Below are positions 1 to 64,000 of a DNA stretch of 64,000 nt, one piece after another. Under the pieces are notes generated by a model. That model worked only from the letters and a program-made list of their open reading frames with translations. It did no database searches and had not been told where the DNA came from. Position numbers and translations under genes: made by a program. The first letter of the stretch is position 1, and every line of letters begins with the position of its first letter. The stretch covers positions 14,661,868 to 14,725,867 of the forward strand of contig NC_089325.1 of assembly GCF_036669915.1 (NCBI RefSeq), written 5' to 3'. Origin of the DNA: Pocillopora verrucosa (lineage: Eukaryota > Cnidaria > Anthozoa > Scleractinia > Pocilloporidae).

Positions 1-600
1 CTACTATTTGTAAATCCGCCTTTTTTCACATTCGTAATATTTCTCGTATTAGGAAGTTCTTGTCAGCTGAACGCACCAAAATGTTAGTGCATGCCTTCGT
101 AATGTGTAGATTGGACAACTGTAACTCTGTTATATGGACTTCCGAAATACTTTATTCATAGACTTCAGTTAGTTCAGAACTGTGCGGCACGTCTAATCTT
201 ATGTGGTTCTAAATATGGCCGTATTACTCCTTTACTAAGGGAGCTACACTGGCTTCCCGTGAAGCAGAGGATTTTTTCAAAATCCTACTGATGACTTTTA
301 AATCTTTAAATGATTTAGGTCCTAGCTATATTCGTGATTTGTTGTAAACTTATAAGCCATCTAGGAATTTACGATCATCAACCAGGAACTTATTAATGAC
401 ACCTAGATCGAGGTTAAAATTTTATGGTGATCGTGCTTTTTCGGTCTGCGCCCCTAAACTTTGGAATAATCTTCCGGAGCATATAAAATGTAGTTTAAAT
501 CTTACATCTTTTAAAGCAACCTTAAAACTTGTCTTTTTAAGTGCTATTTTAATTTGTAGTTTCGCTCAATATTTTTTCGAATTTATTATTTATTAAGTTA
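1..600 (+). pseudogene. CR1/L2-like LINE reverse transcriptase 3' fragment (copy 1)
   Basis: Conceptual translation gives the typical C-terminal region of a CR1/L2-type non-LTR retrotransposon ORF2: an R-L-D-N-C-N-S-V stretch near 110-140, then R-S-R-L-K-F-Y-G-D-R-A-F-S-V and C-A-P-K-L-W-N-N-L-P near 405-475. The frame is broken by several stops and shifts, for example TAA near 345, so this is a dead 5'-truncated copy. It ends in an ATT repeat, as these LINEs usually do. Related copies lie at 36.6-37.5 kb and 52.2-53.1 kb. The element is recognised from its conserved protein pattern; the exact clade (CR1, L2 or Jockey-like) is not certain. Confidence 0.75.
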
Positions 601-611
601 CTGTTTTAAAC

Positions 612-614
612 ATT

Positions 615-642
<28 letters not shown>
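612..642. repeat. ATT microsatellite, LINE 3' tail
   Basis: About ten uninterrupted TTA/ATT units directly follow the LINE fragment. Equivalent tails follow the other copies near 37530-37561 and 53139-53165. The repeat is most simply the 3' tail of the retroelement. Confidence 0.8.
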
Positions 643-645
<3 letters not shown>

Positions 646-659
646 ATATCGACAGATAA

Positions 660-1310
660 TTAAAGTGGAAGATTCTATTTCTTTTTAATCAGATCTAACC
701 ACCCTCGATCTAGGGGCGGATCGCTAGCGGGTCATATGTAATCTTAGCAAATGTGAGGTCATGAGAATCACTCATAATAAGGACAAAAGTACCACACGGT
801 ACCAAGTCTCAGGTACTGAGCTAAGAATTGTATCTAATTATAAAGATCTTGGGGTAATCATGGCGAGTGACATAAGCTGAACAAAACATGTTGAAGAAAC
901 ACTTCACAAGGTACTTGGCTGGCTTCAACGCACCATAGGCAGCAAAAATTAGGACATTTTTTCAATTTTGTACTAGTCCCTCGTTCGAGCGATCTTGGAA
1001 TACGCTAGCCCGGTGTGGTTACCACATCAAGCCAAAGACATCCATGAAATTGAGAAGGTACAAAGAAGAGCTTCGCGAATAGCATTAGTCTAAAGACGAC
1101 AGGAGATGGCGCATGAGGACAAGTGTAAAACACCTAAATGGGACTCTTTAGAACGAAGGAGGGAATTTCTATCCCTGGAGGAGTACTATAAGATAGGGTT
1201 CAATTTGAATGGTCTAAACTTTAGTAATTATTTTTAACGGTGTAGGAGCATGCCATGATAGTCCAAACATTAACAAGTTCAGATTGAAGAATCACACGAA
1301 TATTTATTGA
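660..1310 (+). pseudogene. Second LINE reverse transcriptase 3' fragment (copy 1)
   Basis: The translated remnant contains I-L-E-Y-A-S-P-V-W-L-P-H-Q-A-K and K-V-Q-R-R-A-S-R-I-A followed by R-R-E-F-L-S-L-E-E, the usual C-terminal pattern of a non-LTR retrotransposon reverse transcriptase. It differs from the LINE piece just upstream, so two element remnants are joined. In-frame stops (TAG near 973 and TAA near 1093) break this copy. The copy at 53.2-53.8 kb has both positions open and is the least damaged. Confidence 0.7.
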
Positions 1311-1629
1311 ATGGACATTCTATACTTTTTTAATGATATTTCTGTGATTTTTATATATTTCTATCGACTAGCTTTTATATACTGTATATTTTTTATTTTC
1401 TATTACTATGTATATAATTTTTTTCTAGGAGATCCCTATCATAGGGTTAACCTCTGGGTTTCTTTTGTCTTAAGAACAGGGCTTGTTTTAAAAAGTACTT
1501 GTTATTTTGAAATAAAGTATTGTTTTGAAAACCGCCCGAGAAACCCAGGAAACCGGCTGTTTGGTGCTAAAAGTTATATTAATTATCTAAAACTGTTTGG
1601 AATCTTTTCAATACACTTAGTTTTCACTT

Positions 1630-2400
1630 GAACAAGCAAGAAGTGTAATATGTTAAAAACACTGAATAAAGCGAATGTCAGTACATTGTGTAAATCCATC
1701 AATTTTCTCATGCAACACCCATATACTGACGCGATATAAACAAAGGAAACAGCTTTACAGCTACAACTAGATGAAAGCTAGAGAAAGATGGGGGGTTCTT
1801 TGATACGATTGTTAAACCAACATTATTCAACATACATAAATTTGATCATTACCATCGTCACTAATTCCTTCTCCAAAAAAAAAAGAAATTTATGCCATCC
1901 TTGTCCGTCGCTCTTGATAAATTCTTGTTGTAATCGGTCAAAACGCGTCTTACCCAGAGGTTTATCTCGCAATTCTCTTGATTCATCGCGAAAGTGAAGT
2001 GTTTAATCAGTTTGATGATCGAAATAAATCTAAAATCGATCACCACTTTCTAGAAAACAACTAAATATTGAAACCAGGCATTCGATCAAGAGCTTGAGCT
2101 TCATGAACTTTAGAATCATCAACGTTTCCTTACACATATACTTCCTCCTGACAGTAACAAATCTACTCCAAGAAGTATCAATACCAGCACCTTCGCTAAA
2201 TCGTTCAATACTTTAGATGAGGATATCTGAAACGCCACAAAAGTGAATTAAAGGTATGCTTGGACGACCAGTTAAGATAAAGACGCAATTTCTGGTCATT
2301 CAACTCACTTTCCTGTCTCTATCTTATTCGTGTATATATGGTCTGTGGCCTTTTGGATAGCTTGATATATTTTAACCGTATTTATTTTAACTGCAATTAG
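1630..2400. repeat. Complex repeat R, unit at the left edge
   Basis: This stretch begins with 'caagcaagaagtgtaatat' and runs through 'gaactttagaatcatcaac'. It recurs with scattered differences at 26.16-26.86, 38.55-39.49 and 54.15-55.10 kb, and in more diverged form at 8.0-10.9, 31.3-33.3, 44.8-47.3, 48.1-50.4 and 60.6-63.4 kb. No convincing gene was seen in this copy. It is described as a locally amplified repeat of unknown origin. Confidence 0.65.
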
Positions 2401-2719
2401 TTTAGAATGCATTTGGAACCAATAAGATAATAGCCTTGATAAAACTACTTGATCATTCAAATTCCATAATTTTCATGTATTTACTTATCAATCAATTTAC
2501 CGTCCATATACATTGAACATAAGCTAAAGGACCAATTAGCTCAAAGCTCGATTTAACTAGCTCAGTGTAAACGGAAGATTTCGTCTTTCTTTCGTGGCTT
2601 TGCAGGGACAAGTACTAAAAATATTTAATTTGCATTAGTTATATATTCCTGTATTAGCTCCAACCGTCAAATGAACAATTAACTCAAGCGTCAACATACT
2701 CAGGAGCAGTTATTTACAT

Positions 2720-3140
2720 TTACATATTCAATTTCTGGCAAGGGTAGATATTTGACCCAAAAGTTATCAAATATTTGGATGAATCAAAAAGTCATTTATT
2801 TGTAATGAGAAGCTGTCAATCAAATTTGACTGATGTTTGCGTCGTGCATTCGTTAAGAATGTAACGATATGCATACAATCTCTCAGAGTAATCAGTTAAA
2901 TACCATTGCGGTGATAGTTTCATACATTTACGTATTTTGAAGCGATTTCTCTGGGGCATCAGGGCCAGGGCATCCATCATCCCCCGGAAATAACCAAGAA
3001 GAAACCATTTGCTCTGTTTGAGTAGGCAAATTTTAACTGAAATCGGTGAGATGGCATGTAGCATCTGGTGCTCTCGTGGACCGGCACACCCTCAAATCAG
3101 CTGGCAGCAGCTATACCAGCTCTGTAGGATAATTTTACCT
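2720..3140. repeat. Dispersed repeat R2 downstream of receptor A
   Basis: A block of about 420 bp that recurs at 55.26-55.67 kb (near identical) and, more diverged, at 15.42-15.89 kb. It contains 'aagttatcaaatatttgg' and 'gaaatcggtgagatggcat'. Cassettes B and C have only its right part, from 'gtaggcaaattttaactg' onward, just beyond their stop codons. On the minus strand it lies 3' of the receptor stop, so it may supply part of the 3' UTR; an AATAAA is seen on the minus strand near 2793. Confidence 0.6.
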
Positions 3141-3182
3141 CAGCTTCTTAGGATTAGCGCTAATCGTCTTACGAACGATCCT

Positions 3183-3296
3183 TTAATAAATATTTACATA
3201 TTCAGGAGCAGTTACTTGATTCACATATTCAATGTCGCTGTCTTCTGTTGATTTCACAAGGGAAGTGTACGTTCGGGAACCATTGTTTTCAGAGGT
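3183..3296 (-). CDS. Receptor A exon 8: distal cytoplasmic tail and stop
   Basis: Acceptor 'aatattttgcag', phase 0, 37 codons plus TAA. It encodes T-Y-T-S-L-V-K-S-T-E-D-S-D, then I-E-Y-V-N-Q-V and P-E-Y-V-N-I-Y at the C terminus. The tyrosines fit YxxL (Y-T-S-L) and YxN (Y-V-N-Q, Y-V-N-I), the latter a Grb2-type SH2 site in animals generally. The same exon is intact in B, C and D. Confidence 0.75.
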   Translation of the reverse strand, partial: TSENNGSRTYTSLVKSTEDSDIEYVNQVTAPEYVNIY

Positions 3297-6200
3297 CTGC
3301 AAAATATTCAGTTTTATATGTTAGAAAAATTGTGTTATTATCGACTTGGTAGGCTTGGTAATGCTGGAAAACACGAATAAAATCGCAGGTGCAAATAAAA
3401 AAAATTAAGGAAACCACAAACACTGCCAAGTGAAAATTAGATATTCATTCAAATACATTTCTAGTGAATGTTTTGTTAGACACTGCGCTTAAAACTCATT
3501 GCCTGTTTCCAAATGAGACCCCTTTACCCGCCATTCATAAAATGGTCATAATCAAACAGGTGAAGTTTGAAACAGATGTAAAGGAAAATAAGAATTTAAA
3601 TGGATGGAAAAAATTTGATGAAAAATAATGGTAAATGGATAAAACAATAAAAATTGTATAATATTAAAAGTTCTATGTCAAAAGACCACAGTCAAGTTCC
3701 GTCAGAGTAGCAATATAACTGCAAGGAAAGGGCCACATGCAGAGAACAAAGAGGAACAGCTAAAAATTGAAAAAAGGAAGTACAATGTATGGCACGTCCT
3801 TTGGTACCTTTTTGAAGACTCATATTGAGAACTCTAATTTTTTGTAAGTATAATTACCATCATTGACTCCGGAGACAGGGCGATGTACACACCCTCCTGT
3901 TGGATAAGCGGTTCAGTACGGAGCCTCTCAATCCCGGTTCCATTTCTCGAAGCAAACTCTGGCTGGGGACCAACATTCAAAGTATTTAACGCTAAGCTCT
4001 CTTGAAAGTCTCGTTGACTCCTGTAGAAAGAGAGAAAAATTAAAAACAAACAAATAAACAAACAAACGAAAAACAAAAAGAAAAGAGTGAAAAGGTCCAT
4101 GTTCAATATTAATGACTTCTAAAAATGGAATTAGACTGACGGCAAAAGTAAGACGAACAATCTTTTAAAACTTTAAACAACGAACAACGAGCAGCACCCC
4201 ATATTTATTTGGCGAATATCCATGAATGTGATACCTACTCAACTTATTAGAAAACCTAAGAGCATTCTTTGGAAACCTCTTTCTGTGGCCTTCAGTTACA
4301 AGGGCCCAAGCTCTCTAAAAAAAAGGATGATTTTACAATGCTTATTATAGGTATGTATTATAAGCCGATGTGATGTACTTAGCCTAGTGAGTCAGACATG
4401 GGGTTGCTCTCTTAGGAAATTTGACTCGAGTCCAGGTAGACCGTGTTGTAACGGTCGCCGAATTGCACGAGAAGTTCTTGCTGCGGGCTCGATTGGCTTC
4501 GCACTGGCCGGTTATTTGAAATTTTCGCTGAATTGTTCCCTCGAAGGCAGAACTTTTATGAAATATTTTTTGATAAACTTAAACAAAAAGTATCTGGCTT
4601 TAGTAATGCAGAGTCTTGAAGCAAAAAGACGTGGTTTAGTCTGAGAATCGCGCGATTTTAGAGAGAGTCAGTCCGTTGTTCTGGAGAAGCCTTTCTTCAT
4701 TTCATTCTTCTGAGTGTGGGTGATAATTGAATGAGAGCTCAGCTAAAATCCAACAAAATGGCTTAGAATCGCCACCAGAGAACAAAAATAACACAAACAA
4801 CACTGTCCAAAGGTTAGAGTTTATATGCCTTATTACTTACGGGGTTCCAGAACGGAGCCTAAACTCCCATGTAACGCATTATAATACTGTTCTCTTACAG
4901 ACAGCTTGGTTTCCCCGTAAACTAGTGTCAGTCGATCGCTTTCGTGAAATTTTCAAATTCACTATGGAATGAATTCGATAGAAATGACGAATTCTGCATC
5001 GATGGAGGTAAAAAAACTAGTTTCAGCCTATCAAAAGCGCTAATTAAAAGTTTGTGCTCCTAAGTATACCACCATGATCGTCTCAGCAATACTTATAAGC
5101 TCTCTTTTTCGAGCATTTCTGCTTCCAAGTAAGTAAATATGGGGATAGCACAAATCTATGATATTATATAGGCTCTTGTCCACTGGCTTTTGAGCGAATG
5201 CAGCTACATCGGCTGTCTGACTTTTGTCACTTTTTAAAGCATAGAGCCATCTGTATCTGCATTTCTGGGTAAGTTTTCTACCGTTCCAAAACGGCCGAAA
5301 AACTCTTTGTTACACTCAAAAACAAACCAAGTGAATAGTTAAAACGGATGTCACAGAGAAAATGTATTCCTTCTGAATAATTTCTATGTATTGTTTAAAA
5401 GATACACTCGGCCTTAATTTACATGGGCACCAGACTGAATAAATGACGAATAAAAGTGACATAGAAGCAACTTACGTTTTGACAGCTTTGTTTCTTGAGG
5501 CTGGTGGATGAAATCAAATACCACCGTTAGCAGCAAACACAGAAATAAAGAACTTTTGTTTTCTTCGAAAGGTTTCAATTTAGGTTGTTGGAAAAACAAA
5601 ATGACGCCAAACTTCCGATTTGTCGGCAGCATTTTAGTAGAACACATACATACACTTGGTACTTCGAGTTAACAAATTAATAACTTGACAGCCAAGAGGT
5701 AGTCGCGCAGCTTACTGGTGATGTGACCAACTATTTCCTGAGCACGGCATCTAAGACAGTTATTTTACTCGAATTTATTGCAGCGTAATTTCATGATCCC
5801 TTAAGTATAATTTTCTCCAGAACCATTCGGTTTTACAAAGCAGCATAACATTGAAGTCCAGGACAAATTAGACTTGGAGGGTGTAATTTATTTCTTCGCC
5901 ACAACTCGGTTTATCTTTCCGTTTTTTTTTTTTTAGTTATTTACCATTATTAATGTTTTCATCAATTATTTTTTCACCTTCTTTCACTACTTTTACTAAC
6001 ATTTAGTTTCTGTGCCAATTACATACATTTTCATCACTAGAATTGTTGTTGAATCATGACCGAATGATAAGTAAATCAAGCCTGCCCCTAAATTGCCTTG
6101 ATAATAGAGATGGCTTAAAGTCAAGTTGAATTTAAAGGAAAATGCAAATAAAGTCCGAGTACCTATTTCTTGTTGTTTTTTTCGAAGCAGTATCAAAACC

Positions 6201-9200
6201 ACAGCGAGGATGATCATGACTATAAACAACAATGCTGATAAAATAACGATTGCCAGATAAAGGGAAAAGCAGTCGGTGTCTTTCTTGAGGTCATCGACCT
6301 TAGTCACAACTGGAAATGTGGTCGTCGGGGAAGTTTGAACCGTCAACAAAGCTTAAAGAAATAAAAGTCGAGCTGATAATTAGGTTGACCTTACTGACAC
6401 AGGATAACACATGGAAAGAAATGGAAAGAGAGAGGGCTGCTTCCTAGTCTCGCATAGGGAATCCCTTAAGGTCATATCTTTGTAGAGCTTAAAAAATTAA
6501 AAGCTTTTCCCTATGAATAAGAAACCGCGGCTGAACTTTCTTTGTTGATTTCGCCGTAGTAGAAGTGAGGTCAGTTTTTTTAAGTCCCTGGATATAATGC
6601 GTTTAGAGTACTTAATTTTTAAGGTTTTTTGGGGTTTTTTTTTGGGGGGGGGGGGGGGGGGTTTTCTCAAAGCGTCTACATACATATCCTTAAAAGTGCT
6701 TCTGGCTGATATAACTGAATACTTGACCAAGTGACCAATCTTTAAACTAGCAAATGAACACAATATGGATATTGCTCGTCTACATATCTTAAAATCAACA
6801 ATCGATACATGATCGATCGCTATTTTACCTGATAAAGCATTGCTTTTATGTTCAGATGATGTTTTACCTTGTGTGGTAACAGCTTTTATCCCAGCTGATG
6901 TTTTAGGAGGACTTGTGCTTGCCGGAACAGAATGAACGAAGCAAATCCCTTGACAGGCGGCTGTTAAAGAAACATAACTACTGTCCCTACAACTATACAT
7001 TTCTCGAGTGATATTCCGGTACTCACTCTAGAGAAGTGTACTGTTTCTCAAGCTAACTCAATACCACGAATGAGTTAAAAAGTTTCTATGTCACGTCCCT
7101 ATAATTTACGAAGCTTTAAGTAAATATGCGACTGATCACGGTCTGCTTCCTGGATGGTGAAGGACTATCAGTGGTAAGGTGATCGCAATAGGCGGCCTTC
7201 GGAAAGAGTGGGTTGGGACAAGAAAGATAAAGGAAGGGGAAGGGTGAAGGGGGGGGGAGGGGGGGGCCGGTCTTTAGAAAATTCAAATTCGTGTTTCACA
7301 ACAGCGTATGACTAAAAAATATATTTTATTCTTTCTGGTACTGATCAATACCTGTTTCTTCCTCGCAAATCCATCCCCTTAGTAGGTTGCCCCTAACGGT
7401 ACTAAATGATCCTTTAAATCCTTTTGGATATTCCTTATGAATCAGCCCGAAAGTGTCAGTTGGGTCAGGGTTGTTGACATCTTTATACCATTTGTCAATA
7501 GTCACAGATTTACCATTGATCCAAGTCCATCTCTTTGTTGTTGAATTTTTTTCCAAGCCTATAAACCATTCATCAAATCGGTTGCCTGATTTGTTTTGAA
7601 TCTCATTTTTAATAAATTGCCATTCCTGCTCTGATTCCATCACTGCGAGTATCTTATTGTTGGATTTACAGGAGTCCTTTGCATTTGACCATGTCCATTG
7701 TCTTCTAATGAAGGTATAACACGAACATAGCTTCTCTCCATCTAGAATAACACAATTATTTAAAAGTTGGACTATTAATTAGTGAAAGTGAAGTGTTTCT
7801 GTGTCTGTGAGAGAATGCACCGTTTACTGAGTCAACTGTTATGTGCAGAAAATCAATTTTGATTTTTCTCGGAGACAATCGTTGTCATCATTTCCGGTCC
7901 CCCCTCTGAAGCGGCCCTTATTTACACAGAAGGAGGATCTGGGGAATAGCAACTATGTTTCAACCTTCTTGAAATTCACCCACATCCACAAGAAAGATGG
8001 GCACTAAAATTTAGATCATCTAAGACTCTCTCAAATCGTTATAATTCACATGATTTTCTTTTAAACGAGCAAGCAGTGTAATATACTCAAAGTCAGCAAA
8101 TTGTATAAATCCGTTAATTTTACCATGGAACACGCCTGGGTTGCGTTATACTTAACAAATGGAGAAGCCTTGACTGTGCCCTGTTCTGTTGTATAGCACG
8201 CAGGAAGCGGCTCGAGCACGAAAGAACTTCTTGAGTACCATCAAAGTCCACACTCTGCAATAATTTACATACTTTAATAGTTTGGCAGGTCGAATGTAAC
8301 ACTTTTGCCTGAAGTTCTTTTAGCCTCTCATACAGAATGTGGAGGTGAAATGTTCAGTAAAATCCGGCCGAATCGTGGCTCACAAAAACACGCAAGTTTT
8401 TCACATGACAAACAGTAAACAAACTGATGATGACAGAGCCGTAAAACTGCTCAAGGTGAGTTTTACGAGTGACCGACAGCCGAATTCACCGGAACATGAA
8501 GATTGCTCGGGATGACAGAGCCATAAAACTCGGTTGCAGTGACTGATGTGGCCTTCACCACTCAACGCATTGGAAAGGACATCAGAGAAAGCGCTTGGTT
8601 GTTCACTCAAAGGCGATCGATGTAATTTCTGAGGCTTGCTTCACTAGCGATCTCCGAGCTAGCCAAGTTGGACCTCAGCATGCTAGCAGTCGTTCTGATA
8701 CCGTCATGATTAGTATGAATTTTAACAGTTATGCCAGTTTGGCTATATTTATCATTCCTGTTTTGTTCTGTTTTGTTTTTGAACTCGAACTTTATAAACA
8801 ATACCAGTGTTAGCTGTGTTTGATTTTTATTACCATCCGCGAGCTTGCAATCTAACTGAGCGTGAAAACCTTCAAAACTCGGACTGTCCATTTCGTTTTC
8901 TCTTTGAGGATTTTCGTCTCTGCTCATGATATAATAACGTCAATTACGGCGCCTGGCATGTTTATAAACCTTTGTTTGGTTGTTCTGTTGCTACTTGCTC
9001 TATGCTCTATACTCTCATAGAGCACGCTCTTTCAACCAATGACAGCGCGCGTTATATCCGAACTTTATTATAAATTGCATGTCATGTGCAGTTTACCGTG
9101 ACGTCAATTGGTCACGCTAGTCACGCTATACATTACAATGGTTTTTCAACTTTATGAAGATCAGCGTACCTTCGCGATGAATTAAAAGCAAAGAGCGATA

Positions 9201-12200
9201 TAGCTACAACTGGATGAAAGCTAGAGGAGGATTTTGGGTTGTTAAACATGATTATTAAACCAATATTACACAGTATACAAAAATTTGATCATCAACGATT
9301 TCACACGCCAACTGCTGCTTCCTTCTCATTACAAATTATTTTATCCTCGTCCGTCGCTCGGCTTACAAATCTTGAAAAAAAAATTTCCCTATAAATCAAA
9401 AAGCATTTTATCCCGAGATTCTTTACTCAAGAATTCAACTGGAAAGTAAAGTGCTTGAGATTAAATCTAAAATCAAACGCCACTATCACGAGTAACCAAA
9501 TAATGAACCTCGACGTGCAATTAAGTGCTTGCACTTCATGAACTTCAGAATTATCTGATATTCCTCTCTCAATTACCTGTTCTCGACAGTACCAAATCAA
9601 CTCCGAAAAAAATCATTCATACTCCTTCACTAAATCCACCGTTCAGTGCTTTGGATGAGGATGTTTGAAACACAACGAAAGAGAAAGTTGCGCATGAGCT
9701 ACCAATTAAAGATTTCGACGCAATTTCCAGTCACTCAAGGTGTGACTTGGAAGGAAACCGCGGATGAATGACGAGAGATCACGCAATCAAGAACAGGCAA
9801 TTAGAAAAATTTAGAATGAGAAAAAAAAACACGAAGTGTTAATTTCAGCTTTTCTCTTTAGCTTTAGACTATCAAAGGCGAAGCAAAGTGTTTTGGTTTA
9901 ATTCAAGTAAATTAGGGGTGTATTGTGTTTGATACTTCGGTGCAATGTTCAAATCTTAAAAGCTTTGCCCGCGGGATTGAAGTCGACAAGGTCAGGTATT
10001 TTTTTGGAAACTTTACGCCATAGTTCAGGAAAAAGCTTCGACTCAAGATTTTTCCCCTTCATCCAACTTCTTGTCAATGGTCTTTTGGATGGCTTGTTAT
10101 ATTTTAACTGCAGTCAGTTTCAGATGCCTTCGGATCCGCTCAAGCATTAACATATTCAGGTGTGGGTATTTGATTCACAGATTCAATGTTGGTGTTAGCC
10201 GCTGAAAGTGACATTGATTAACTAAAAGCTGTTTTGAATCTTTCCAATTCACTTACTTTTTAACTTGAACATGCAAGAAGTGTAACATATCAAAAACAGT
10301 GAACAAAGTCAAAGTCAGTACATTGTAGAAATCCAACAATTTTCTCATGCAACACACCCGTACTGACGCGACTGACACAAAGGAAACAGCTTTAAAGCTA
10401 CAACTAGATAAAGGATAGTGAAGGAAGTAGGGTTCTTTGATATGTTTGTTAAACCAACATTATTCAATATACATAAATTTGATCACTACTATCCTGTAGT
10501 TCCTTCTTGGAAAAATACTATGCCATCCTCGTCCGTCGCTCTTGATAAATACTTCTTGTAATCGATCAAAACGCGTTCTATCCCGAGGTTTATCTTGCAA
10601 TTCTCTTGATTTACCGCGAAAGTGAAGCGTTTAATAAGTTTGATGATCAGAATAAATTTAAAATCAAGTGCAACTATCTAGAGAGCAACTAAATAATGAA
10701 ACTAGACAATCGATCCAGAGCTTGAGCTTTATGAACTTTGGAATTATCAACGATTCATTTCTCATGTAATAGTGTAGTTTGATCGTCCGGGTGAGTGAAG
10801 TCCTGAGAAGGACTGTTGTCAGAAGAAAAACAGAACAAAACAACAAAACAAAAAATCTCTAGTTTCTATTATTAGGTGTAGGTTTTTGATTGCGTCATAG
10901 TTTATTTAAAGAGGGCTGCAGGTTTTTCAGTAATTTAAATTACTGTTGAGTGTTACCCTAATAACATTAAGTATCTTCCTTACTTACTTACACGCTAATA
11001 ACGCAGATTTGAGCGCTTGTTGGTGTTTAGCGTACTAATAGGAATTCGAAGTAGCATTCATTCCATAGGTCAAGCCTTCAACAATTACAACGCCAACAGT
11101 TACCTGTTATGGTGGACGCCGTCGCCTTCGCTGATTTTTTCTCTAGACAAGAATATGAAAATTCACTTGTCATTGTAATATTGTGATTGTCTATCCATTT
11201 TCAAAGGGAGCGCAAAGCAATCGTAACAGTATATGGAAAAAAAGAGAAACCTATAAATAAATGAATAGATAGATATATCAAAATTATTCAGAAAACTGTT
11301 GAACAAGAAGTTCTTATTGTCTCACTATTAGGATCCATAGTGACTTCACGGTCTATCTAGTGTTTATACTATGTAATCTTTCAATATCTTCCATGGTGTA
11401 ACTGACTTCCGAGAGAAGGACTGGGCCGTAATACGACTGACCTATTCTTATTCTCAGTTTTGTGTAATGTGAATAAAGAGTCCATTACCTCCTCCACCTT
11501 TGAATTCACATATGAATCCTACTTGGGATAAGCGTGAAGTACAGCTGGCATCATTATAGCGCCCATAGTTATATTCATAATTTCCGTACATTAGCGCGCA
11601 ATTCTGTTTAACATTTTCGCCGTTAGGTTGTCCAGTTGCCCAGGGCCAATGTCCTTTATTGGACGCATTGACTGTGCTGTTATCGCTTAACCATCTCCAC
11701 ACTCCAGTTGATGTATCTTTCCTCAAACCTATGAAGTATTCAAAGGTATTCTCTTTTTGGATGGTTTGTTTCAGGAAGTTCCACTCCTCACGACTCTCAA
11801 TAGAAACAAGGTTATATCCAGACTGTTCGCATATTGTTTTGCTTCTTTCCCAATTGTACCAGTTACCATTGTTCATATAGAAAATGTAGCTGGAACCACT
11901 GAAGTTCTTCACGGGAACTGAATGTAGAATTGAACAAAGACACAACCTATCCATTAACTGTTGAACTTATCAGCCGATAACACTTAAGGAGCAAGTTTAG
12001 AAGCAGAAACAAACTGCTCCGACACTAATATTCTTTGGAATAAAATAGCATCCAAACCAACTTAGGTGAACGTTTATTCAACTGTATTCGAATGTAAACA
12101 GCTCTTTTTGGAATTAATTTATTGTTTTCCTTGTTTTGTTTTGTATTTTGCTTCTTGTTTTTTGTTGTGATGAACGTTTAAGTATCCATAATGTAGCGAA

Positions 12201-13506
12201 AAGAAACTTTAGAATTCGTGTTTTGTTTCCATATATAATTCAATCATTGCAGCTTTGTTTATTTTTATTATCGTTTTTTATCGTTCCATTGTTCATGTTT
12301 TTAATCATTAATCGGAGCTTATTGTACCATGTGATTTAGCTGTCAATCTAGCTTAAATAAGGAATCGCTTGCGTGACCGCTCAGTGGTCGGAGTATTCAG
12401 TATCGGAGTAGTTGGAGTTTTCCTTTTGGAGTCACCGGAGTTGCCTTTTCGGAGTTATTTGCTCACCTTTCTTTTCACGCAGGATCAGACGTGAGTTACC
12501 AATGTACATATTGATCGCCTTTTGCCTTTCTTGACTTATATTTTGCTTGTAATTTCTTTAGCCTTGTTTCTAATTACGCAATCATAATTGGTACGCAGTT
12601 TTCACCGCATGTGTGCGATATTTGGTTTGTGAATAAAGCTGAGAAAATCAAGGTTTGCATGCTGTGGTTGACACTTACTGTTCCCTACACTTGGGTACGC
12701 GACATTTTTCGTTTTTTATTTGTTGTCTTTCGTTTGTTATGCGATTAGCTTCATACGAAGAATATTTGCCCCATTTTCAAAGTTCCACTCCTTACCGATC
12801 TGTCGAATAAGTATTCTTCTTAATACATTTTAGGTTTATTTTAATGTTGGATCCTAAGCGCTAATGTGTGGAACAAGCACAATGCCTGTTGCGCGTTAAT
12901 ATTATTGAACTATTTCTTCTACCAGCTCCCTTGAGCAACACAAAACCTTAATTTCGGCTTTTTTTTTTTTTTACCAAAAATGGCTGCATCGATTGTAAAT
13001 TTGAAAAACAACTGATTTTTTCAGTTTCGTGGTGCCTATGTTTCGAAGATAAATTCTACGACTGTTATAAAATTCGAAAACGAAAACACAGCGACTAAAC
13101 GTACAGTTTTTGTCCGAACTCTGCGACTGCTGAACGACAACCAACTGACACGACCGAATCGAATATTAATTGGTTAAGACTTAAATTCTAGCATGCAGTG
13201 TTTTGTTCGGCCGTTCCAACGGACGGCGTTAATGTTAATGACCAAGCATTCGCCGGAACAGTCTGAATATATTGCCATATCTAAAGTGTGGTAGGCACTA
13301 TTTGTCCAGCAAATTATAGTATCATCCTTTTTTCTCTTAACAAGCAAGCATACTTAATAATCAGCTTTCAAAAAGAAAAAAGAAAAAGAAGAAAAAAACA
13401 TGTAGATGTTTGTCTAAAGATTGTACTTACCAGCATCACTCTTTACGTAAATGGTTCTAGTTAGCACAAGAAGAGCAGAATATATCAGAAAACACACTTT
13501 CTCCAT
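3183..13506 (-). CDS. Receptor A: two-CTLD type I membrane receptor with tyrosine-motif tail (complete, 8 coding exons)
   Basis: Coding exons are 13431-13506, 11489-11917, 7352-7741, 6829-7002, 6163-6351, 5476-5500, 3858-4020 and 3183-3296. All have GT-AG borders and matching phases, and sum to 1560 nt (519 aa). Seen: signal peptide 1-25; CTLD1 about 30-165 with four canonical cysteines (55, 132, 151, 162), W-P-W at 116-118, Q-P-N at 122-124 and Y-N-D at 146-148; CTLD2 about 174-297 without the Ca2+ site; Ser/Thr-rich stalk 299-356; one transmembrane helix about 385-412 followed by R-K-K; tail with Tyr473, 492, 506, 515 and 519. Known: CTLDs bind sugars or proteins, and YxxL and YxN motifs recruit SH2 proteins once phosphorylated. 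Inferred: a surface pattern-recognition receptor that signals. Start ATG at 13506 opens the signal peptide. Least certain junction: exon 3 to exon 4. Confidence 0.8.
3858..4020 (-). CDS. Receptor A exon 7: proximal cytoplasmic tail
   Basis: The acceptor is pyrimidine-rich ('ctctctttctacag') and the donor is GATG followed by GTAATT; phase 2 to 0, 163 nt. It encodes S-Q-R-D-F-Q-E-S-L and ends E-G-V-Y-I-A-L-S-P-E-S-M-M. The Y-I-A-L motif (Tyr473) fits YxxL/YxxPhi. B and C read Y-T-A-L and D reads Y-T-T-L, so the tyrosine and the +3 Leu are kept. Confidence 0.8.
4378..4640 (+). repeat. Possible tRNA-derived SINE-like block in intron 6
   Basis: 'tagcctagtgag' resembles a pol III A box and 'gactcgagtcc', about 35 bp downstream, resembles a B box. 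The block is conserved in C (from 40853) and D (from 56918) and absent from B, whose intron 6 lacks roughly 870 bp here. The 85-codon open frame across it is probably incidental. Confidence 0.3.
5234..5264 (-). CDS. Possible alternative terminal exon giving a short tail
   Basis: A good acceptor ('gaaaacttacccag') is followed in phase 2, as left by the microexon, by N-A-D-T-D-G-S-M-L and a stop. Used instead of exons 7-8 it would yield a tail with no tyrosines. The frame and length are kept in B (28196-28226), C (41675-41705) and D (57774-57804), with TAA in A and D but TGA in B and C. This is a prediction from sequence only. Confidence 0.3.
5476..5500 (-). CDS. Receptor A exon 6: 25-nt microexon
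   Basis: Bounded by 'catccaccag' and GTAAGT, it encodes A-S-R-N-K-A-V-K plus two bases. It changes intron phase from 1 to 2, which is exactly the phase needed by exon 7. It is present with intact borders in cassettes A, B, C and D. Confidence 0.7.
6163..6351 (-). CDS. Receptor A exon 5: transmembrane helix
   Basis: 63 codons, phase 1 to phase 1; acceptor 'atttctttaag', donor ATAG followed by GTACTC. It encodes a short T/S/P segment, an acidic and basic linker (D-D-L-K-K-D-T-D-C), a hydrophobic stretch of about 28 residues and a stop-transfer R-K-K-Q-Q. Orientation by the positive-inside rule is N-out, C-in. Confidence 0.85.
6643..6661. repeat. Long G run in intron 4
   Basis: A near-pure G tract of about 18 bases lies in intron 4 of receptor A, with a shorter interrupted run in D (59182-59198). 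B and C have a T run and only GGG at the same place. Another G-rich stretch lies in intron 3 of A (7249-7266) and in the other copies (30188-30201, 43651-43666, 59787-59799). Confidence 0.7.
6829..7002 (-). CDS. Receptor A exon 4: Ser/Thr-rich stalk
   Basis: 58 codons, phase 1 to phase 1. It begins with E-M-Y-S-C-R-D-S-S-Y-V and holds C-Q-G-I-C, then a Ser/Thr/Pro/Lys-rich stretch ending N-A-L-S. Donor TCAG followed by GTAAAA is good. The acceptor chosen ('cactcgag') is not pyrimidine-rich but is the only one found that keeps both phase and open frame. Probably an O-glycosylated membrane-proximal spacer. Confidence 0.65.
7352..7741 (-). CDS. Receptor A exon 3: degenerate C-type lectin domain 2
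   Basis: The 390-nt exon is phase 1 to phase 1; acceptor 'ttattctag', donor ACAG followed by GTATTG. It keeps the CTLD frame: W-T-W-S-N-A-K-D-S-C, E-W-F-I-G-L, R-W-T-W-I-N-G and G-W-I-C-E. It lacks the N-C-A and WND cysteine/asparagine block; N-P-D-P-T-D stands in the EPN region. The outer disulfide (Cys193 to Cys294) can form, the inner one cannot. Ca2+-dependent sugar binding is therefore unlikely and protein recognition more plausible. Confidence 0.85.
8607..8927 (-). other. Short conserved open frame in repeat R (unknown)
   Basis: 106 codons starting M-S-R-D-E-N-P-Q-R-E-N-E. D has the same frame (61122-61442). The C copy (48362-48961) reads on to 199 codons but its first codon is GTG instead of ATG. 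In A and D the continuing sequence is in another frame (8401-8610), showing an indel. No family is recognised. It may be a decaying gene fragment carried by the repeat. Confidence 0.3.
8940..9140. promoter_or_regulatory. Promoter-like stretch with CRE octamer and inverted repeat
   Basis: This stretch holds 'gtttataaac', a perfect 8-bp inverted repeat (GCTCTATG at 8997-9004, CATAGAGC at 9016-9023), 'aaccaatgacagcgcgcg' (CCAAT-like) and a full TGACGTCA at 9099-9106. The same octamer occurs at 31398, 44918, 46135 and 61614 in other R units. It sits between a minus-strand open frame and plus-strand short ORFs, so a divergent promoter is possible. Function is inferred from motifs only. Confidence 0.3.
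11489..11917 (-). CDS. Receptor A exon 2: C-type lectin domain 1
   Basis: One exon encodes a full CTLD of 143 codons, phase 1 to phase 1. The acceptor is a pyrimidine-rich tract ending 'acattcag' and the donor is GGAG followed by GTAATG. Seen: Y-F-I-G-L in the WIGL position, G-H-W-P-W, Q-P-N in the EPN/QPD position, N-C-A, Y-N-D in the WND position and G-F-I-C-E at the end. Q-P-N is neither the standard mannose (EPN) nor galactose (QPD) motif, so sugar preference cannot be assigned. This is the only CTLD1 exon in the window. Confidence 0.9.
11918..13430. other. Intron 1 of receptor A
   Basis: 1.5 kb, AT-rich, with no recognised gene. A stretch at about 12330-12710 has short 'cggagt' repeats and an AATAAA near 12633 and looks unlike its surroundings, but no flanking duplication was found to support a solo LTR. 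Confidence 0.5.
13431..13506 (-). CDS. Receptor A exon 1: signal peptide
   Basis: ATG GAG AAA opens a 25-residue hydrophobic leader (M-E-K-V-C-F-L-I-Y-S-A-L-L-V-L-T-R) ending near S-D-A. The exon closes with GCTG followed by GTAAGT, leaving phase 1. Its last G plus the first TT of exon 2 makes a Val codon. No second copy of this exon was found elsewhere in the window. Confidence 0.8.
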
Positions 13507-14114
13507 TTCAACAAACAATTGTCTCCCACTGCTCAAGCTTTAAAAACAAAATTGTTTACAAATCGCGGTATGATATGTGTATCAGGCGCTTCAGTTCCGC
13601 ACTTGCAAACAGGTAATTTCGTCCAAGTCGAGCTAAGACAAGACTGTCAAAACCAATCACACGCACGTGTATTAAGCACCAATGTAGTTTTACTCTTTAT
13701 CTGACGTTTCCTCCTTAAATATTCTTTTCGATATTTACGGCTGAACTAAAGAATCAGTTTTTCTCATTTTTTAAAATTCAGTAGCATCCGAAACATAATC
13801 TTCGTTTTACTCTATGATAAGCTTTTAACAACTGATTTTTTCAGTTTGGAAATCAGCTCTCGTAAATCAGTTTCATTTCCTTTTTCTACAATTTCCTTCA
13901 GAGCTTTATCAGTATAAGCATTTTTGTGTTTGCTTTAAAAGAATCTGAGATTTCTCAGACTACTTTCAGTACTTTCTACCCAATTATACAGTGTTTTGCT
14001 GAATGAAAATGGAAGTTTCGTTTAAGCATTGACTGATAATAAATGAGAGTACTTTCTATGTAGACGCTTTAGTGATGTTTATGTTATCACTAGACATTTT
14101 TTGGTTTAAACATG

Positions 14115-14156
<42 letters not shown>

Positions 14157-15400
14157 TATTATTGTTTAAGTTAGTCACTTATCTTTTCCCTTTTTTTCAA
14201 TTGTCAGGAATAAACGTAAGGGGATTAAATTAAGGATGGCAGTTTAGCTGAAAAACGTTGGATTCGCATATTTATCAAGACTGTCGGTGTGAAATGCTGA
14301 AAATGCTGTGATCGAGATGAACGAGTCATCGAGGTGCTGGGAAGCCAAACAATTGCAGTGAACTCGGTTTAAGCGATATTTGGATTAATTCTGTTTACAA
14401 TGGATAATTTTATAATAAAAATGATTGGTATTAGCCATGATATGAGCCACGATTTAAGGCTTTTTAAAGAAACTTCCTGCTCCAAGCTTAATCTAAATTT
14501 CATCTCGTTTCTCTCTTGCCCTATTCTGGGGGCTCTACAAAGAGATGCTCAAGCCAATTGATTTTCTGAGTTTCCAAATGGTTGCTCTGTTTTTGAACTT
14601 AGCCAACATTGGCATTACTCCTGACTTTCTCTCCTAGCCCAACACGACATACAATTTTCTACTACCATCTGAATCGATTTTAAAATATCTTGGTCTGTAT
14701 TTGATTTTAAAGTATCTCTATCGTGACATTTCTCTCAGCTGAATGAGAAATAAACAAATAAAATAAGGAAGTGAGGTCTATAAACAGGGGATGAACGTGA
14801 CAAGCAAAGACAGCAAATTAGTCCACATTTATCCCAAGCAATTAAAACTCCTCAATAGGATCAGGAATTCCACTGTTTATATTGCGTGTATGAATTTTTA
14901 TAACGCATCAGAGAACTCCTGACGCCGGTTGTTGAAATGAGCACTCGACATGTGACTTGAAAATATCCTCTCCCGTTACAGTTTCTTAATTGTTAACTGT
15001 GCGAAAATGAAAATAAACAATCAAATGATAGACTAATTAATGTTTTGTGCCATACAAATACCATATTTGTTGATTTCAGCAAGTCTTCAAAGTAATAAAC
15101 GACAGAAAAAATTACGCTACAGTTTTCCCATCAACAGGTCGCCTATTTGCTTCTCCCTAAACGTTAAATTTTCCATTCCTGTGAAATATCTCGAATGTTG
15201 TTTACGTTTCTTAGCTTCCTTGATCAACTATCTCGTATAGAGAGCTATAAAATGTAGTTTTATTCTCTTAAGTGACTGCTTAGAGCCAGAATTGCATGGC
15301 AGGTGTAGTTAAGAGAAGCCTGTCATAGTAGTAAATTTCAAAAGGCATCCAAGACAAAATTATGGCGTGCCCCAAAATTTTTTTGATGGTTTTTAGGGAT
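13507..15400. other. Upstream of receptor A, no gene seen
   Basis: AT-rich, frequently stopped in all frames. It should contain the promoter of receptor A just right of 13506; no clear TATA box was identified. Apart from the TA microsatellite near 14120-14152 nothing is recognised. Confidence 0.5.
14117..14152. repeat. TA dinucleotide microsatellite
   Basis: About 17 uninterrupted TA units. Confidence 0.9.
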
Positions 15401-15419
15401 GAAATAATGGATTACATAG

Positions 15420-15890
15420 GGAAATTATATTATTGTTGCAGCTTTCTGGAGGGGGTAGATATTTGACCTCAAAGTTATCAAATATTTGGTTGAATCGAAA
15501 AGTTAAAAAAAAAAAAAACAGCCATCTATTTGCCTTAACAAACTGTCAATCAAATTGACTGGTACTTGCGCCGTGCATTCACTAAAGATGTAACAATATA
15601 TATGTAATCTCTCAGAATAATCGTTCAAATATCATTGCAGTGAGATATTCATAGATTTAGGTATTTTGAGGCGATTTCCTTGGTCAAAACCAAGAAAAAA
15701 CGGGGGATTTATATCCTCCCGGAGATAACCAAAAAAGAAACCATTTTGACTGTCTGAGTGCTGGGGTAGGCAAAGTTTCATTGAAATCGGTGAGATGGCA
15801 TGTAGCATGACTGCCTGGTGCTTTCGTGGAAACAATCTCAAATCAGCTGACGGCAGCTTTACTAACTCTGTAGGATGACTTTACATCTCT
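15420..15890. repeat. Diverged copy of dispersed repeat R2
   Basis: Shares 'aagttatcaaatatttgg', 'gaaatcggtgagatggcatg' and intervening sequence with 2720-3140 and 55260-55670, in the same orientation, with many substitutions and small indels. It is older than the A/D pair. Confidence 0.6.
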
Positions 15891-15899
15891 TGATATTCA

Positions 15900-16000
15900 T
15901 GAGGGTCTCCAATAGGGTTCCTCAATCCCGCGATCCCGGCTAAAATTTTCTCTTAATCCCGTAATCCCGATGGTTTATATCGGTGAATCCCGATCCCGTT
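15900..16000. repeat. Short 'aatcccg' repeat cluster
   Basis: The heptamer 'aatcccg' or close variants (cgatcccg, taatcccg, gaatcccg) recur about seven times in 100 bp, directly before a LINE fragment. Confidence 0.6.
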
Positions 16001-16009
16001 CATAAATAT

Positions 16010-16527
16010 TTTGTACGATATACTTAAATTTAATGCAGACCTACACTCACGAACTGGTCATTATAGTAAATTAAATCTCGCCTGCCCTCGTTTCAATCGC
16101 GAAACCGAGGGAGGGAGGACCTTTTGCGTTTGCGCGACAAGGCTGTGGAACCAGCTACCTACTAACCTAAAAAAAGAGGCGACAACAGTTGCCTCCTTCA
16201 GAAAGGCGTTTCACAGACATTTTCTAACGAGCTACGATGAAGTAGAACATTTAAGTCCCAATGCAAAGTAAATTAAATCTCGCCTGCCCTCGTTTCAATC
16301 GCGAAACCGAGGCGACCCAAGCGGCATATTGTATTTTAACCCGACTCATATGGCATATTTTACTTTATGTAGTTTTTAGCTTGCGTTCTTATGGACCTGT
16401 TTTATAATCCTCGAATTCATTTTACATACATTTTATATATTTTCACTCTGATTATGGTACTTTTAGGATCGAGGGCCTCTAGTTTATCAGTTGAATTACT
16501 GTTATGTGTTACCCTCCTTAAATAAAG

Positions 16528-16530
<3 letters not shown>
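16010..16530 (+). pseudogene. LINE 3' fragment with internal direct repeat
   Basis: Translation gives R-T-F-C-V-C-A-T-R-L-W-N-Q-L-P and F-R-K-A-F-H-R-H-F, the extreme C terminus of a CR1-like reverse transcriptase; the frame ends at a stop near 16271. A 46-bp segment at 16065-16110 is repeated at 16267-16312. The element ends in 'aataaagttg' and ATT repeats at 16529-16593. Confidence 0.7.
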
Positions 16531-16558
<28 letters not shown>

Positions 16559-16559
16559 C

Positions 16560-16593
<34 letters not shown>
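16529..16593. repeat. ATT microsatellite
   Basis: Two runs of TTA/ATT units separated by 'cag', forming the 3' tail of the LINE fragment. Confidence 0.85.
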
Positions 16594-16596
<3 letters not shown>

Positions 16597-17019
16597 TGTT
16601 AACGTGTGGGCCATTGAGGGTTTTTGGTAAATTGGCAGCCTCGCCTCGGATAAAAGTTTCATTCCTGCGCAATAACTGAAGAGTGTCGCTGACCAGCCCG
16701 ACCGCCTCTTGAATACTAGGGAGCCTGTACGCCAGGTGCCTTTCATGGACTGAGAAGGCTTTCTAAATCTCGCCCAATGCATTAAAAAATTCAGCGGTTT
16801 GCTTCAGCGAAGTTAAGATCTTAATACAATTTGTCTGCGCATCACAAGCATAAACAACGTATACACAATTCACAAAGAGAAACTGGTTGATAGAACTCTG
16901 TCCTAGTTGCCATTCCATCCATATTTCCAGCTCTACCAGTCCAGTTTTTCTGCTAACGCAGGATTCGGTGGCTTTTTGGATCAGCATACGAAATTCATAT
17001 TAAAAGAGACTTCTTTAAA

Positions 17020-17490
17020 CATAAAACGGTAAAAACGAACAATAAAATCCGACGTTTCGGAGTAGTCATGATTCCATTATCAAGGTAAGATATCTAAGAT
17101 CATGCAAATTACAGCATTCGACGCGAAGAGTTAACATCAAAGGGTGCTAAGATTATGAAAATACTTTCGCCCAAATGGAGTCTGATTGCATGTTGAGATT
17201 TGGCTTTCGGTGAAGCTCTTATAAGAAGCATTTCGTACAGTAAACAGTCACATTTGTTTCTGCATTTCTTGAGCCCTTTGAAACGCTTTAGCAGGTCCTG
17301 AGGCATCGTCCCGTGCACGTTCTTGTAGTGTTTGGGAATGGCGGAGGATTGTTATTTATGTCCTTTTACACGATTATGTAAATGTCCACGCGAGTGACAT
17401 ACATAACCCGCATCGCACAGGTCACATTGAAAACTATAAACAACACACTGCTGATTTACAATTAGTGGTTTTGTTTCTTTAACATTTAGT
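17020..17490 (-). pseudogene. Penelope-like element GIY-YIG endonuclease fragment
   Basis: On the minus strand the translation gives C-V-V-Y-S-F-Q-C-D-L-C-D-A-G-Y-V, then H-L-H-N-R-V-K-G-H-K before a stop, then D-L-L-K-R-F-K-G-L-K-K-C-R-N-K and C-L-L-Y-E-M-L-L-I-R. This matches the C-terminal endonuclease of Penelope-like retroelements as I know it. A stop and frame break between the halves make it non-functional. The reverse transcriptase piece next to it is on the opposite strand. Confidence 0.7.
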
Positions 17491-17699
17491 TCGTGTTCAA
17501 TTTTTCGGCTCACAAACAAAGGCTAGATGGTGGTGAGTCCTTTTAGGCTCAGATCCTTTGGTTGGTTTCTCACAATATCTGCTGAGATTTCGTCTCTAAA
17601 TGGATTTAGACTCCATCGTGGTCTCTAAATAGATTTAAATCCCATCGTCCGTAGAATCTTTCTCAAGTCTACAGCACATACGGACCGCCCTATAGGCCC

Positions 17700-18320
17700 C
17701 AGATTAGTGCATTTGTATGGTTTACCAAAAACGCACGAGGAGTGCTTGGCGATGCACCCTACGCTATCAGCAACACAAACATACAACTACACTTTGGCAA
17801 GATGTCTCGACACTAGCCTCACGCCCTTGTCCTTGAATTGTTACACAGTAACTGACATATTTGAATTCGCGAACGAGATTCACAACTTGAAAATCGCTAA
17901 CGGTGATATTTTGGTTTCGTGTCTTCCCTGTTTACTAACGTACCCTTAGATGAAACGATGGATGTTCTCGCGAACTGAGCTTTCACAAACAACTGTTTTA
18001 ATACAACATACGATTTGAACCTCACCAAAACCGATCTTGTTGACCTTCTCAGTGTAGCTACCAAAGAACAACTATTCCAGTTCAATGGTGCCCTTTGCGA
18101 GCAGACGGATGGTGTTAATCCCTTACTAGCTAATGTGTTCATGTCCCACATCGAAGAAAACCTTAAGCGAGAGGGCAAACTCCCTTCTTTCTATCGAAGA
18201 TATGTAGACGATACGCTCACCAATATGACAACAGCATCTGAATTCCTGGACACGCTTAAAAAGGCACATTCCTCGGTAAAATTCACGATGAATTTAAATG
18301 GATTAAGCGCTGAGTCTTAA
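17700..18320 (+). pseudogene. Penelope-like element reverse transcriptase fragment
   Basis: Seen: L-Y-G-L-P-K-T-H, L-S-A-T-Q-T-Y-N-Y, Y-T-V-T-D-I-F-E-F-A, N-G-D-I-L-V-S and, after a frame break, Q-F-N-G-A-L-C-E-Q-T-D-G, L-L-A-N-V-F-M and R-R-Y-V-D-D-T. This is the RT core of a Penelope-like element. The stretch with the first catalytic aspartate, just after D-I-L-V-S, is deleted, as is the usual block between T-D-G-V and L-L-A-N-V-F. The Y-V-D-D box remains. The copy is dead. Confidence 0.75.
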
Positions 18321-18329
18321 GAGTCAAAC

Positions 18330-19244
18330 TCTCAATCCGCTTCATGTATTGACAGGGAATGGCGCCTAATGCACTAAACCTTTTAAGTACCGGGTAATAA
18401 ATTGGTTGTTCAACAAGAAATCAAAGGTCACTATTACAGGACAGGGCAAGGCTAAGAATGTCCAGATATCATCGAGGGGTCGCAAAATAAGAATGTCAAC
18501 TTTTGTGCTGCTTTTTTTAGCCTCCCACGCAGGCGGTTTTAGGGGATTGAAAACCTTTAGCCTTTCTAGGTTCCTTTGCAGCCCTTTATCGGCATGTAAC
18601 GCGAGAACAGTAACGTGACATCCGAAGTGACGGTAGAGCCTCCGTTCTCACAAAACTTTTATCCCCTGACCATCAATAAAAGGATTCCATTACTGAGACT
18701 ACGCACACTTTATTATTATTAGAAAATTTTACCCGCTGTTACTATTAGAGAAAGGCTAAAACTAAAGCAAAGCGGCCGATGTTCTCTCAAATGTCAAATA
18801 ATATTGATCACACAGGAAGTACAGGTCACACAGAAGCGATTGTCTCTTTAACTCTTACCGAGACTAGACTTTCTTGTGTCCAATATATACTGAACATGGA
18901 CAATAAGTTAAAAATAAACCCAAGAGGAATAATGATAGCCTTAAAAACCGGAGGCCTGCAAAATTAATTCTGCATACCATCTGACCTATGTACACAAACC
19001 TACCACCCTTTAACTCCCCCAAGTGATCAAATTACAATTTCTCCTTACAATATCACTACAAGATCAAGCAGACAAGTGATGAGAATAAGAAAAGAGTTTA
19101 GCAAGGAGATTATTAGTTGATCTAATATCAAATTCTCAGAACTAAAATCAAAAGAATCGTAAGGCAGGCAGTAAGGAGAATTACTGATGACCTCTTGGGA
19201 GTGAAAGGGTTGGCTACATACACACACTCTCAGTTGAGAAACAA
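18330..19244. other. Between Penelope fragment and phospholipase-like gene
   Basis: No coding sequence recognised. It lies 3' of the phospholipase-like gene on the minus strand; an AATAAA on that strand near 18711-18716 is a candidate polyadenylation signal. Confidence 0.4.
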
Positions 19245-19641
19245 TCACACTTCAGGGACATCGTGGTTATCCTCGAGAAATTCAGCAGCTTCCGCTTCAA
19301 CGCATGCTCGGAAGCCTTCACGATGATAGGCGGAGAACAGTAAAGGTGTAAAGAATTGATTAGCTGTGCTGTGATTCGGGAACTTGTGGCAGAGGAGCTC
19401 AGACAAACCGCTCAGGTGGGACCTTTTGTTACAACATGCACAACAACAGAACGTCAACTCGTCGACGTCTTCTTCGCTCAGATATGGACTATTCCCCCAG
19501 TCACGTGCGTCCAGATGGAAACCAAACTCTTCCCAAGTTTTGACCTCGCTCTCTTCACCTTTTCGCGGATCTCTTGGTCGAATGAACAAAATTTCGCCTT
19601 CACCAACTTTGTGGTCGTTTTCGTAGTATTCAACTTTAAAT
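19245..19641 (-). CDS. Phospholipase-like exon 5 and stop
   Basis: Acceptor 'tttttttcgccag', phase 2. Encodes F-K-V-E-Y-Y-E-N-D, I-L-F-I-R-P-R-D-P, a C-C-C-A-C-C cluster and a C terminus ending D-V-P-E-V before TGA. The Cys cluster could be palmitoylated; that is a guess. Confidence 0.8.
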
Positions 19642-22600
19642 CTGGCGAAAAAAAGAAACAATTGATAAAAAAATGATTGTTTTGAATCAAGAAATTATAA
19701 ACTTGTTTGAATTTCAGATCTTCCAGCTTTCATTGACTTTATGCCATTAAAGAAGTTTTGTTACAGTGGTAATTTTTGTGTCGTGTAGAACGTCTTTCAA
19801 AACTATGAAAGAGACAGTGATACAACAAGAAGCAAAAAAGACTAGCTGAAGATAATTGCACATGGTGAACTCGGTCCAAGCTTCACGCGAGACACAAACC
19901 TTAGCATGGATCCGAGAACCAAGAATAGATTCGCTATCCTAAATCAGTAGAAAAAATGGGAACTCATTATCTCTTGCGCCAACTCAAGGTACCTGAAATG
20001 TCGTGGTTTTCTTTCATCTGGTTTCTGGAGCCTCACGAAATTCTCCAACATGTCTGAAATGACGTCACGACCGCCCTGGCCAATAAATGAACAGTTCGGG
20101 TCTCTACGAGCCAGCATCAGTGCTCTCAGTAGGTATTTTCCATACTTCATCTCATTGGAATAGTAACCGCCATCCACCACAATAATTTTCTTGAGTTTTT
20201 TCTTTAACAATGGCAAAATAGCAAGATTTTCCACGTGGCCTCCATCGCTGAGAAGCATGACGGGAGGAGGCATGGGTCCGATGTTTTCAATGTTAAGGCC
20301 CTCTCTCACGAACTGCACAAAGGACACGTGCACGATGAACCACCTTGGTAAAATAACATAATATATACTTTTTTAAAGGGGGTAAGTTTCTAAAGAAACC
20401 GTGATGCTGCATCGGTGGAAGGTATTACAAGATGATTTGGTTTTGTCAACTGAGTTGATAATGTAAATGGACCACCATAAAGAGATTCTAAATCTGACGT
20501 TTTCAAACTATAAGCTGAGAATTTTATCCCTCTCTGTGATTCGAGTGGGCTCAAGTCGTATGACGATTTACAAAGTAACCACAATGATCATATATATTAT
20601 ATATAATTATAGAAAGCTTTCATTCAATTAACTTCCGATCAGGATTAATCTGGTCGCCATAACTGAGGCATGGACGTTTTGGGTTTCTTCAACTTATCAT
20701 TTAGAGCGATTCCAGTGGTGTGTCAAAGGAACGCAAGAGTTGCTTTAGTTTTACTCAAAATTCTGGACCACCTTCTGAATTAATCAGTTAGGAAAACCAA
20801 TTTTTTCGTGCTTATTTTTCTTGCCCTTAAGGCTGGTTGCATTGAACAATTTACCACGAGTTCTCCCAGGCTCCTTCGAATATTTCCCATTGTTCAGATT
20901 GACATTTATGAGTATTTAGGTTTGGGTCTATCCACACCATCGCAAGGTGCTAAGATTTATACAATCCTTACCTGGCTATCTTCTCCCATAGGCTTGGGGT
21001 CTCACCTCCTGTAACAGCGAAAGCTCCAATACAAGCCAACATCAGGTGAATTGCAAAGAATGTGAATACTCCTGCTTTAATTGACCACACATCTCCTCTG
21101 CTATAGTAAACTGCTGGTACAGCGATCAATGGAAGACCACGGAGAATGTTGATGAGAATTGGGAGGAGCTGTTGTAAAGAGAAAAAGATACATGCAGGCC
21201 TGACGCATTAATTAATGACAGAATCAAGGAAGTCACCTTACTGTTACTCTGTTTCAACATGATATATACTTGCCGAGCAAATATTATGCTTAGAGATCGG
21301 TCATTATTTATCACGGGGAAGGGGGAAGGGGAGGGGGGGATGGAGGGAGTGGTTGGAAAGACTTTGGAGATGTCACAATAAAATTTACCAGATCTTCCCA
21401 CAAGGCTTTATGGGAAGACAAGTAATGTTTGTCCTTTATAATCTGTTGGCCACGACTGATCTCTTCCCCCCTGAAAACCCTATGATTCCTTTAAAATCCT
21501 GCCTTTCCCGAAGCTGCCTCCTCCTGTTCCGTCAGAGCAACTGATCCCAACTGCATTGGGGTACACTCAGCATGGTATTTCCTTGCCAAACGAATATCAT
21601 TCTCAGAGAGAAACTCCCTGGGAAGACCAAAACTCTACAGCAGTCCTGTTGGAGTTATTGTAAGATGAAAGTAATCTGATCCCTCTTACCTTCATGAGCC
21701 ATCCCTCTTTTTTAATTGCCTCGAGGTTACTGATCACTGTGGCTCCCATTTCGAGTCCAAGAATCGTGGAAAGGCGGAGTACCTCAAAGTTATCATCGTA
21801 TCTGGAAATCGCTGCTGCAGACGTCGCCATGGCCTCTGACAACTCTATATCTCGAGGCCCCAGCTTATGTTTAAATGGATCTCGATCTAAACGTTCTATT
21901 GTGGTAGGCGACATTGTCAGGAGGTCATCAACTGAGTCAGAATCTCCCTCTTTCTTCCAGCGTTCTATTGTGGTAGGCGACATTGTCAGGAGATCATCAT
22001 CTGAATCAGAATCTTCCTTTTTCTTCCAGCTGTGGATGGTCATGTTTGATATATATTTAGGCTCAAGGTGGTGATCGCTGAGATCTGCCAGGTTCAAAGA
22101 TCTTTTCGCTGGATCATCCTCCAAAGATTGCTGCTTCTGTTTTCTCTTCAAACATGTCCATAAAGGGCAGAAAATGTCATGGAGTATTTCCAGACATCCC
22201 TCGGTAGCTAAACTTTCCTTTGAGTAAAATGCCTTCTGAAGTCTCCATCTGCAAATTGGTAGGGTCAAAAGTTATTAAGTTGGTTATCATTTAATGGTAA
22301 ACATTCTGCAGATATGGTAAATGCTGTGGCCTAAATGGTAGTGCGCTGAACTTCGAATTCTGGAGATCGAGAGGTCTGGGTTCGAGATCTGGCCGTGTCA
22401 ATGTGGTGTGTTCTTGGGCGAAACACTTAACTATCATAGTCCCTCTCTCCACACAAGAATAGAAAAGGGTACCAGCGAATTTTCAGGGAAGCCTGATAAA
22501 ATTCTTGGGGATAACGTTGTGATCGACTAAAATCCTTTCCTGGGGGGAGTAGTCATACTCCTAGTCATGCTAAGATAGCCGGGATAAGCTCCGGCTGGGG

Positions 22601-23615
22601 GGGCCACTTTGCTCCAGTACCCACCTTATCTTTCTTTTCTGCGGATAGACATTAATTTTTTTTAGTCTTACCTGTTGAAGACATGGCTGAGGTTTTTTCG
22701 TGATTGTGCCAGGTAGGGAACAAACCACATAATAAAGCCGGAGGCAAAGAGTAGCTTATTAAACAGCCCATCGGAATACACAACACCAACAACCTTGGCT
22801 TCGTACACTTTCCAATAGATGATGCAAGGATAGAGATAGATTAGAATGCCGTAGGACGTTTTGTCCCGCAACAGAGGTAGGAGGAACCATAGAACCACAC
22901 CAATTACTACGATGATCGCTCGACTCCACAGGGGGATTTCAATGAAAAAATCGTGGATTGCAAATGGGAGGAAAGTAAGAGAAAGAAGTAAGAAGGAAAT
23001 TAGTGAGAAAAGTCTGAAATATCTAGACTTCCTCCTGGATAACGTTTGCGACAGAATAAAGAAGATGACAAATAACACGAGCAGGACTGAAAACAGGGAA
23101 ATCATAGAGAAAACTACGGTTTTCTGACAGCGTTTCCGGATTTCTTGCGCCGTAGCGTTTGGGTTACTTGGCGAAGAGGTTGATGCAACGTGATCACAAT
23201 TCACTTTTGCTCGAAGTAACTTTCCGAAGAGGTAATCGATGACAAAGGCAAGTGGAAATGCGTATGATCCGCGTTTTATAATCGGTTCAATGACGGTGAC
23301 AGTGAGTACGAGGAGGAACATCAAAATCGCATCAAGGATTCCTTGACATGGCTTCTCCCAGTTACAAAAATAACCTGCTCTTTGTCGCATGTTTTCAAAG
23401 AACTCTTCATGCCATTGTTCGCTGTCCTCTGTTTTTTCCTCTTTTCTATATTTCCAATCCAGAAAGGATGTGCCTGTATAACCACCCCCTGACACGCAGC
23501 TCAGGTAGTCCACTTTTGCGTTATCCTTTAGCAGCCTGCGCAGGACTCCAGAGCATAGTGCCGCTGACCGAATGCCACCACCAGAAAAAGCCAAACCAGT
23601 TTTATTAGACGTCAT
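19245..23615 (-). CDS. Patatin/cPLA2-like polytopic membrane protein (5 coding exons)
   Basis: Coding exons 22672-23615, 21690-22248, 20972-21168, 19993-20343 and 19245-19641 have GT-AG borders and phases 2, 0, 2, 2, and sum to 2448 nt (815 aa). Seen: S-G-G-G-I-R-S-A at 11-18 (oxyanion loop), C-V-S-G-G with nucleophile Ser42, and L-S-D-G-G-H-V-E-N with Asp600: the Ser-Asp dyad of patatin/cPLA2-type lipid acyl hydrolases. Between them lie about seven hydrophobic segments in exon 1 and one or two in exon 3, so the catalytic core is split by a membrane region. Exon 2 carries a 23-residue tandem duplication. The ATG sits five bases after an acceptor ('actttcag'), so a 5' untranslated exon is expected; a strong donor (GTAAGTATG) lies at 24829. 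Inferred: a membrane lipid hydrolase; substrate unknown. Confidence 0.8.
19993..20343 (-). CDS. Phospholipase-like exon 4 (catalytic Asp)
   Basis: Acceptor 'ttttaccaag', donor TCAG followed by GTACCT, phase 2 to 2. Encodes M-L-L-S-D-G-G-H-V-E-N-L, the catalytic aspartate motif, and I-I-V-V-D-G-G downstream. Confidence 0.85.
20972..21168 (-). CDS. Phospholipase-like exon 3 (membrane segment)
   Basis: Acceptor 'tctttacaacag', donor CCAG followed by GTAAGG, phase 0 to 2. Encodes L-L-P-I-L-I-N-I-L-R-G-L-P and a hydrophobic V-F-T-F-F-A-I-H-L-M-L-A-C stretch. Confidence 0.8.
21690..22248 (-). CDS. Phospholipase-like exon 2 (acidic tandem repeat)
   Basis: Acceptor 'ccaatttgcag', donor GAAG followed by GTAAGA, phase 2 to 0. 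Encodes a basic segment (L-K-R-K-Q-K), then two copies of an acidic S/D-rich 23-residue unit ending L-L-T-M-S-P-T-T-I-E-R, then a helical-looking region. Confidence 0.85.
21892..22029. repeat. 69-bp in-frame tandem duplication in exon 2
   Basis: Two adjacent 69-bp units (23 codons), starting at 21892 and 21961, differ at a few positions. The unit encodes D-S-D-S-x-D-D-L-L-T-M-S-P-T-T-I-E-R, with serines in acidic and S-P contexts that look like kinase sites. Confidence 0.85.
22310..22625 (+). mobile_element. tRNA-derived SINE in intron of the phospholipase-like gene
   Basis: The head resembles a tRNA gene: an A-box-like 'tggcctaaatggtag' at 22327 and a B-box-like 'ggttcgagatc' at 22379-22389, about 50 bp apart. 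It is followed by a non-tRNA body ending near 'ccggctgggggg'. It lies antisense in the intron between coding exons 1 and 2. No other full copy was noticed in the window. Confidence 0.6.
22672..23615 (-). CDS. Phospholipase-like exon 1 (nucleophile and membrane segments)
   Basis: Encodes the N terminus with S-G-G-G-I-R-S-A and C-V-S-G-G-G-Y-T-G, then multiple long hydrophobic stretches. Donor ACAG followed by GTAAGA leaves phase 2 (an Arg codon completed in exon 2). Confidence 0.85.
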
Positions 23616-23639
23616 GTTGTCTGAAAGTTTAAAAACTTA

Positions 23640-26150
23640 TTATAAGTTCCAAACACCAACAGAGCCGTACCAGCTTTTAGATCCAAACTTGTAGGATCTA
23701 CGCGAGATACCAGTTTAAAACCAGTGGTCGAAACATATTACCCCCTTGTCTTTACAGAAAAAAAATGTTCTCCCTCCTTAATAGATTTGCACCTGACTGA
23801 TTTCCATATGGCTTATTAAGAATATTATTCTTTTAGGGTTGAAACTAGTCACTTACGTCAAGCCCACGTAAAGGGAAATTGTCATTTCACAAAACGAACT
23901 ACCTATTTGTACAAAACCAACTTCACACGATACCAAACATTTGCTTTGGGTTATATTCACCTTCCATTTCATTTGGCGAACACCAATTATCACAAGAAAG
24001 AATATAACACGAGGACATTGCATATGGTCCATGTTGGCCTTTTAACTCCCAGGAGTGTTTAATATGTAACTCCTCCCTATGATTTTCACAATTTATCCAG
24101 CAAACAGGAAATGAGAATACTACGACTTATCAGATAGACGTTATCTTGATCTGACACCAAGTTCTTGAGACAGGAAAGAAAATTTTAGCGCGTTGTTCAG
24201 TCCTTGAGATATGGGATCTAATCAACCATAAAATTTAGACCACAGATATGGAACGTCTGTTCCGGAACACAATTTCTACATAATTAAATGAACACAAACT
24301 TCTAGGTGAGTGCGTCACCATTACCAAAAGGAAATTGTAACCCGTCATCAGCGCACCGTTGTGCACGCATTACCTTAGATGGCGTCAAAATGCAGGATTT
24401 TAAAACCTCTCGAAGGGGACCACCAAGAATTCGAAGGAGAGCTAAGATTAAGATTGTATTTAAAACAATTTAGGTTTAGGCGAGATAAGAGACAGCGAGT
24501 GTCAAGCTAAGAGAACAGGCTTGGCAAGAACTAACAAGTGTAGGTCAACCAAGTGCGATTACAATTACAATCTACCAACTACAATTTTTTTCTTTAAACA
24601 GGGTAATTTGTGAGCAAACTGTGAACTTCAGAAAAATGAAAGTCAAGGCGACCAGGCCAGATCACTGGGATGAATGCTTAAAGTTTCTTTAGGCATCTTG
24701 TGGAATTAACAGTTTATGAAGATGGGAATTTTATGTGGAAAGGAAAAGGGAAATAAGTTTGCGTAATTTGAAAGTGCCTTTCCGCAGACCACCAGCGTTG
24801 CTTATAAACTAAGCCTGAGTCATACTTACTGTTTCTCTATCGGCAGACGTGTTACTGTACTGATCAGCTTTGGAAACAACTGCAACTGATTCTGTTCACC
24901 ACCCGGACTGCAAATGTATGGAAAGATCTGTCACTGACTGGACCCCAATGCGATAATGTTTCGCGTTCCAAACTTAATAGGACACAAATTAAAGGAAGTC
25001 AATCCACAGGCAGTGAAAAACACTCAAGTAAATACTTCCCGTCACGAACAAGGAGAGATAGCCACATGTTCGTATGTGGAGACTCCTTCCTCTAACTGAT
25101 ATCGTTACGTTTTTTTTTAACTCTACTCTTGTTGAGCTCCTTTTCTCATTAAGAAATGTGGGTGTCTTAACCCTTTACACCGTGTCATCAGTATGCAAAT
25201 TCTTCCTACAATCCTTCATAGATGTCCCATGACAATTACAAGGAGAATTTGTTTAATAATCAAGAACTTTTGAGTTCACAATCATTTCTTTTATTCTCAC
25301 AACCTTAAAAGTTGATTCAAGGGGTTATAGTGTTGGAAGAAATTAGATGCTTATCGCTCTTAGAGTATAAAGGATTAAAGCACCCATGCCTGGCTGTTCA
25401 TTGTTCTTTCTGCCCTTTGGCCTGATGATGTGCTGTCTTCCGTGAAGTGTCTACATCAACTTTACGAGTCTCTCTGTCAGTTTTCAATAATTGCAGTCAC
25501 CCTGAAGAAACATCTGGCTATCTTAAAAAGCCCTAGGAACGAGGTTGGTGGTTTCATCGACTTCAGGAGTGTTCCCTCCACTGTTTTAACTAGTTTCCTT
25601 CAACCATCGAGTTTTGCAAACAGGCCATTTTTCAAAACCTGCGACTAAAAATCAAAACCACGGAAATATTGGACAGTTACCTTCCTTTATTCGGTGGGCC
25701 TGTAAAGTATCATGATAGCCAACCCCAACCATAAAAAAAGTTAGCAAGACGTAATCTCCATTACAGCTTAGCATGAAAAGAAATCAGACAGACACCTGGA
25801 GCATACCGAAGTTACGGTTCGAATATCATGTCAAAATTAGCATAGATATTCAAGTTGGTCGGTTCCACTCACGTCAGTACTCGCCATCCTTAGCTGTCCA
25901 GGTTATTCTCTGGTCTTACTTTGCGTAATTTGGTATCTTGATCACACGAAACGGGTAGTTGGTGGAAACATTGAAGACTTAAAAAATGGAAACATTTTAA
26001 ACATTCAACCTCTTTCTAGAGAGGGAAGATGCAAAATTGAAGCGGCCGAAGTTCACTCAAGTGTCGAACAATATTGATAAAACAAAGTGAAGGTCAAAAA
26101 CAAGTGGTTGTTCCTTCCGGTTAAACGGTTTGCGGTTGATACTTTAACTT
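23640..26150. other. Upstream region and left boundary of the B block
   Basis: No coding gene recognised. It contains the presumed intron and promoter of the phospholipase-like gene. Single-copy sequence ends at about 26150, where similarity to repeat R (compare 1875, 38803 and 54412) starts abruptly, marking the left end of duplicated block B. Confidence 0.5.
24830..24960 (-). promoter_or_regulatory. Possible 5' untranslated exon of the phospholipase-like gene
   Basis: A near-consensus donor (ACA followed by GTAAGTATG) at 24829-24821 on the minus strand could pair with the acceptor at 23621 just before the ATG. The exon start is not defined by sequence. Confidence 0.3.
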
Positions 26151-27010
26151 CCTTCCTAAAAAAAATTTATGCCATCCTTGTCCGTCGCTCTTGATAAATT
26201 CTTGTTGTAATCGGTCAAAACGCGTCTTACCCAGAGGTTTATCTTGCAATTCTCTTGATTCATCGCGAAAGTGAAGTGTTTAATCAGTTTGATGATCGAA
26301 ATAAATCTAAAATCGATCACCACTTTCTAGAAAACAACTAAATAATGAAACTAGACATTCGACCAAGAGCTTGAGCTTCATGAACTTTAGAATCATCAAC
26401 GTGTCGTTACACATATACTTCCTCCTGACAGTAACAAATCGACTCCAAGAAGTATCAATACCACCACCTTCGCTAAACCGTTCAATACTTTAGATGAGTA
26501 TATCTGAAACGCCACAAAAGTGAATGAAAGGTATGCTCGGACGACCAGTTAAGATAAAGACGCAATTTCTGGTCATTCAACTCATCTTCCTGTCTCTATC
26601 TTATTCGTGTATATATGGTCTGTAGCCTTTTGGATAGCTTGATATATTATAACCGTATTTATTTTAACTGCAATTAGTTTAGAATGCATTTGGAACCAAT
26701 AAGATAATAGCCTTGATGAAACTACTTGATCATTCAAATTCCATAATTTTCATTTATTTACTTATCAATCAATTTACCGTCCATATACATTGAACATAAG
26801 TTCGAGGACCAATCAGCTCAAAGCGCGATTGAACTAGCTCAGTATCAACGCTAGGCAAATTTTAACTGAAATCGGTGAGATGGCATTAGCATCTGGTGCT
26901 CTCGTGGACCGGCACACCCTCAAATCAGCTGACAGCAGCTATACCAGCTCTGTAGAATGATTTTATCTCAGCTTCTTAGGATTAGCGCCAATCTTCTTAC
27001 GAACGATCCT

Positions 27011-27124
27011 TTAATAAGCATTTACATATTCAGCAGCGGTTATTTGATTCACATATTCAATGTCGCTGTCTTCTGTTGATTTCACAAGGGAAGTGTACAT
27101 TCGGGAACCATCGTTTTCAGAGGT
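27011..27124 (-). CDS. Cassette B exon 8 (tail, stop)
   Basis: 114 nt, open to TAA. Y-T-S-L and Y-V-N-Q are kept; the last motif reads Y-V-N-A instead of Y-V-N-I. Confidence 0.7.
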   Translation of the reverse strand, partial: TSENDGSRMYTSLVKSTEDSDIEYVNQITAAEYVNAY

Positions 27125-30100
27125 CTGCAAAATATTTAGTTTTATATGTTAGAAAAATTGTGTTATTATCGACTTGGCAGGCTTGGTAATGCTGGAAAAC
27201 ACGACTAAAATCGCCGGTGCAAATGAAAAAAAAATTGAAGGAAACCATAAACACTGCCAAGTGAAAATTAGACATTCATTCAAATACATTTCTAGTGAAG
27301 GTTTTGTAAGACACTACGCTTAGAACTCATTGCCTGTTTCCGAATGAGACCCCTTTATCCGCCATCCTAAAAAGGTCATATTCAAACGGGTGAAGTTTGA
27401 AACAGATCTAAAGGAAAATAAGGATTTAGATGGATGAAAAAAATTTGATGAAAAATAATGGTAAATGGATAAAACAATAAAACTTGTATAATAGGAAAAG
27501 TTTTATGTTAAAAGACCAAAGTCAAGGTGCTCAGAGTAGCAATATAAGTGCAGGGAAAGCTGCACATGCAGAGAACAAAGAAAAACAGCTAAAAAATTGA
27601 AAAAAGGAAGTACAATGTATGGCACATCCTTTAGTCCCTTTTTGAATAAGGCTCATATTGAGAAACTCTAATTTTGTTGTAAGTATAATTACCATCATTG
27701 ACTCTGGAGACAGGGCGGTGTACACACCCTCCTGTTGGATAAGCGGTTCACCATGGAGCCTCTCAATCCCGGTTCCATTTCTCGAAGCAAACTCTGGCCG
27801 GGCATCAACATTCAAAGTATTTAACGCTAAGCTCTCTTGAAACTCTCGTTGACTCCTGTGGAAAGAGAGAAAAAATTAAAAACAAACAAATAAACAAACA
27901 AACAAAAGTAAAAAGAAAAGAGGGAAAATGTCCATGCTCATTATTAATGACTTCTAAAAATGGAATTAGACTGACAGCAAAAGTAAGACGAACAAACTTT
28001 TAAATCTTTAAACAACGAGCAGCACCCCATATTTATTTGGCGAATATTCATGAATGTGATATCTACTCAACTTATTAGAAAACCATTTCTGTAAGTAAAT
28101 ATGGGAATAGCACAAATCTATGATATTATATAGGCTCTTGTCCACAGGCTCTTGAGCGAATACAGCTACATTGGCTTTTTGACTTTTGTCACTTTTCACA
28201 GCACAGAACCATCTGTATCTGCATTTCTGGGTAAGTTTTCTACCGTCCCAAAACGGCCGAAAACTTTTTGTTACACTCAAAAACAAACTGAGTGAATAGT
28301 TAAAACGGATGTCACAGAAAAAATGTTTTCCTTCCGAATAATTTTTTATGTATTGTTTAAGAGATACACTCAGCCTTAATTTACATGTGCACCAGACTAA
28401 ATAAATGACGAATAAAAGTGACACAGAAGCAACTTACGTTTTGACAGCTTTGTTTCTTGAGGCTAGTGGATGAAATCAAATACCACCGTTAGCAGCAAAC
28501 ACAGAAATAAATAACTTTTGTTTTTTTCGAAAGGTTTCAATTTAGGTTGTTGGAAAAACAAAATGATGCCAAACTTTCGATTTGTCGGCAGCATTTTAGT
28601 AGAACACATACGTACACTTAAAAAATTTAACAACTTGACAGCGAAGAGGTAGTCGCGAAGCTTACTGGTGATGTGACCAACCATTTCCTTTGAGCATGTC
28701 ATGTTAGACAGTCATTTTACTCGGATTTATTGCAGCGTAATTTTATGATCCTATAAGTATGATTTTCTCCAGAACCATTCAGTTTTACAAGGTAGCATAA
28801 CATCGAAGTCCACGACACTTTAGACTTAGAGGGTGTAATTTATTTCTTCTTATCTTTCCTTTTTTTTTTTTTTTTTTTTTTTTGTTATTTACCATTATTA
28901 ATGTCTTCATTCTTTATTTTTTCACTTTCTTTCATTACTTTTACTAACATTAAGTTTCTTTGCCAATTACATTCATATACATCTCTAGAATTGTTGTTGA
29001 ATCATGACTGAAGGATATGTTAATCAAGCCTGCCCCTAAATTGCCTTGATAATAGAGATGGCTTAAAGTCAAGTTGAATTTAAAGGAAAATGCAAATAAA
29101 ATCCGAGTACCTATTTGATGTTGTTTTTTTCGAAGCAGTATCAAAACCACAGCGAGGATGATCATGACTATAAACAACAACGCTGCTAAAATAGTGTTTG
29201 CCAGATAAAGGGGAAAGCAGTTGGTGTCTTTCTTGAGGTCATCGTCCTTTGTCATTACTAGAAATGTGGTCGTCGGGGAAGTTTGAACAGTCAACAAAGC
29301 TAAAAGAAATAAAAGTCGAGCTGATAGTTAGGTCGACCCTACTTACACAAGATAATACATGGAAAGTGATGGAAAGAGAGAGAGGGCTACTTGAAAGTCT
29401 CGCATAGGGAATCCCTTAAGGTCATTACTTTGTAGAGCTTAAAAAATTAAAAGCTTTTCCCTATGAATAAGAAACCGCAGCTGAACTTTCTTTGTTGATT
29501 TCGCCGTGGTAGGAGTGAGGTCAGTTTTTCCAAGTCCCTGGATTTAATGCGTTTAGAGTACTTAATTTTTAAGGTTTTTTTGGGGTTTTTTTTTTGGGTT
29601 TTCCTCGAAACGTCTACATACATATCCTTAAAAGTGCTTCTGGCTGATATAACTGAATACTTGACCAAGTGACCAATCTTTAAACTAGCAAATGAACACA
29701 ATATGGATATTGCTCGTCTACATATCTTAAAATCAACAATCGATACATGATCGATTGTTATCTTACCTGATAAAGCATTGCTTTTATGTTCAGATGATGT
29801 TTTACCTTGTGTGGTAACAGCTTTTGTCCCAGCTGATGTTCTAGGAGGACTTGTGCTTGTTGGAACAGGATGGAGGAAGCAAATTCCTTGACAGGTAGCT
29901 GTTAAAGAAACATAACTACTGTCCCTACAACTATACATTTCTCGAGTGATATCCCGATACTCACTCTAGAGAAGTGTACTGTTTCTCAAACTAACTCAAT
30001 ACTTCGAATGAGTTAAAAAGTTTCTATGTCACGTTCCTATAATTTACGAAGCTTTAAGTAAATATGCGACTGATCACAGTCTGCTTCCTTGATGGTGAAG

Positions 30101-30977
30101 GACTATCAGTGGTAAGATAATCGCAATAGGCGGCCCTCGGAAAGAGTAGGGTTGGGATAGGAAATATAGAGTGAGGGGAAGGGTGGAGGGGGGGGGGGGG
30201 GTCGTGAGTTTAGTTTTTATATAATATATTTTAGTCTTTCTAGTACTGATTAATACCTGTTTCTTTCTCGCAAATCCATTATCTCTCTAGGTCGCCCCTA
30301 ACGGTACTAAATGATCCTTAAAATCCTTTTGGATATTCCTTAGGAATAATCCCGTAAGAGTCAGTTGGGTGACTAAAATATGATTGAATATGCGGCTAGG
30401 ATCAAGGTCTACTCCTCCGATGCTGATGGACTATCAGTGGTAATTAAGGTGATCGCAATAGGCGGCCGTCGGAAAGAGTAGGGTGGGGATATGAAAGATA
30501 AAGGACAGGGAAGGGAGGGTGAGTTTAGCCTATAACAACAGTTTTTGATTCAAAAAATGTTTTTGTCTTTGTGGTACTGATCAATACCTGTTTCTTCCTC
30601 GCAAATCCATCCTCTTCGTAAGTAGCCCCTTAAGGTACTAAATGATCCTTTAAATCCTTTTGGATATTCCTTATGAATCATTCCGTAAGAGTCATCTGGG
30701 TCAGGATTCTTGGCCCCCTTATACCATTTGTCAATAGTCACAGATTTACCATTGATCCAAGTCCATCTCTGCGTTGTTAAATTTTTTTTCAAGCCTATAA
30801 ACCATTCATTTTTTTGGTTGCCTGTTTTATTTTGAATCTCATTTGTAATAAATTGCCATTCCTGCTCTGATTCCATCACTGCAAGTGTTTTATTGTTGGA
30901 TTTACAGGAGTCCCTTGCATTTGGCCATTTCCATTTTCTTTTATCGAAGGTATAACACGAACATAGCCTCTCTCCAT
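27011..30977 (-). CDS. Receptor cassette B: exons 3-8, no exon 1 or 2 found
   Basis: Exons 30588-30977 (CTLD2), 29767-29940 (stalk), 29111-29299 (transmembrane), 28438-28462 (microexon), 27693-27855 and 27011-27124 (tail) are open, have GT-AG borders and match receptor A exon for exon in length and phase. Differences from A include Y-T-A-L for Y-I-A-L, R-M-Y-T-S-L, and A-A-E-Y-V-N-A-Y at the C terminus. CTLD2 again lacks the Ca2+ site. No signal peptide or CTLD1 exon was found between 31 and 38 kb. B is therefore a 5'-truncated gene or a 3' cassette spliced to a distant 5' end. Intron 6 is about 870 bp shorter than in A. Confidence 0.65.
27693..27855 (-). CDS. Cassette B exon 7 (tail, Y-T-A-L)
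   Basis: 163 nt, acceptor 'ctctttccacag', donor GATG followed by GTAATT. Ends G-V-Y-T-A-L-S-P-E-S-M-M. Confidence 0.7.
28438..28462 (-). CDS. Cassette B exon 6 (microexon)
   Basis: 25 nt with identical coding sequence to A; acceptor 'catccactag', donor GTAAGT. Confidence 0.6.
29111..29299 (-). CDS. Cassette B exon 5 (transmembrane)
   Basis: 189 nt, open. The helix reads L-A-N-T-I-L-A-A-L-L-F where A has L-A-I-V-I-L-S-A-L-L-F, so a polar Asn-Thr pair enters the membrane segment. Ends R-K-K-Q-H-Q-I. Confidence 0.75.
29767..29940 (-). CDS. Cassette B exon 4 (stalk)
   Basis: 174 nt, open, same borders as A; starts E-M-Y-S-C-R-D-S-S-Y. Confidence 0.6.
30225..30372 (-). pseudogene. Partial duplicate of exon 3 (3' end) inside cassette B intron 3
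   Basis: About 140 bp match the 3' third of exon 3, including the G-W-I-C-E region with substitutions, followed by a second copy of adjacent intron sequence ('gcaataggcggcc'). A matching fragment lies at 43735-43880 in C, so the small duplication predates the B/C split. Confidence 0.7.
30588..30977 (-). CDS. Cassette B exon 3 (CTLD2)
   Basis: 390 nt, phase 1 to 1, acceptor 'ttattctag'. Reads F-D-K-R-K-W-K-W-P-N-A-R-D-S-C where A has F-I-R-R-Q-W-T-W-S-N, and otherwise follows A closely. Confidence 0.75.
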
Positions 30978-31850
30978 CTAGAATAACACAATTACATAAA
31001 AGTTGGACTAATAATTAGGGACAGTGAAGTGTGTCTTTAGGTGTCTGTAAGACAATGCACTGTTTACAGGGTTAACTGTAACGAGCAGAAAATCATATTT
31101 GAGTTTTCTTGGAGAAAATCGTTATCATCATCATCATCATTCACCCCTCCGAAGAGGATTTAATTGACACAGAAGGAAGATCCAGGAAATAGCGACCAAA
31201 TGTCAACCTTCGAGCACTTAAAGTCAGATTATATAAGACTCTCTCAAATCGTTTTAATTCACATAGTTTTCATTTTAAACAAGCAATTAGTGTAATATAC
31301 TTAAAAATAGAGATTAAAGTAAAAGTCAGTACAATGTATAAATCCATTAATTTTCCAATCCAACACGCCTGGGTTGCGTTACATGTTGCATGCCATGTGA
31401 CGTCATCGGTCACGTTAGTCACGCTATATATTACAATTGTTTCGCATCTATGTGGAGATCAGCGATGAATACAAAGCAAACAGCTTTGTAGCTACAACTG
31501 GATGAAACCTAACGGATGATGATTGGTTATTTAACATTATTACTAAACCAACATTATACAGTATACAGAAATTTGATCATCAATGGTTAAACACGCAATG
31601 CCACTTCCTTCTCATTGCAAATTATTTCATCCCCGTCCGTCACTCGGCTTGCAAGTCTTAAAATCTTCCTTCGTCGTAATCAATCAAAACGCATTCTTTC
31701 TCAAGATTCTTCAATCAAGAATTCATTTTCTATTAATTCATCTCGAAAGTAAATTGCTGGATCAGTCTGACGTTCGGAATAAATCTAAAATGCTACTATC
31801 TATAGTAACCCAGTAATGAAACTCGACATTCGATTGAGTACTTGCACTTA

Positions 31851-32087
31851 ATGAACTTTAGAATTATCAAATATTCCTCTCTCACCTACCTGATCTCGAT
31901 AGAAACAAATCAACTCCGAGAAGTATTAATACATACATATTCCGCACTAAATCCATCGTTCAAAGCTTTGGATGAGGATATTTATAACGCCACGAAAGAG
32001 AAAGTTGCGCTCGAACGACTAATTGAGATTTCGGCGCAATTTCCAGTCAGTCTAGGTGTGACTTGGGAGGAAACAGCGAAAGTTTGA
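31851..32087 (+). other. Repeat R ORF-b, unknown
   Basis: About 78 codons from ATG: M-N-F-R-I-I-K-Y-S-S-L-T, later K-E-K-V-A-L-E-R-L-I-E-I and Q-F-P-V-S. The frame is kept in four R units (also 33083, 45370, 46587) and broken in at least six others (about 2100, 9540, 10730, 26390, 39010, 49420). No family recognised; coding status uncertain. Confidence 0.3.
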
Positions 32088-33082
32088 CAAGAGATCACGC
32101 TCAAGGAAAATTTTAATTAAGAACAGGCAATGAGAAACTTGGGAGGAAACAGCGAAAGTTTGACAAGAGATCACGCTCAAGTAAAATTTTAATTAAGAAC
32201 AGGCAATGAGAAAAATTTAGAATGAGGAAAAACCACACTAAATGTTAATTTCAGCTTTTCTCCTTAGTTTTAGATTATTGAAAGAGATACAAAGTGTTCT
32301 GGTTTAATTCAAGTAAAGCAAAGGGGTATTGGGTTGTACAGCATGCACTGTGTTATGGAAAATTGCGAGAAAGGTCTTCTTTCCGAAAAGTCTCGTAAAA
32401 ATTCGGAACTAAGATAGATTAAATTTTTATGTCACATTTGATCGATGGCAAATTTGTCACGCAATATTCGACAACGATCTTTGCACGACATTTTCAATCA
32501 ATAAGCTGTCGCGATCTACATTAGGAAGTTGCGCTCGAACGACTAATTGAGATTTCGACGCAATTTCCGGTCAGTCAAGGTGTGACTTGGGAGGAAATAG
32601 CGGAAGTTTGACAAAAATTCACGCTTCAAGGAAAATGTGAATCAAGGAAAATGTGAATTAAGAACAGGCAATGAGAAAAATTTAGAATGACGAAAACAAC
32701 ACCAAATGTTAATGTCAGCTTTTCTCTTTAGCTTTAGATTATTAAAAGAGAAACAAAGTTTTCTGGTTTAATTCAAGTAAAGCAAAGGGATATTGGGTTG
32801 TGCATTAAGGCAAATTGCGAGAAAGATCTTCTTCCCGAAAAGTCTCGTAAAAATTCGGAACTAAGATAGATTAAATTTTTATGTCACATTTGATCGATGG
32901 CGAATTAGTCACTCCATGTTCGACAACGATCGTTGCACAACATTATCAATCAATAAGGGAAGCTGTCGCAAAACTCGAAAGTAAATTGCTGGATCAGTTT
33001 GACGTTCAGAATAAGTCTAAAACGTCACTATCTGTAGTAACCCAGTAATAAAACTCGACATTCGATTGAGTGCTTGCACTTA

Positions 33083-33316
33083 ATGAACTTTAGAATTATC
33101 AAATATTCCTCTCTCACTCACCTGTTCTCGACAGAAACAAATCAACCCCGAGAAGTATTAATACATACATATACCGCACTAAATCCATCGTTCAAAGCTT
33201 TGGATGAGGATGTTTATAATGCCACCAAAGAGAAAGTTGCGCTCGAACGACTGATTGAGATTTCGACGCAATTTCCGGTCAGTCAAGGTGTGACTTGGAA
33301 GGAAACGGATCAATAA
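33083..33316 (+). other. Repeat R ORF-b, second copy
   Basis: Same frame as at 31851 with a few substitutions; ends V-T-W-K-E-T-D-Q before a stop. Confidence 0.3.
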
Positions 33317-33576
33317 AACGTGGACCTATTTCCATAATGGAAGCCTCTACTTCCTTTTCAATCCAAACGACCATGTTGTGTACTGTGAAGTGTGTTAAGG
33401 TAAACTGCGAGATAATTTTTCTCTAAAGATATCAAAATATAATTTACCAATCATTTTTTACAAAGGCAAGTCATTTTGGTAGTAAGTTTTGTAATTTGAA
33501 GCGTCGGATGCGTAAGATATCAGATTCAATCTTCAAGTATCAATCCCGTACAAACTAGACTCATGAAGTCTTTAAA

Positions 33577-33837
33577 CCATTTGTCAATAGTCACAGATTT
33601 ACTATTGATCCGAGTCCATCTCTTTGTTGTTGAATTTTTTTCCAAGCCTATAAACTATTCATTACTTGGGTTGCCTGATTTGTTTTGAATCTCACTTTTA
33701 ATAAATTGCCATTCCTGCTCTGATTCCATCACTGCTAGTGTTTTATTGTTGGATTTACAGGAGTCCCTTGCATTTGGCCATGTTCATTGTCTTCTTTTGA
33801 AGGTATAACACAAACATAGCCTCTCTCCATCTAGAAG
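33577..33837 (-). pseudogene. Truncated exon 3 (CTLD2) fragment right of cassette B
   Basis: The 5' two thirds of a CTLD2 exon, including its 'ag' acceptor and C-S-N/K region, with an in-frame TAG where the E-W-F-I-G-L tryptophan should be. The 3' part is missing. A sister fragment with an extra deletion lies at 47552-47777. Confidence 0.75.
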
Positions 33838-34316
33838 AACACAATTACTTAAAGTTGGACTATTAATTAGTGAAAGTGAAGTGTGTCTCTATGTGTCTGT
33901 GAGAGAATGCACCATTTACTGGGTCAACTGTTATGTGCAGAAAATCAACTTTGATTTTTCTCCGAAACAATCGTTATCATTATTTCCCCCCCCTCTGAAG
34001 CAGACCTAATTTACACAGCAGGAGGATCTGGGGAATAGCGACCATGTTTCAACCTTCTTAAAATTCACCCACATCACAAGAAAAATGGGCGCTAAAAGTT
34101 AGATTATCTCAAAAGACTCTCTCAAATCGTTATAATTCACATGACTTTCTTTTAAACAAGCAAGCAGTGTAATATACTAAAAAGTCAGCACATTGTATAA
34201 ATCCGTTAATTTTTCCATGGAACACGCCTGGGTTGCGTTATACTTAACAAATAGAAAAGCCTTGACTGTGCTCTGTTCTGTTATAAAGCACGCACGAAGC
34301 GGCTCGAGCACGAAAT

Positions 34317-34365
34317 AAGTGTAGGGAGAAACACGAGACGTAGTCGAGTGTTTCTCCTTACACTT
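34317..34365. repeat. Inverted-repeat hairpin, loop orientation 1
   Basis: Arms of 18 bp (34317-34334 and 34348-34365, one mismatch) flank the 13-bp loop gagacgtagtcga. The homologous place in A (near 8243) and D lacks the hairpin. The copy at 48266 has the loop reversed. Confidence 0.85.
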
Positions 34366-34845
34366 CTCTTCCCACTTATTGAGTACCATCAAAGTTCACA
34401 TTCTGCAATTGTTTACATACTTTTGCCTGAAGTTTTTTTAGTCTCTAATACAGAATGTAGAGGTGAAATGTTCAGTGAAATCCGGCCGAATTGTGGCTCA
34501 TAAAAACACGCAAGTTTTTTCACGGAAAGTTACATTAATTAACTAAAAACTGTTTTGAATCTTTCCAATTACTTAATTTTTAACTTGAACGAGCAAGAAG
34601 TGTAATATATCAAAAAAAAGTGACTAAAGTCAAGGTCAGTACATTGTAGAAATCCAACAATTTTCTCATGCAACACACCCGTACTGACGCAATTGACACA
34701 AAGGAAACAGCTTTAAAGCTACAACCAGATGAAGGATAGTGAAGGATGTAGAGTTCTTTGATATGTTTGTTAAACCAACATTATTCAATATACATAAATC
34801 TGATCACTACTACCCACTAGTTCCTTTTGAAAAAATACTATGCTA

Positions 34846-36580
34846 TCCTCGTCTCTGACAGAGGATTTGTTGTTTCTTTTGGGGTCGAAGGACTCCCTTT
34901 TTCAGGTTCGGAAGCTCGCCAGTGTGTGTGGTAAAATTTTTTCGGCGCTTGGGAACCGCATCGGGAACATAACTAGGCTCATGACCAGAGATACCTTTGC
35001 TGTTGTTAACTCTGTCACAAATTGGAATTCTCTTGCCTCTCTAACGCCTGATTGCATAAATGAATTAAACTTTTGGAAAGACAATCTTGCTACCATCAAC
35101 GGTGTGCCTTTGTGGCCTGTGAAGCGCAAACCAACGAAAATTGTATACCCAGATGCGTCCAATTCAGCCTGCGGAAGTTGAATTCAGTTCGTGGAAAGAA
35201 TCCTTCTCCAGAATTGGTCAGATTTAGAGAGCTCTCGGAGCTCCGAATTTCGTGGGCTTCTTGCCGTTTCACTGTCTTTTCAAGCGTTTATAGACTCCCT
35301 CGAGGCACAGACTGTTGTCGGCTACACAGATAATCAGAACGTTGTCTGCATCGTGAACATTGGTTTTAAAGTTCCAGCTTTACAGAAAATAGCTCTTCGT
35401 ATCCATCGATGTTGTCTCATTAGAGCCATCAGTATCGATCAGTATTATTTCGTGTTCCTGCACGTTTTTATGACTACTGTGCTTTGGAAACACGGGCCAG
35501 AGGCCCTTGAGATGCACCCTTGAGGGGTAAGCTTGTTGTATTCAGTGACACTTAGAAGTTGTTGATCTTTGTTTTACAGTACGGGCTAGAGGCCCTGGAG
35601 ATGCACCCTTGGTCGGCCATCAACTGTGCTTTTTACGCTTTCAAGTGGCTGCATCAGGTTGCAGGAGTGGATTCTCTTACCCTACACCCCATCGTTATCT
35701 CCGCGAAGGAGGGACCTCTTCGTCTTGTTAGCCAACCAGCCTCTCATAAGAAAGAACCCCTGGGGGTGATCCATCTCAAGCAACTTGAAAAGAACTGACT
35801 GTGGCAATCTTTTGCAATTAAGAAGCTTAGGCTTAGTTGTGTTCGTCTTCGCCTATTCCGGCTTCTTCAGAAGTATAGAATTATGTTAGAGACTCGTTAT
35901 CTAGCAGGCTTGAAGTCTCTAAATCTCTGTCCCTCTGAGCTCAAGCCCTTTATTTTACTATCTAGCATGGGGCCTGGCCGACCGATGCACTTATGCTTCA
36001 AAGTGCTGTTTTGTGTTTTTGGTTGTGCATTGGAGGAAAATATGCAATTTGTGTAAATTACATTGACATAAATTATTATTTTGCCGGCACGGAGCGGTGA
36101 ACTGGGTTTTAGTGTAGCGCGCGTGGGACCGCGGTTGGGTGGTTTGAAATAGTGACCGGCTAGTTATGCGCGTCATTCTACGGTCGGCCTCGCCGCATCA
36201 TCTTGCTTTGTTTAGTTTGGTTTTCACTAACTCTGTTAGCCTTAATCTCGTTACCATCCGTAATGGTCCCTACCTTTCTTGGCTATTTTATGTAGCATCT
36301 TGTTTCCTGCTCATATTCATTGGGCTTTATTTTATTAGTTTTGCTTTATAACCCCAAAGGTGACGCCATGGCATAGGTTGGGGTCAGACGGTCCCTATTT
36401 TTCCAATAATTGGTTTTTTCGGGTTTACGTGTCCGGCCGTGGCGTGTTCTTAGAATTACTGTAACAGTGGAGTTTTTCAAGGGAGTTTAGGAAGTGTATC
36501 ATGGGCCTGACTGACCGACGCGCCCATGCCTCCAAGTGTTGTTTTGTGTGTTCGGTTGTGTAGTGGAGGCAAAATTTCTC
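34846..36580 (+). pseudogene. DIRS/Ngaro-like tyrosine-recombinase retroelement remnant (copy 1)
   Basis: Seen: R-K-L-A-S-V-C-G-K-I, then L-N-F-W-K-D-N-L, Y-P-D-A-S-N-S-A-C-G (RNase H start), Y-T-D-N-Q-N-V-V (RNase H), then in another frame W-S-A-I-N-C-A-F-Y-A-F-K-W and S-A-K-E-G (recombinase N-terminal part) and S-G-F-F-R-S at the start of its catalytic region. The order RT/RNase H then recombinase is that of DIRS-type elements. Stops, frameshifts and loss of the rest of the recombinase make it dead. Direct repeats of about 70 bp at 35969-36043 and 36503-36574 may be remains of its split terminal repeats. Confidence 0.65.
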
Positions 36581-36589
36581 ATTTACATG

Positions 36590-37510
36590 AACGACATACC
36601 TAACATCATCACATCTACCGCCAAGTTATTTGCTAACGATACCAAAATCTATAAGCATGTTTACATGATATTGCGACATGGATGTCTTTGAACAAACTTG
36701 AACTTAATGGTGACAAGACAGAGCTTTTGGTCATAGGATCGCAAAATCGCCCAGCCTCTCAGCTCTTCTCTTTCACAGCAATTGATGGTTCAGTTATAAA
36801 TCCCTCTCACTCTGCCAGCAACGTAGGTGTTATTTTTGACAATGATTTGAACATGGAACGCTAAGTGGCTACCATTTGTAAATCCGCCTTTTTTCACATT
36901 CGTAATATTTCTCGTATTAGGAAGTTCTTGTCAGCTGAACGCACCAAAATGTTATTGCATGCCTTCGTAATGTGTAGATTGGACAACTGTAACTCTGTTA
37001 TATGGACTTCCGAAATACTTTATTCATAGACTTCAGTTAGTTCAGAACTGTGCGGCACTTCTAATCTTATATGGTTCTAAATATGGCCGTATTACTCCTT
37101 TACTAAGGGAGCTACACTGGCTTCCCGTGGAGCAGAGGATTGTTTTCAAAATCCTACTGTTGACTTTTAAATCTTTAAATGATTTAGGTCCTAGCTATAT
37201 TCGTGATTTGTTGTAAACTTATAAGCCATCTAGGAATTTACGATCATCAACCAGGAACTTATTAGTGACACCTAGATCGAGGTTAAAATTTTATGGTGAT
37301 CGTGCTTTTTCGGTCTGCGCCCCTAAACTTTAATAATCTTTTAGAGCATATAAAATGTAGTTTAAATAATGCATTTTTTAAAGCAATCTTAAACATTATC
37401 TTTTTAAGTGCTATTTTAATTTGTAGTTTCGCTTAATATTTTTTCGAATTTATTTATTAAGTTACTGTTTTGAACATTTGATTGTTAAGCGCCTTAGAGC
37501 TCTAGAATAG
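36590..37510 (+). pseudogene. CR1/L2-like LINE reverse transcriptase fragment (copy 2)
   Basis: Longer than copy 1: it includes F-L-M-N-D-I-P-N near 36580, a shifted segment with L-E-L-N-G-D-K-T-E-L-L-V-I-G and V-G-V-I-F-D-N-D-L, then the same C-terminal stretch as copy 1. Ends in 'gcgccttagagctctag' and ATT repeats (37530-37561). Stops and indels throughout. Confidence 0.75.
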
Positions 37511-37528
37511 GACGCTATAGAAATTTTT

Positions 37529-37562
<34 letters not shown>

Positions 37563-37569
37563 CTTATAT

Positions 37570-38220
37570 CGACGGATAATTTAGTGGAAGATTCTATTTC
37601 TTTACAATCAGATCTAACCACCCTCGATCTAGGGGCGGATCGCTAGCGGGTCACATGTAATCTTAGTAAATGTGAGGTCATGAGAATCACTCATAATAAG
37701 GACAAAAGTACCACACGGTACCAAGTCTCAGGTACTGAACTAAGAATTGTATCTAATTATAAAGATCTTGGAGTTATCATGGCGAGAGACACGAGCTGAA
37801 CAAAACATGTTGAAGAAACACTTCACAAGGTACTTGGCTGGCTTAAACGCACCATAGGCAGTAAAAATAAGGACATTTTTTCAATTTTGTAATAGTCCCT
37901 CGTTCGAGCGATCTTGGAATACACTAGCCCGGTGTGGTTACAACATCAAGCCAAAGACATCCATGAAATTGAGAAGGTACAAAGAAGAGCTTCGCGAATA
38001 GCATTAGTCTAAAGACGACAGGAGATGGCGCATGAGGACAAGTGTAAAACACCTAAATGGGACTCTTTAGAACGAAGGAGGGAATTTCTATCCCTGGAGG
38101 AGTACTATAAGATAGGATTCAATTTGAATGGTCTAAACTTTAGTAATTATTTTTAACGGTGTAGGAGCATGCCATGATAGTCCAAACATTAACAAGTTCA
38201 GATTGAAGAATCACACGAAT
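37570..38220 (+). pseudogene. Second LINE fragment (copy 2)
   Basis: Same element as at 660-1310, sharing its TAA in place of the Leu-Arg codons and other differences that the 53-kb copy lacks. Confidence 0.7.
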
Positions 38221-38549
38221 ATTTATTGAATGGACATTCTATACTTTTTTAATGATATTTCTGTGATTTTTGTGTATTTCTATCGACTAGCTTTTATATA
38301 CTGTATATTTTTTATTTTCTATTACTATATATATAATTTTTTTCTAGGAGATCCCTATCATAGGGTTAACCTCTGGGTTTCTTTTGTCTTAAGAACAGGG
38401 CTTGTTATAAAAAGTACTTGTTATTTGGAAATAAAGTATTGTTTTGAAAACCGCCCGAGAAACCCGGGAAACCGGCTGTTTGGTGCTAAAAGTTATATTA
38501 ATTATCTAAAACTGTTTGGAATCTTTTCAATACACTTAGTTTTCACTTG

Positions 38550-39490
38550 AACAAGCAAGAAGTGTAATATGTTAAAAACACTGAATAAAGCGAATGTCAG
38601 TACATTGTGTAAATCCATCAATTTTCTCATGCAACACTCATATACTGACGCGATATAAACAAAGGAAAGAGCTTTACAGCTACAACTAGATGAAAGCTAG
38701 AGAAAGAGGTGGGGTTCTTTGATACGATTGTTAAACCAACATTATTCAATATACATAAATTTGATCATTACCATCGTCACTAATTCCTTCTCCAAAAAAA
38801 AAAAATTTATGCGATCCTTGTCCGTCGCTCTTGATAAATTCTTGTTGTAATCGGTCAAAACGCGTCTTACCCTGAGGTTTATCTCGCAATTCTCTTGATT
38901 CATCGCGAAAGTGAAGTGTTTAATCAGTTTGATGATCGAAATAAATCTAAAATCGATCACCACTTTCTAGAAAACAACTAAATAATGAAACTAGACATTC
39001 GACCAAGAGCTTGAGCTTCATGAACTTTAGAATCATCAACGTGTCCTTACACATATACTTCCTCCTGACAGTAACAAATCGACTCCAAGAAGTATCAATA
39101 CCACCACCTTCGCTAAACCGTTCAATACTTTAGATGAGGATATCTGAAACACCACAAAAGTGAATGAAAGGTATGCTCGGACGACCAGTTAAGATAAAGA
39201 CGCAATTTCCGGTCATTCAACTCATCTTCCTGTCTCTATCTTATTCGTGTATATATGGTCTGTGGCCTTTTGGATAGCTTGATATATTTTAACCGTGTTT
39301 ATTTTAACTGCAATTAGTTTAGAATGCATTTGGAACCAATAAGATAATAGCCTTGATAAAACTACTTGATCATTCAAATTCCATAATTTTCATTTATTTA
39401 CTTATCAATCAATTTACCGTCCATATATATTGAACATAAGTTCGAGGACCAATTAGCTCAAAGCGCGATTGAACTAGCTCGGGGTCAACG
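38550..39490. repeat. Repeat R unit left of cassette C
   Basis: Same unit as 1630-2400. No gene recognised. Confidence 0.65.
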
Positions 39491-39650
39491 GTAGGCAAAT
39501 TTTAACTGAAATCGGTGAGATGGCATTAGCATCTGGTGCTCTCGTGGACCGGAACACTCTCAAATCAGCTGACAGCAGCTATACCAGCTCTGTAGAATGA
39601 TTTTATCTCAGCTTTTTAGGATTAGCGCCAATCGTCTTGCGAACGATCCT

Positions 39651-39764
39651 TTAATAAGCATTTACATATTCAGCAGCAGTTATTTGATTCACATATTCAA
39701 TGTCGCTGTCTTCTGTTGATTTCACAAGGGAAGTGTACGTTCGGGAACCATCGTTTTCAGAGGT
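39651..39764 (-). CDS. Cassette C exon 8 (tail, stop)
   Basis: 114 nt to TAA; R-T-Y-T-S-L, I-E-Y-V-N-Q-I, A-A-E-Y-V-N-A-Y. Confidence 0.7.
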   Translation of the reverse strand, partial: TSENDGSRTYTSLVKSTEDSDIEYVNQITAAEYVNAY

Positions 39765-42700
39765 CTGCAAAATATTCAGTTTTATATGTTAGAAAAATTG
39801 TGTTATTATCGACTTGGCAGGCTTGGTAATGCTGGAAAACACAACTAAAATCGCCGGTGGAAATGAAAAAAAATTGAAGGAAACTATAAACACTGCCGAG
39901 TGAAAATTAGACATTCATTCATATACATTTCTAGTGAATGTTTTGTTAGACACTGCGCTTAAAACTCATTGCCTGATTCCAAATGAGACCCCTTTAACCG
40001 CCATTCCTGAAATGGTCATAATCAAACAGGTGAAGTTTGAAACAGATGTAATGGAAAATAAGGATTTAAATGGATGAAAAAATTTGATGAAAAATAATGG
40101 TAAATGGATAAAACAATAAAACTTATGTAATATGGAAAGTTCTATGTTAAAAGACCAAAGTCAAGGTGCGTCAGAGTAGCAATATTAGTGCAGGGAAAGG
40201 GGCACATACAGAGAGCAAAGAAAAACAGCTAAAAAATCGAAAAAAGGAAGTACAATGTATGAGACATCCTTTAGTCCCTTTTTGAATAAGGCTCATATTG
40301 AGAAACTCTAATTTTGTTGTAAGTATAATTACCATCATTGACTCCGGAGACAGGGCGGTGTACACACCCTCCTGTTGGATAAGCGGTTCAGCACGGAGCC
40401 TCTCAATCCCGGTTCCATTTCTCGAAGCAAACTCTGGCCGGGCATCAACATTCAAAGTATTTAACGCTAAGCTCTCTTGAAAGTCTCGTTGACTCCTGTG
40501 GAAAGAGAGAAAAATAAAAAACAAACAAATAAACAAACAAAAGCAAAAAGAAAAGAGTGAAAATGTCCATGTTCATTATTAATGACTTCTAAAAATGGAA
40601 TTAGACTGACGGCAAAAGTAAAACGAACAAACCTTTAAAACTTTAAACAGCGAACAACAAGCGGCACCCCATATTTATTTGGCGAATATTCATGAATGTG
40701 ATATCTACTCAACTTATTAGATAACCTAAGAGCATCCTTTGGAAACCTCTTTCTGTGACCTTCAGCTACAGAGGCCCAAGATCTCTAAAAAAAGGGTGAT
40801 TTTACAATGCTTATTATAAGTGTGTATTATAAGCCGATGTGATGTACTTGGTCTAGTAAGTCAGACATGGGGTTGCCCTCTCAGGGAATTTGACTCGAGT
40901 CTAGGTAGACCGTGTCGTAACGGTCGCCGAATTGCTTGGGGAGTTCTTGCTGCGGGCTCGATTGGCTTCACACTGGCCGGTTATTTGAAATTCTCGCTGA
41001 ATTGTTCCCTCGAAGGTAGAACTTTTATGAAATATTTTTTTGATTGGCTTAAGTGTTGCAGAGTCTTGAAGCAAAAAGGCATGATTTAGTCTGAGAATCG
41101 CACGATTTTGGAGAGAGAGTCAGTCCGTTGTCCTTTCTTCCTTTCCTTCTTCTGAGTGTGGGCAATAGTTGAATGAGAGCTCAGCTAAAATCCAACAAAA
41201 TGGCTTAGAATCGCTTCCAGAGAACAAAAATAACACAAACAACACTGTCCGAAGTTAGAGTTTATATGCCTTATTATTTACGGAGTTCCAGAACGGAACC
41301 TAAACTCCCATGTAATGCATTATAATACTGTTCTCTCATAGACAGCTTGGTTTCCCCGTGCACTAGTGACAGTCGATCGCCTTCGTGAAATTTTCAATTT
41401 TACTATGGAATGAATTCGATAGGAATGACGAATTCTGCATCGATAGACATGAGAAAACTAGTTTCAGCCTATCAAAAGCGCTAATTAAAAGTTTGAGCTC
41501 CTTAGTATATCACCAAAATCGTCTCACCAATACTTATAAGCTCTCTTTTTCGAGCATTTCTGCTTCCAAGTAAGTAAATATGGGAATAGCACAAATCTAT
41601 GATATTATATAGACTCTTGTCCACAGGCTTTTAAGCGAATACAGCAACATCGGCTTTCTGACTTTTGTCACTTTTCAAAGCATAGAGCCATCTGTATCTG
41701 CATTTCTGGGTAAGTTTTCTACCGTCCTAAAACGGCCGAAAACTCTTTGTTACACTCAAAAAAAAAACCGAGTGGATAGTTAAAACGGATGTCATAGAGA
41801 AAATGTATTCCTTCTGAATAATTTTTATGTATTGTTTAAGAGATACACTCGGCCTTAATTTACATGTGCACCAGAATAAATGACGAATAAAAGTGACACA
41901 GAAGCAACTTACGTTTTGACAGCTTTGTTTCTTGAGGCTGGTGGATGAAATCAAATACCGCCGTTAGCAGCAAACACAGAAATAAATAACTTTTGCTTTC
42001 TTCGAAAGGTTTCAATTAAGGTTGTTGGAAAAACGAAATGACGTCAAACTTCCGATTTGTCGGCAGCATTTTAGTAGAACACATACATACACTTGGTACT
42101 TCGGGTTAATAAATTAACAACTTGACAGCCAAGAGGTAGTCGCGAAGGTTACTGGTGATGTGACCAACCATTTCCTTTGAGCACGTCATGTAAGACAGTC
42201 ATTTTACTCGGATTTATTGCAGCGTAATTTTATGATCCTTTAAGTATGATTTTCTCCACAACCATTCGGTTTTACAAGGCAGCATAACATTGAAGTCCAC
42301 GACACTTTAGACTTAGAGGGTGTAATTTATTTCTTCGCCACAACTCGGTTTATCTTTCCTTTTTTTTTAGTTATTTACCATTATTAATGTTTTCATTCTT
42401 TATTTTTTCACTTTCTTTCACTACTTTTAAGTTTCTTTGCCAATTACATTCATATACATCTCTAGAATTGTTGTTGAATCATGACTGAATGATATGTCAA
42501 TCAAGCTTGCCCCTAAATTGTCTTGATAATAGAGATGTCTTAAATTTAAAGGAAAATGCAAATAAAATCCGAGTACCTATTTGTCGCTGTTTTTTTCGAA
42601 GCAGTATCAAAACCACGGCGAGGATGATCATGACTATAAACAACAATGCTGATAAAATAACGATTGCCAGATAAAGGGAAAAGCAGTTGGTGTCTTTCTT

Positions 42701-44501
42701 GAGGTCATCTACCTTAGTCACTACTGGAAATGTGGTCGTCGGGGAAGTTTGAACCGTCAACAAAGCTTAAAGAAATAAAAATCGAGCTGATAATTAGGTT
42801 GACCTTACTGAAACAGGATAACACATGGAAAGTAATGGAAAGAGAGAGGGCTGCTTGAAAGTCTCGCATAGGGAATCCCTTAAGGTCATATCTTTAAGCT
42901 TAAAATATTAAAAGCTTTTCCCTATGAATAAGAAACCGCAGCTGCACTTTCCTTGTTGATTTCGCCGTGGTAGGAGTGAGGTCAGTTTTTCCAAGTCCCT
43001 GGATTTAATGCTTTTAGAGTACTTAATTTTTAAGGTTTTTTTGGGGTTTTTTTTTTTGGGTTTTTCTCGAAACGTCTACATACATATCCTTAAAAGTGCT
43101 TGTGGCTGATATAACTGAATACTTGACCAAGTGACCAATCTTTAAACTAACAAATGAACAAAATATGGATATTACTCGTCTACATATCTTAAAATCAACA
43201 ATCGATACATGATTGATTGTTATCTTACCTGATAAAGTATTGCTTTTATGTTCAGATGATGTTTTGCCTTGTGTGGTCACAGCTTTTGTCCCAGCTGATG
43301 TTTTAGGAGGACTTGTGCTTGTTGGAACAGGATGGACGAAGCAAATCCCTTGACAGGTAGCTGTTAAAGAAACATAACTACTGTCCCTACAACTATACAT
43401 TTCTCGAGTGACATCCCGATACTCACTCTAGAGAAGTGCACTGTTTCTCAAGCTCACTCAATACCTCGAATGAGTTAAAAAGTTTCTATGTCACGTCCCT
43501 ATAATTTACGAAGCTTTAAGTAAATATGCGACTGATCACGGTCTGCTTCCTTGATGGTGAGGGACTATCAGTGGTAAGGTAATCGCAATAGGCGACCTTC
43601 GGAAAGAGTAGGGTTGGGATAGGAAATATAGAGTAAGGGGAAGGGTGGAGGAGGGGGGGGGGGGGGTCGTGAGTTTAGTTTTTAGAAAATTCAAACTCGT
43701 GTTTGACAACAGCGTATGACTAAAAAATATATTTTAGTCTTTCTGGTACTGATTAATACCTGTTTCTTTCTCGCAAATCCATTATCTCTCTAGGTCGCCA
43801 CTAACGGTACTAAATGATCCTTAAAATCCTTTTGGATATTCCTTAGGAATAATCCCGTAAGAGTCAGTTGGGTGACTAAAATATGATTGAATATGCGGCT
43901 AGGATCACGGTCTACTCCTCCGATGCTGATGGACTATCAGTGGTAATTAAGGTGATCGCAATAGGCGGCCGTCGGAAAGAGTAGGGTGGGGATATGAAAG
44001 ATAAAGGACAGGGAAGGGAGGGTGAGTTTAGCCTATAGAAAATTCAAAGTCTTGTTTAACAACAGTGTCTGATTCGAAAAATGTTTTAGTCTTTGTGGTA
44101 CTGATCAATACCTGTTTCTTCCTCGCAAATCCATCCTCTTCCTATGTAGCCCTTTAAGGTACTAAATGATCCTTTAAATCCTTTTGGATATTCCTTATGA
44201 ATCATTCCGTAAGAGTCAGCTGGGTCAGGATTGATGCCTGCGTTAGACCATTTGTCAATAGTCACAGATTTACCATTGATCCAAGTCCATCTCCGCGTTG
44301 TTGAATTTTTTTTCAAGCCTATAAACCATTCATTTTTTTGGCTGCCTGTTTTATTTTGAATCTCATTTGTAATAAATTGCCATTCCTGCTCTGATTCCAT
44401 CACTACGAGTGTTTTATTGTTGGATTTACAGAAGTCCCTTGCAATTGGCCATGACCACTGTCTTTTACTGAAGGTATAACATGAACATAGCCTCTCTCCA
44501 T
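39651..44501 (-). CDS. Receptor cassette C: exons 3-8, no exon 1 or 2 found
   Basis: Exons 44112-44501, 43229-43402, 42577-42765, 41913-41937, 40333-40495 and 39651-39764 are all open with GT-AG borders and the same lengths and phases as in A. The tail has Y-T-A-L, T-Y-T-S-L, Y-V-N-Q and Y-V-N-A. CTLD2 reads F-S-K-R-Q-W-S-W-P-I-A-R-D-F-C and lacks a Ca2+ site, as in A. No exon 1 or 2 was found between 44.5 and 56 kb. Intron 6 keeps the 870-bp segment that B has lost. Coding capacity is intact from CTLD2 onward, so either a 5' end is supplied by splicing from further right or this is a truncated gene. Confidence 0.65.
40333..40495 (-). CDS. Cassette C exon 7 (tail, Y-T-A-L)
   Basis: 163 nt, acceptor 'ctctttccacag', open, ends S-P-E-S-M-M. 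Confidence 0.7.
41913..41937 (-). CDS. Cassette C exon 6 (microexon)
   Basis: 25 nt, same sequence and borders as A. Confidence 0.6.
42577..42765 (-). CDS. Cassette C exon 5 (transmembrane)
   Basis: 189 nt, open; helix as in A, ends R-K-K-Q-R-Q-I. Confidence 0.75.
43229..43402 (-). CDS. Cassette C exon 4 (stalk)
   Basis: 174 nt, open; ends N-T-L-S before the donor. Confidence 0.6.
43735..43880 (-). pseudogene. Partial duplicate of exon 3 inside cassette C intron 3
   Basis: Counterpart of 30225-30372, with the same left and right breakpoints. Confidence 0.7.
44112..44501 (-). CDS. Cassette C exon 3 (CTLD2)
   Basis: 390 nt, phase 1 to 1, acceptor 'gttcttctag'. Intact frame. Confidence 0.75.
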
Positions 44502-45055
44502 CTAGAAGAACACAACTACATAGAAGTTAGACTAATAATTAGTGACAGTGAAATGTGTCTTTAGGTGTCTGTAAGAGAATGCACTGCTTACTGGGTTAAC
44601 TGTAACGAGCAGAAAATCATATTTGAGTTTCCTTGGAGAAAATCGTTGTTATCATCATCATCATTCCCCTCTCTGAAGCGGATTTTATTGACACAAAAGG
44701 AAGATCCAGGAAATAGCGACTAAATGTCAACCTTCGAGCGCTTAAAGTCAGATTATCTAAGACTCTCTCAAATCGTTTTGATTTACATACTTAGTTAAAC
44801 AAGCAAGCAGTATGATATAGTTAAAAATAGAGATTAAAGTAACAGTCATTACAATGTATAAATCCATTAATTTTCCCATCCAACACGCCTGGGTTGCGTT
44901 ACAAGTTACATGTCATGTGACGTCATCGGTCACGTTAGTCACGCCATATATTACAATCGTTTCGCATCTATGTGGAGATCAGCGATGAATACAAAGCAAA
45001 CAGCTTTATAGCAACAACAGGATGAAAGCTAACGGAGGATGTTTGGTTATTTAAC

Positions 45056-45271
45056 ATGATTACTAAGCCAGCATTATACAGTATACAGAAATTTGATCAT
45101 CAACGGTTAAACACGCAAACTGCCACTTCCTTCTCACTGCAAATTATTTCATCCCCGTCCGTTGCTCGGCTTGCAAGTCTTAAAAACCTTTGTCGTAATC
45201 AGGCAAAACGCATTCTATCTCAAGATTCTTCACTCAAGAATTCATTTTCTATTAATTCAACTCAAAAGTAA
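45056..45271 (+). other. Repeat R ORF-a, unknown
   Basis: 71 codons, M-I-T-K-P-A-L-Y-S-I-Q-K-F-D-H-Q, later S-V-A-R-L-A-S-L-K-N-L. The frame is kept in the next unit (46273-46488, M-I-T-R-P-T-L-Y) but broken in most diverged units. No family recognised. Confidence 0.3.
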
Positions 45272-45369
45272 ATTGCTGGATCAGTCTGACGTTCAGAATA
45301 AATCTAAAACGCCACTATCTCTAGTAACCCAGTAATGAAACTCCACATTCGATTGAGTGCTTGCACTTA

Positions 45370-45630
45370 ATGAACTTTAGAATTATCAAATATTCCTCTC
45401 TCACTTACCTATTCTCAACAGAAACAAATCAACTCCGAGAAGTATTAATACATACATATACCGCACTAAATCGATCGTTCAAAGCTTTGGATGGGGATGT
45501 TTACCACGCCACGGAAGAGAAAGTTGCGCTCGAACGACTAATTAAGATTTCGACGCAAATTCCGGTCAGTCAAGGTGTGACTTGGAAGGAAACAGCGAAA
45601 GAAAGGGGTCACGCTTCAAGGAAAAGGTGA
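45370..45630 (+). other. Repeat R ORF-b, third copy
   Basis: 86 codons from ATG, the longest version; ends E-R-G-H-A-S-R-K-R. Confidence 0.3.
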
Positions 45631-46272
45631 ATCAAGAACAGGCAATGAGAAAAATTTAGAATGACGAAAAACAACATTTAATGTTAATGCCAGCTTTTCT
45701 CTTTAGCTTTAGATTACTAAAAGAGAAACAAAGTGTTCTGGTTTAATTCAAGTAAAGCAAAGGGATATTGGGTTGTACAGCATGCACTGTTTTTGGAAAA
45801 TTGCGATAGGGGTCTTCTTTCCGAAAAGTCTCGTAAAAATTCGGAACTAAGATAGATTAAATTTTTATGTCACATTTGATCCATGGCAAATTTGTCACGC
45901 CATGTTCGACAACGATCGTTGCACGACATTTTCAATCAATAAGGGAAGATGTCGCGATCTACAGGAGACATACAGCTCCATAGCGACAACTAAATGAAAG
46001 TTTTTTTACAGTTCAAAATTGGAAAAAGTCGAACTTAAAACAAAAACGTTGCAACGGACCAATAAAACATGGACCTATTTCCATAATGGAAGCCTCTACT
46101 TCCTTTTCAATCCCAATACACGTTGCATGTCATGTGACGTCATCGGTCACGTTAGTCACGACATATATTACAATCGTTTCGCATCTATGTGGAGATCAGC
46201 GATGAATACAAAGCAAACAGCTTTATGGCTACAACTGGATGAAAGCTAACGGAGGATGTTTTGTTATTTAAC

Positions 46273-46488
46273 ATGATTACTAGACCAACTTTATACAGTA
46301 TACAGAAATTTGATCATCAATGGTTAAACACGCAAACTGCCACTTCCTTTTCATTGCAAATTATTTCATCCCCGTCCGTTGCTCGGCTTGCAAGTCTTAA
46401 AAACCTTTGTAGTAATCAATCAAAACGCATTCTATCTCAAGATTCTTCACTCAAGAATTCGTTTTCTATTATTTCAACTCGAAAGTAA
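46273..46488 (+). other. Repeat R ORF-a, second copy
   Basis: 71 codons, a close match to the ORF at 45056. Confidence 0.3.
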
Positions 46489-46586
46489 ATTGCTGGATCA
46501 GTCTGACGTTCAGAATAAATCTAAAACGCCACTATCTCTAGTAACCCAGTAATGAAACTCCACATTCGATTGAGTGCTTGCACTTA

Positions 46587-46823
46587 ATGAACTTTAGAGT
46601 TATCAAATTTTCCTCTTTCACTTACCTGTTCTCGACAGAAACAAATCAACTCCGAGAAGTATTAATACATACATATACCGCACTAAATCTATCGTTCAAA
46701 GCTTTGTATGGGGATTTTTATAACGCCGCCAAAGAGGAAGTTGCGCTCGAACGACTAATTGAGATTTCGACGCAATTTCCAGTCAGTCAAGGTGTGACTT
46801 GGAAGGAAACGGCAAAAGTTTGA
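46587..46823 (+). other. Repeat R ORF-b, fourth copy
   Basis: 78 codons from ATG, a close match to the ORF at 45370. Confidence 0.3.
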
Positions 46824-47551
46824 CAAGAGATCACGCTTCAAGGAAAATGTAAATCAAGAACAGGCAATGAGAAAAATTTAGAATGACGAAAAACAACATT
46901 AAATGTTAATGTCAGCTTTTCTCTTTAGCTTTAGATTATTAAAAGAGAAACAAAGCGTTCTGGTTTAATTCAAGTAAAGCAAAGGGATATTGGGTTGTAC
47001 AGCATGCACTGTGTTATGGAAAATTGCGATAGGGTACTTCTTTCCGAAAAGTCTCGTAAAAATTCGGAACTAAGATAGATTAAATTTTTATGTCACATTT
47101 GATCGATGGCAAATTTGTCACGCCATGTTCGACAACTATCGTTGCACGACATTTTCAATCAATAAGGGAAGATGTCGCGATCTACAGGAGACATACAGCT
47201 CTATAGCGACAACTAAATGAAAGTTTTTCACAGTTCAAAATTGGAGAAAGTCGAACTTCAAGCAAAAACGTTGCAACGGATCAATAAAACGTGGACCTAT
47301 TTCCATAATGGAAGCCTCTACTTCCTTTTCAATCCAAACGACCATCGTTGTGTACTGTGAAGTGTGTTAAGGTAAACTGCGAGATAATTCTTCTCTAAAG
47401 ACATCAAAATATAATTTACCAATCATTTTTTACAAAGGCAAGTCATTTTGGTGGTAAGTTTTGTAATTTGAAGCGTCGGATGCGTAAGATATCAGATTCA
47501 GTCTTCAAGTATCAATCCCGTACAAACTAAACTCATGAAGTCTTTAAACCA

Positions 47552-47777
47552 TTTGTCAATAGTCACAGATTTACCATTGATCCAAGTCCATCTCTTTGTT
47601 CAAACTATTCATTACTTGGGTTGCCTGATTTGTTTTGAATCTCATTTTTAATAAATTGCCATTCCTGCTCTGATTCCATCACAGCTAGTGTTTCATTGTT
47701 GGATTTACAGGAGTCCCTTGCATTTGGCCATGTCCATTTTCTTCTTTTGAGGGTATAACACAAACATAGCCTCTCTC
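47552..47777 (-). pseudogene. Truncated exon 3 (CTLD2) fragment right of cassette C
   Basis: Sister of 33577-33837 with a further internal deletion around the W-I-N-G/F-I-G-L region and the same Trp-to-stop change. Confidence 0.75.
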
Positions 47778-48265
47778 CATCTAGAAGAACACAATTACTT
47801 AAAAGTTGGACTATTAATTAGTGAAAGTGAAGTGTGTCTCTATGTGTCTGTGAGAGAATGCACCGTTTACTGGGTCAACTGTTATGTGCAGAAAATCAAC
47901 TTTGATTTTTCTCGGAGACAATCGTTATCATCATTTCCCCCCTCTGAAGCAGACCTAATTTACACAGAAGGAGGATCTGGAGAATAGCAACCATGTTTCA
48001 ACCTTCTTGAAATTCACCCACATCACAAGAAAAATGGGCGCTAAAAGTTAGATTATCTCAAAAGACTCTCTCAAATCGTTATAATTCACATGACTTTCTT
48101 TTAAACAAGCAAGCAGTGTAATATACTAAAAAGTCAGCACATTGTATAAATCCGTTAATTTTTCCATGGAACACGCTTGGGTTGCGTTATACTTAACAAA
48201 TAGAAAAGCCTTGACTGTGCTCTGTTCTGTTATAAAGCACGCACGAAGCGGCTCGAGCACGAAAT

Positions 48266-48314
48266 AAGTGTAGGGAGAAACACTCGACTACGTCTCGTGT
48301 TTCTCCCTACACTT
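48266..48314. repeat. Inverted-repeat hairpin, loop orientation 2
   Basis: Perfect 18-bp arms (48266-48283 and 48297-48314) flank tcgactacgtctc, the exact reverse complement of the loop at 34335-34347. Flanks are otherwise the same. Confidence 0.85.
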
Positions 48315-48361
48315 CTCTTCCCACTTCTTGAGTACCATCAAAGTTCACATTCTGCAATTGT

Positions 48362-48961
48362 TTACATACTTTTGCCTGAAGTTTTTTTAGTCTCTAATAC
48401 AGAATGTGGAGGTGAAATGTTCAGTGAAATCCGGCCGAATTGTGGCTCATAAAAACACGCAAGTTTTTTCACATGACAAATGGTATACAAACGGCTCAAG
48501 GCGAGTTTTACGAATGAACGACAGCCGAATTCACCGGAACATGAAGATTGCTCGGGATGACAGAGCCTTAAAAATCGGTTGCAATGACTGACGTGGCCTT
48601 CACCACTCAACTCATCGGTAAGGACATCAGAGCAAGCTCTTAGTTGTTCACTCAAAGGGCGGTCGATGTAATTTCTGAGGCTTGCTTCACTGGCGATCTC
48701 CGAGCCAGCCACGTTAGACCTCAGCATAACACCGTCATGATTAGTATGAATTATAACAGTTATGCCACTCTGGCTATATTTTTTATCATTCCTGTTTTGC
48801 TCTGTTTTGTTTTTGAACTCGAACTTTATATGCAAAACGAGTGTTAGCTGTGTTTGATTTTTATTACCATTCGTGAGCTTGCAATCTAACTGAGCGTGAA
48901 AACCTTCAAAACTCGGACTGTCCATTTCGTTTTCTCTTTGAGGATTTTCGTCTCTGCTCAC
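48362..48961 (-). other. Longest version of the repeat R minus-strand frame (unknown)
   Basis: An open frame of 199 codons, but the codon aligned with the ATG of the A and D copies is GTG; the first ATG inside opens M-D-S-P-S-F-E-G. Contains S-E-I-A-S-E-A-S-L-R-N-Y-I-D-R and H-C-N-R-F-L-R-L-C-H-P-E-Q. No family recognised. It may be a decaying gene. Confidence 0.35.
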
Positions 48962-49109
48962 GTTATAATAACGTCAATTATGGCGCCTGGCATGTTTATA
49001 AACCTTTGTTTGGTTGTTCTGTTGCTACTTGCCGGCTCGCTTGTTTCGAAGTTTCACTTTTAATTAACGAAAAAAGGCTAGAGAAAAGTCCTGGAAAAGG
49101 TCGGACATA

Positions 49110-50465
49110 ATCCAATTTGGCAGATGGCGTGACATTGCACAGTATACATAAATTTGATCATCAATGATTTCACACGCCAACTGCTACTTTCTCATTGCAA
49201 ATTATATTATCCTCGTCCGTTACTCGGCTTGCAAATCTTGAAAAAAAAGTTTTCCCTTTAAATAAAAACACATTTTATCCCGAGATTCTTCACGCAAGAA
49301 TTCTTTTTCTCTTAATTCAACTCGAAAGTAAAGTGCTTGAGATTAAATCTAAAATCAAATGCCACTATCTCTAGTAACCAAATAATGAAACTCGACATGC
49401 AATTAAGTGCTTGCACTTTATGAACTTCAGAATTATCTAATATTCCTCTCTCACCTACCTATTCTAGACAGTACCAAATCAACCCCGAAAAAAATCATTC
49501 ATACACCTTCACTAAATCCACTGTTCAGTGCTTTGAATGAGGATGTTTAAAACACCACGAAAGAGAAAGTTACGCATGAACTACCAATTAAGATTTCGAC
49601 GCAATTTCCAGTCATTCATGGTGTGACTTGGGAGGAAACAGCGAATAAATGACGAGAGATCACGCAATCAAGAACAGGCAATTAGAAAAATTTAGAATAG
49701 GAAAAACAACACGAAGTGTTACTTTCAGCTTTTCTCTTTAGCTTTAGACTGTCAATGGGGAAGCAAAGTGTTTTGGTTTAATTCAAGTAAATTAGGGGTG
49801 TATTGTGTTGGATACTTTTGTGGAATGTTCAAGTCTTAAAAGCTTTACCCGCGGGATTGAAGTCGACAAGGTCAGGTACTTTTTTTGGAAACTTTACGCC
49901 ACAATTAAGGAAAAAGCTTCGACTCAAGATTTTTCCCCTTCATCCAACTTCCTGTCTCCCGCTTATTCATGTATTCATGGTCAGTGGCCTTTTGTATAGC
50001 TTGATGTATTTTAACTGCAGTCAGTTTCAGATGCATTCGGATCCACTCAAGCATTAACATACTCAGGAGTAGGTATTTGATTCACAGGTTAAATGTCGTT
50101 GTCGGGCGCTGAAAGTTACATTAATTAACTAAAAACTGTTTTGAATCTTTCCAATTACTTAATTTTTAACTTGAACGAGCAAGAAGTGTAATATATCATA
50201 TTAAATAATAATTAATTAAATAATTAATAATTTCTTTCAATTAAATAAAAAATAAATTCAGTCAGTACATTGTAGAAATCCAACAATTTTCTCATGCAAC
50301 ACACCCGTACTGACCCGACTGACACAAAGGAAACAGCTTTAAAGCTACAACTAGATAAAGGATAGTGAGGGATGTAGGGTTCTTTGATATGTTTGTTAAA
50401 CCAACATTATTCAATATACATAAATCTGATCACTACTATCCACTAGTTCCTTTTGAAAAAATACT
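49110..50465. repeat. Diverged repeat R units, no gene seen
   Basis: Corresponds to 9.25-10.55 kb. Includes an AT-rich insertion near 50196-50260 built of 'taattaaataa'-type units that the other copies lack. ORF-b is broken here. Confidence 0.55.
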
Positions 50466-52195
50466 ATGCTATCCTCGTCTCTGAAAGAGGATTTGTTGTT
50501 TCTTTTGGGGTCGAAGGACTCCCTTTTTCAGGTTCGGAAGCTCGCCAGTGTGTGTGGGAAAATTTTTTCGGCGCTTGGGAACGGCATCGGGAACATAACT
50601 AGGCTCATGACCAGAGATACCTTTGCTGTTGTTAACTCTGTCACGAATTGAAATTCTCTTGTCTCTCTAGCGCCTGATTGCATAAATGAATTAAACTATT
50701 GGAAAGACAATCTTGCTACCATCAACGGTGTGCCTTTGTGGCCCGTGAAGCGCAAACCAACGAAAATTGTATACTCAGATGCGTCCAATTCAGCTTGCGG
50801 AAGTTGAATTCAGTTCATGGAAATAATCCTTCTCCAGAATTGGTCAGATTTAGAGAGCTCTCGGAGCTCCGCATTTCGTGGGTTCCTTGCCGTTTCACTG
50901 TCTTTTCAAGCGTTTATAGACTCCCTCGAGGCACAAACTGTTGTCGGCTACAAAGATAATCAGAACGTTGTCTGCATCGTGAACATTGGTTTTAAAGTTC
51001 CAGCTTTACAGAAAATAGCTCTTCGTATCCATCGATGTTGTCTCATCAGAGCCATCAGTATCGATCAGTATTATTTCGTGTTCCTGCACGTTTTTATGAC
51101 TACTGTGCTTTGGAAACACGGGCCAGAGGCCCTTGAGATGCACCCTTGAGGGGTAAGCTTGTTGTATTCAGTAACACTTAGAAGTTGATCTTTGTTTTAC
51201 AGTACGGGCTAGAGATGCACCCTTGGTCGGCCATCAACTTCGCTTTTTACGCTTTCAAGTGGCTGCATCAGGTTGCAGGAGTGGATTCTCCTACCCTACA
51301 TTCCATCGTTATCTCCGCGAAGGAGGGAGCTCTTCGTCTTGTTAGCCAACCAGCCTCTCATAGGAAAGAACCCCTCGGGGTGATCCATCTCAAGCAACTT
51401 ACTGAAAGGACTGACTGTGGCAATCTTTTGCAACTAAGAAGCTTAGGCTTAGTTGTGTTCGTCCTCGCCTTTTCCGGCTTCTTCAGAAGTACAGAATTAT
51501 GTTAGAGACTCGCTATCTAGCAGGCTTGAAGTCTCTCAATCTCTGTCCCTCTGAGCGCCAACCCTTTCCTTCACTATCTAGCATGGGGCCTGGCTGACCG
51601 ATGCGCCCATGCCTCAAAGTATTGTTTTGTGTTTTTGTTTGTGTATTGGAGGCAAAATATGCAATTTGTGTAAATTAGAATTGACATAAATTATTATTTT
51701 GCCGGCACAGAGCGGTGAACTGGGTTCTAATGTAGCACGCGTGGGACCGCGGTTGGGGGGTTTGAAATAGTGACCGGTTAGTTATGCGCGTCATTCTACG
51801 GTCGGCCTCGCCGCGTCATCTTGCTTTGTTTAGTTTGGTGTTCACTAACTCTGTTAGCCTTAATCTCGTTACCATCCGTAATGGTCCCAATCTTTCTTGG
51901 CTATTTTATGTAGGATCTCGTTTTCTGCTCATATTCATTGGGCTTTATTTTATTAGTTTTGCTTTATAACCTCAAAGGTGACGCCGTGGCATAGGTTGGG
52001 GTTAGACGGTCCCTATTTTTCCAATAATTGGTTTTTTCGGGTCTACGTGTCCGACCGTAGCGTGTTCTTAGAATAATTTTAACAGTGGAGTTTTTCACGG
52101 GAGTTTAGGAAGTGTATCATGGGCCTGGCTGATCGACGCGCCCATGCCTCCAAGTGTTGTTTTGTGTGTTCGGTTGTGCAGTGGAGGCAAAATTT
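50466..52195 (+). pseudogene. DIRS/Ngaro-like retroelement remnant (copy 2)
   Basis: Same fragment as 34846-36580, with the same 5' truncation point and the same frame breaks, so it was duplicated with the block and did not insert separately. A TGA interrupts the RT/RNase H frame near 50649. About 70-bp direct repeats at 51585-51656 and 52120-52192. Confidence 0.65.
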
Positions 52196-52199
52196 CTCA

Positions 52200-53130
52200 T
52201 TTGCATGAACGACATACCTAACATCATCACATCTACCGCCAAGTTATTTGCTAACGATACCAAAATCTATAAGCATATTTACATGATATTGCGTCTTTGA
52301 ACAAACTTAAACTTAATGGTGACAAGAGAGAGCTTTGGTCATAGGATCGCAACATCGTCCAGTATCTCAGCTCCTCTCTTTCACAGCGATCGATGATTCA
52401 GTTATAAATGCCTCTCACTCTGCTAGCAACATAGGTGTTATTTTTGACAATAATTTGAACATGGAACGCTGAGTGGCTGCCATTTGTAAATCCGCCTTTT
52501 TTCACAAACGTAATATTTCTCGTATTAATAAGTTCTTGTCAGCTGAAAGCAGCAAAATGTTAGTGCATGCTTTCGTAATGTGTAGATTGGACAACTGTAA
52601 CTCTGTTATATGAACTTCCGAAATACTTGATTCATAGACTTCAGTTAGTTCAGAACTGTGCGGCACGTCTAATCTTATGTGATTCTAAATATAACCGTAT
52701 TACTCCATTACTAAGGGAGCTACACTGGCTTCCCGTGGAGCAGAGGATTGTTTTCAAAATCCTACTGTTGACTTTTAAATCTTTAAATGATTTAGGTCCT
52801 AGCTATATTCGTGATTTGTTGCCAACTTACAAGCCATCTAGGAATTTACGATCATCAACCAGGAACTTGTTAGTGACACCTAGATCGAGGTTAAAATCTT
52901 ATGGTGATCGTGCTTTTTCAGTCTGCGCCCCTAAACTTTAATAATCTTTTAGAGCATATAAAATGTAGTTTAAATAATGCATTTTTTAAAGCAATCTTAA
53001 ACATTATCTTTTTAAGTGCAATTTTAATTTGTAGTTTCGCTTAATATTTTTTCGAATTCATTTATTAAGTTACTGTTTTGAACATTTGATTGTTAAGCGC
53101 TTTAGAGCTCTAGAATAGGACGCTATAGAA
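52200..53130 (+). pseudogene. CR1/L2-like LINE reverse transcriptase fragment (copy 3)
   Basis: The best preserved copy: an open frame at 52627-52941 reads L-Q-L-V-Q-N-C-A-A-R-L-I, L-L-R-E-L-H-W-L-P-V and F-K-I-L-L-L-T-F-K. Still 5'-truncated and frameshifted near 52300. Ends in an ATT repeat at 53139-53165. Confidence 0.8.
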
Positions 53131-53136
53131 ATTTTT

Positions 53137-53169
<33 letters not shown>

Positions 53170-53171
<2 letters not shown>

Positions 53172-53840
53172 CGACAGATAATTTAGTGGAAGATTCTATT
53201 TCTTTACAATCAGATCTAACCACCCTCGATCTAGGGGCGGATCGCTAGCGGGTCACATGTAATCTTAGTAAATGTGAGGTCATGAAAATCACTCATAATA
53301 AGGACAAAAGTACCACACGGTACCAAGTCTCAGGTACTGAGCTAAGAATTGTATCTAATTATAAAGATCTTGGAGTTATCATGGCGAGAGACACGAGCTG
53401 AACAAAACATGTTGAAGAAACACTTCACAAGGTACTTGGCTGGCTTAAACGCACCATAGGCAGTAAAAATAAGGACATTTTTTCAATTTTGTACAAGTCC
53501 CTCGTTAGATCGATCTTGGAATACGCTAGCCCGATGTGGTTACCACATCAAGCCAAAGACATCCGTGAAATTGAGAAGGTTCAAAGAAGAGCTTCGCGAA
53601 TAGCGTTAGTCTTAAGACGACAGGAGATGGCGCATGAGGACAAGTGTAAAACACCTAAATGGGACTCTTTAGAACGAAGGAGGGAATTTCTATCCCTGGA
53701 GGAGTGCTATAAGATAGGATTCAATCTGAATGGTCTCTTTTTAGTCATTATTTTTAACGGTGTAGGAACATGCCATGATAGTCCAAACATTAACAAGTTC
53801 GTTAAACTAAGATTGAAGAATCACATGAATATTTATTGAA
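53170..53840 (+). pseudogene. Second LINE fragment (copy 3, longest open)
   Basis: Open from 53489 to 53839: Y-K-S-L-V-R-S-I-L-E-Y-A-S-P, K-V-Q-R-R-A-S-R-I-A, R-R-E-F-L-S-L-E-E-C-Y-K and a C terminus ending N-H-M-N-I-Y. Upstream part interrupted by TGA near 53399. Confidence 0.75.
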
Positions 53841-54149
53841 TGGACGTTCTATACTTTTTTAATGATCTTTCTGTGATTTTTATATATTTCTATTAATTAG
53901 CTTTTATATAATGTATATTTTTTATTTTTTATTACTATATATATAATTTTTTTCTAGGAGATCCTTAACATAGGGTTAACCTCTGGGTTTCTTTTGTCTT
54001 AAGAACAGGGCTTGTTATAAAAAGTACTTGTTATTTTGAAATAAAGTATTGTTTTGAAAACGGCCCGAGAAACCCGGGAAACCGGCTGTTGGGGGCTAAA
54101 ATTTATATTAATTATCTAAAACTGTTTGGAATCTTTTCAATACACTTAG

Positions 54150-55720
54150 TTTTCACTTGAACAAGCAAGAAGTGTAATATGTTAAAAACACTGAATCAAA
54201 CGAATGTCAGTACATTGTGTAAATCCATCAATTTTCTCATGCAACACCCATATACTGACGCGATATACACAAAGGAAACAGCTTTACAGCTACAACTAGA
54301 TGAAAGCTAGTGAAAGATGTAGGGTTTTTTGATTCGATCGTTAAACCAACATTATTCAATATACATAAATTTGATCATTACTATCATCACTAATTCCTTC
54401 TCCAAAAAAAGAAATTATGCCATCCTTGTTCGTCGCTCTTGATAAATTCTTGTTATAATCGGTCAAAACGCGTCTTACCCTGCGGTTTATCTCGCAATTC
54501 TCTTGATTCACCGCGAAAGTGAAGTGTTTAATCAGTTTGATGATCGAAATAAATCTAAAATCGATCACCACTTTCTAGAAAACAACTAAATATTGAAACC
54601 AGGCATTCGATCAAGAGCTTGAGCTTCATGAACTTTAGAATCATCAACGTTTCCTTACACATATACTTCCTCCTGACAGTAACAAATCTACTCCAAGAAG
54701 TATCAATACCAGCACCTTCGCTAAATCGTTCAATACTTTAGATGAGGATATCTGAAACGCCACAAAAGTGAATTAAAGGTATGCTTGGACGACCAGTTAA
54801 GATAAAGACGCAATTTCCGGTCATTCAACTCACTTTCCTGTCTCTATCTTATTCGTGTATATATGGTCTGTGGCCTTTTGGATAGCTTGATATATTTTAA
54901 CCGTATTTATTTTAACTGCAATTAGTTTAGAATGCATTTGGAACCAATAAGATAATAGCCTTGATAAAACTACTTGATCATTCAAATTCCATAATTTTCA
55001 TGTATTTACTTATCAATCAATTTACCGTCCATATACATTGAACATAAGCTAAAGGACCAATTAGCTCAAAGCTCGATTTAACTAGCTCAGTGTAAACGGA
55101 AGATTTCGTCTTTCTTTCGTGGCTTTGCAGGGACAAGTACTAAAAATATTTAATTTGCATTAGTTATATATTCCTGTATTAGCTCCAACCGTCAAATGAA
55201 CAATTAACTCAAGCGTCAACATACTCAGGAGCAGTTATTTACATTTACATATTCAATTTCTGGCAAGGGTAGATATTTGACCCAAAAGTTATCAAATATT
55301 TGGATGAATCAAAAAGTTAAAAAAAAAGTCATTTATTTGTAATGAGAAGCTGTCAATCAAATTTGACTGATGTTTGCGTCGTGCATTCGTTAAGAATGTA
55401 ACGATATGCATACAATCTCTCAGAGTAATCAGTTAAATACCATTGCGGTGATAGTTTCATACATTTACGTATTTTGAAGCGATTTCTCTGGGGCATCGGG
55501 GCCAGGGCATCCATCATCCCCCGGAAATAACCAAGAAGAAACCATTTGCTCTGTTTGAGTAGGCAAATTTTAACTGAAATCGGTGAGATGGCATGTAGCA
55601 TCTGGTGCTCTCGTGGACCGGCACACCCTCAAATCAGCTGGCAGCAGCTATACCAGCTCTGTAGGATAATTTTACCTCAGCTTCTTAGGATTAGCGCTAA
55701 TCGTCTTACGAACGATCCTT
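54150..55720. repeat. Repeat R unit and R2 left of cassette D
   Basis: Colinear with 1630-3183. No gene recognised. Confidence 0.65.
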
Positions 55721-55833
55721 TAATAAATATTTACATATTCAGGAGCAGTTACTTGATTCACATATTCAATGTCGCTGTCTTCTGTTGATTTCACAAGGGA
55801 AGTGTACGTTCGGGAACCATTGTTTTCAGAGGT
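55720..55833 (-). CDS. Cassette D exon 8 (tail, stop)
   Basis: 114 nt to TAA, identical in protein to A. Confidence 0.7.
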   Translation of the reverse strand, partial: TSENNGSRTYTSLVKSTEDSDIEYVNQVTAPEYVNIY

Positions 55834-58800
55834 CTGCAAAATATTCAGTTTTATATGTTAGAAAAATTGTGTTATTATCGACTTGGTAGGCTTGGTAATG
55901 CTGGAAAACACGAATAAAATCGCAGGTGCAAATAAAAAAAAATTAAGGAAACCACAAACACTGCCAAGTGAAAATTAGATATTCATTCAAATACATTTCT
56001 AGTGAATGTTTTGTTAGACACTGCGCTTAAAACTCATTGCCTGTTTCCAAATGAGACCCCTTTACCCGCCATTCATAAAATGGTCATAATCAAACAGGTG
56101 AAGTTTGAAACAGATGTAAAGGAAAATAAGAATTTAAATGGATGGAAAAAATTTGATGAAAAATAATGGTAAATGGATAAAACAATAAAAATTGTATAAT
56201 ATTAAAAGTTCTATGTCAAAAGACCACAGTCAAGTTCCGTCAGAGTAGCAATATAACTGCAAGGGAAGGGCCACATGCAGAGAACAAAGAGGAACAGCTA
56301 AAAAATTGAAAAAAGGAAGTACAATGTATGGCACGTCCTTTGGTACCTTTTTGAAGACTCATATTGAGAACTCTAATTTTTTGTAAGTATAATTACCATC
56401 ATTGACTCCGGAGACAGGGTGGTGTATACACCCTCCTGTTGGACAAGCGGTTCAGTACGGAGCCTCTCAATCCCGGTTCCATTTCTCGAAGCAAACTCTG
56501 GCCGGGCATCAACATTCAAAGTATTTAACGCTAAGCTCTCTTGAAAGTCTCGTTGACTCCTGTAGAAAGAGAGAAAAATTAAAAACAAACAAATAAACAA
56601 ACAAACGAAAAACAAAAAGAAAAGAGTGAAAAGGTCCATGTTCAATATTAATGACTTCTAAAAATGGAATTAGACTGACGGCAAAAGTAAGACGAACAAT
56701 CTTTTAAAACTTTAAACAACGAACAACGAGCAGCACCCCATATTTATTTGGCGAATATCCATGAATGTGATACCTACTCAACTTATTAGAAAACCTAAGA
56801 GCATTCTTTGGAAACCTCTTTCTGTGGCCTTCAGTTACAAGGGCCCAAGCTCTCTAAAAAAAAAGGATGATTTTACAATGCTTATTATAGGTATGTATTA
56901 TAAGCCGATGTGATGTACTTAGCCTAGTGAGTCAGACATGGGGTTGCTCTCTTAGGAAATTTGACTCGAGTCCAGGTAGACCGTGTTGTAACGGTCGCCG
57001 AATTGCACGAGAAGTTCTTGCTGCGGGCTCGATTGGCTTCGCACTGGCCGGTTATTTGAAATTTTCGCTGAATTGTTCCCTCGAAGGCAGAACTTTTATG
57101 AAATATTTTTTGATAAACTTAAACAAAAAGTATCTGGCTTTAGTAATGCAGAGTCTTGAAGCAAAAAGACGTGGTTTAGTCTGAGAATCGCGCGATTTTA
57201 GAGAGAGTCAGTCCGTTGTTCTGGAGAAGCCTTTCTTCATTTCATTCTTCTGAGTGTGGGTGATAATTGAATGAGAGCTCAGCTAAAATCCAACAAAATG
57301 GCTTAGAATCGCCACCAGAGAACAAAAATAACACAAACAACACTGTCCAAAGGTTAGAGTTTATATGCCTTATTACTTACGGGGTTCCAGAACGGAGCCT
57401 AAACTCCCATGTAACGCATTATAATACTGTTCTCTTACAGACAGCTTGGTTTCCCCGTAAACTAGTGTCAGTCGATCGCTTTCGTGAAATTTTCAAATTC
57501 ACTATGGAATGAATTCGATAGAAATGACGAATTCTGCATCGATGGAGGTAACAAAACTAGTTTCAGCCTATCAAAAGCGCTAATCAAAAGTTTGTGCTCC
57601 TAAGTATACCACCATGATCGTCTCAGCAATACTTATAAGCTCTCTTTTTCGAGCATTTCTGCTTCCAAGTAAGTAAATATGGGGATAGCACAAATCTATG
57701 ATATTATATAGGCTCTTGTCCACTGGCTTTTGAGCGAATGCAGCTACATCGGCTGTCTGACTTTTGTCACTTTTTAAAGCATAGAGCCATCTGTATCTGC
57801 ATTTCTGGGTAAGTTTTCTACCGTTCCAAAACGGCCGAAAAACTCTTTGTTACACTCAAAAACAAACCAAGTGAATAGTTAAAACGGATGTCACAGAGAA
57901 AATGTATTCCTTCTGAATAATTTCTATGTATTGTTTAAAAGATACACTCGGCCTTAATTTACATGGGCACCAGACTGAATAAATGACGAATAAAAGTGAC
58001 ATAGAAGCAACTTACGTTTTGACAGCTTTGTTTCTTGAGGCTGGTGGATGAAATCAAATACCACCGTTAGCAGCAAACACAGAAATAAAGAACTTTTGTT
58101 TTCTTCGAAAGGTTTCAATTTAGGTTGTTGGAAAAAAAAAATGACGCCAAACTTCCGATTTGTCGGCAGCATTTTAGTAGAACACATACATACACTTGGT
58201 ACTTCGAGTTAACAAATTAATAACTTGACAGCCAAGAGGTAGTCGCGCAGCTTACTGGTGATGTGACCAACTATTTCCTGAGCACGGCATCTAAGACAGT
58301 TATTTTACTCGAATTTATTGCAGCGTAATTTCATGATCCCTTAAGTATAATTTTCTCCAGAACCATTCGGTTTTACAAAGCAGCATAACATTGAAGTCCA
58401 GGACAAATTAGACTTGGAGGGTGTAATTTATTTCTTCGCCACAACTCGGTTTATCTTTCCGTTTTTTTTTTTTTAGTTATTTACCATTATTAATGTTTTC
58501 ATCAATTATTTTTTCACCTTCTTTCACTACTTTTACTAACATTTAGTTTCTGTGCCAATTACATACATTTTCATCACTAGAATTGTTGTTGAATCATGAC
58601 CGAATGATAAGTAAATCAAGCCTGCCCCTAAATTGCCTTGATAATAGAGATGGCATAAAGTCAAGTTGAATTTAAAGGAAAATGCAAATAAAGTCCGAGT
58701 ACCTATTTCTTGTTGTTTTTTTCGAAGCAGTATCAAAACCACAGCGAGGATGATCATGACTATAAACAACAATGCTGATAAAATAACGATTGCCAGATAA

Positions 58801-60268
58801 AGGGAAAAGCAGTCGGTGTCTTTCTTGAGGTCATCGACCTTAGTCACAACTGGAAATGTGGTCGTCGGGGAAGTTTGAACCGTCAACAAAGCTTAAAGAA
58901 ATAAAAGTCGAGCTGATAATTAGGTTGACCTTACTGACACAGGATAACACATGGAAAGAAATGGAAAGAGAGAGGGCTGCTTCCTAGTCTCGCATAGGGA
59001 ATCCCTTAAGGTCACATCTTTGTAGAGCTTAAAAAATTAAAAGCTTTTCCCTATGAATAAGAAACCGCGTCTGAACTTTCTTTGTTGATTTCGCCGTAGT
59101 AGAAGTGAGGTCAGTTTTTTTAAGTCCCTGGATATAATGCGTTTAGAGTACTTAATTTTTAAGGTTTTTTGGGGTTTTTTCGGGGGGGGGGGGTGGGGTT
59201 TTCTCAAAGCGTCTACATACATATCCTTAAAAGTGCTTCTGGCTGATATAACTGAATACTTGACCAAGTGACCAATCTTTAAACTAGCAAATGAACACAA
59301 TATGGATATTGCTCGTCTACATATCTTAAAATCAACAATCGATACATGATCGATCGCTATTTTACCTGATAAAGCATTGCTTTTATGTTCAGATGATGTT
59401 TTACCTTGTGTGGTAACAGCTTTTATCCCAGCTGATGTTTTAGGAGGACTTGTGCTTGCCGGAACAGAATGAACGAAGCAAATCCCTTGACAGGCGGCTG
59501 TTAAAGAAACATAACTACTGTCCCTACAACTATACATTTCTCGAGTGATATTCCGGTACTCACTCTAGAGAAGTGTACTGTTTCTCAAGCTAACTCAATA
59601 CCACGAATGAGTTAAAAAGTTTCTATGTCACGTCCCTATAATTTACGAAGCTTTAAGTAAATATGCGACTGATCACGGTCTGCTTCCTGGATGGTGAAGG
59701 ACTATCAGTGGTAAGGTGATCGCAATAGGCGGCCTTCGGAAAGAGTGGGTTGGGACAAGAAAGATAAAGGAAGGGGAAGGGTGAAGGGGGGGGGGGGGGT
59801 GAGTTCAGTCTTTAGAAAATTCAAACTCGTGTTTCACAACAGCGTATGACTAAAAAATATATTTTATTCTTTCTGGTACTGATCAATACCTGTTTCTTCC
59901 TCGCAAATCCATCCCCTTAGTAGGTTGCCCCTAACGGTACTAAATGATCCTTTAAATCCTTTTGGATATTCCTTATGAATCAGCCCGAAAGTGTCAGTTG
60001 GGTCAGGGTTGTTGACATCTTTATACCATTTGTCAATAGTCACAGATTTACCATTGATCCAAGTCCATCTCTTTGTTGTTGAATTTTTTTCCAAGCCTAT
60101 AAACCATTCATCAAATCGGTTGCCTGATTTGTTTTGAATCTCATTTTTAATAAATTGCCATTCCTGCTCTGATTCCATCACTGCGAGTATCTTATTGTTG
60201 GATTTACAGGAGTCCTTTGCATTTGACCATGTCCATTGTCTTCTAATGAAGGTATAACACAATAACAC
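55720..60268 (-). CDS. Receptor cassette D: exons 4-8 intact, exon 3 damaged, 5' exons beyond the window
   Basis: Exons 59366-59539, 58703-58891, 58016-58040, 56397-56559 and 55720-55833 match A almost base for base. Tail motifs are Y-T-T-L, Y-T-S-L, Y-V-N-Q and Y-V-N-I. Exon 3 (3' border at 59890) has lost 23 bp covering its splice acceptor and the first codons. Because exons 2, 3 and 4 all join in phase 1, skipping exon 3 would give an in-frame receptor with only CTLD1. Base 64000 aligns with A's 11480, so D's exon 2 should start within about 10 bp past the right edge. Confidence 0.6.
56397..56559 (-). CDS. Cassette D exon 7 (tail, Y-T-T-L)
   Basis: 163 nt, open. Reads V-D-A-R-P-E-F as in B and C, where A has V-G-P-Q-P-E-F. 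Confidence 0.7.
58016..58040 (-). CDS. Cassette D exon 6 (microexon)
   Basis: 25 nt, same as A. Confidence 0.6.
58703..58891 (-). CDS. Cassette D exon 5 (transmembrane)
   Basis: 189 nt, same protein as A. Confidence 0.75.
59366..59539 (-). CDS. Cassette D exon 4 (stalk)
   Basis: 174 nt, open, same as A in the coding part. Confidence 0.6.
59890..60268 (-). pseudogene. Cassette D exon 3 (CTLD2) without splice acceptor
   Basis: The body is nearly identical to A's exon 3, but near 60258 the bases 'gaacatagcttctctccat' and the following 'ctag' present in A at 7722-7744 are missing. The next usable AG ('ccttcattag') would enter in phase 2 and shift the frame. One of the two leading cysteines (C-S-C) is lost with the deletion. 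Confidence 0.75.
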
Positions 60269-60289
60269 AATTATTTAAAAGTTGGACTA

Positions 60290-63200
60290 TTAATTAGTGA
60301 AAGTGAAGTGTTTCTGTGTCTGTGAGAGAATGCACCGTTTACTGAGTCAACTGTTATGTGCAGAAAATCAATTTTGATTTTTCTCGGAGACAATCGTTGT
60401 CATCATTTCCGGTCCCCCCTCTGAAGCGGCCCTTATTTACACAGAAGGAGGATCTGGGGAATAGCGACTATGTTTCAACCTTCTTGAAATTCACCCACAT
60501 CCACAAGAAAGATGGGCACTAAAATTTAGATCATCTAAGACTCTCTCAAATCGTTATAATTCACATGATTTTCTTTTAAACGAGCAAGCAGTGTAATATA
60601 CTCAAAGTCAGCAAATTGTATAAATCCGTTAATTTTACCATGGAACACGCCTGGGTTGCGTTATACTTAACAAATGGAGAAGCCTTGACTGTGCCCTGTT
60701 CTGTTGTATAGCACGCAGGAAGCGGCTCGAGCACGAAAGAACTTCTTGAGTACCATCAAAGTCCACACTCTGCAATAATTTACATACTTTAATAGTTTGG
60801 CAGGTCGAATGTAACACTTTTGCCTGAAGTTCTTTTAGCCTCTCATACAGAATGTGGAGGTGAAATGTTCAGTAAAATCCGGCCGAATCGTGGCTCACAA
60901 AAACACGCAAGTTTTTCACATGACAAACAGTAAACAAACTGATGATGACAGAGCCGTAAAACTGCTCAAGGTGAGTTTTACGAGTGACCGACAGCTGAAT
61001 TCACCGGAACATGAAGATTGCTCGGGATGACAGAGCCATAAAACTCGGTTGCAGTGACTGATGTGGCCTTCACCACTCAACGCATTGGAAAGGACATCAG
61101 AGAAAGCGCTTGGTTGTTCACTCAAAGGCGATCGATGTAATTTCTGAGGCTTGCTTCACTGGCGATCTCCGAGCTAGCCAAGTTGGACCTCAGCATGCTA
61201 GCAGTCGTTCTGATACCGTCATGATTAGTATGAATTTTAACAGTTATGCCAGTTTGGCTATATTTATCATTCCTGTTTTGTTCTGTTTTGTTTTTGAACT
61301 CGAACTTTATAAACAATACCAGTGTTAGCTGTGTTTGATTTTTATTACCATCCGTGAGCTTGCAATCTAACTGAGCGTGAAAACCTTCAAAACTCGGACT
61401 GTCCATTTCGTTTTCTCTTTGAGGATTTTCGTCTCTGCTCATGATATAATAACGTCAATTACGGCGCCTGGCATGTTTATAAACCTTTGTTTGGTTGTTC
61501 TGTTGCTACTTGCTCTATGCTCTATACTCTCATAGAGCACGCTCTTTCAACCAATGACAGCGCGCGTTATATCCGAACTTTATTATAAATTGCATGTCAT
61601 GTGCAGTTTACCGTGACGTCAATTGGTCACGCTAGTCACGCTATACATTACAATGGTTTTTCAACTTTATGAAGATCAGCGTACCTTCGCGATGAATTAA
61701 AAGCAAAGAGCGATATAGCTACAACTGGATGAAAGCTAGAGGAGGATTTTGGGTTGTTAAACATGATTATTAAACCAATATTACACAGTATACAAAAATT
61801 TGATCATCAACGATTTCACACGCCAACTGCTACTTCCTTCTCATTACAAATTATTTTATCCTCGTCCGTCGCTCGGCTTACAAATCTTGAAAAAAAAATT
61901 TCCCTATAAATCAAAAAGCATTTTATCCCGAGATTCTTTACTCAAGAATTCAACTGGAAAGTAAAGTGCTTGAGATTAAATCTAAAATCAAACGCCACTA
62001 TCACGAGTAACCAAATAATGAACCTCGACGTGCAATTAAGTGCTTGCACTTCATGAACTTCAGAATTATCTGATATTCCTCTCTCAATTACCTGTTCTCG
62101 ACAGTACCAAATCAACTCCGAAAAAAATCATTCATACTCCTTCACTAAATCCACCGTTCAGTGCTTTGGATGAGGATGTTTGAAACACAACGAAAGAGAA
62201 AGTTGCGCATGAGCTACCAATTAAAGATTTCGACGCAATTTCCAGTCACTCAAGGTGTGACTTGGAAGGAAACCGCGGATGAATGACGAGAGATCACGCA
62301 ATCAAGAACAGGCAATTAGAAAAATTTAGAATGAGAAAAAAAAACACGAAGTGTTAATTTCAGCTTTTCTCTTTAGCTTTAGACTATCAAAGGCGAAGCA
62401 AAGTGTTTTGGTTTAATTCAAGTAAATTAGGGGTGTATTGTGTTTGATACTTCGGTGCAATGTTCAAATCTGAAAAGCTTTGCCCGCGGGATTGAAGTCG
62501 ACAAGGTCAGGTATTTTTTTGGAAACTTTACGCCATAGTTCAGGAAAAAGCTTCGACTCAAGATTTTTCCCCTTCATCCAACTTCTTGTCAATGGTCTTT
62601 TGGATGGCTTGTTATATTTTAACTGCAGTCAGTTTCAGATGCCTTCGGATCCGCTCAAGCATTAACATACTCAGGTGTGGGTATTTGATTCACAGATTCA
62701 ATGTTGGTGTTAGCCGCTGAAAGTGACATTGATTAACTAAAAGCTGTTTTGAATCTTTCCAATTCACTTACTTTTTAACTTGAACATGCAAGAAGTGTAA
62801 CATATCAAAAACAGTGAACAAAGTCAAAGTCAGTACATTGTAGAAATCCAACAATTTTCTCATGCAACACACCCGTACTGACGCGACTGACACAAAGGAA
62901 ACAGCTTTAAAGCTACAACTAGATAAAGGATAGTGAAGGATGTAGGGTTCTTTGATATGTTTGTTAAACCAACATTATTCAATATACATAAATTTGATCA
63001 CTACTATCCTGTAGTTCCTTCTTGGAAAAATACTATGCCATCCTCGTCCGTCGCTCTTGATAAATACTTCTTGTAATCGATCAAAACGCGTTCTATCCCG
63101 AGGTTTATCTTGCAATTCTCTTGATTTACCGCGAAAGTGAAGCGTTTAATAAGTTTGATGATCAGAATAAATTTAAAATCAAGTGCAACTATCTAGAGAG

Positions 63201-64000
63201 CAACTAAATAATGAAACTAGACAATCGATCCAGAGCTTGAGCTTTATGAACTTTGGAATTATCAACGATTCATTTCTCATGTAATAGTGTAGTTTGATCG
63301 TCCGGGTGAGTGAAGTCCTGAGAAGGACTGTTGTCAGAAGAAAAACAGAACAAAACAACAAAACAAAAAATCTCTAGTTTCTATTATTAGGTGTAGGTTT
63401 TTGATTGCGTCATAGTTTATTTAAAGAGGGCTGCAGGTTTTTCAGTAATTTAAATTACTGTTGAGTGTTACCCTAATAACATTAAGTATCTTCCTTACTT
63501 ACTTACACGCTAATAACGCAGATTTGAGCGCTTGTTGGTGTTTTGCGTACTAATAGGAATTCGAAGTAGTATTCATTCCATAGGTCAAGCCTTCAACAAT
63601 TACAACGCCAACAGTTACCTGTTATGGTGGACGCCGTCGCCTTCGCAGATTTTTTCTCTAGACAAGAATATGAAAATTCACTTGTCATTGTAATATTGTA
63701 ATTGTCTATCCATTTTTAAAGGGAGCGCAAATCAATGGTAACAGTATATGGAAAAAAAGAGAAACCTATAAATAAATGAATAGATAGATATATCAAAATT
63801 ATTCAGAAAACTATTGAACAAGAAGTTCTTATTGTCTCATTATTAGGATCCAAAGTGACTTCACGGTCTATCTAGTGTTTATACTATGTTATGTAATCTT
63901 TCAATATCTTCCACTGTGTAACTGACTTCCGAGAGAAGGACTGGGCCGTAATACGATTGACCTATTCTTATTCTCAGTTTGGTGTAATGTGAATTAAGAG
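60290..64000. repeat. Intron 2 of cassette D (repeat R), colinear with 7.77-11.48 kb
   Basis: Nearly identical to intron 2 of receptor A, including the inverted repeat, the CCAAT-like stretch and TGACGTCA at 61614-61621. No gene recognised. The window ends about 10 bp before the expected exon 2. Confidence 0.7.

Follow-up and report, generated by a model that had tools for sequence, protein, structure and literature searches.

Cell-surface receptors by which anthozoans may distinguish symbionts, pathogens and neighbours are of general interest, and in 2021 studies of function in cnidarian CTLD proteins were reported to be confined to mannose-binding-lectin homologues (PMC8260672). The window analyzed here, i.e., the whole stretch of 64,000 nucleotides from Pocillopora verrucosa, contains, as read from its DNA, clustered genes for predicted cell-surface receptors that have differing lectin-like heads and one common tyrosine-rich tail. 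We consider it fairly probable (roughly 0.6) that these genes, arranged in tandem, encode type I receptors with a single membrane pass, and that interchangeable heads and leaders have been recombined over one stalk-helix-tail block, with the tail serving signalling or uptake.

All 5 minus-strand CTLD frames in the window scored above the Pfam Lectin_C (PF00059) cut-off of 22.6 bits.

11454-11963, minus strand: CTLD frame (CTLD1 of copy A), 58.4 bits
7326-7778, minus strand: CTLD frame, 39.3-41.5 bits (range for this and the next three)
30550-31014, minus strand: CTLD frame
44086-44526, minus strand: CTLD frame
59864-60274, minus strand: CTLD frame

Stalk, membrane-helix and tail exons were found in four copies (A, B, C and D) with conserved splice dinucleotides, and relatives sharing these parts occur in the window and 1 Mb off on the same chromosome; two of them, Z and L029, lie outside the window. 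For the last tail exon, 20 of the 20 scored genome matches fell on the chromosome of the window, which bears out the claim of the first-pass annotation that CTLD receptors of predicted type I topology, with several tyrosines in the tail, form a clustered family here. Exons of copies B and C were located as follows.

31890..31956, minus strand: B, leader exon (MDLVRNMYVLILLGVDLFLSRS)
30588..30977, minus strand: B, CTLD2 exon (Pfam)
29767..29898, minus strand: B, stalk exon
29111..29299, minus strand: B, membrane helix exon
28438..28462, minus strand: B, 25-nt exon
27693..27855, minus strand: B, tail exon E7
27011..27124, minus strand: B, tail exon E8 with stop
45409..45475, minus strand: C, leader exon with ATC in place of ATG, next in-frame ATG six codons on
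44112..44501, minus strand: C, CTLD2 exon (Pfam)
43229..43360, minus strand: C, stalk exon
42577..42765, minus strand: C, membrane helix exon
41913..41937, minus strand: C, 25-nt exon
40333..40495, minus strand: C, tail exon E7
39651..39764, minus strand: C, tail exon E8 with stop

In the models, the usual receptor carries a single CTLD and runs from leader through CTLD2, stalk and helix to tail (7 exons, 358-359 aa). The L029, Z and B models (358, 358 and 359 aa, 7 exons each) have splice dinucleotides present and identical E3-E8 lengths. A separate leader exon (MDLVKVYVLIILGVDLLLSR-like, with a phase-1 donor) lies approx. 1 kb 5' of CTLD2 in B, C, Z and L029; on this basis B, Z and L029 are each readable as a complete gene with a single CTLD, and C, in which the leader is present but its ATG is ATC, reads as a single-CTLD gene with a changed start. 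The earlier count of one complete and three partial copies accordingly has to be revised, as B is a complete one-CTLD gene and C is likewise complete except for its start codon. We infer a type I topology (leader, CTLD, one helix, tail) for these proteins; a hydrophobic leader and a single helix are present in the models (by simple hydropathy only), and the modelled genes are predicted to be spliced and expressed. Splicing of the helix exon straight to E7 was rejected because the phases do not fit, and the conserved 25-nt exon resolves this mismatch. Peptides of the type 'MRKLLDFYN..' were also rejected as leaders, as they are repeat-borne and occur also 3' of genes. N runs make up 13 kb of the 250 kb examined and approx. 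5 kb of locus L030, so that exons there may be missed; ectodomains of L032 and L033 were not seen in the DNA examined.

Over exons E3-E8 (1013 bp), copy A showed 0 indels as compared to B and 0 as compared to C; over the introns (3546 bp), the same comparisons gave 27 and 26 indels, and D carries one exon indel. The chance of finding no stop, computed with random substitutions, was 0.008 for B, 0.03 for C, 0.037 for Z and 0.001 for L029. On this sequence evidence the exons are real and under coding constraint, and to that extent the observation of the first-pass annotation stands, while the architecture it proposed was only partly right. The dN/dS values were 0.60-1.47 for E2 (10 pairs) and 0.57-1.33 for E3 (10 pairs among A, B, C, Z and L029); CTLD-exon values near 1 cannot, as sequence statistics alone, separate diversification from relaxed constraint.

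The first-pass annotation had taken a two-CTLD protein as the type of the family; among the loci examined, intact exons for it were present in copy A only.

13431..13506, minus strand: A, exon E1, leader of the CTLD1 unit (MEKVCFLIYSALLVLTRTIYVKSDA), phase-1 donor
11498..11917, minus strand: A, exon E2, CTLD1 with QPN triplet, phase 1-1 (Pfam PF00059 58.4 bits, splice sites)
10146..10217, minus strand: A, last tail exon of E8b type, present as a remnant in the CTLD1-CTLD2 gap (tblastn)
9577..9639, minus strand: A, leader exon belonging to the CTLD2 gene, dead (GTG for ATG, in-frame TGA)
7352..7741, minus strand: A, exon E3, CTLD2, phase 1-1 (Pfam)
6829..6960, minus strand: A, exon E4, Ser/Thr-rich stalk, splice dinucleotides conserved
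6163..6351, minus strand: A, exon E5, membrane helix, splice dinucleotides conserved
5476..5500, minus strand: A, exon E6, 25 nt, takes the phase from 1 to 2, also conserved in copies B, C and D
3858..4020, minus strand: A, exon E7, tail with YIAL
3183..3296, minus strand: A, exon E8, last exon with YTSL, YVNQ, YVNI and stop

The A model comprised 8 exons and 502 aa, the phases at its junctions being 1,1,1,1,1,2,0, so that the matching of exon phases noted earlier held; the 519-aa, eight-junction version proposed at that point implies one exon more, which was neither found nor needed. All 12 scored genome matches of the E1 leader were on C14, and a leader scan of the A region turned up, beyond E1, only the 13-residue MIFFGVDLVLSRT. 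If the functional unit were a two-CTLD receptor, with B, C and D as partial copies, this would agree with the intact, phase-matched exons of A, with a diverged but open CTLD1 of D just past the window end, and with the dead CTLD2 leader of A, which would leave a working A dependent on the leader of CTLD1. However, B, Z and L029 read complete without CTLD1, two further CTLD1 units (F and G) continue into a different helix frame, L031 has CTLD1 without CTLD2, D has lost its CTLD2 acceptor, and in A the homology of the CTLD1 unit ends near 11065, with the tail-exon remnant in the gap. We therefore regard a two-CTLD functional unit as quite unlikely. The leader-plus-CTLD1 unit upstream of A CTLD2 is truncated from another receptor type, and copy A looks, from its sequence, like an unusual fusion and an exception in the family. 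A two-CTLD transcript of the 8 exons may still be possible; as the frame running through the E2 donor hits a stop within 16 codons and the E2-E3 gap contains the relic of a tail exon, a separate short A transcript is possible too.

Copy D, the near-twin of A, showed the following exons.

59890..60259, minus strand: D, CTLD2 exon, 23 bp missing, splice acceptor included
59366..59497, minus strand: D, stalk exon
58703..58891, minus strand: D, membrane helix exon
58016..58040, minus strand: D, 25-nt exon
56397..56559, minus strand: D, tail exon E7
55720..55833, minus strand: D, tail exon E8

A and D share a 98.4%-identical block, their E8 exons are identical, and E7, inside that block, differs at 7 sites (6 nonsynonymous); below approx. 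11 kb the sequence clearly points to recent duplication or conversion. Above approx. 11 kb, 2-9 sites per 100 differ outside E2, and on these grounds we rejected the idea that the pair stems solely from a duplication error in the assembly. Divergence peaked in the second half of E2 (34 of 200 sites differing vs. 19 of 567 in the flanks, P = 1.5 × 10-9, with flank bins picked after the profile had been seen). Positive selection on CTLD1 was rejected as the sole cause of this peak, as synonymous divergence is raised there too (0.147), which makes conversion from a divergent paralogue as likely as selection. That A and D are decaying pseudogenes, left by a deletion that ran from a CTLD1 gene into a CTLD2 gene, and that function is confined to B, C, Z, L029 and copies like them, is possible but rather doubtful. 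The CTLD2 leader is dead in both (in D, too, its ATG is replaced by GTG and a TGA stands in frame), and the lost acceptor of D, the tail remnant in the gap and the truncated CTLD1 unit point the same way; on the other hand, all A exons are open, the tail exons are open in both copies, and the CTLD1 exons, which differ at 50 of 417 bases, are of equal length with no stop (chance 0.055).

The combinations of parts agree with the favoured reading of recombined heads and leaders. The modelled head exons are of phase 1-1 and would thus be exchangeable. L031 joins a CTLD2-type leader to CTLD1, FN3 and the shared helix and tail (phases by eye), and in F and G, the CTLD1 unit continues into repeats rich in Ser/Thr and then a frame for a different helix (NLVVIVVVLLAIFILLLVVAFGLMFF). 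In B, C and Z, an older CTLD2 exon is split in two, and fresh leader copies with an intact CTLD2 sit between its parts; the N-terminal parts of the older exon cluster with A CTLD2 (support 0.97).

33568..33828, minus strand: B, older CTLD2 exon remnant, N-terminal 87 codons, stops inside
30258..30368, minus strand: B, older CTLD2 exon, C-terminal remnant
47540..47778, minus strand: C, older CTLD2 exon remnant, N-terminal part, stop inside
43761..43871, minus strand: C, older CTLD2 exon, C-terminal remnant

Ca2+-dependent sugar-binding C-type lectins have an EPN/QPD-type triplet with ND and four conserved cysteines. By eye, CTLD1 showed QPN/EPN-like triplets (QPN in A; EPN in D, G, L031 and L034; QPS in F), YND and four cysteines, and CTLD2 showed no such sugar triplet and lacked the inner cysteine pair; CTLD1 possibly has a Ca2+/sugar site and CTLD2 probably does not. 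PDB sequence matches of A CTLD1 included L-selectin (1.1e-12) and the PLA2 receptor (2.1e-11), and the latter was the best match of L029 CTLD2 (3.5e-14).

YxxL was present in 9 of 9 aligned E7 copies, and Y[T/A]SL, Y[V/M]NQ and a final YVN were each present in 8 of 8 aligned E8 copies (D, identical to A in E8, was left out). Tyrosine conservation was rejected as functional proof, as most E8 columns (approx. 22 of 35 by manual count) are invariant anyway. The predicted tail is not wholly constant: besides the E7 differences between A and D, the last exons of L033 and L034 carry YVN three and four times and have YTST and TCKS in place of YTSL, and their first E8-like exons are without YVN. An ITAM has the form YxxL/I-x(6-12)-YxxL/I, and the spacer between the two YxxL motifs of model A is 15 residues; the ITIM ([SIVL]xYxx[ILV]) had no match by eye in the aligned E7/E8 copies, L033 and L034 included. 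Purely endocytic tails, with YxxL sorted through AP-2 and the receptors working as scavengers in the manner of the mannose receptor family, would suit this spacing, and YTAL/YTSL fit Yxx-hydrophobic sorting signals, but YVN is unneeded for sorting and is nevertheless retained in all eight aligned E8 copies and multiplied in the last exons of L033 and L034, and we hold this alternative to be unlikely. A Grb2-recruiting receptor is one whose YxN, once phosphorylated, is bound by the Grb2 SH2 domain. Together, the YxxL and YVN motifs suggest recruitment of Grb2-type SH2 domains; pYVNV is reported to bind the Grb2 SH2 domain tightly (PMC2888578).

The combination of a CTLD and a tyrosine tail in a type I protein had been called unusual, which was overstated, as L-selectin, cnidarian transmembrane CTLDs and the mannose-receptor family are known. 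The mannose-receptor family consists of type I proteins with tyrosine sorting motifs, ricin-type and FN2 domains and 8-10 CTLDs; extra domains in this family and L-selectin are of FN2, ricin-type, EGF and sushi types, and neither is known to carry YVN tail repeats. The window models resemble both as predicted type I CTLD proteins, but Pfam placed Lectin_C alone above cut-off in the 502-aa A model, with no FN2, ricin-type, EGF or sushi domain, which sets it apart from the mannose receptor family. Dectin-1 and CLEC-2 are CTLD receptors as well and signal through YxxL in their own tails, but they are type II with a single hemITAM, unlike the order leader, CTLD, helix, tail of the models. The Alr ectodomain is IgSF-like, not CTLD, and in the models made the heads were CTLD or FN3 only, without the Ig-like ectodomain of Alr/FcoR.

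A type I topology is reported for the CTLD protein L-selectin (PMC5820395). The allorecognition receptors of Hydractinia (Alr) and Botryllus (FcoR) are likewise clustered, diverse and equipped with tyrosine motifs, and FcoR is type I and may carry a bare Yxx[ILV] core motif; in contrast, FcoR ectodomains are Ig/sushi, and the ITIM/hemITAM reported there were not found here (excerpts of PMC12065747). Transmembrane CTLD proteins have been counted in many cnidarians, alike in having CTLD and helix and CTLDs with fibronectin domains, but the excerpted source gives proteome-wide domain counts, describes in those parts no shared tyrosine tail or head exchange, and has ITAM 0 times in its main text (PMC8260672). 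A C-type-lectin-like family is expanded in Pocillopora, where tandem duplication is pervasive; its orthogroup OG0000316 is abundant there and may or may not correspond to the window family, and the excerpted account is without tail or head analysis (PMC10236652). Amphioxus FrLRR, a two-gene readthrough receptor that acts with Grb2 in phagocytosis, offers a precedent for copy A, but has other domains and is without a cytoplasmic tail (excerpts of PMC10199209). Transmembrane CTLD proteins and the Pocillopora CTLD expansion are thus already known; our literature search found no description of the shared-tail family.

Exon anatomy, phases, the shared tail, coding constraint, the dead leader, the combinations of heads and the remnants can be read directly from the sequence. 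Under the favoured reading, phase 1-1 heads (CTLD1, CTLD2, FN3) would have been swapped with leaders over the conserved stalk-helix-tail and would bind glycans or proteins outside the cell. Clustering would let a cytosolic kinase phosphorylate the tail tyrosines, upon which YVN sites would recruit a Grb2-type SH2 adaptor and YxxL sites would serve SH2 binding or endocytosis, leading to signalling or to uptake. Copy A would have arisen when a deletion placed the 5' half of one gene, of CTLD1 type, next to a CTLD2 gene with a dead leader, yielding a two-CTLD receptor if spliced through. An immune role is possible, as is a lineage-specific immune system.

The compact cluster, with its largely fixed tail and changing heads, represents a defined candidate set, and one assembly displays apparent recombination steps (an inserted leader-CTLD segment and a fusion by deletion). 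As a rather unlikely possibility, this anthozoan may have a germline system of constant tail and exchangeable heads, in which CTLD/FN3 cassettes and leaders moved by insertion, deletion and conversion would build a lineage-specific repertoire directed at symbiont, pathogen or colony self, with Grb2-type signalling independent of ITAM/ITIM.

Several features of the sequence indicate that the receptor exons are real: the exons of the first-pass annotation were borne out by CTLD frames at Pfam level, conserved splice sites, the absence of exon indels and an unlikely absence of stops. Five CTLD frames in the window (G000:C14:14661868-14725867; assembly of 353.4 Mb, 52 contigs) passed the Pfam cut-off, all on the minus strand. 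The splice sites of E3 to E8 are conserved across the receptor copies A, B, C and D, with the sole exception of the E3 acceptor of D, which falls within a 23-bp deletion. Comparisons of A with B and of A with C showed no exon indels (0 and 0) and 27 and 26 intron indels, respectively, and the chance of finding no stop under random change was 0.008 for B, 0.03 for C, and 0.037 and 0.001 for Z and L029 (single-CTLD relatives outside the window); both tests take copy A as the starting sequence, and the copies are not independent of each other. The model of copy A comprises 8 exons and 502 aa.

Exons of copy A (window coordinates)
13506-13431, minus strand, E1, leader
11917-11498, minus strand, E2, CTLD1
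7741-7352, minus strand, E3, CTLD2
6960-6829, minus strand, E4, stalk
6351-6163, minus strand, E5, membrane helix
5500-5476, minus strand, E6, 25 nt
4020-3858, minus strand, E7, tail
3296-3183, minus strand, E8, tail

Judging from the gene models, one CTLD is the usual form of the shared-tail receptor genes. L029, Z, B and C each have, approx. 1 kb upstream of CTLD2, a short leader exon whose donor is phase 1; with this leader, L029 and Z encode 358 aa and B 359 aa, each in seven exons with identical E3-E8 lengths, and C follows the same model except that its ATG reads ATC, an in-frame ATG occurring six codons later. With the leader included, B reads as an ordinary gene, and C perhaps also, rather than a partial copy. 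The earlier count of one complete and three partial copies thus fails for B, and perhaps for C. The CTLD2-type leader exon is dead in A and D. A genome search with the CTLD2 exon (150 of 214 candidates scored) found 22 matches at 1e-15 or better; 10 of these, including the damaged exon of D, were near full length with at least 64% identity, and all 10 lie on the C14 minus strand. An older CTLD2 exon is split near codon 87-93 in B, C and Z, with fresh leader copies and an intact CTLD2 between the halves, and the older N-terminal halves cluster with CTLD2 of copy A (support 0.97). Tandem repeats of ~1.2 kb lie upstream of CTLD2 at window 31380-33308 (B) and 44900-47335 (C), each region holding the CTLD2 leader exon twice; the repeats may provide alternative first exons or promoters.

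The two-CTLD copy A, by its sequence, looks like a fusion. All 12 scored genome matches to the CTLD1 leader were on C14, 11 of them within 14.67-14.99 Mb; the twelfth, in the shared-tail locus L031, has a stop. In the CTLD1-type units F and G, outside the window, leader and CTLD1 precede Ser/Thr-rich repeats and a frame that would encode a membrane helix of another type. Homology of copy A to such a unit stops near window 11065, and 10217-10146 is what remains of a last tail exon. In the simplest account, a deletion would have fused the 5' half of one CTLD1-type gene to the CTLD2 gene that follows. As both heads are phase 1-1, an E1-E2-E3-E4 transcript of A would be in frame, and so, by prediction, would a copy D transcript that leaves out its damaged E3; the frame continued beyond E2 of A hits a stop within 16 codons. 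The proposed two-CTLD receptor is a possible product of A with phase-compatible heads, not the rule of the family, whose usual form has one head. Amphioxus FrLRR, described as a functional readthrough receptor (PMC10199209), offers a precedent. CTLD1 leaders and CTLD1-like exons (F, G and others) are arrayed, mostly on the plus strand, at C14:14.82-14.99 Mb, where F and G carry the second helix type.

Across loci, the heads appear to vary while the tail is mostly unchanged. In L031, a CTLD2-type leader, CTLD1 and FN3 (PF00041, 60.1 bits) precede the shared helix and tail, with phases that fit by eye; the stalk exon E4 was not detected in this locus. In L030 (G000:C14:13652001-13662000), FN3 pieces (2 of the 3 tested pass the cut-off) lie upstream of shared-tail E7 and E8, and their joining to the tail is putative, as approx. 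5 kb between them reads N and no helix was seen there. L034 combines a CTLD-like exon that shares 31-35% identity with the CTLD1 exons, a helix of the second type and a tail that is longer; YVNQ motifs form an array in the last exon of the L033 and L034 tails.

Longer tails (C14 coordinates)
13622734-13624286, L033 tail, two E7-like and two E8-like exons
13792388-13793996, L034 tail, two E7-like and two E8-like exons

Over window 613-11480, copies A and D share 98.4% identity; above ~11 kb they differ at 2-9 sites per 100, and the difference rises to 15-19 per 100 in the latter half of CTLD1, a peak for which gene conversion is no less likely than selection. A dN/dS near 1 for the CTLDs fits rapid change but is no proof of selection. 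In E7, A and D differ at 7 sites, 6 of them nonsynonymous, which weakens the case for a constant tail.

Sugar binding by C-type lectins follows rules for a residue triplet and for cysteines. CTLD1 keeps four cysteines, and its triplet varies (QPN, EPN, QPS). CTLD2 has neither the triplet nor the inner cysteine pair, and under these rules its predicted ligand is more likely a protein or lipid.

All 20 candidates from a genome search with E8 were scored, and each was a match at E 1 or better on the C14 minus strand; 9 reached 1e-11 or better. YxxL is present in all 9 aligned E7 copies, and Y[T/A]SL, Y[V/M]NQ and a final YVN in all 8 aligned E8 copies. L033 and L034 have three and four YVN, respectively, in their last exons, with YTST and TCKS at the position of the others' YTSL; YVN is absent from their first E8-like exons. 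The two YxxL motifs of copy A are separated by 15 residues, a spacing that does not match an ITAM, and by eye no tail copy fitted an ITIM. The helices, also by eye, have no charged residue, and pairing with a charged adaptor is thus not expected. The phosphorylated motif pYVNV is reported as a tight ligand of the Grb2 SH2 domain (PMC2888578). Most likely, ligand would drive phosphorylation of the tail tyrosines, and recruitment of a Grb2-type adaptor would follow; the rival to Grb2-type signalling is that the tail functions in endocytosis.

The genome is rich in CTLDs, as all 150 scored candidates, of 403 found, were above the Pfam cut-off. Window 19245-23636, which lies between copies A and B, holds on its minus strand a frame for a patatin-like phospholipase (22668-23636; PF01734, 30.4 bits) and additional open frames downstream of it. 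Retroelement-like open frames were seen by eye at window 15987-18320 (plus strand), 34625-39491, 50253-55099 and 52579-53839 (plus strand); 1 of 9 frames scanned matched anything (17979-18317, RVT_1, 16.7 bits, below cut-off). Stretches 34625-39491 and 50253-55099 are 94.7% identical, so the former was duplicated along with the receptor array.

A CTLD-like orthogroup is reported as abundant in Pocillopora cf. effusa (PMC10236652). Allorecognition receptors of Hydractinia and Botryllus are reported to combine tyrosine motifs with other head types (PMC12065747); they share such motifs with the family described here but differ in the heads, which here are CTLD or FN3. Among the matches listed in a literature search of titles and abstract openings, a comparison outside which the 2009 Nematostella CTLD survey falls, we found no description of exchangeable CTLD heads on a common YVN tail. 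Cnidarians are already known to have transmembrane CTLD proteins and to combine CTLDs with fibronectin domains (PMC8260672), and a shared YVN tail with exchangeable heads would be a new variation on them.
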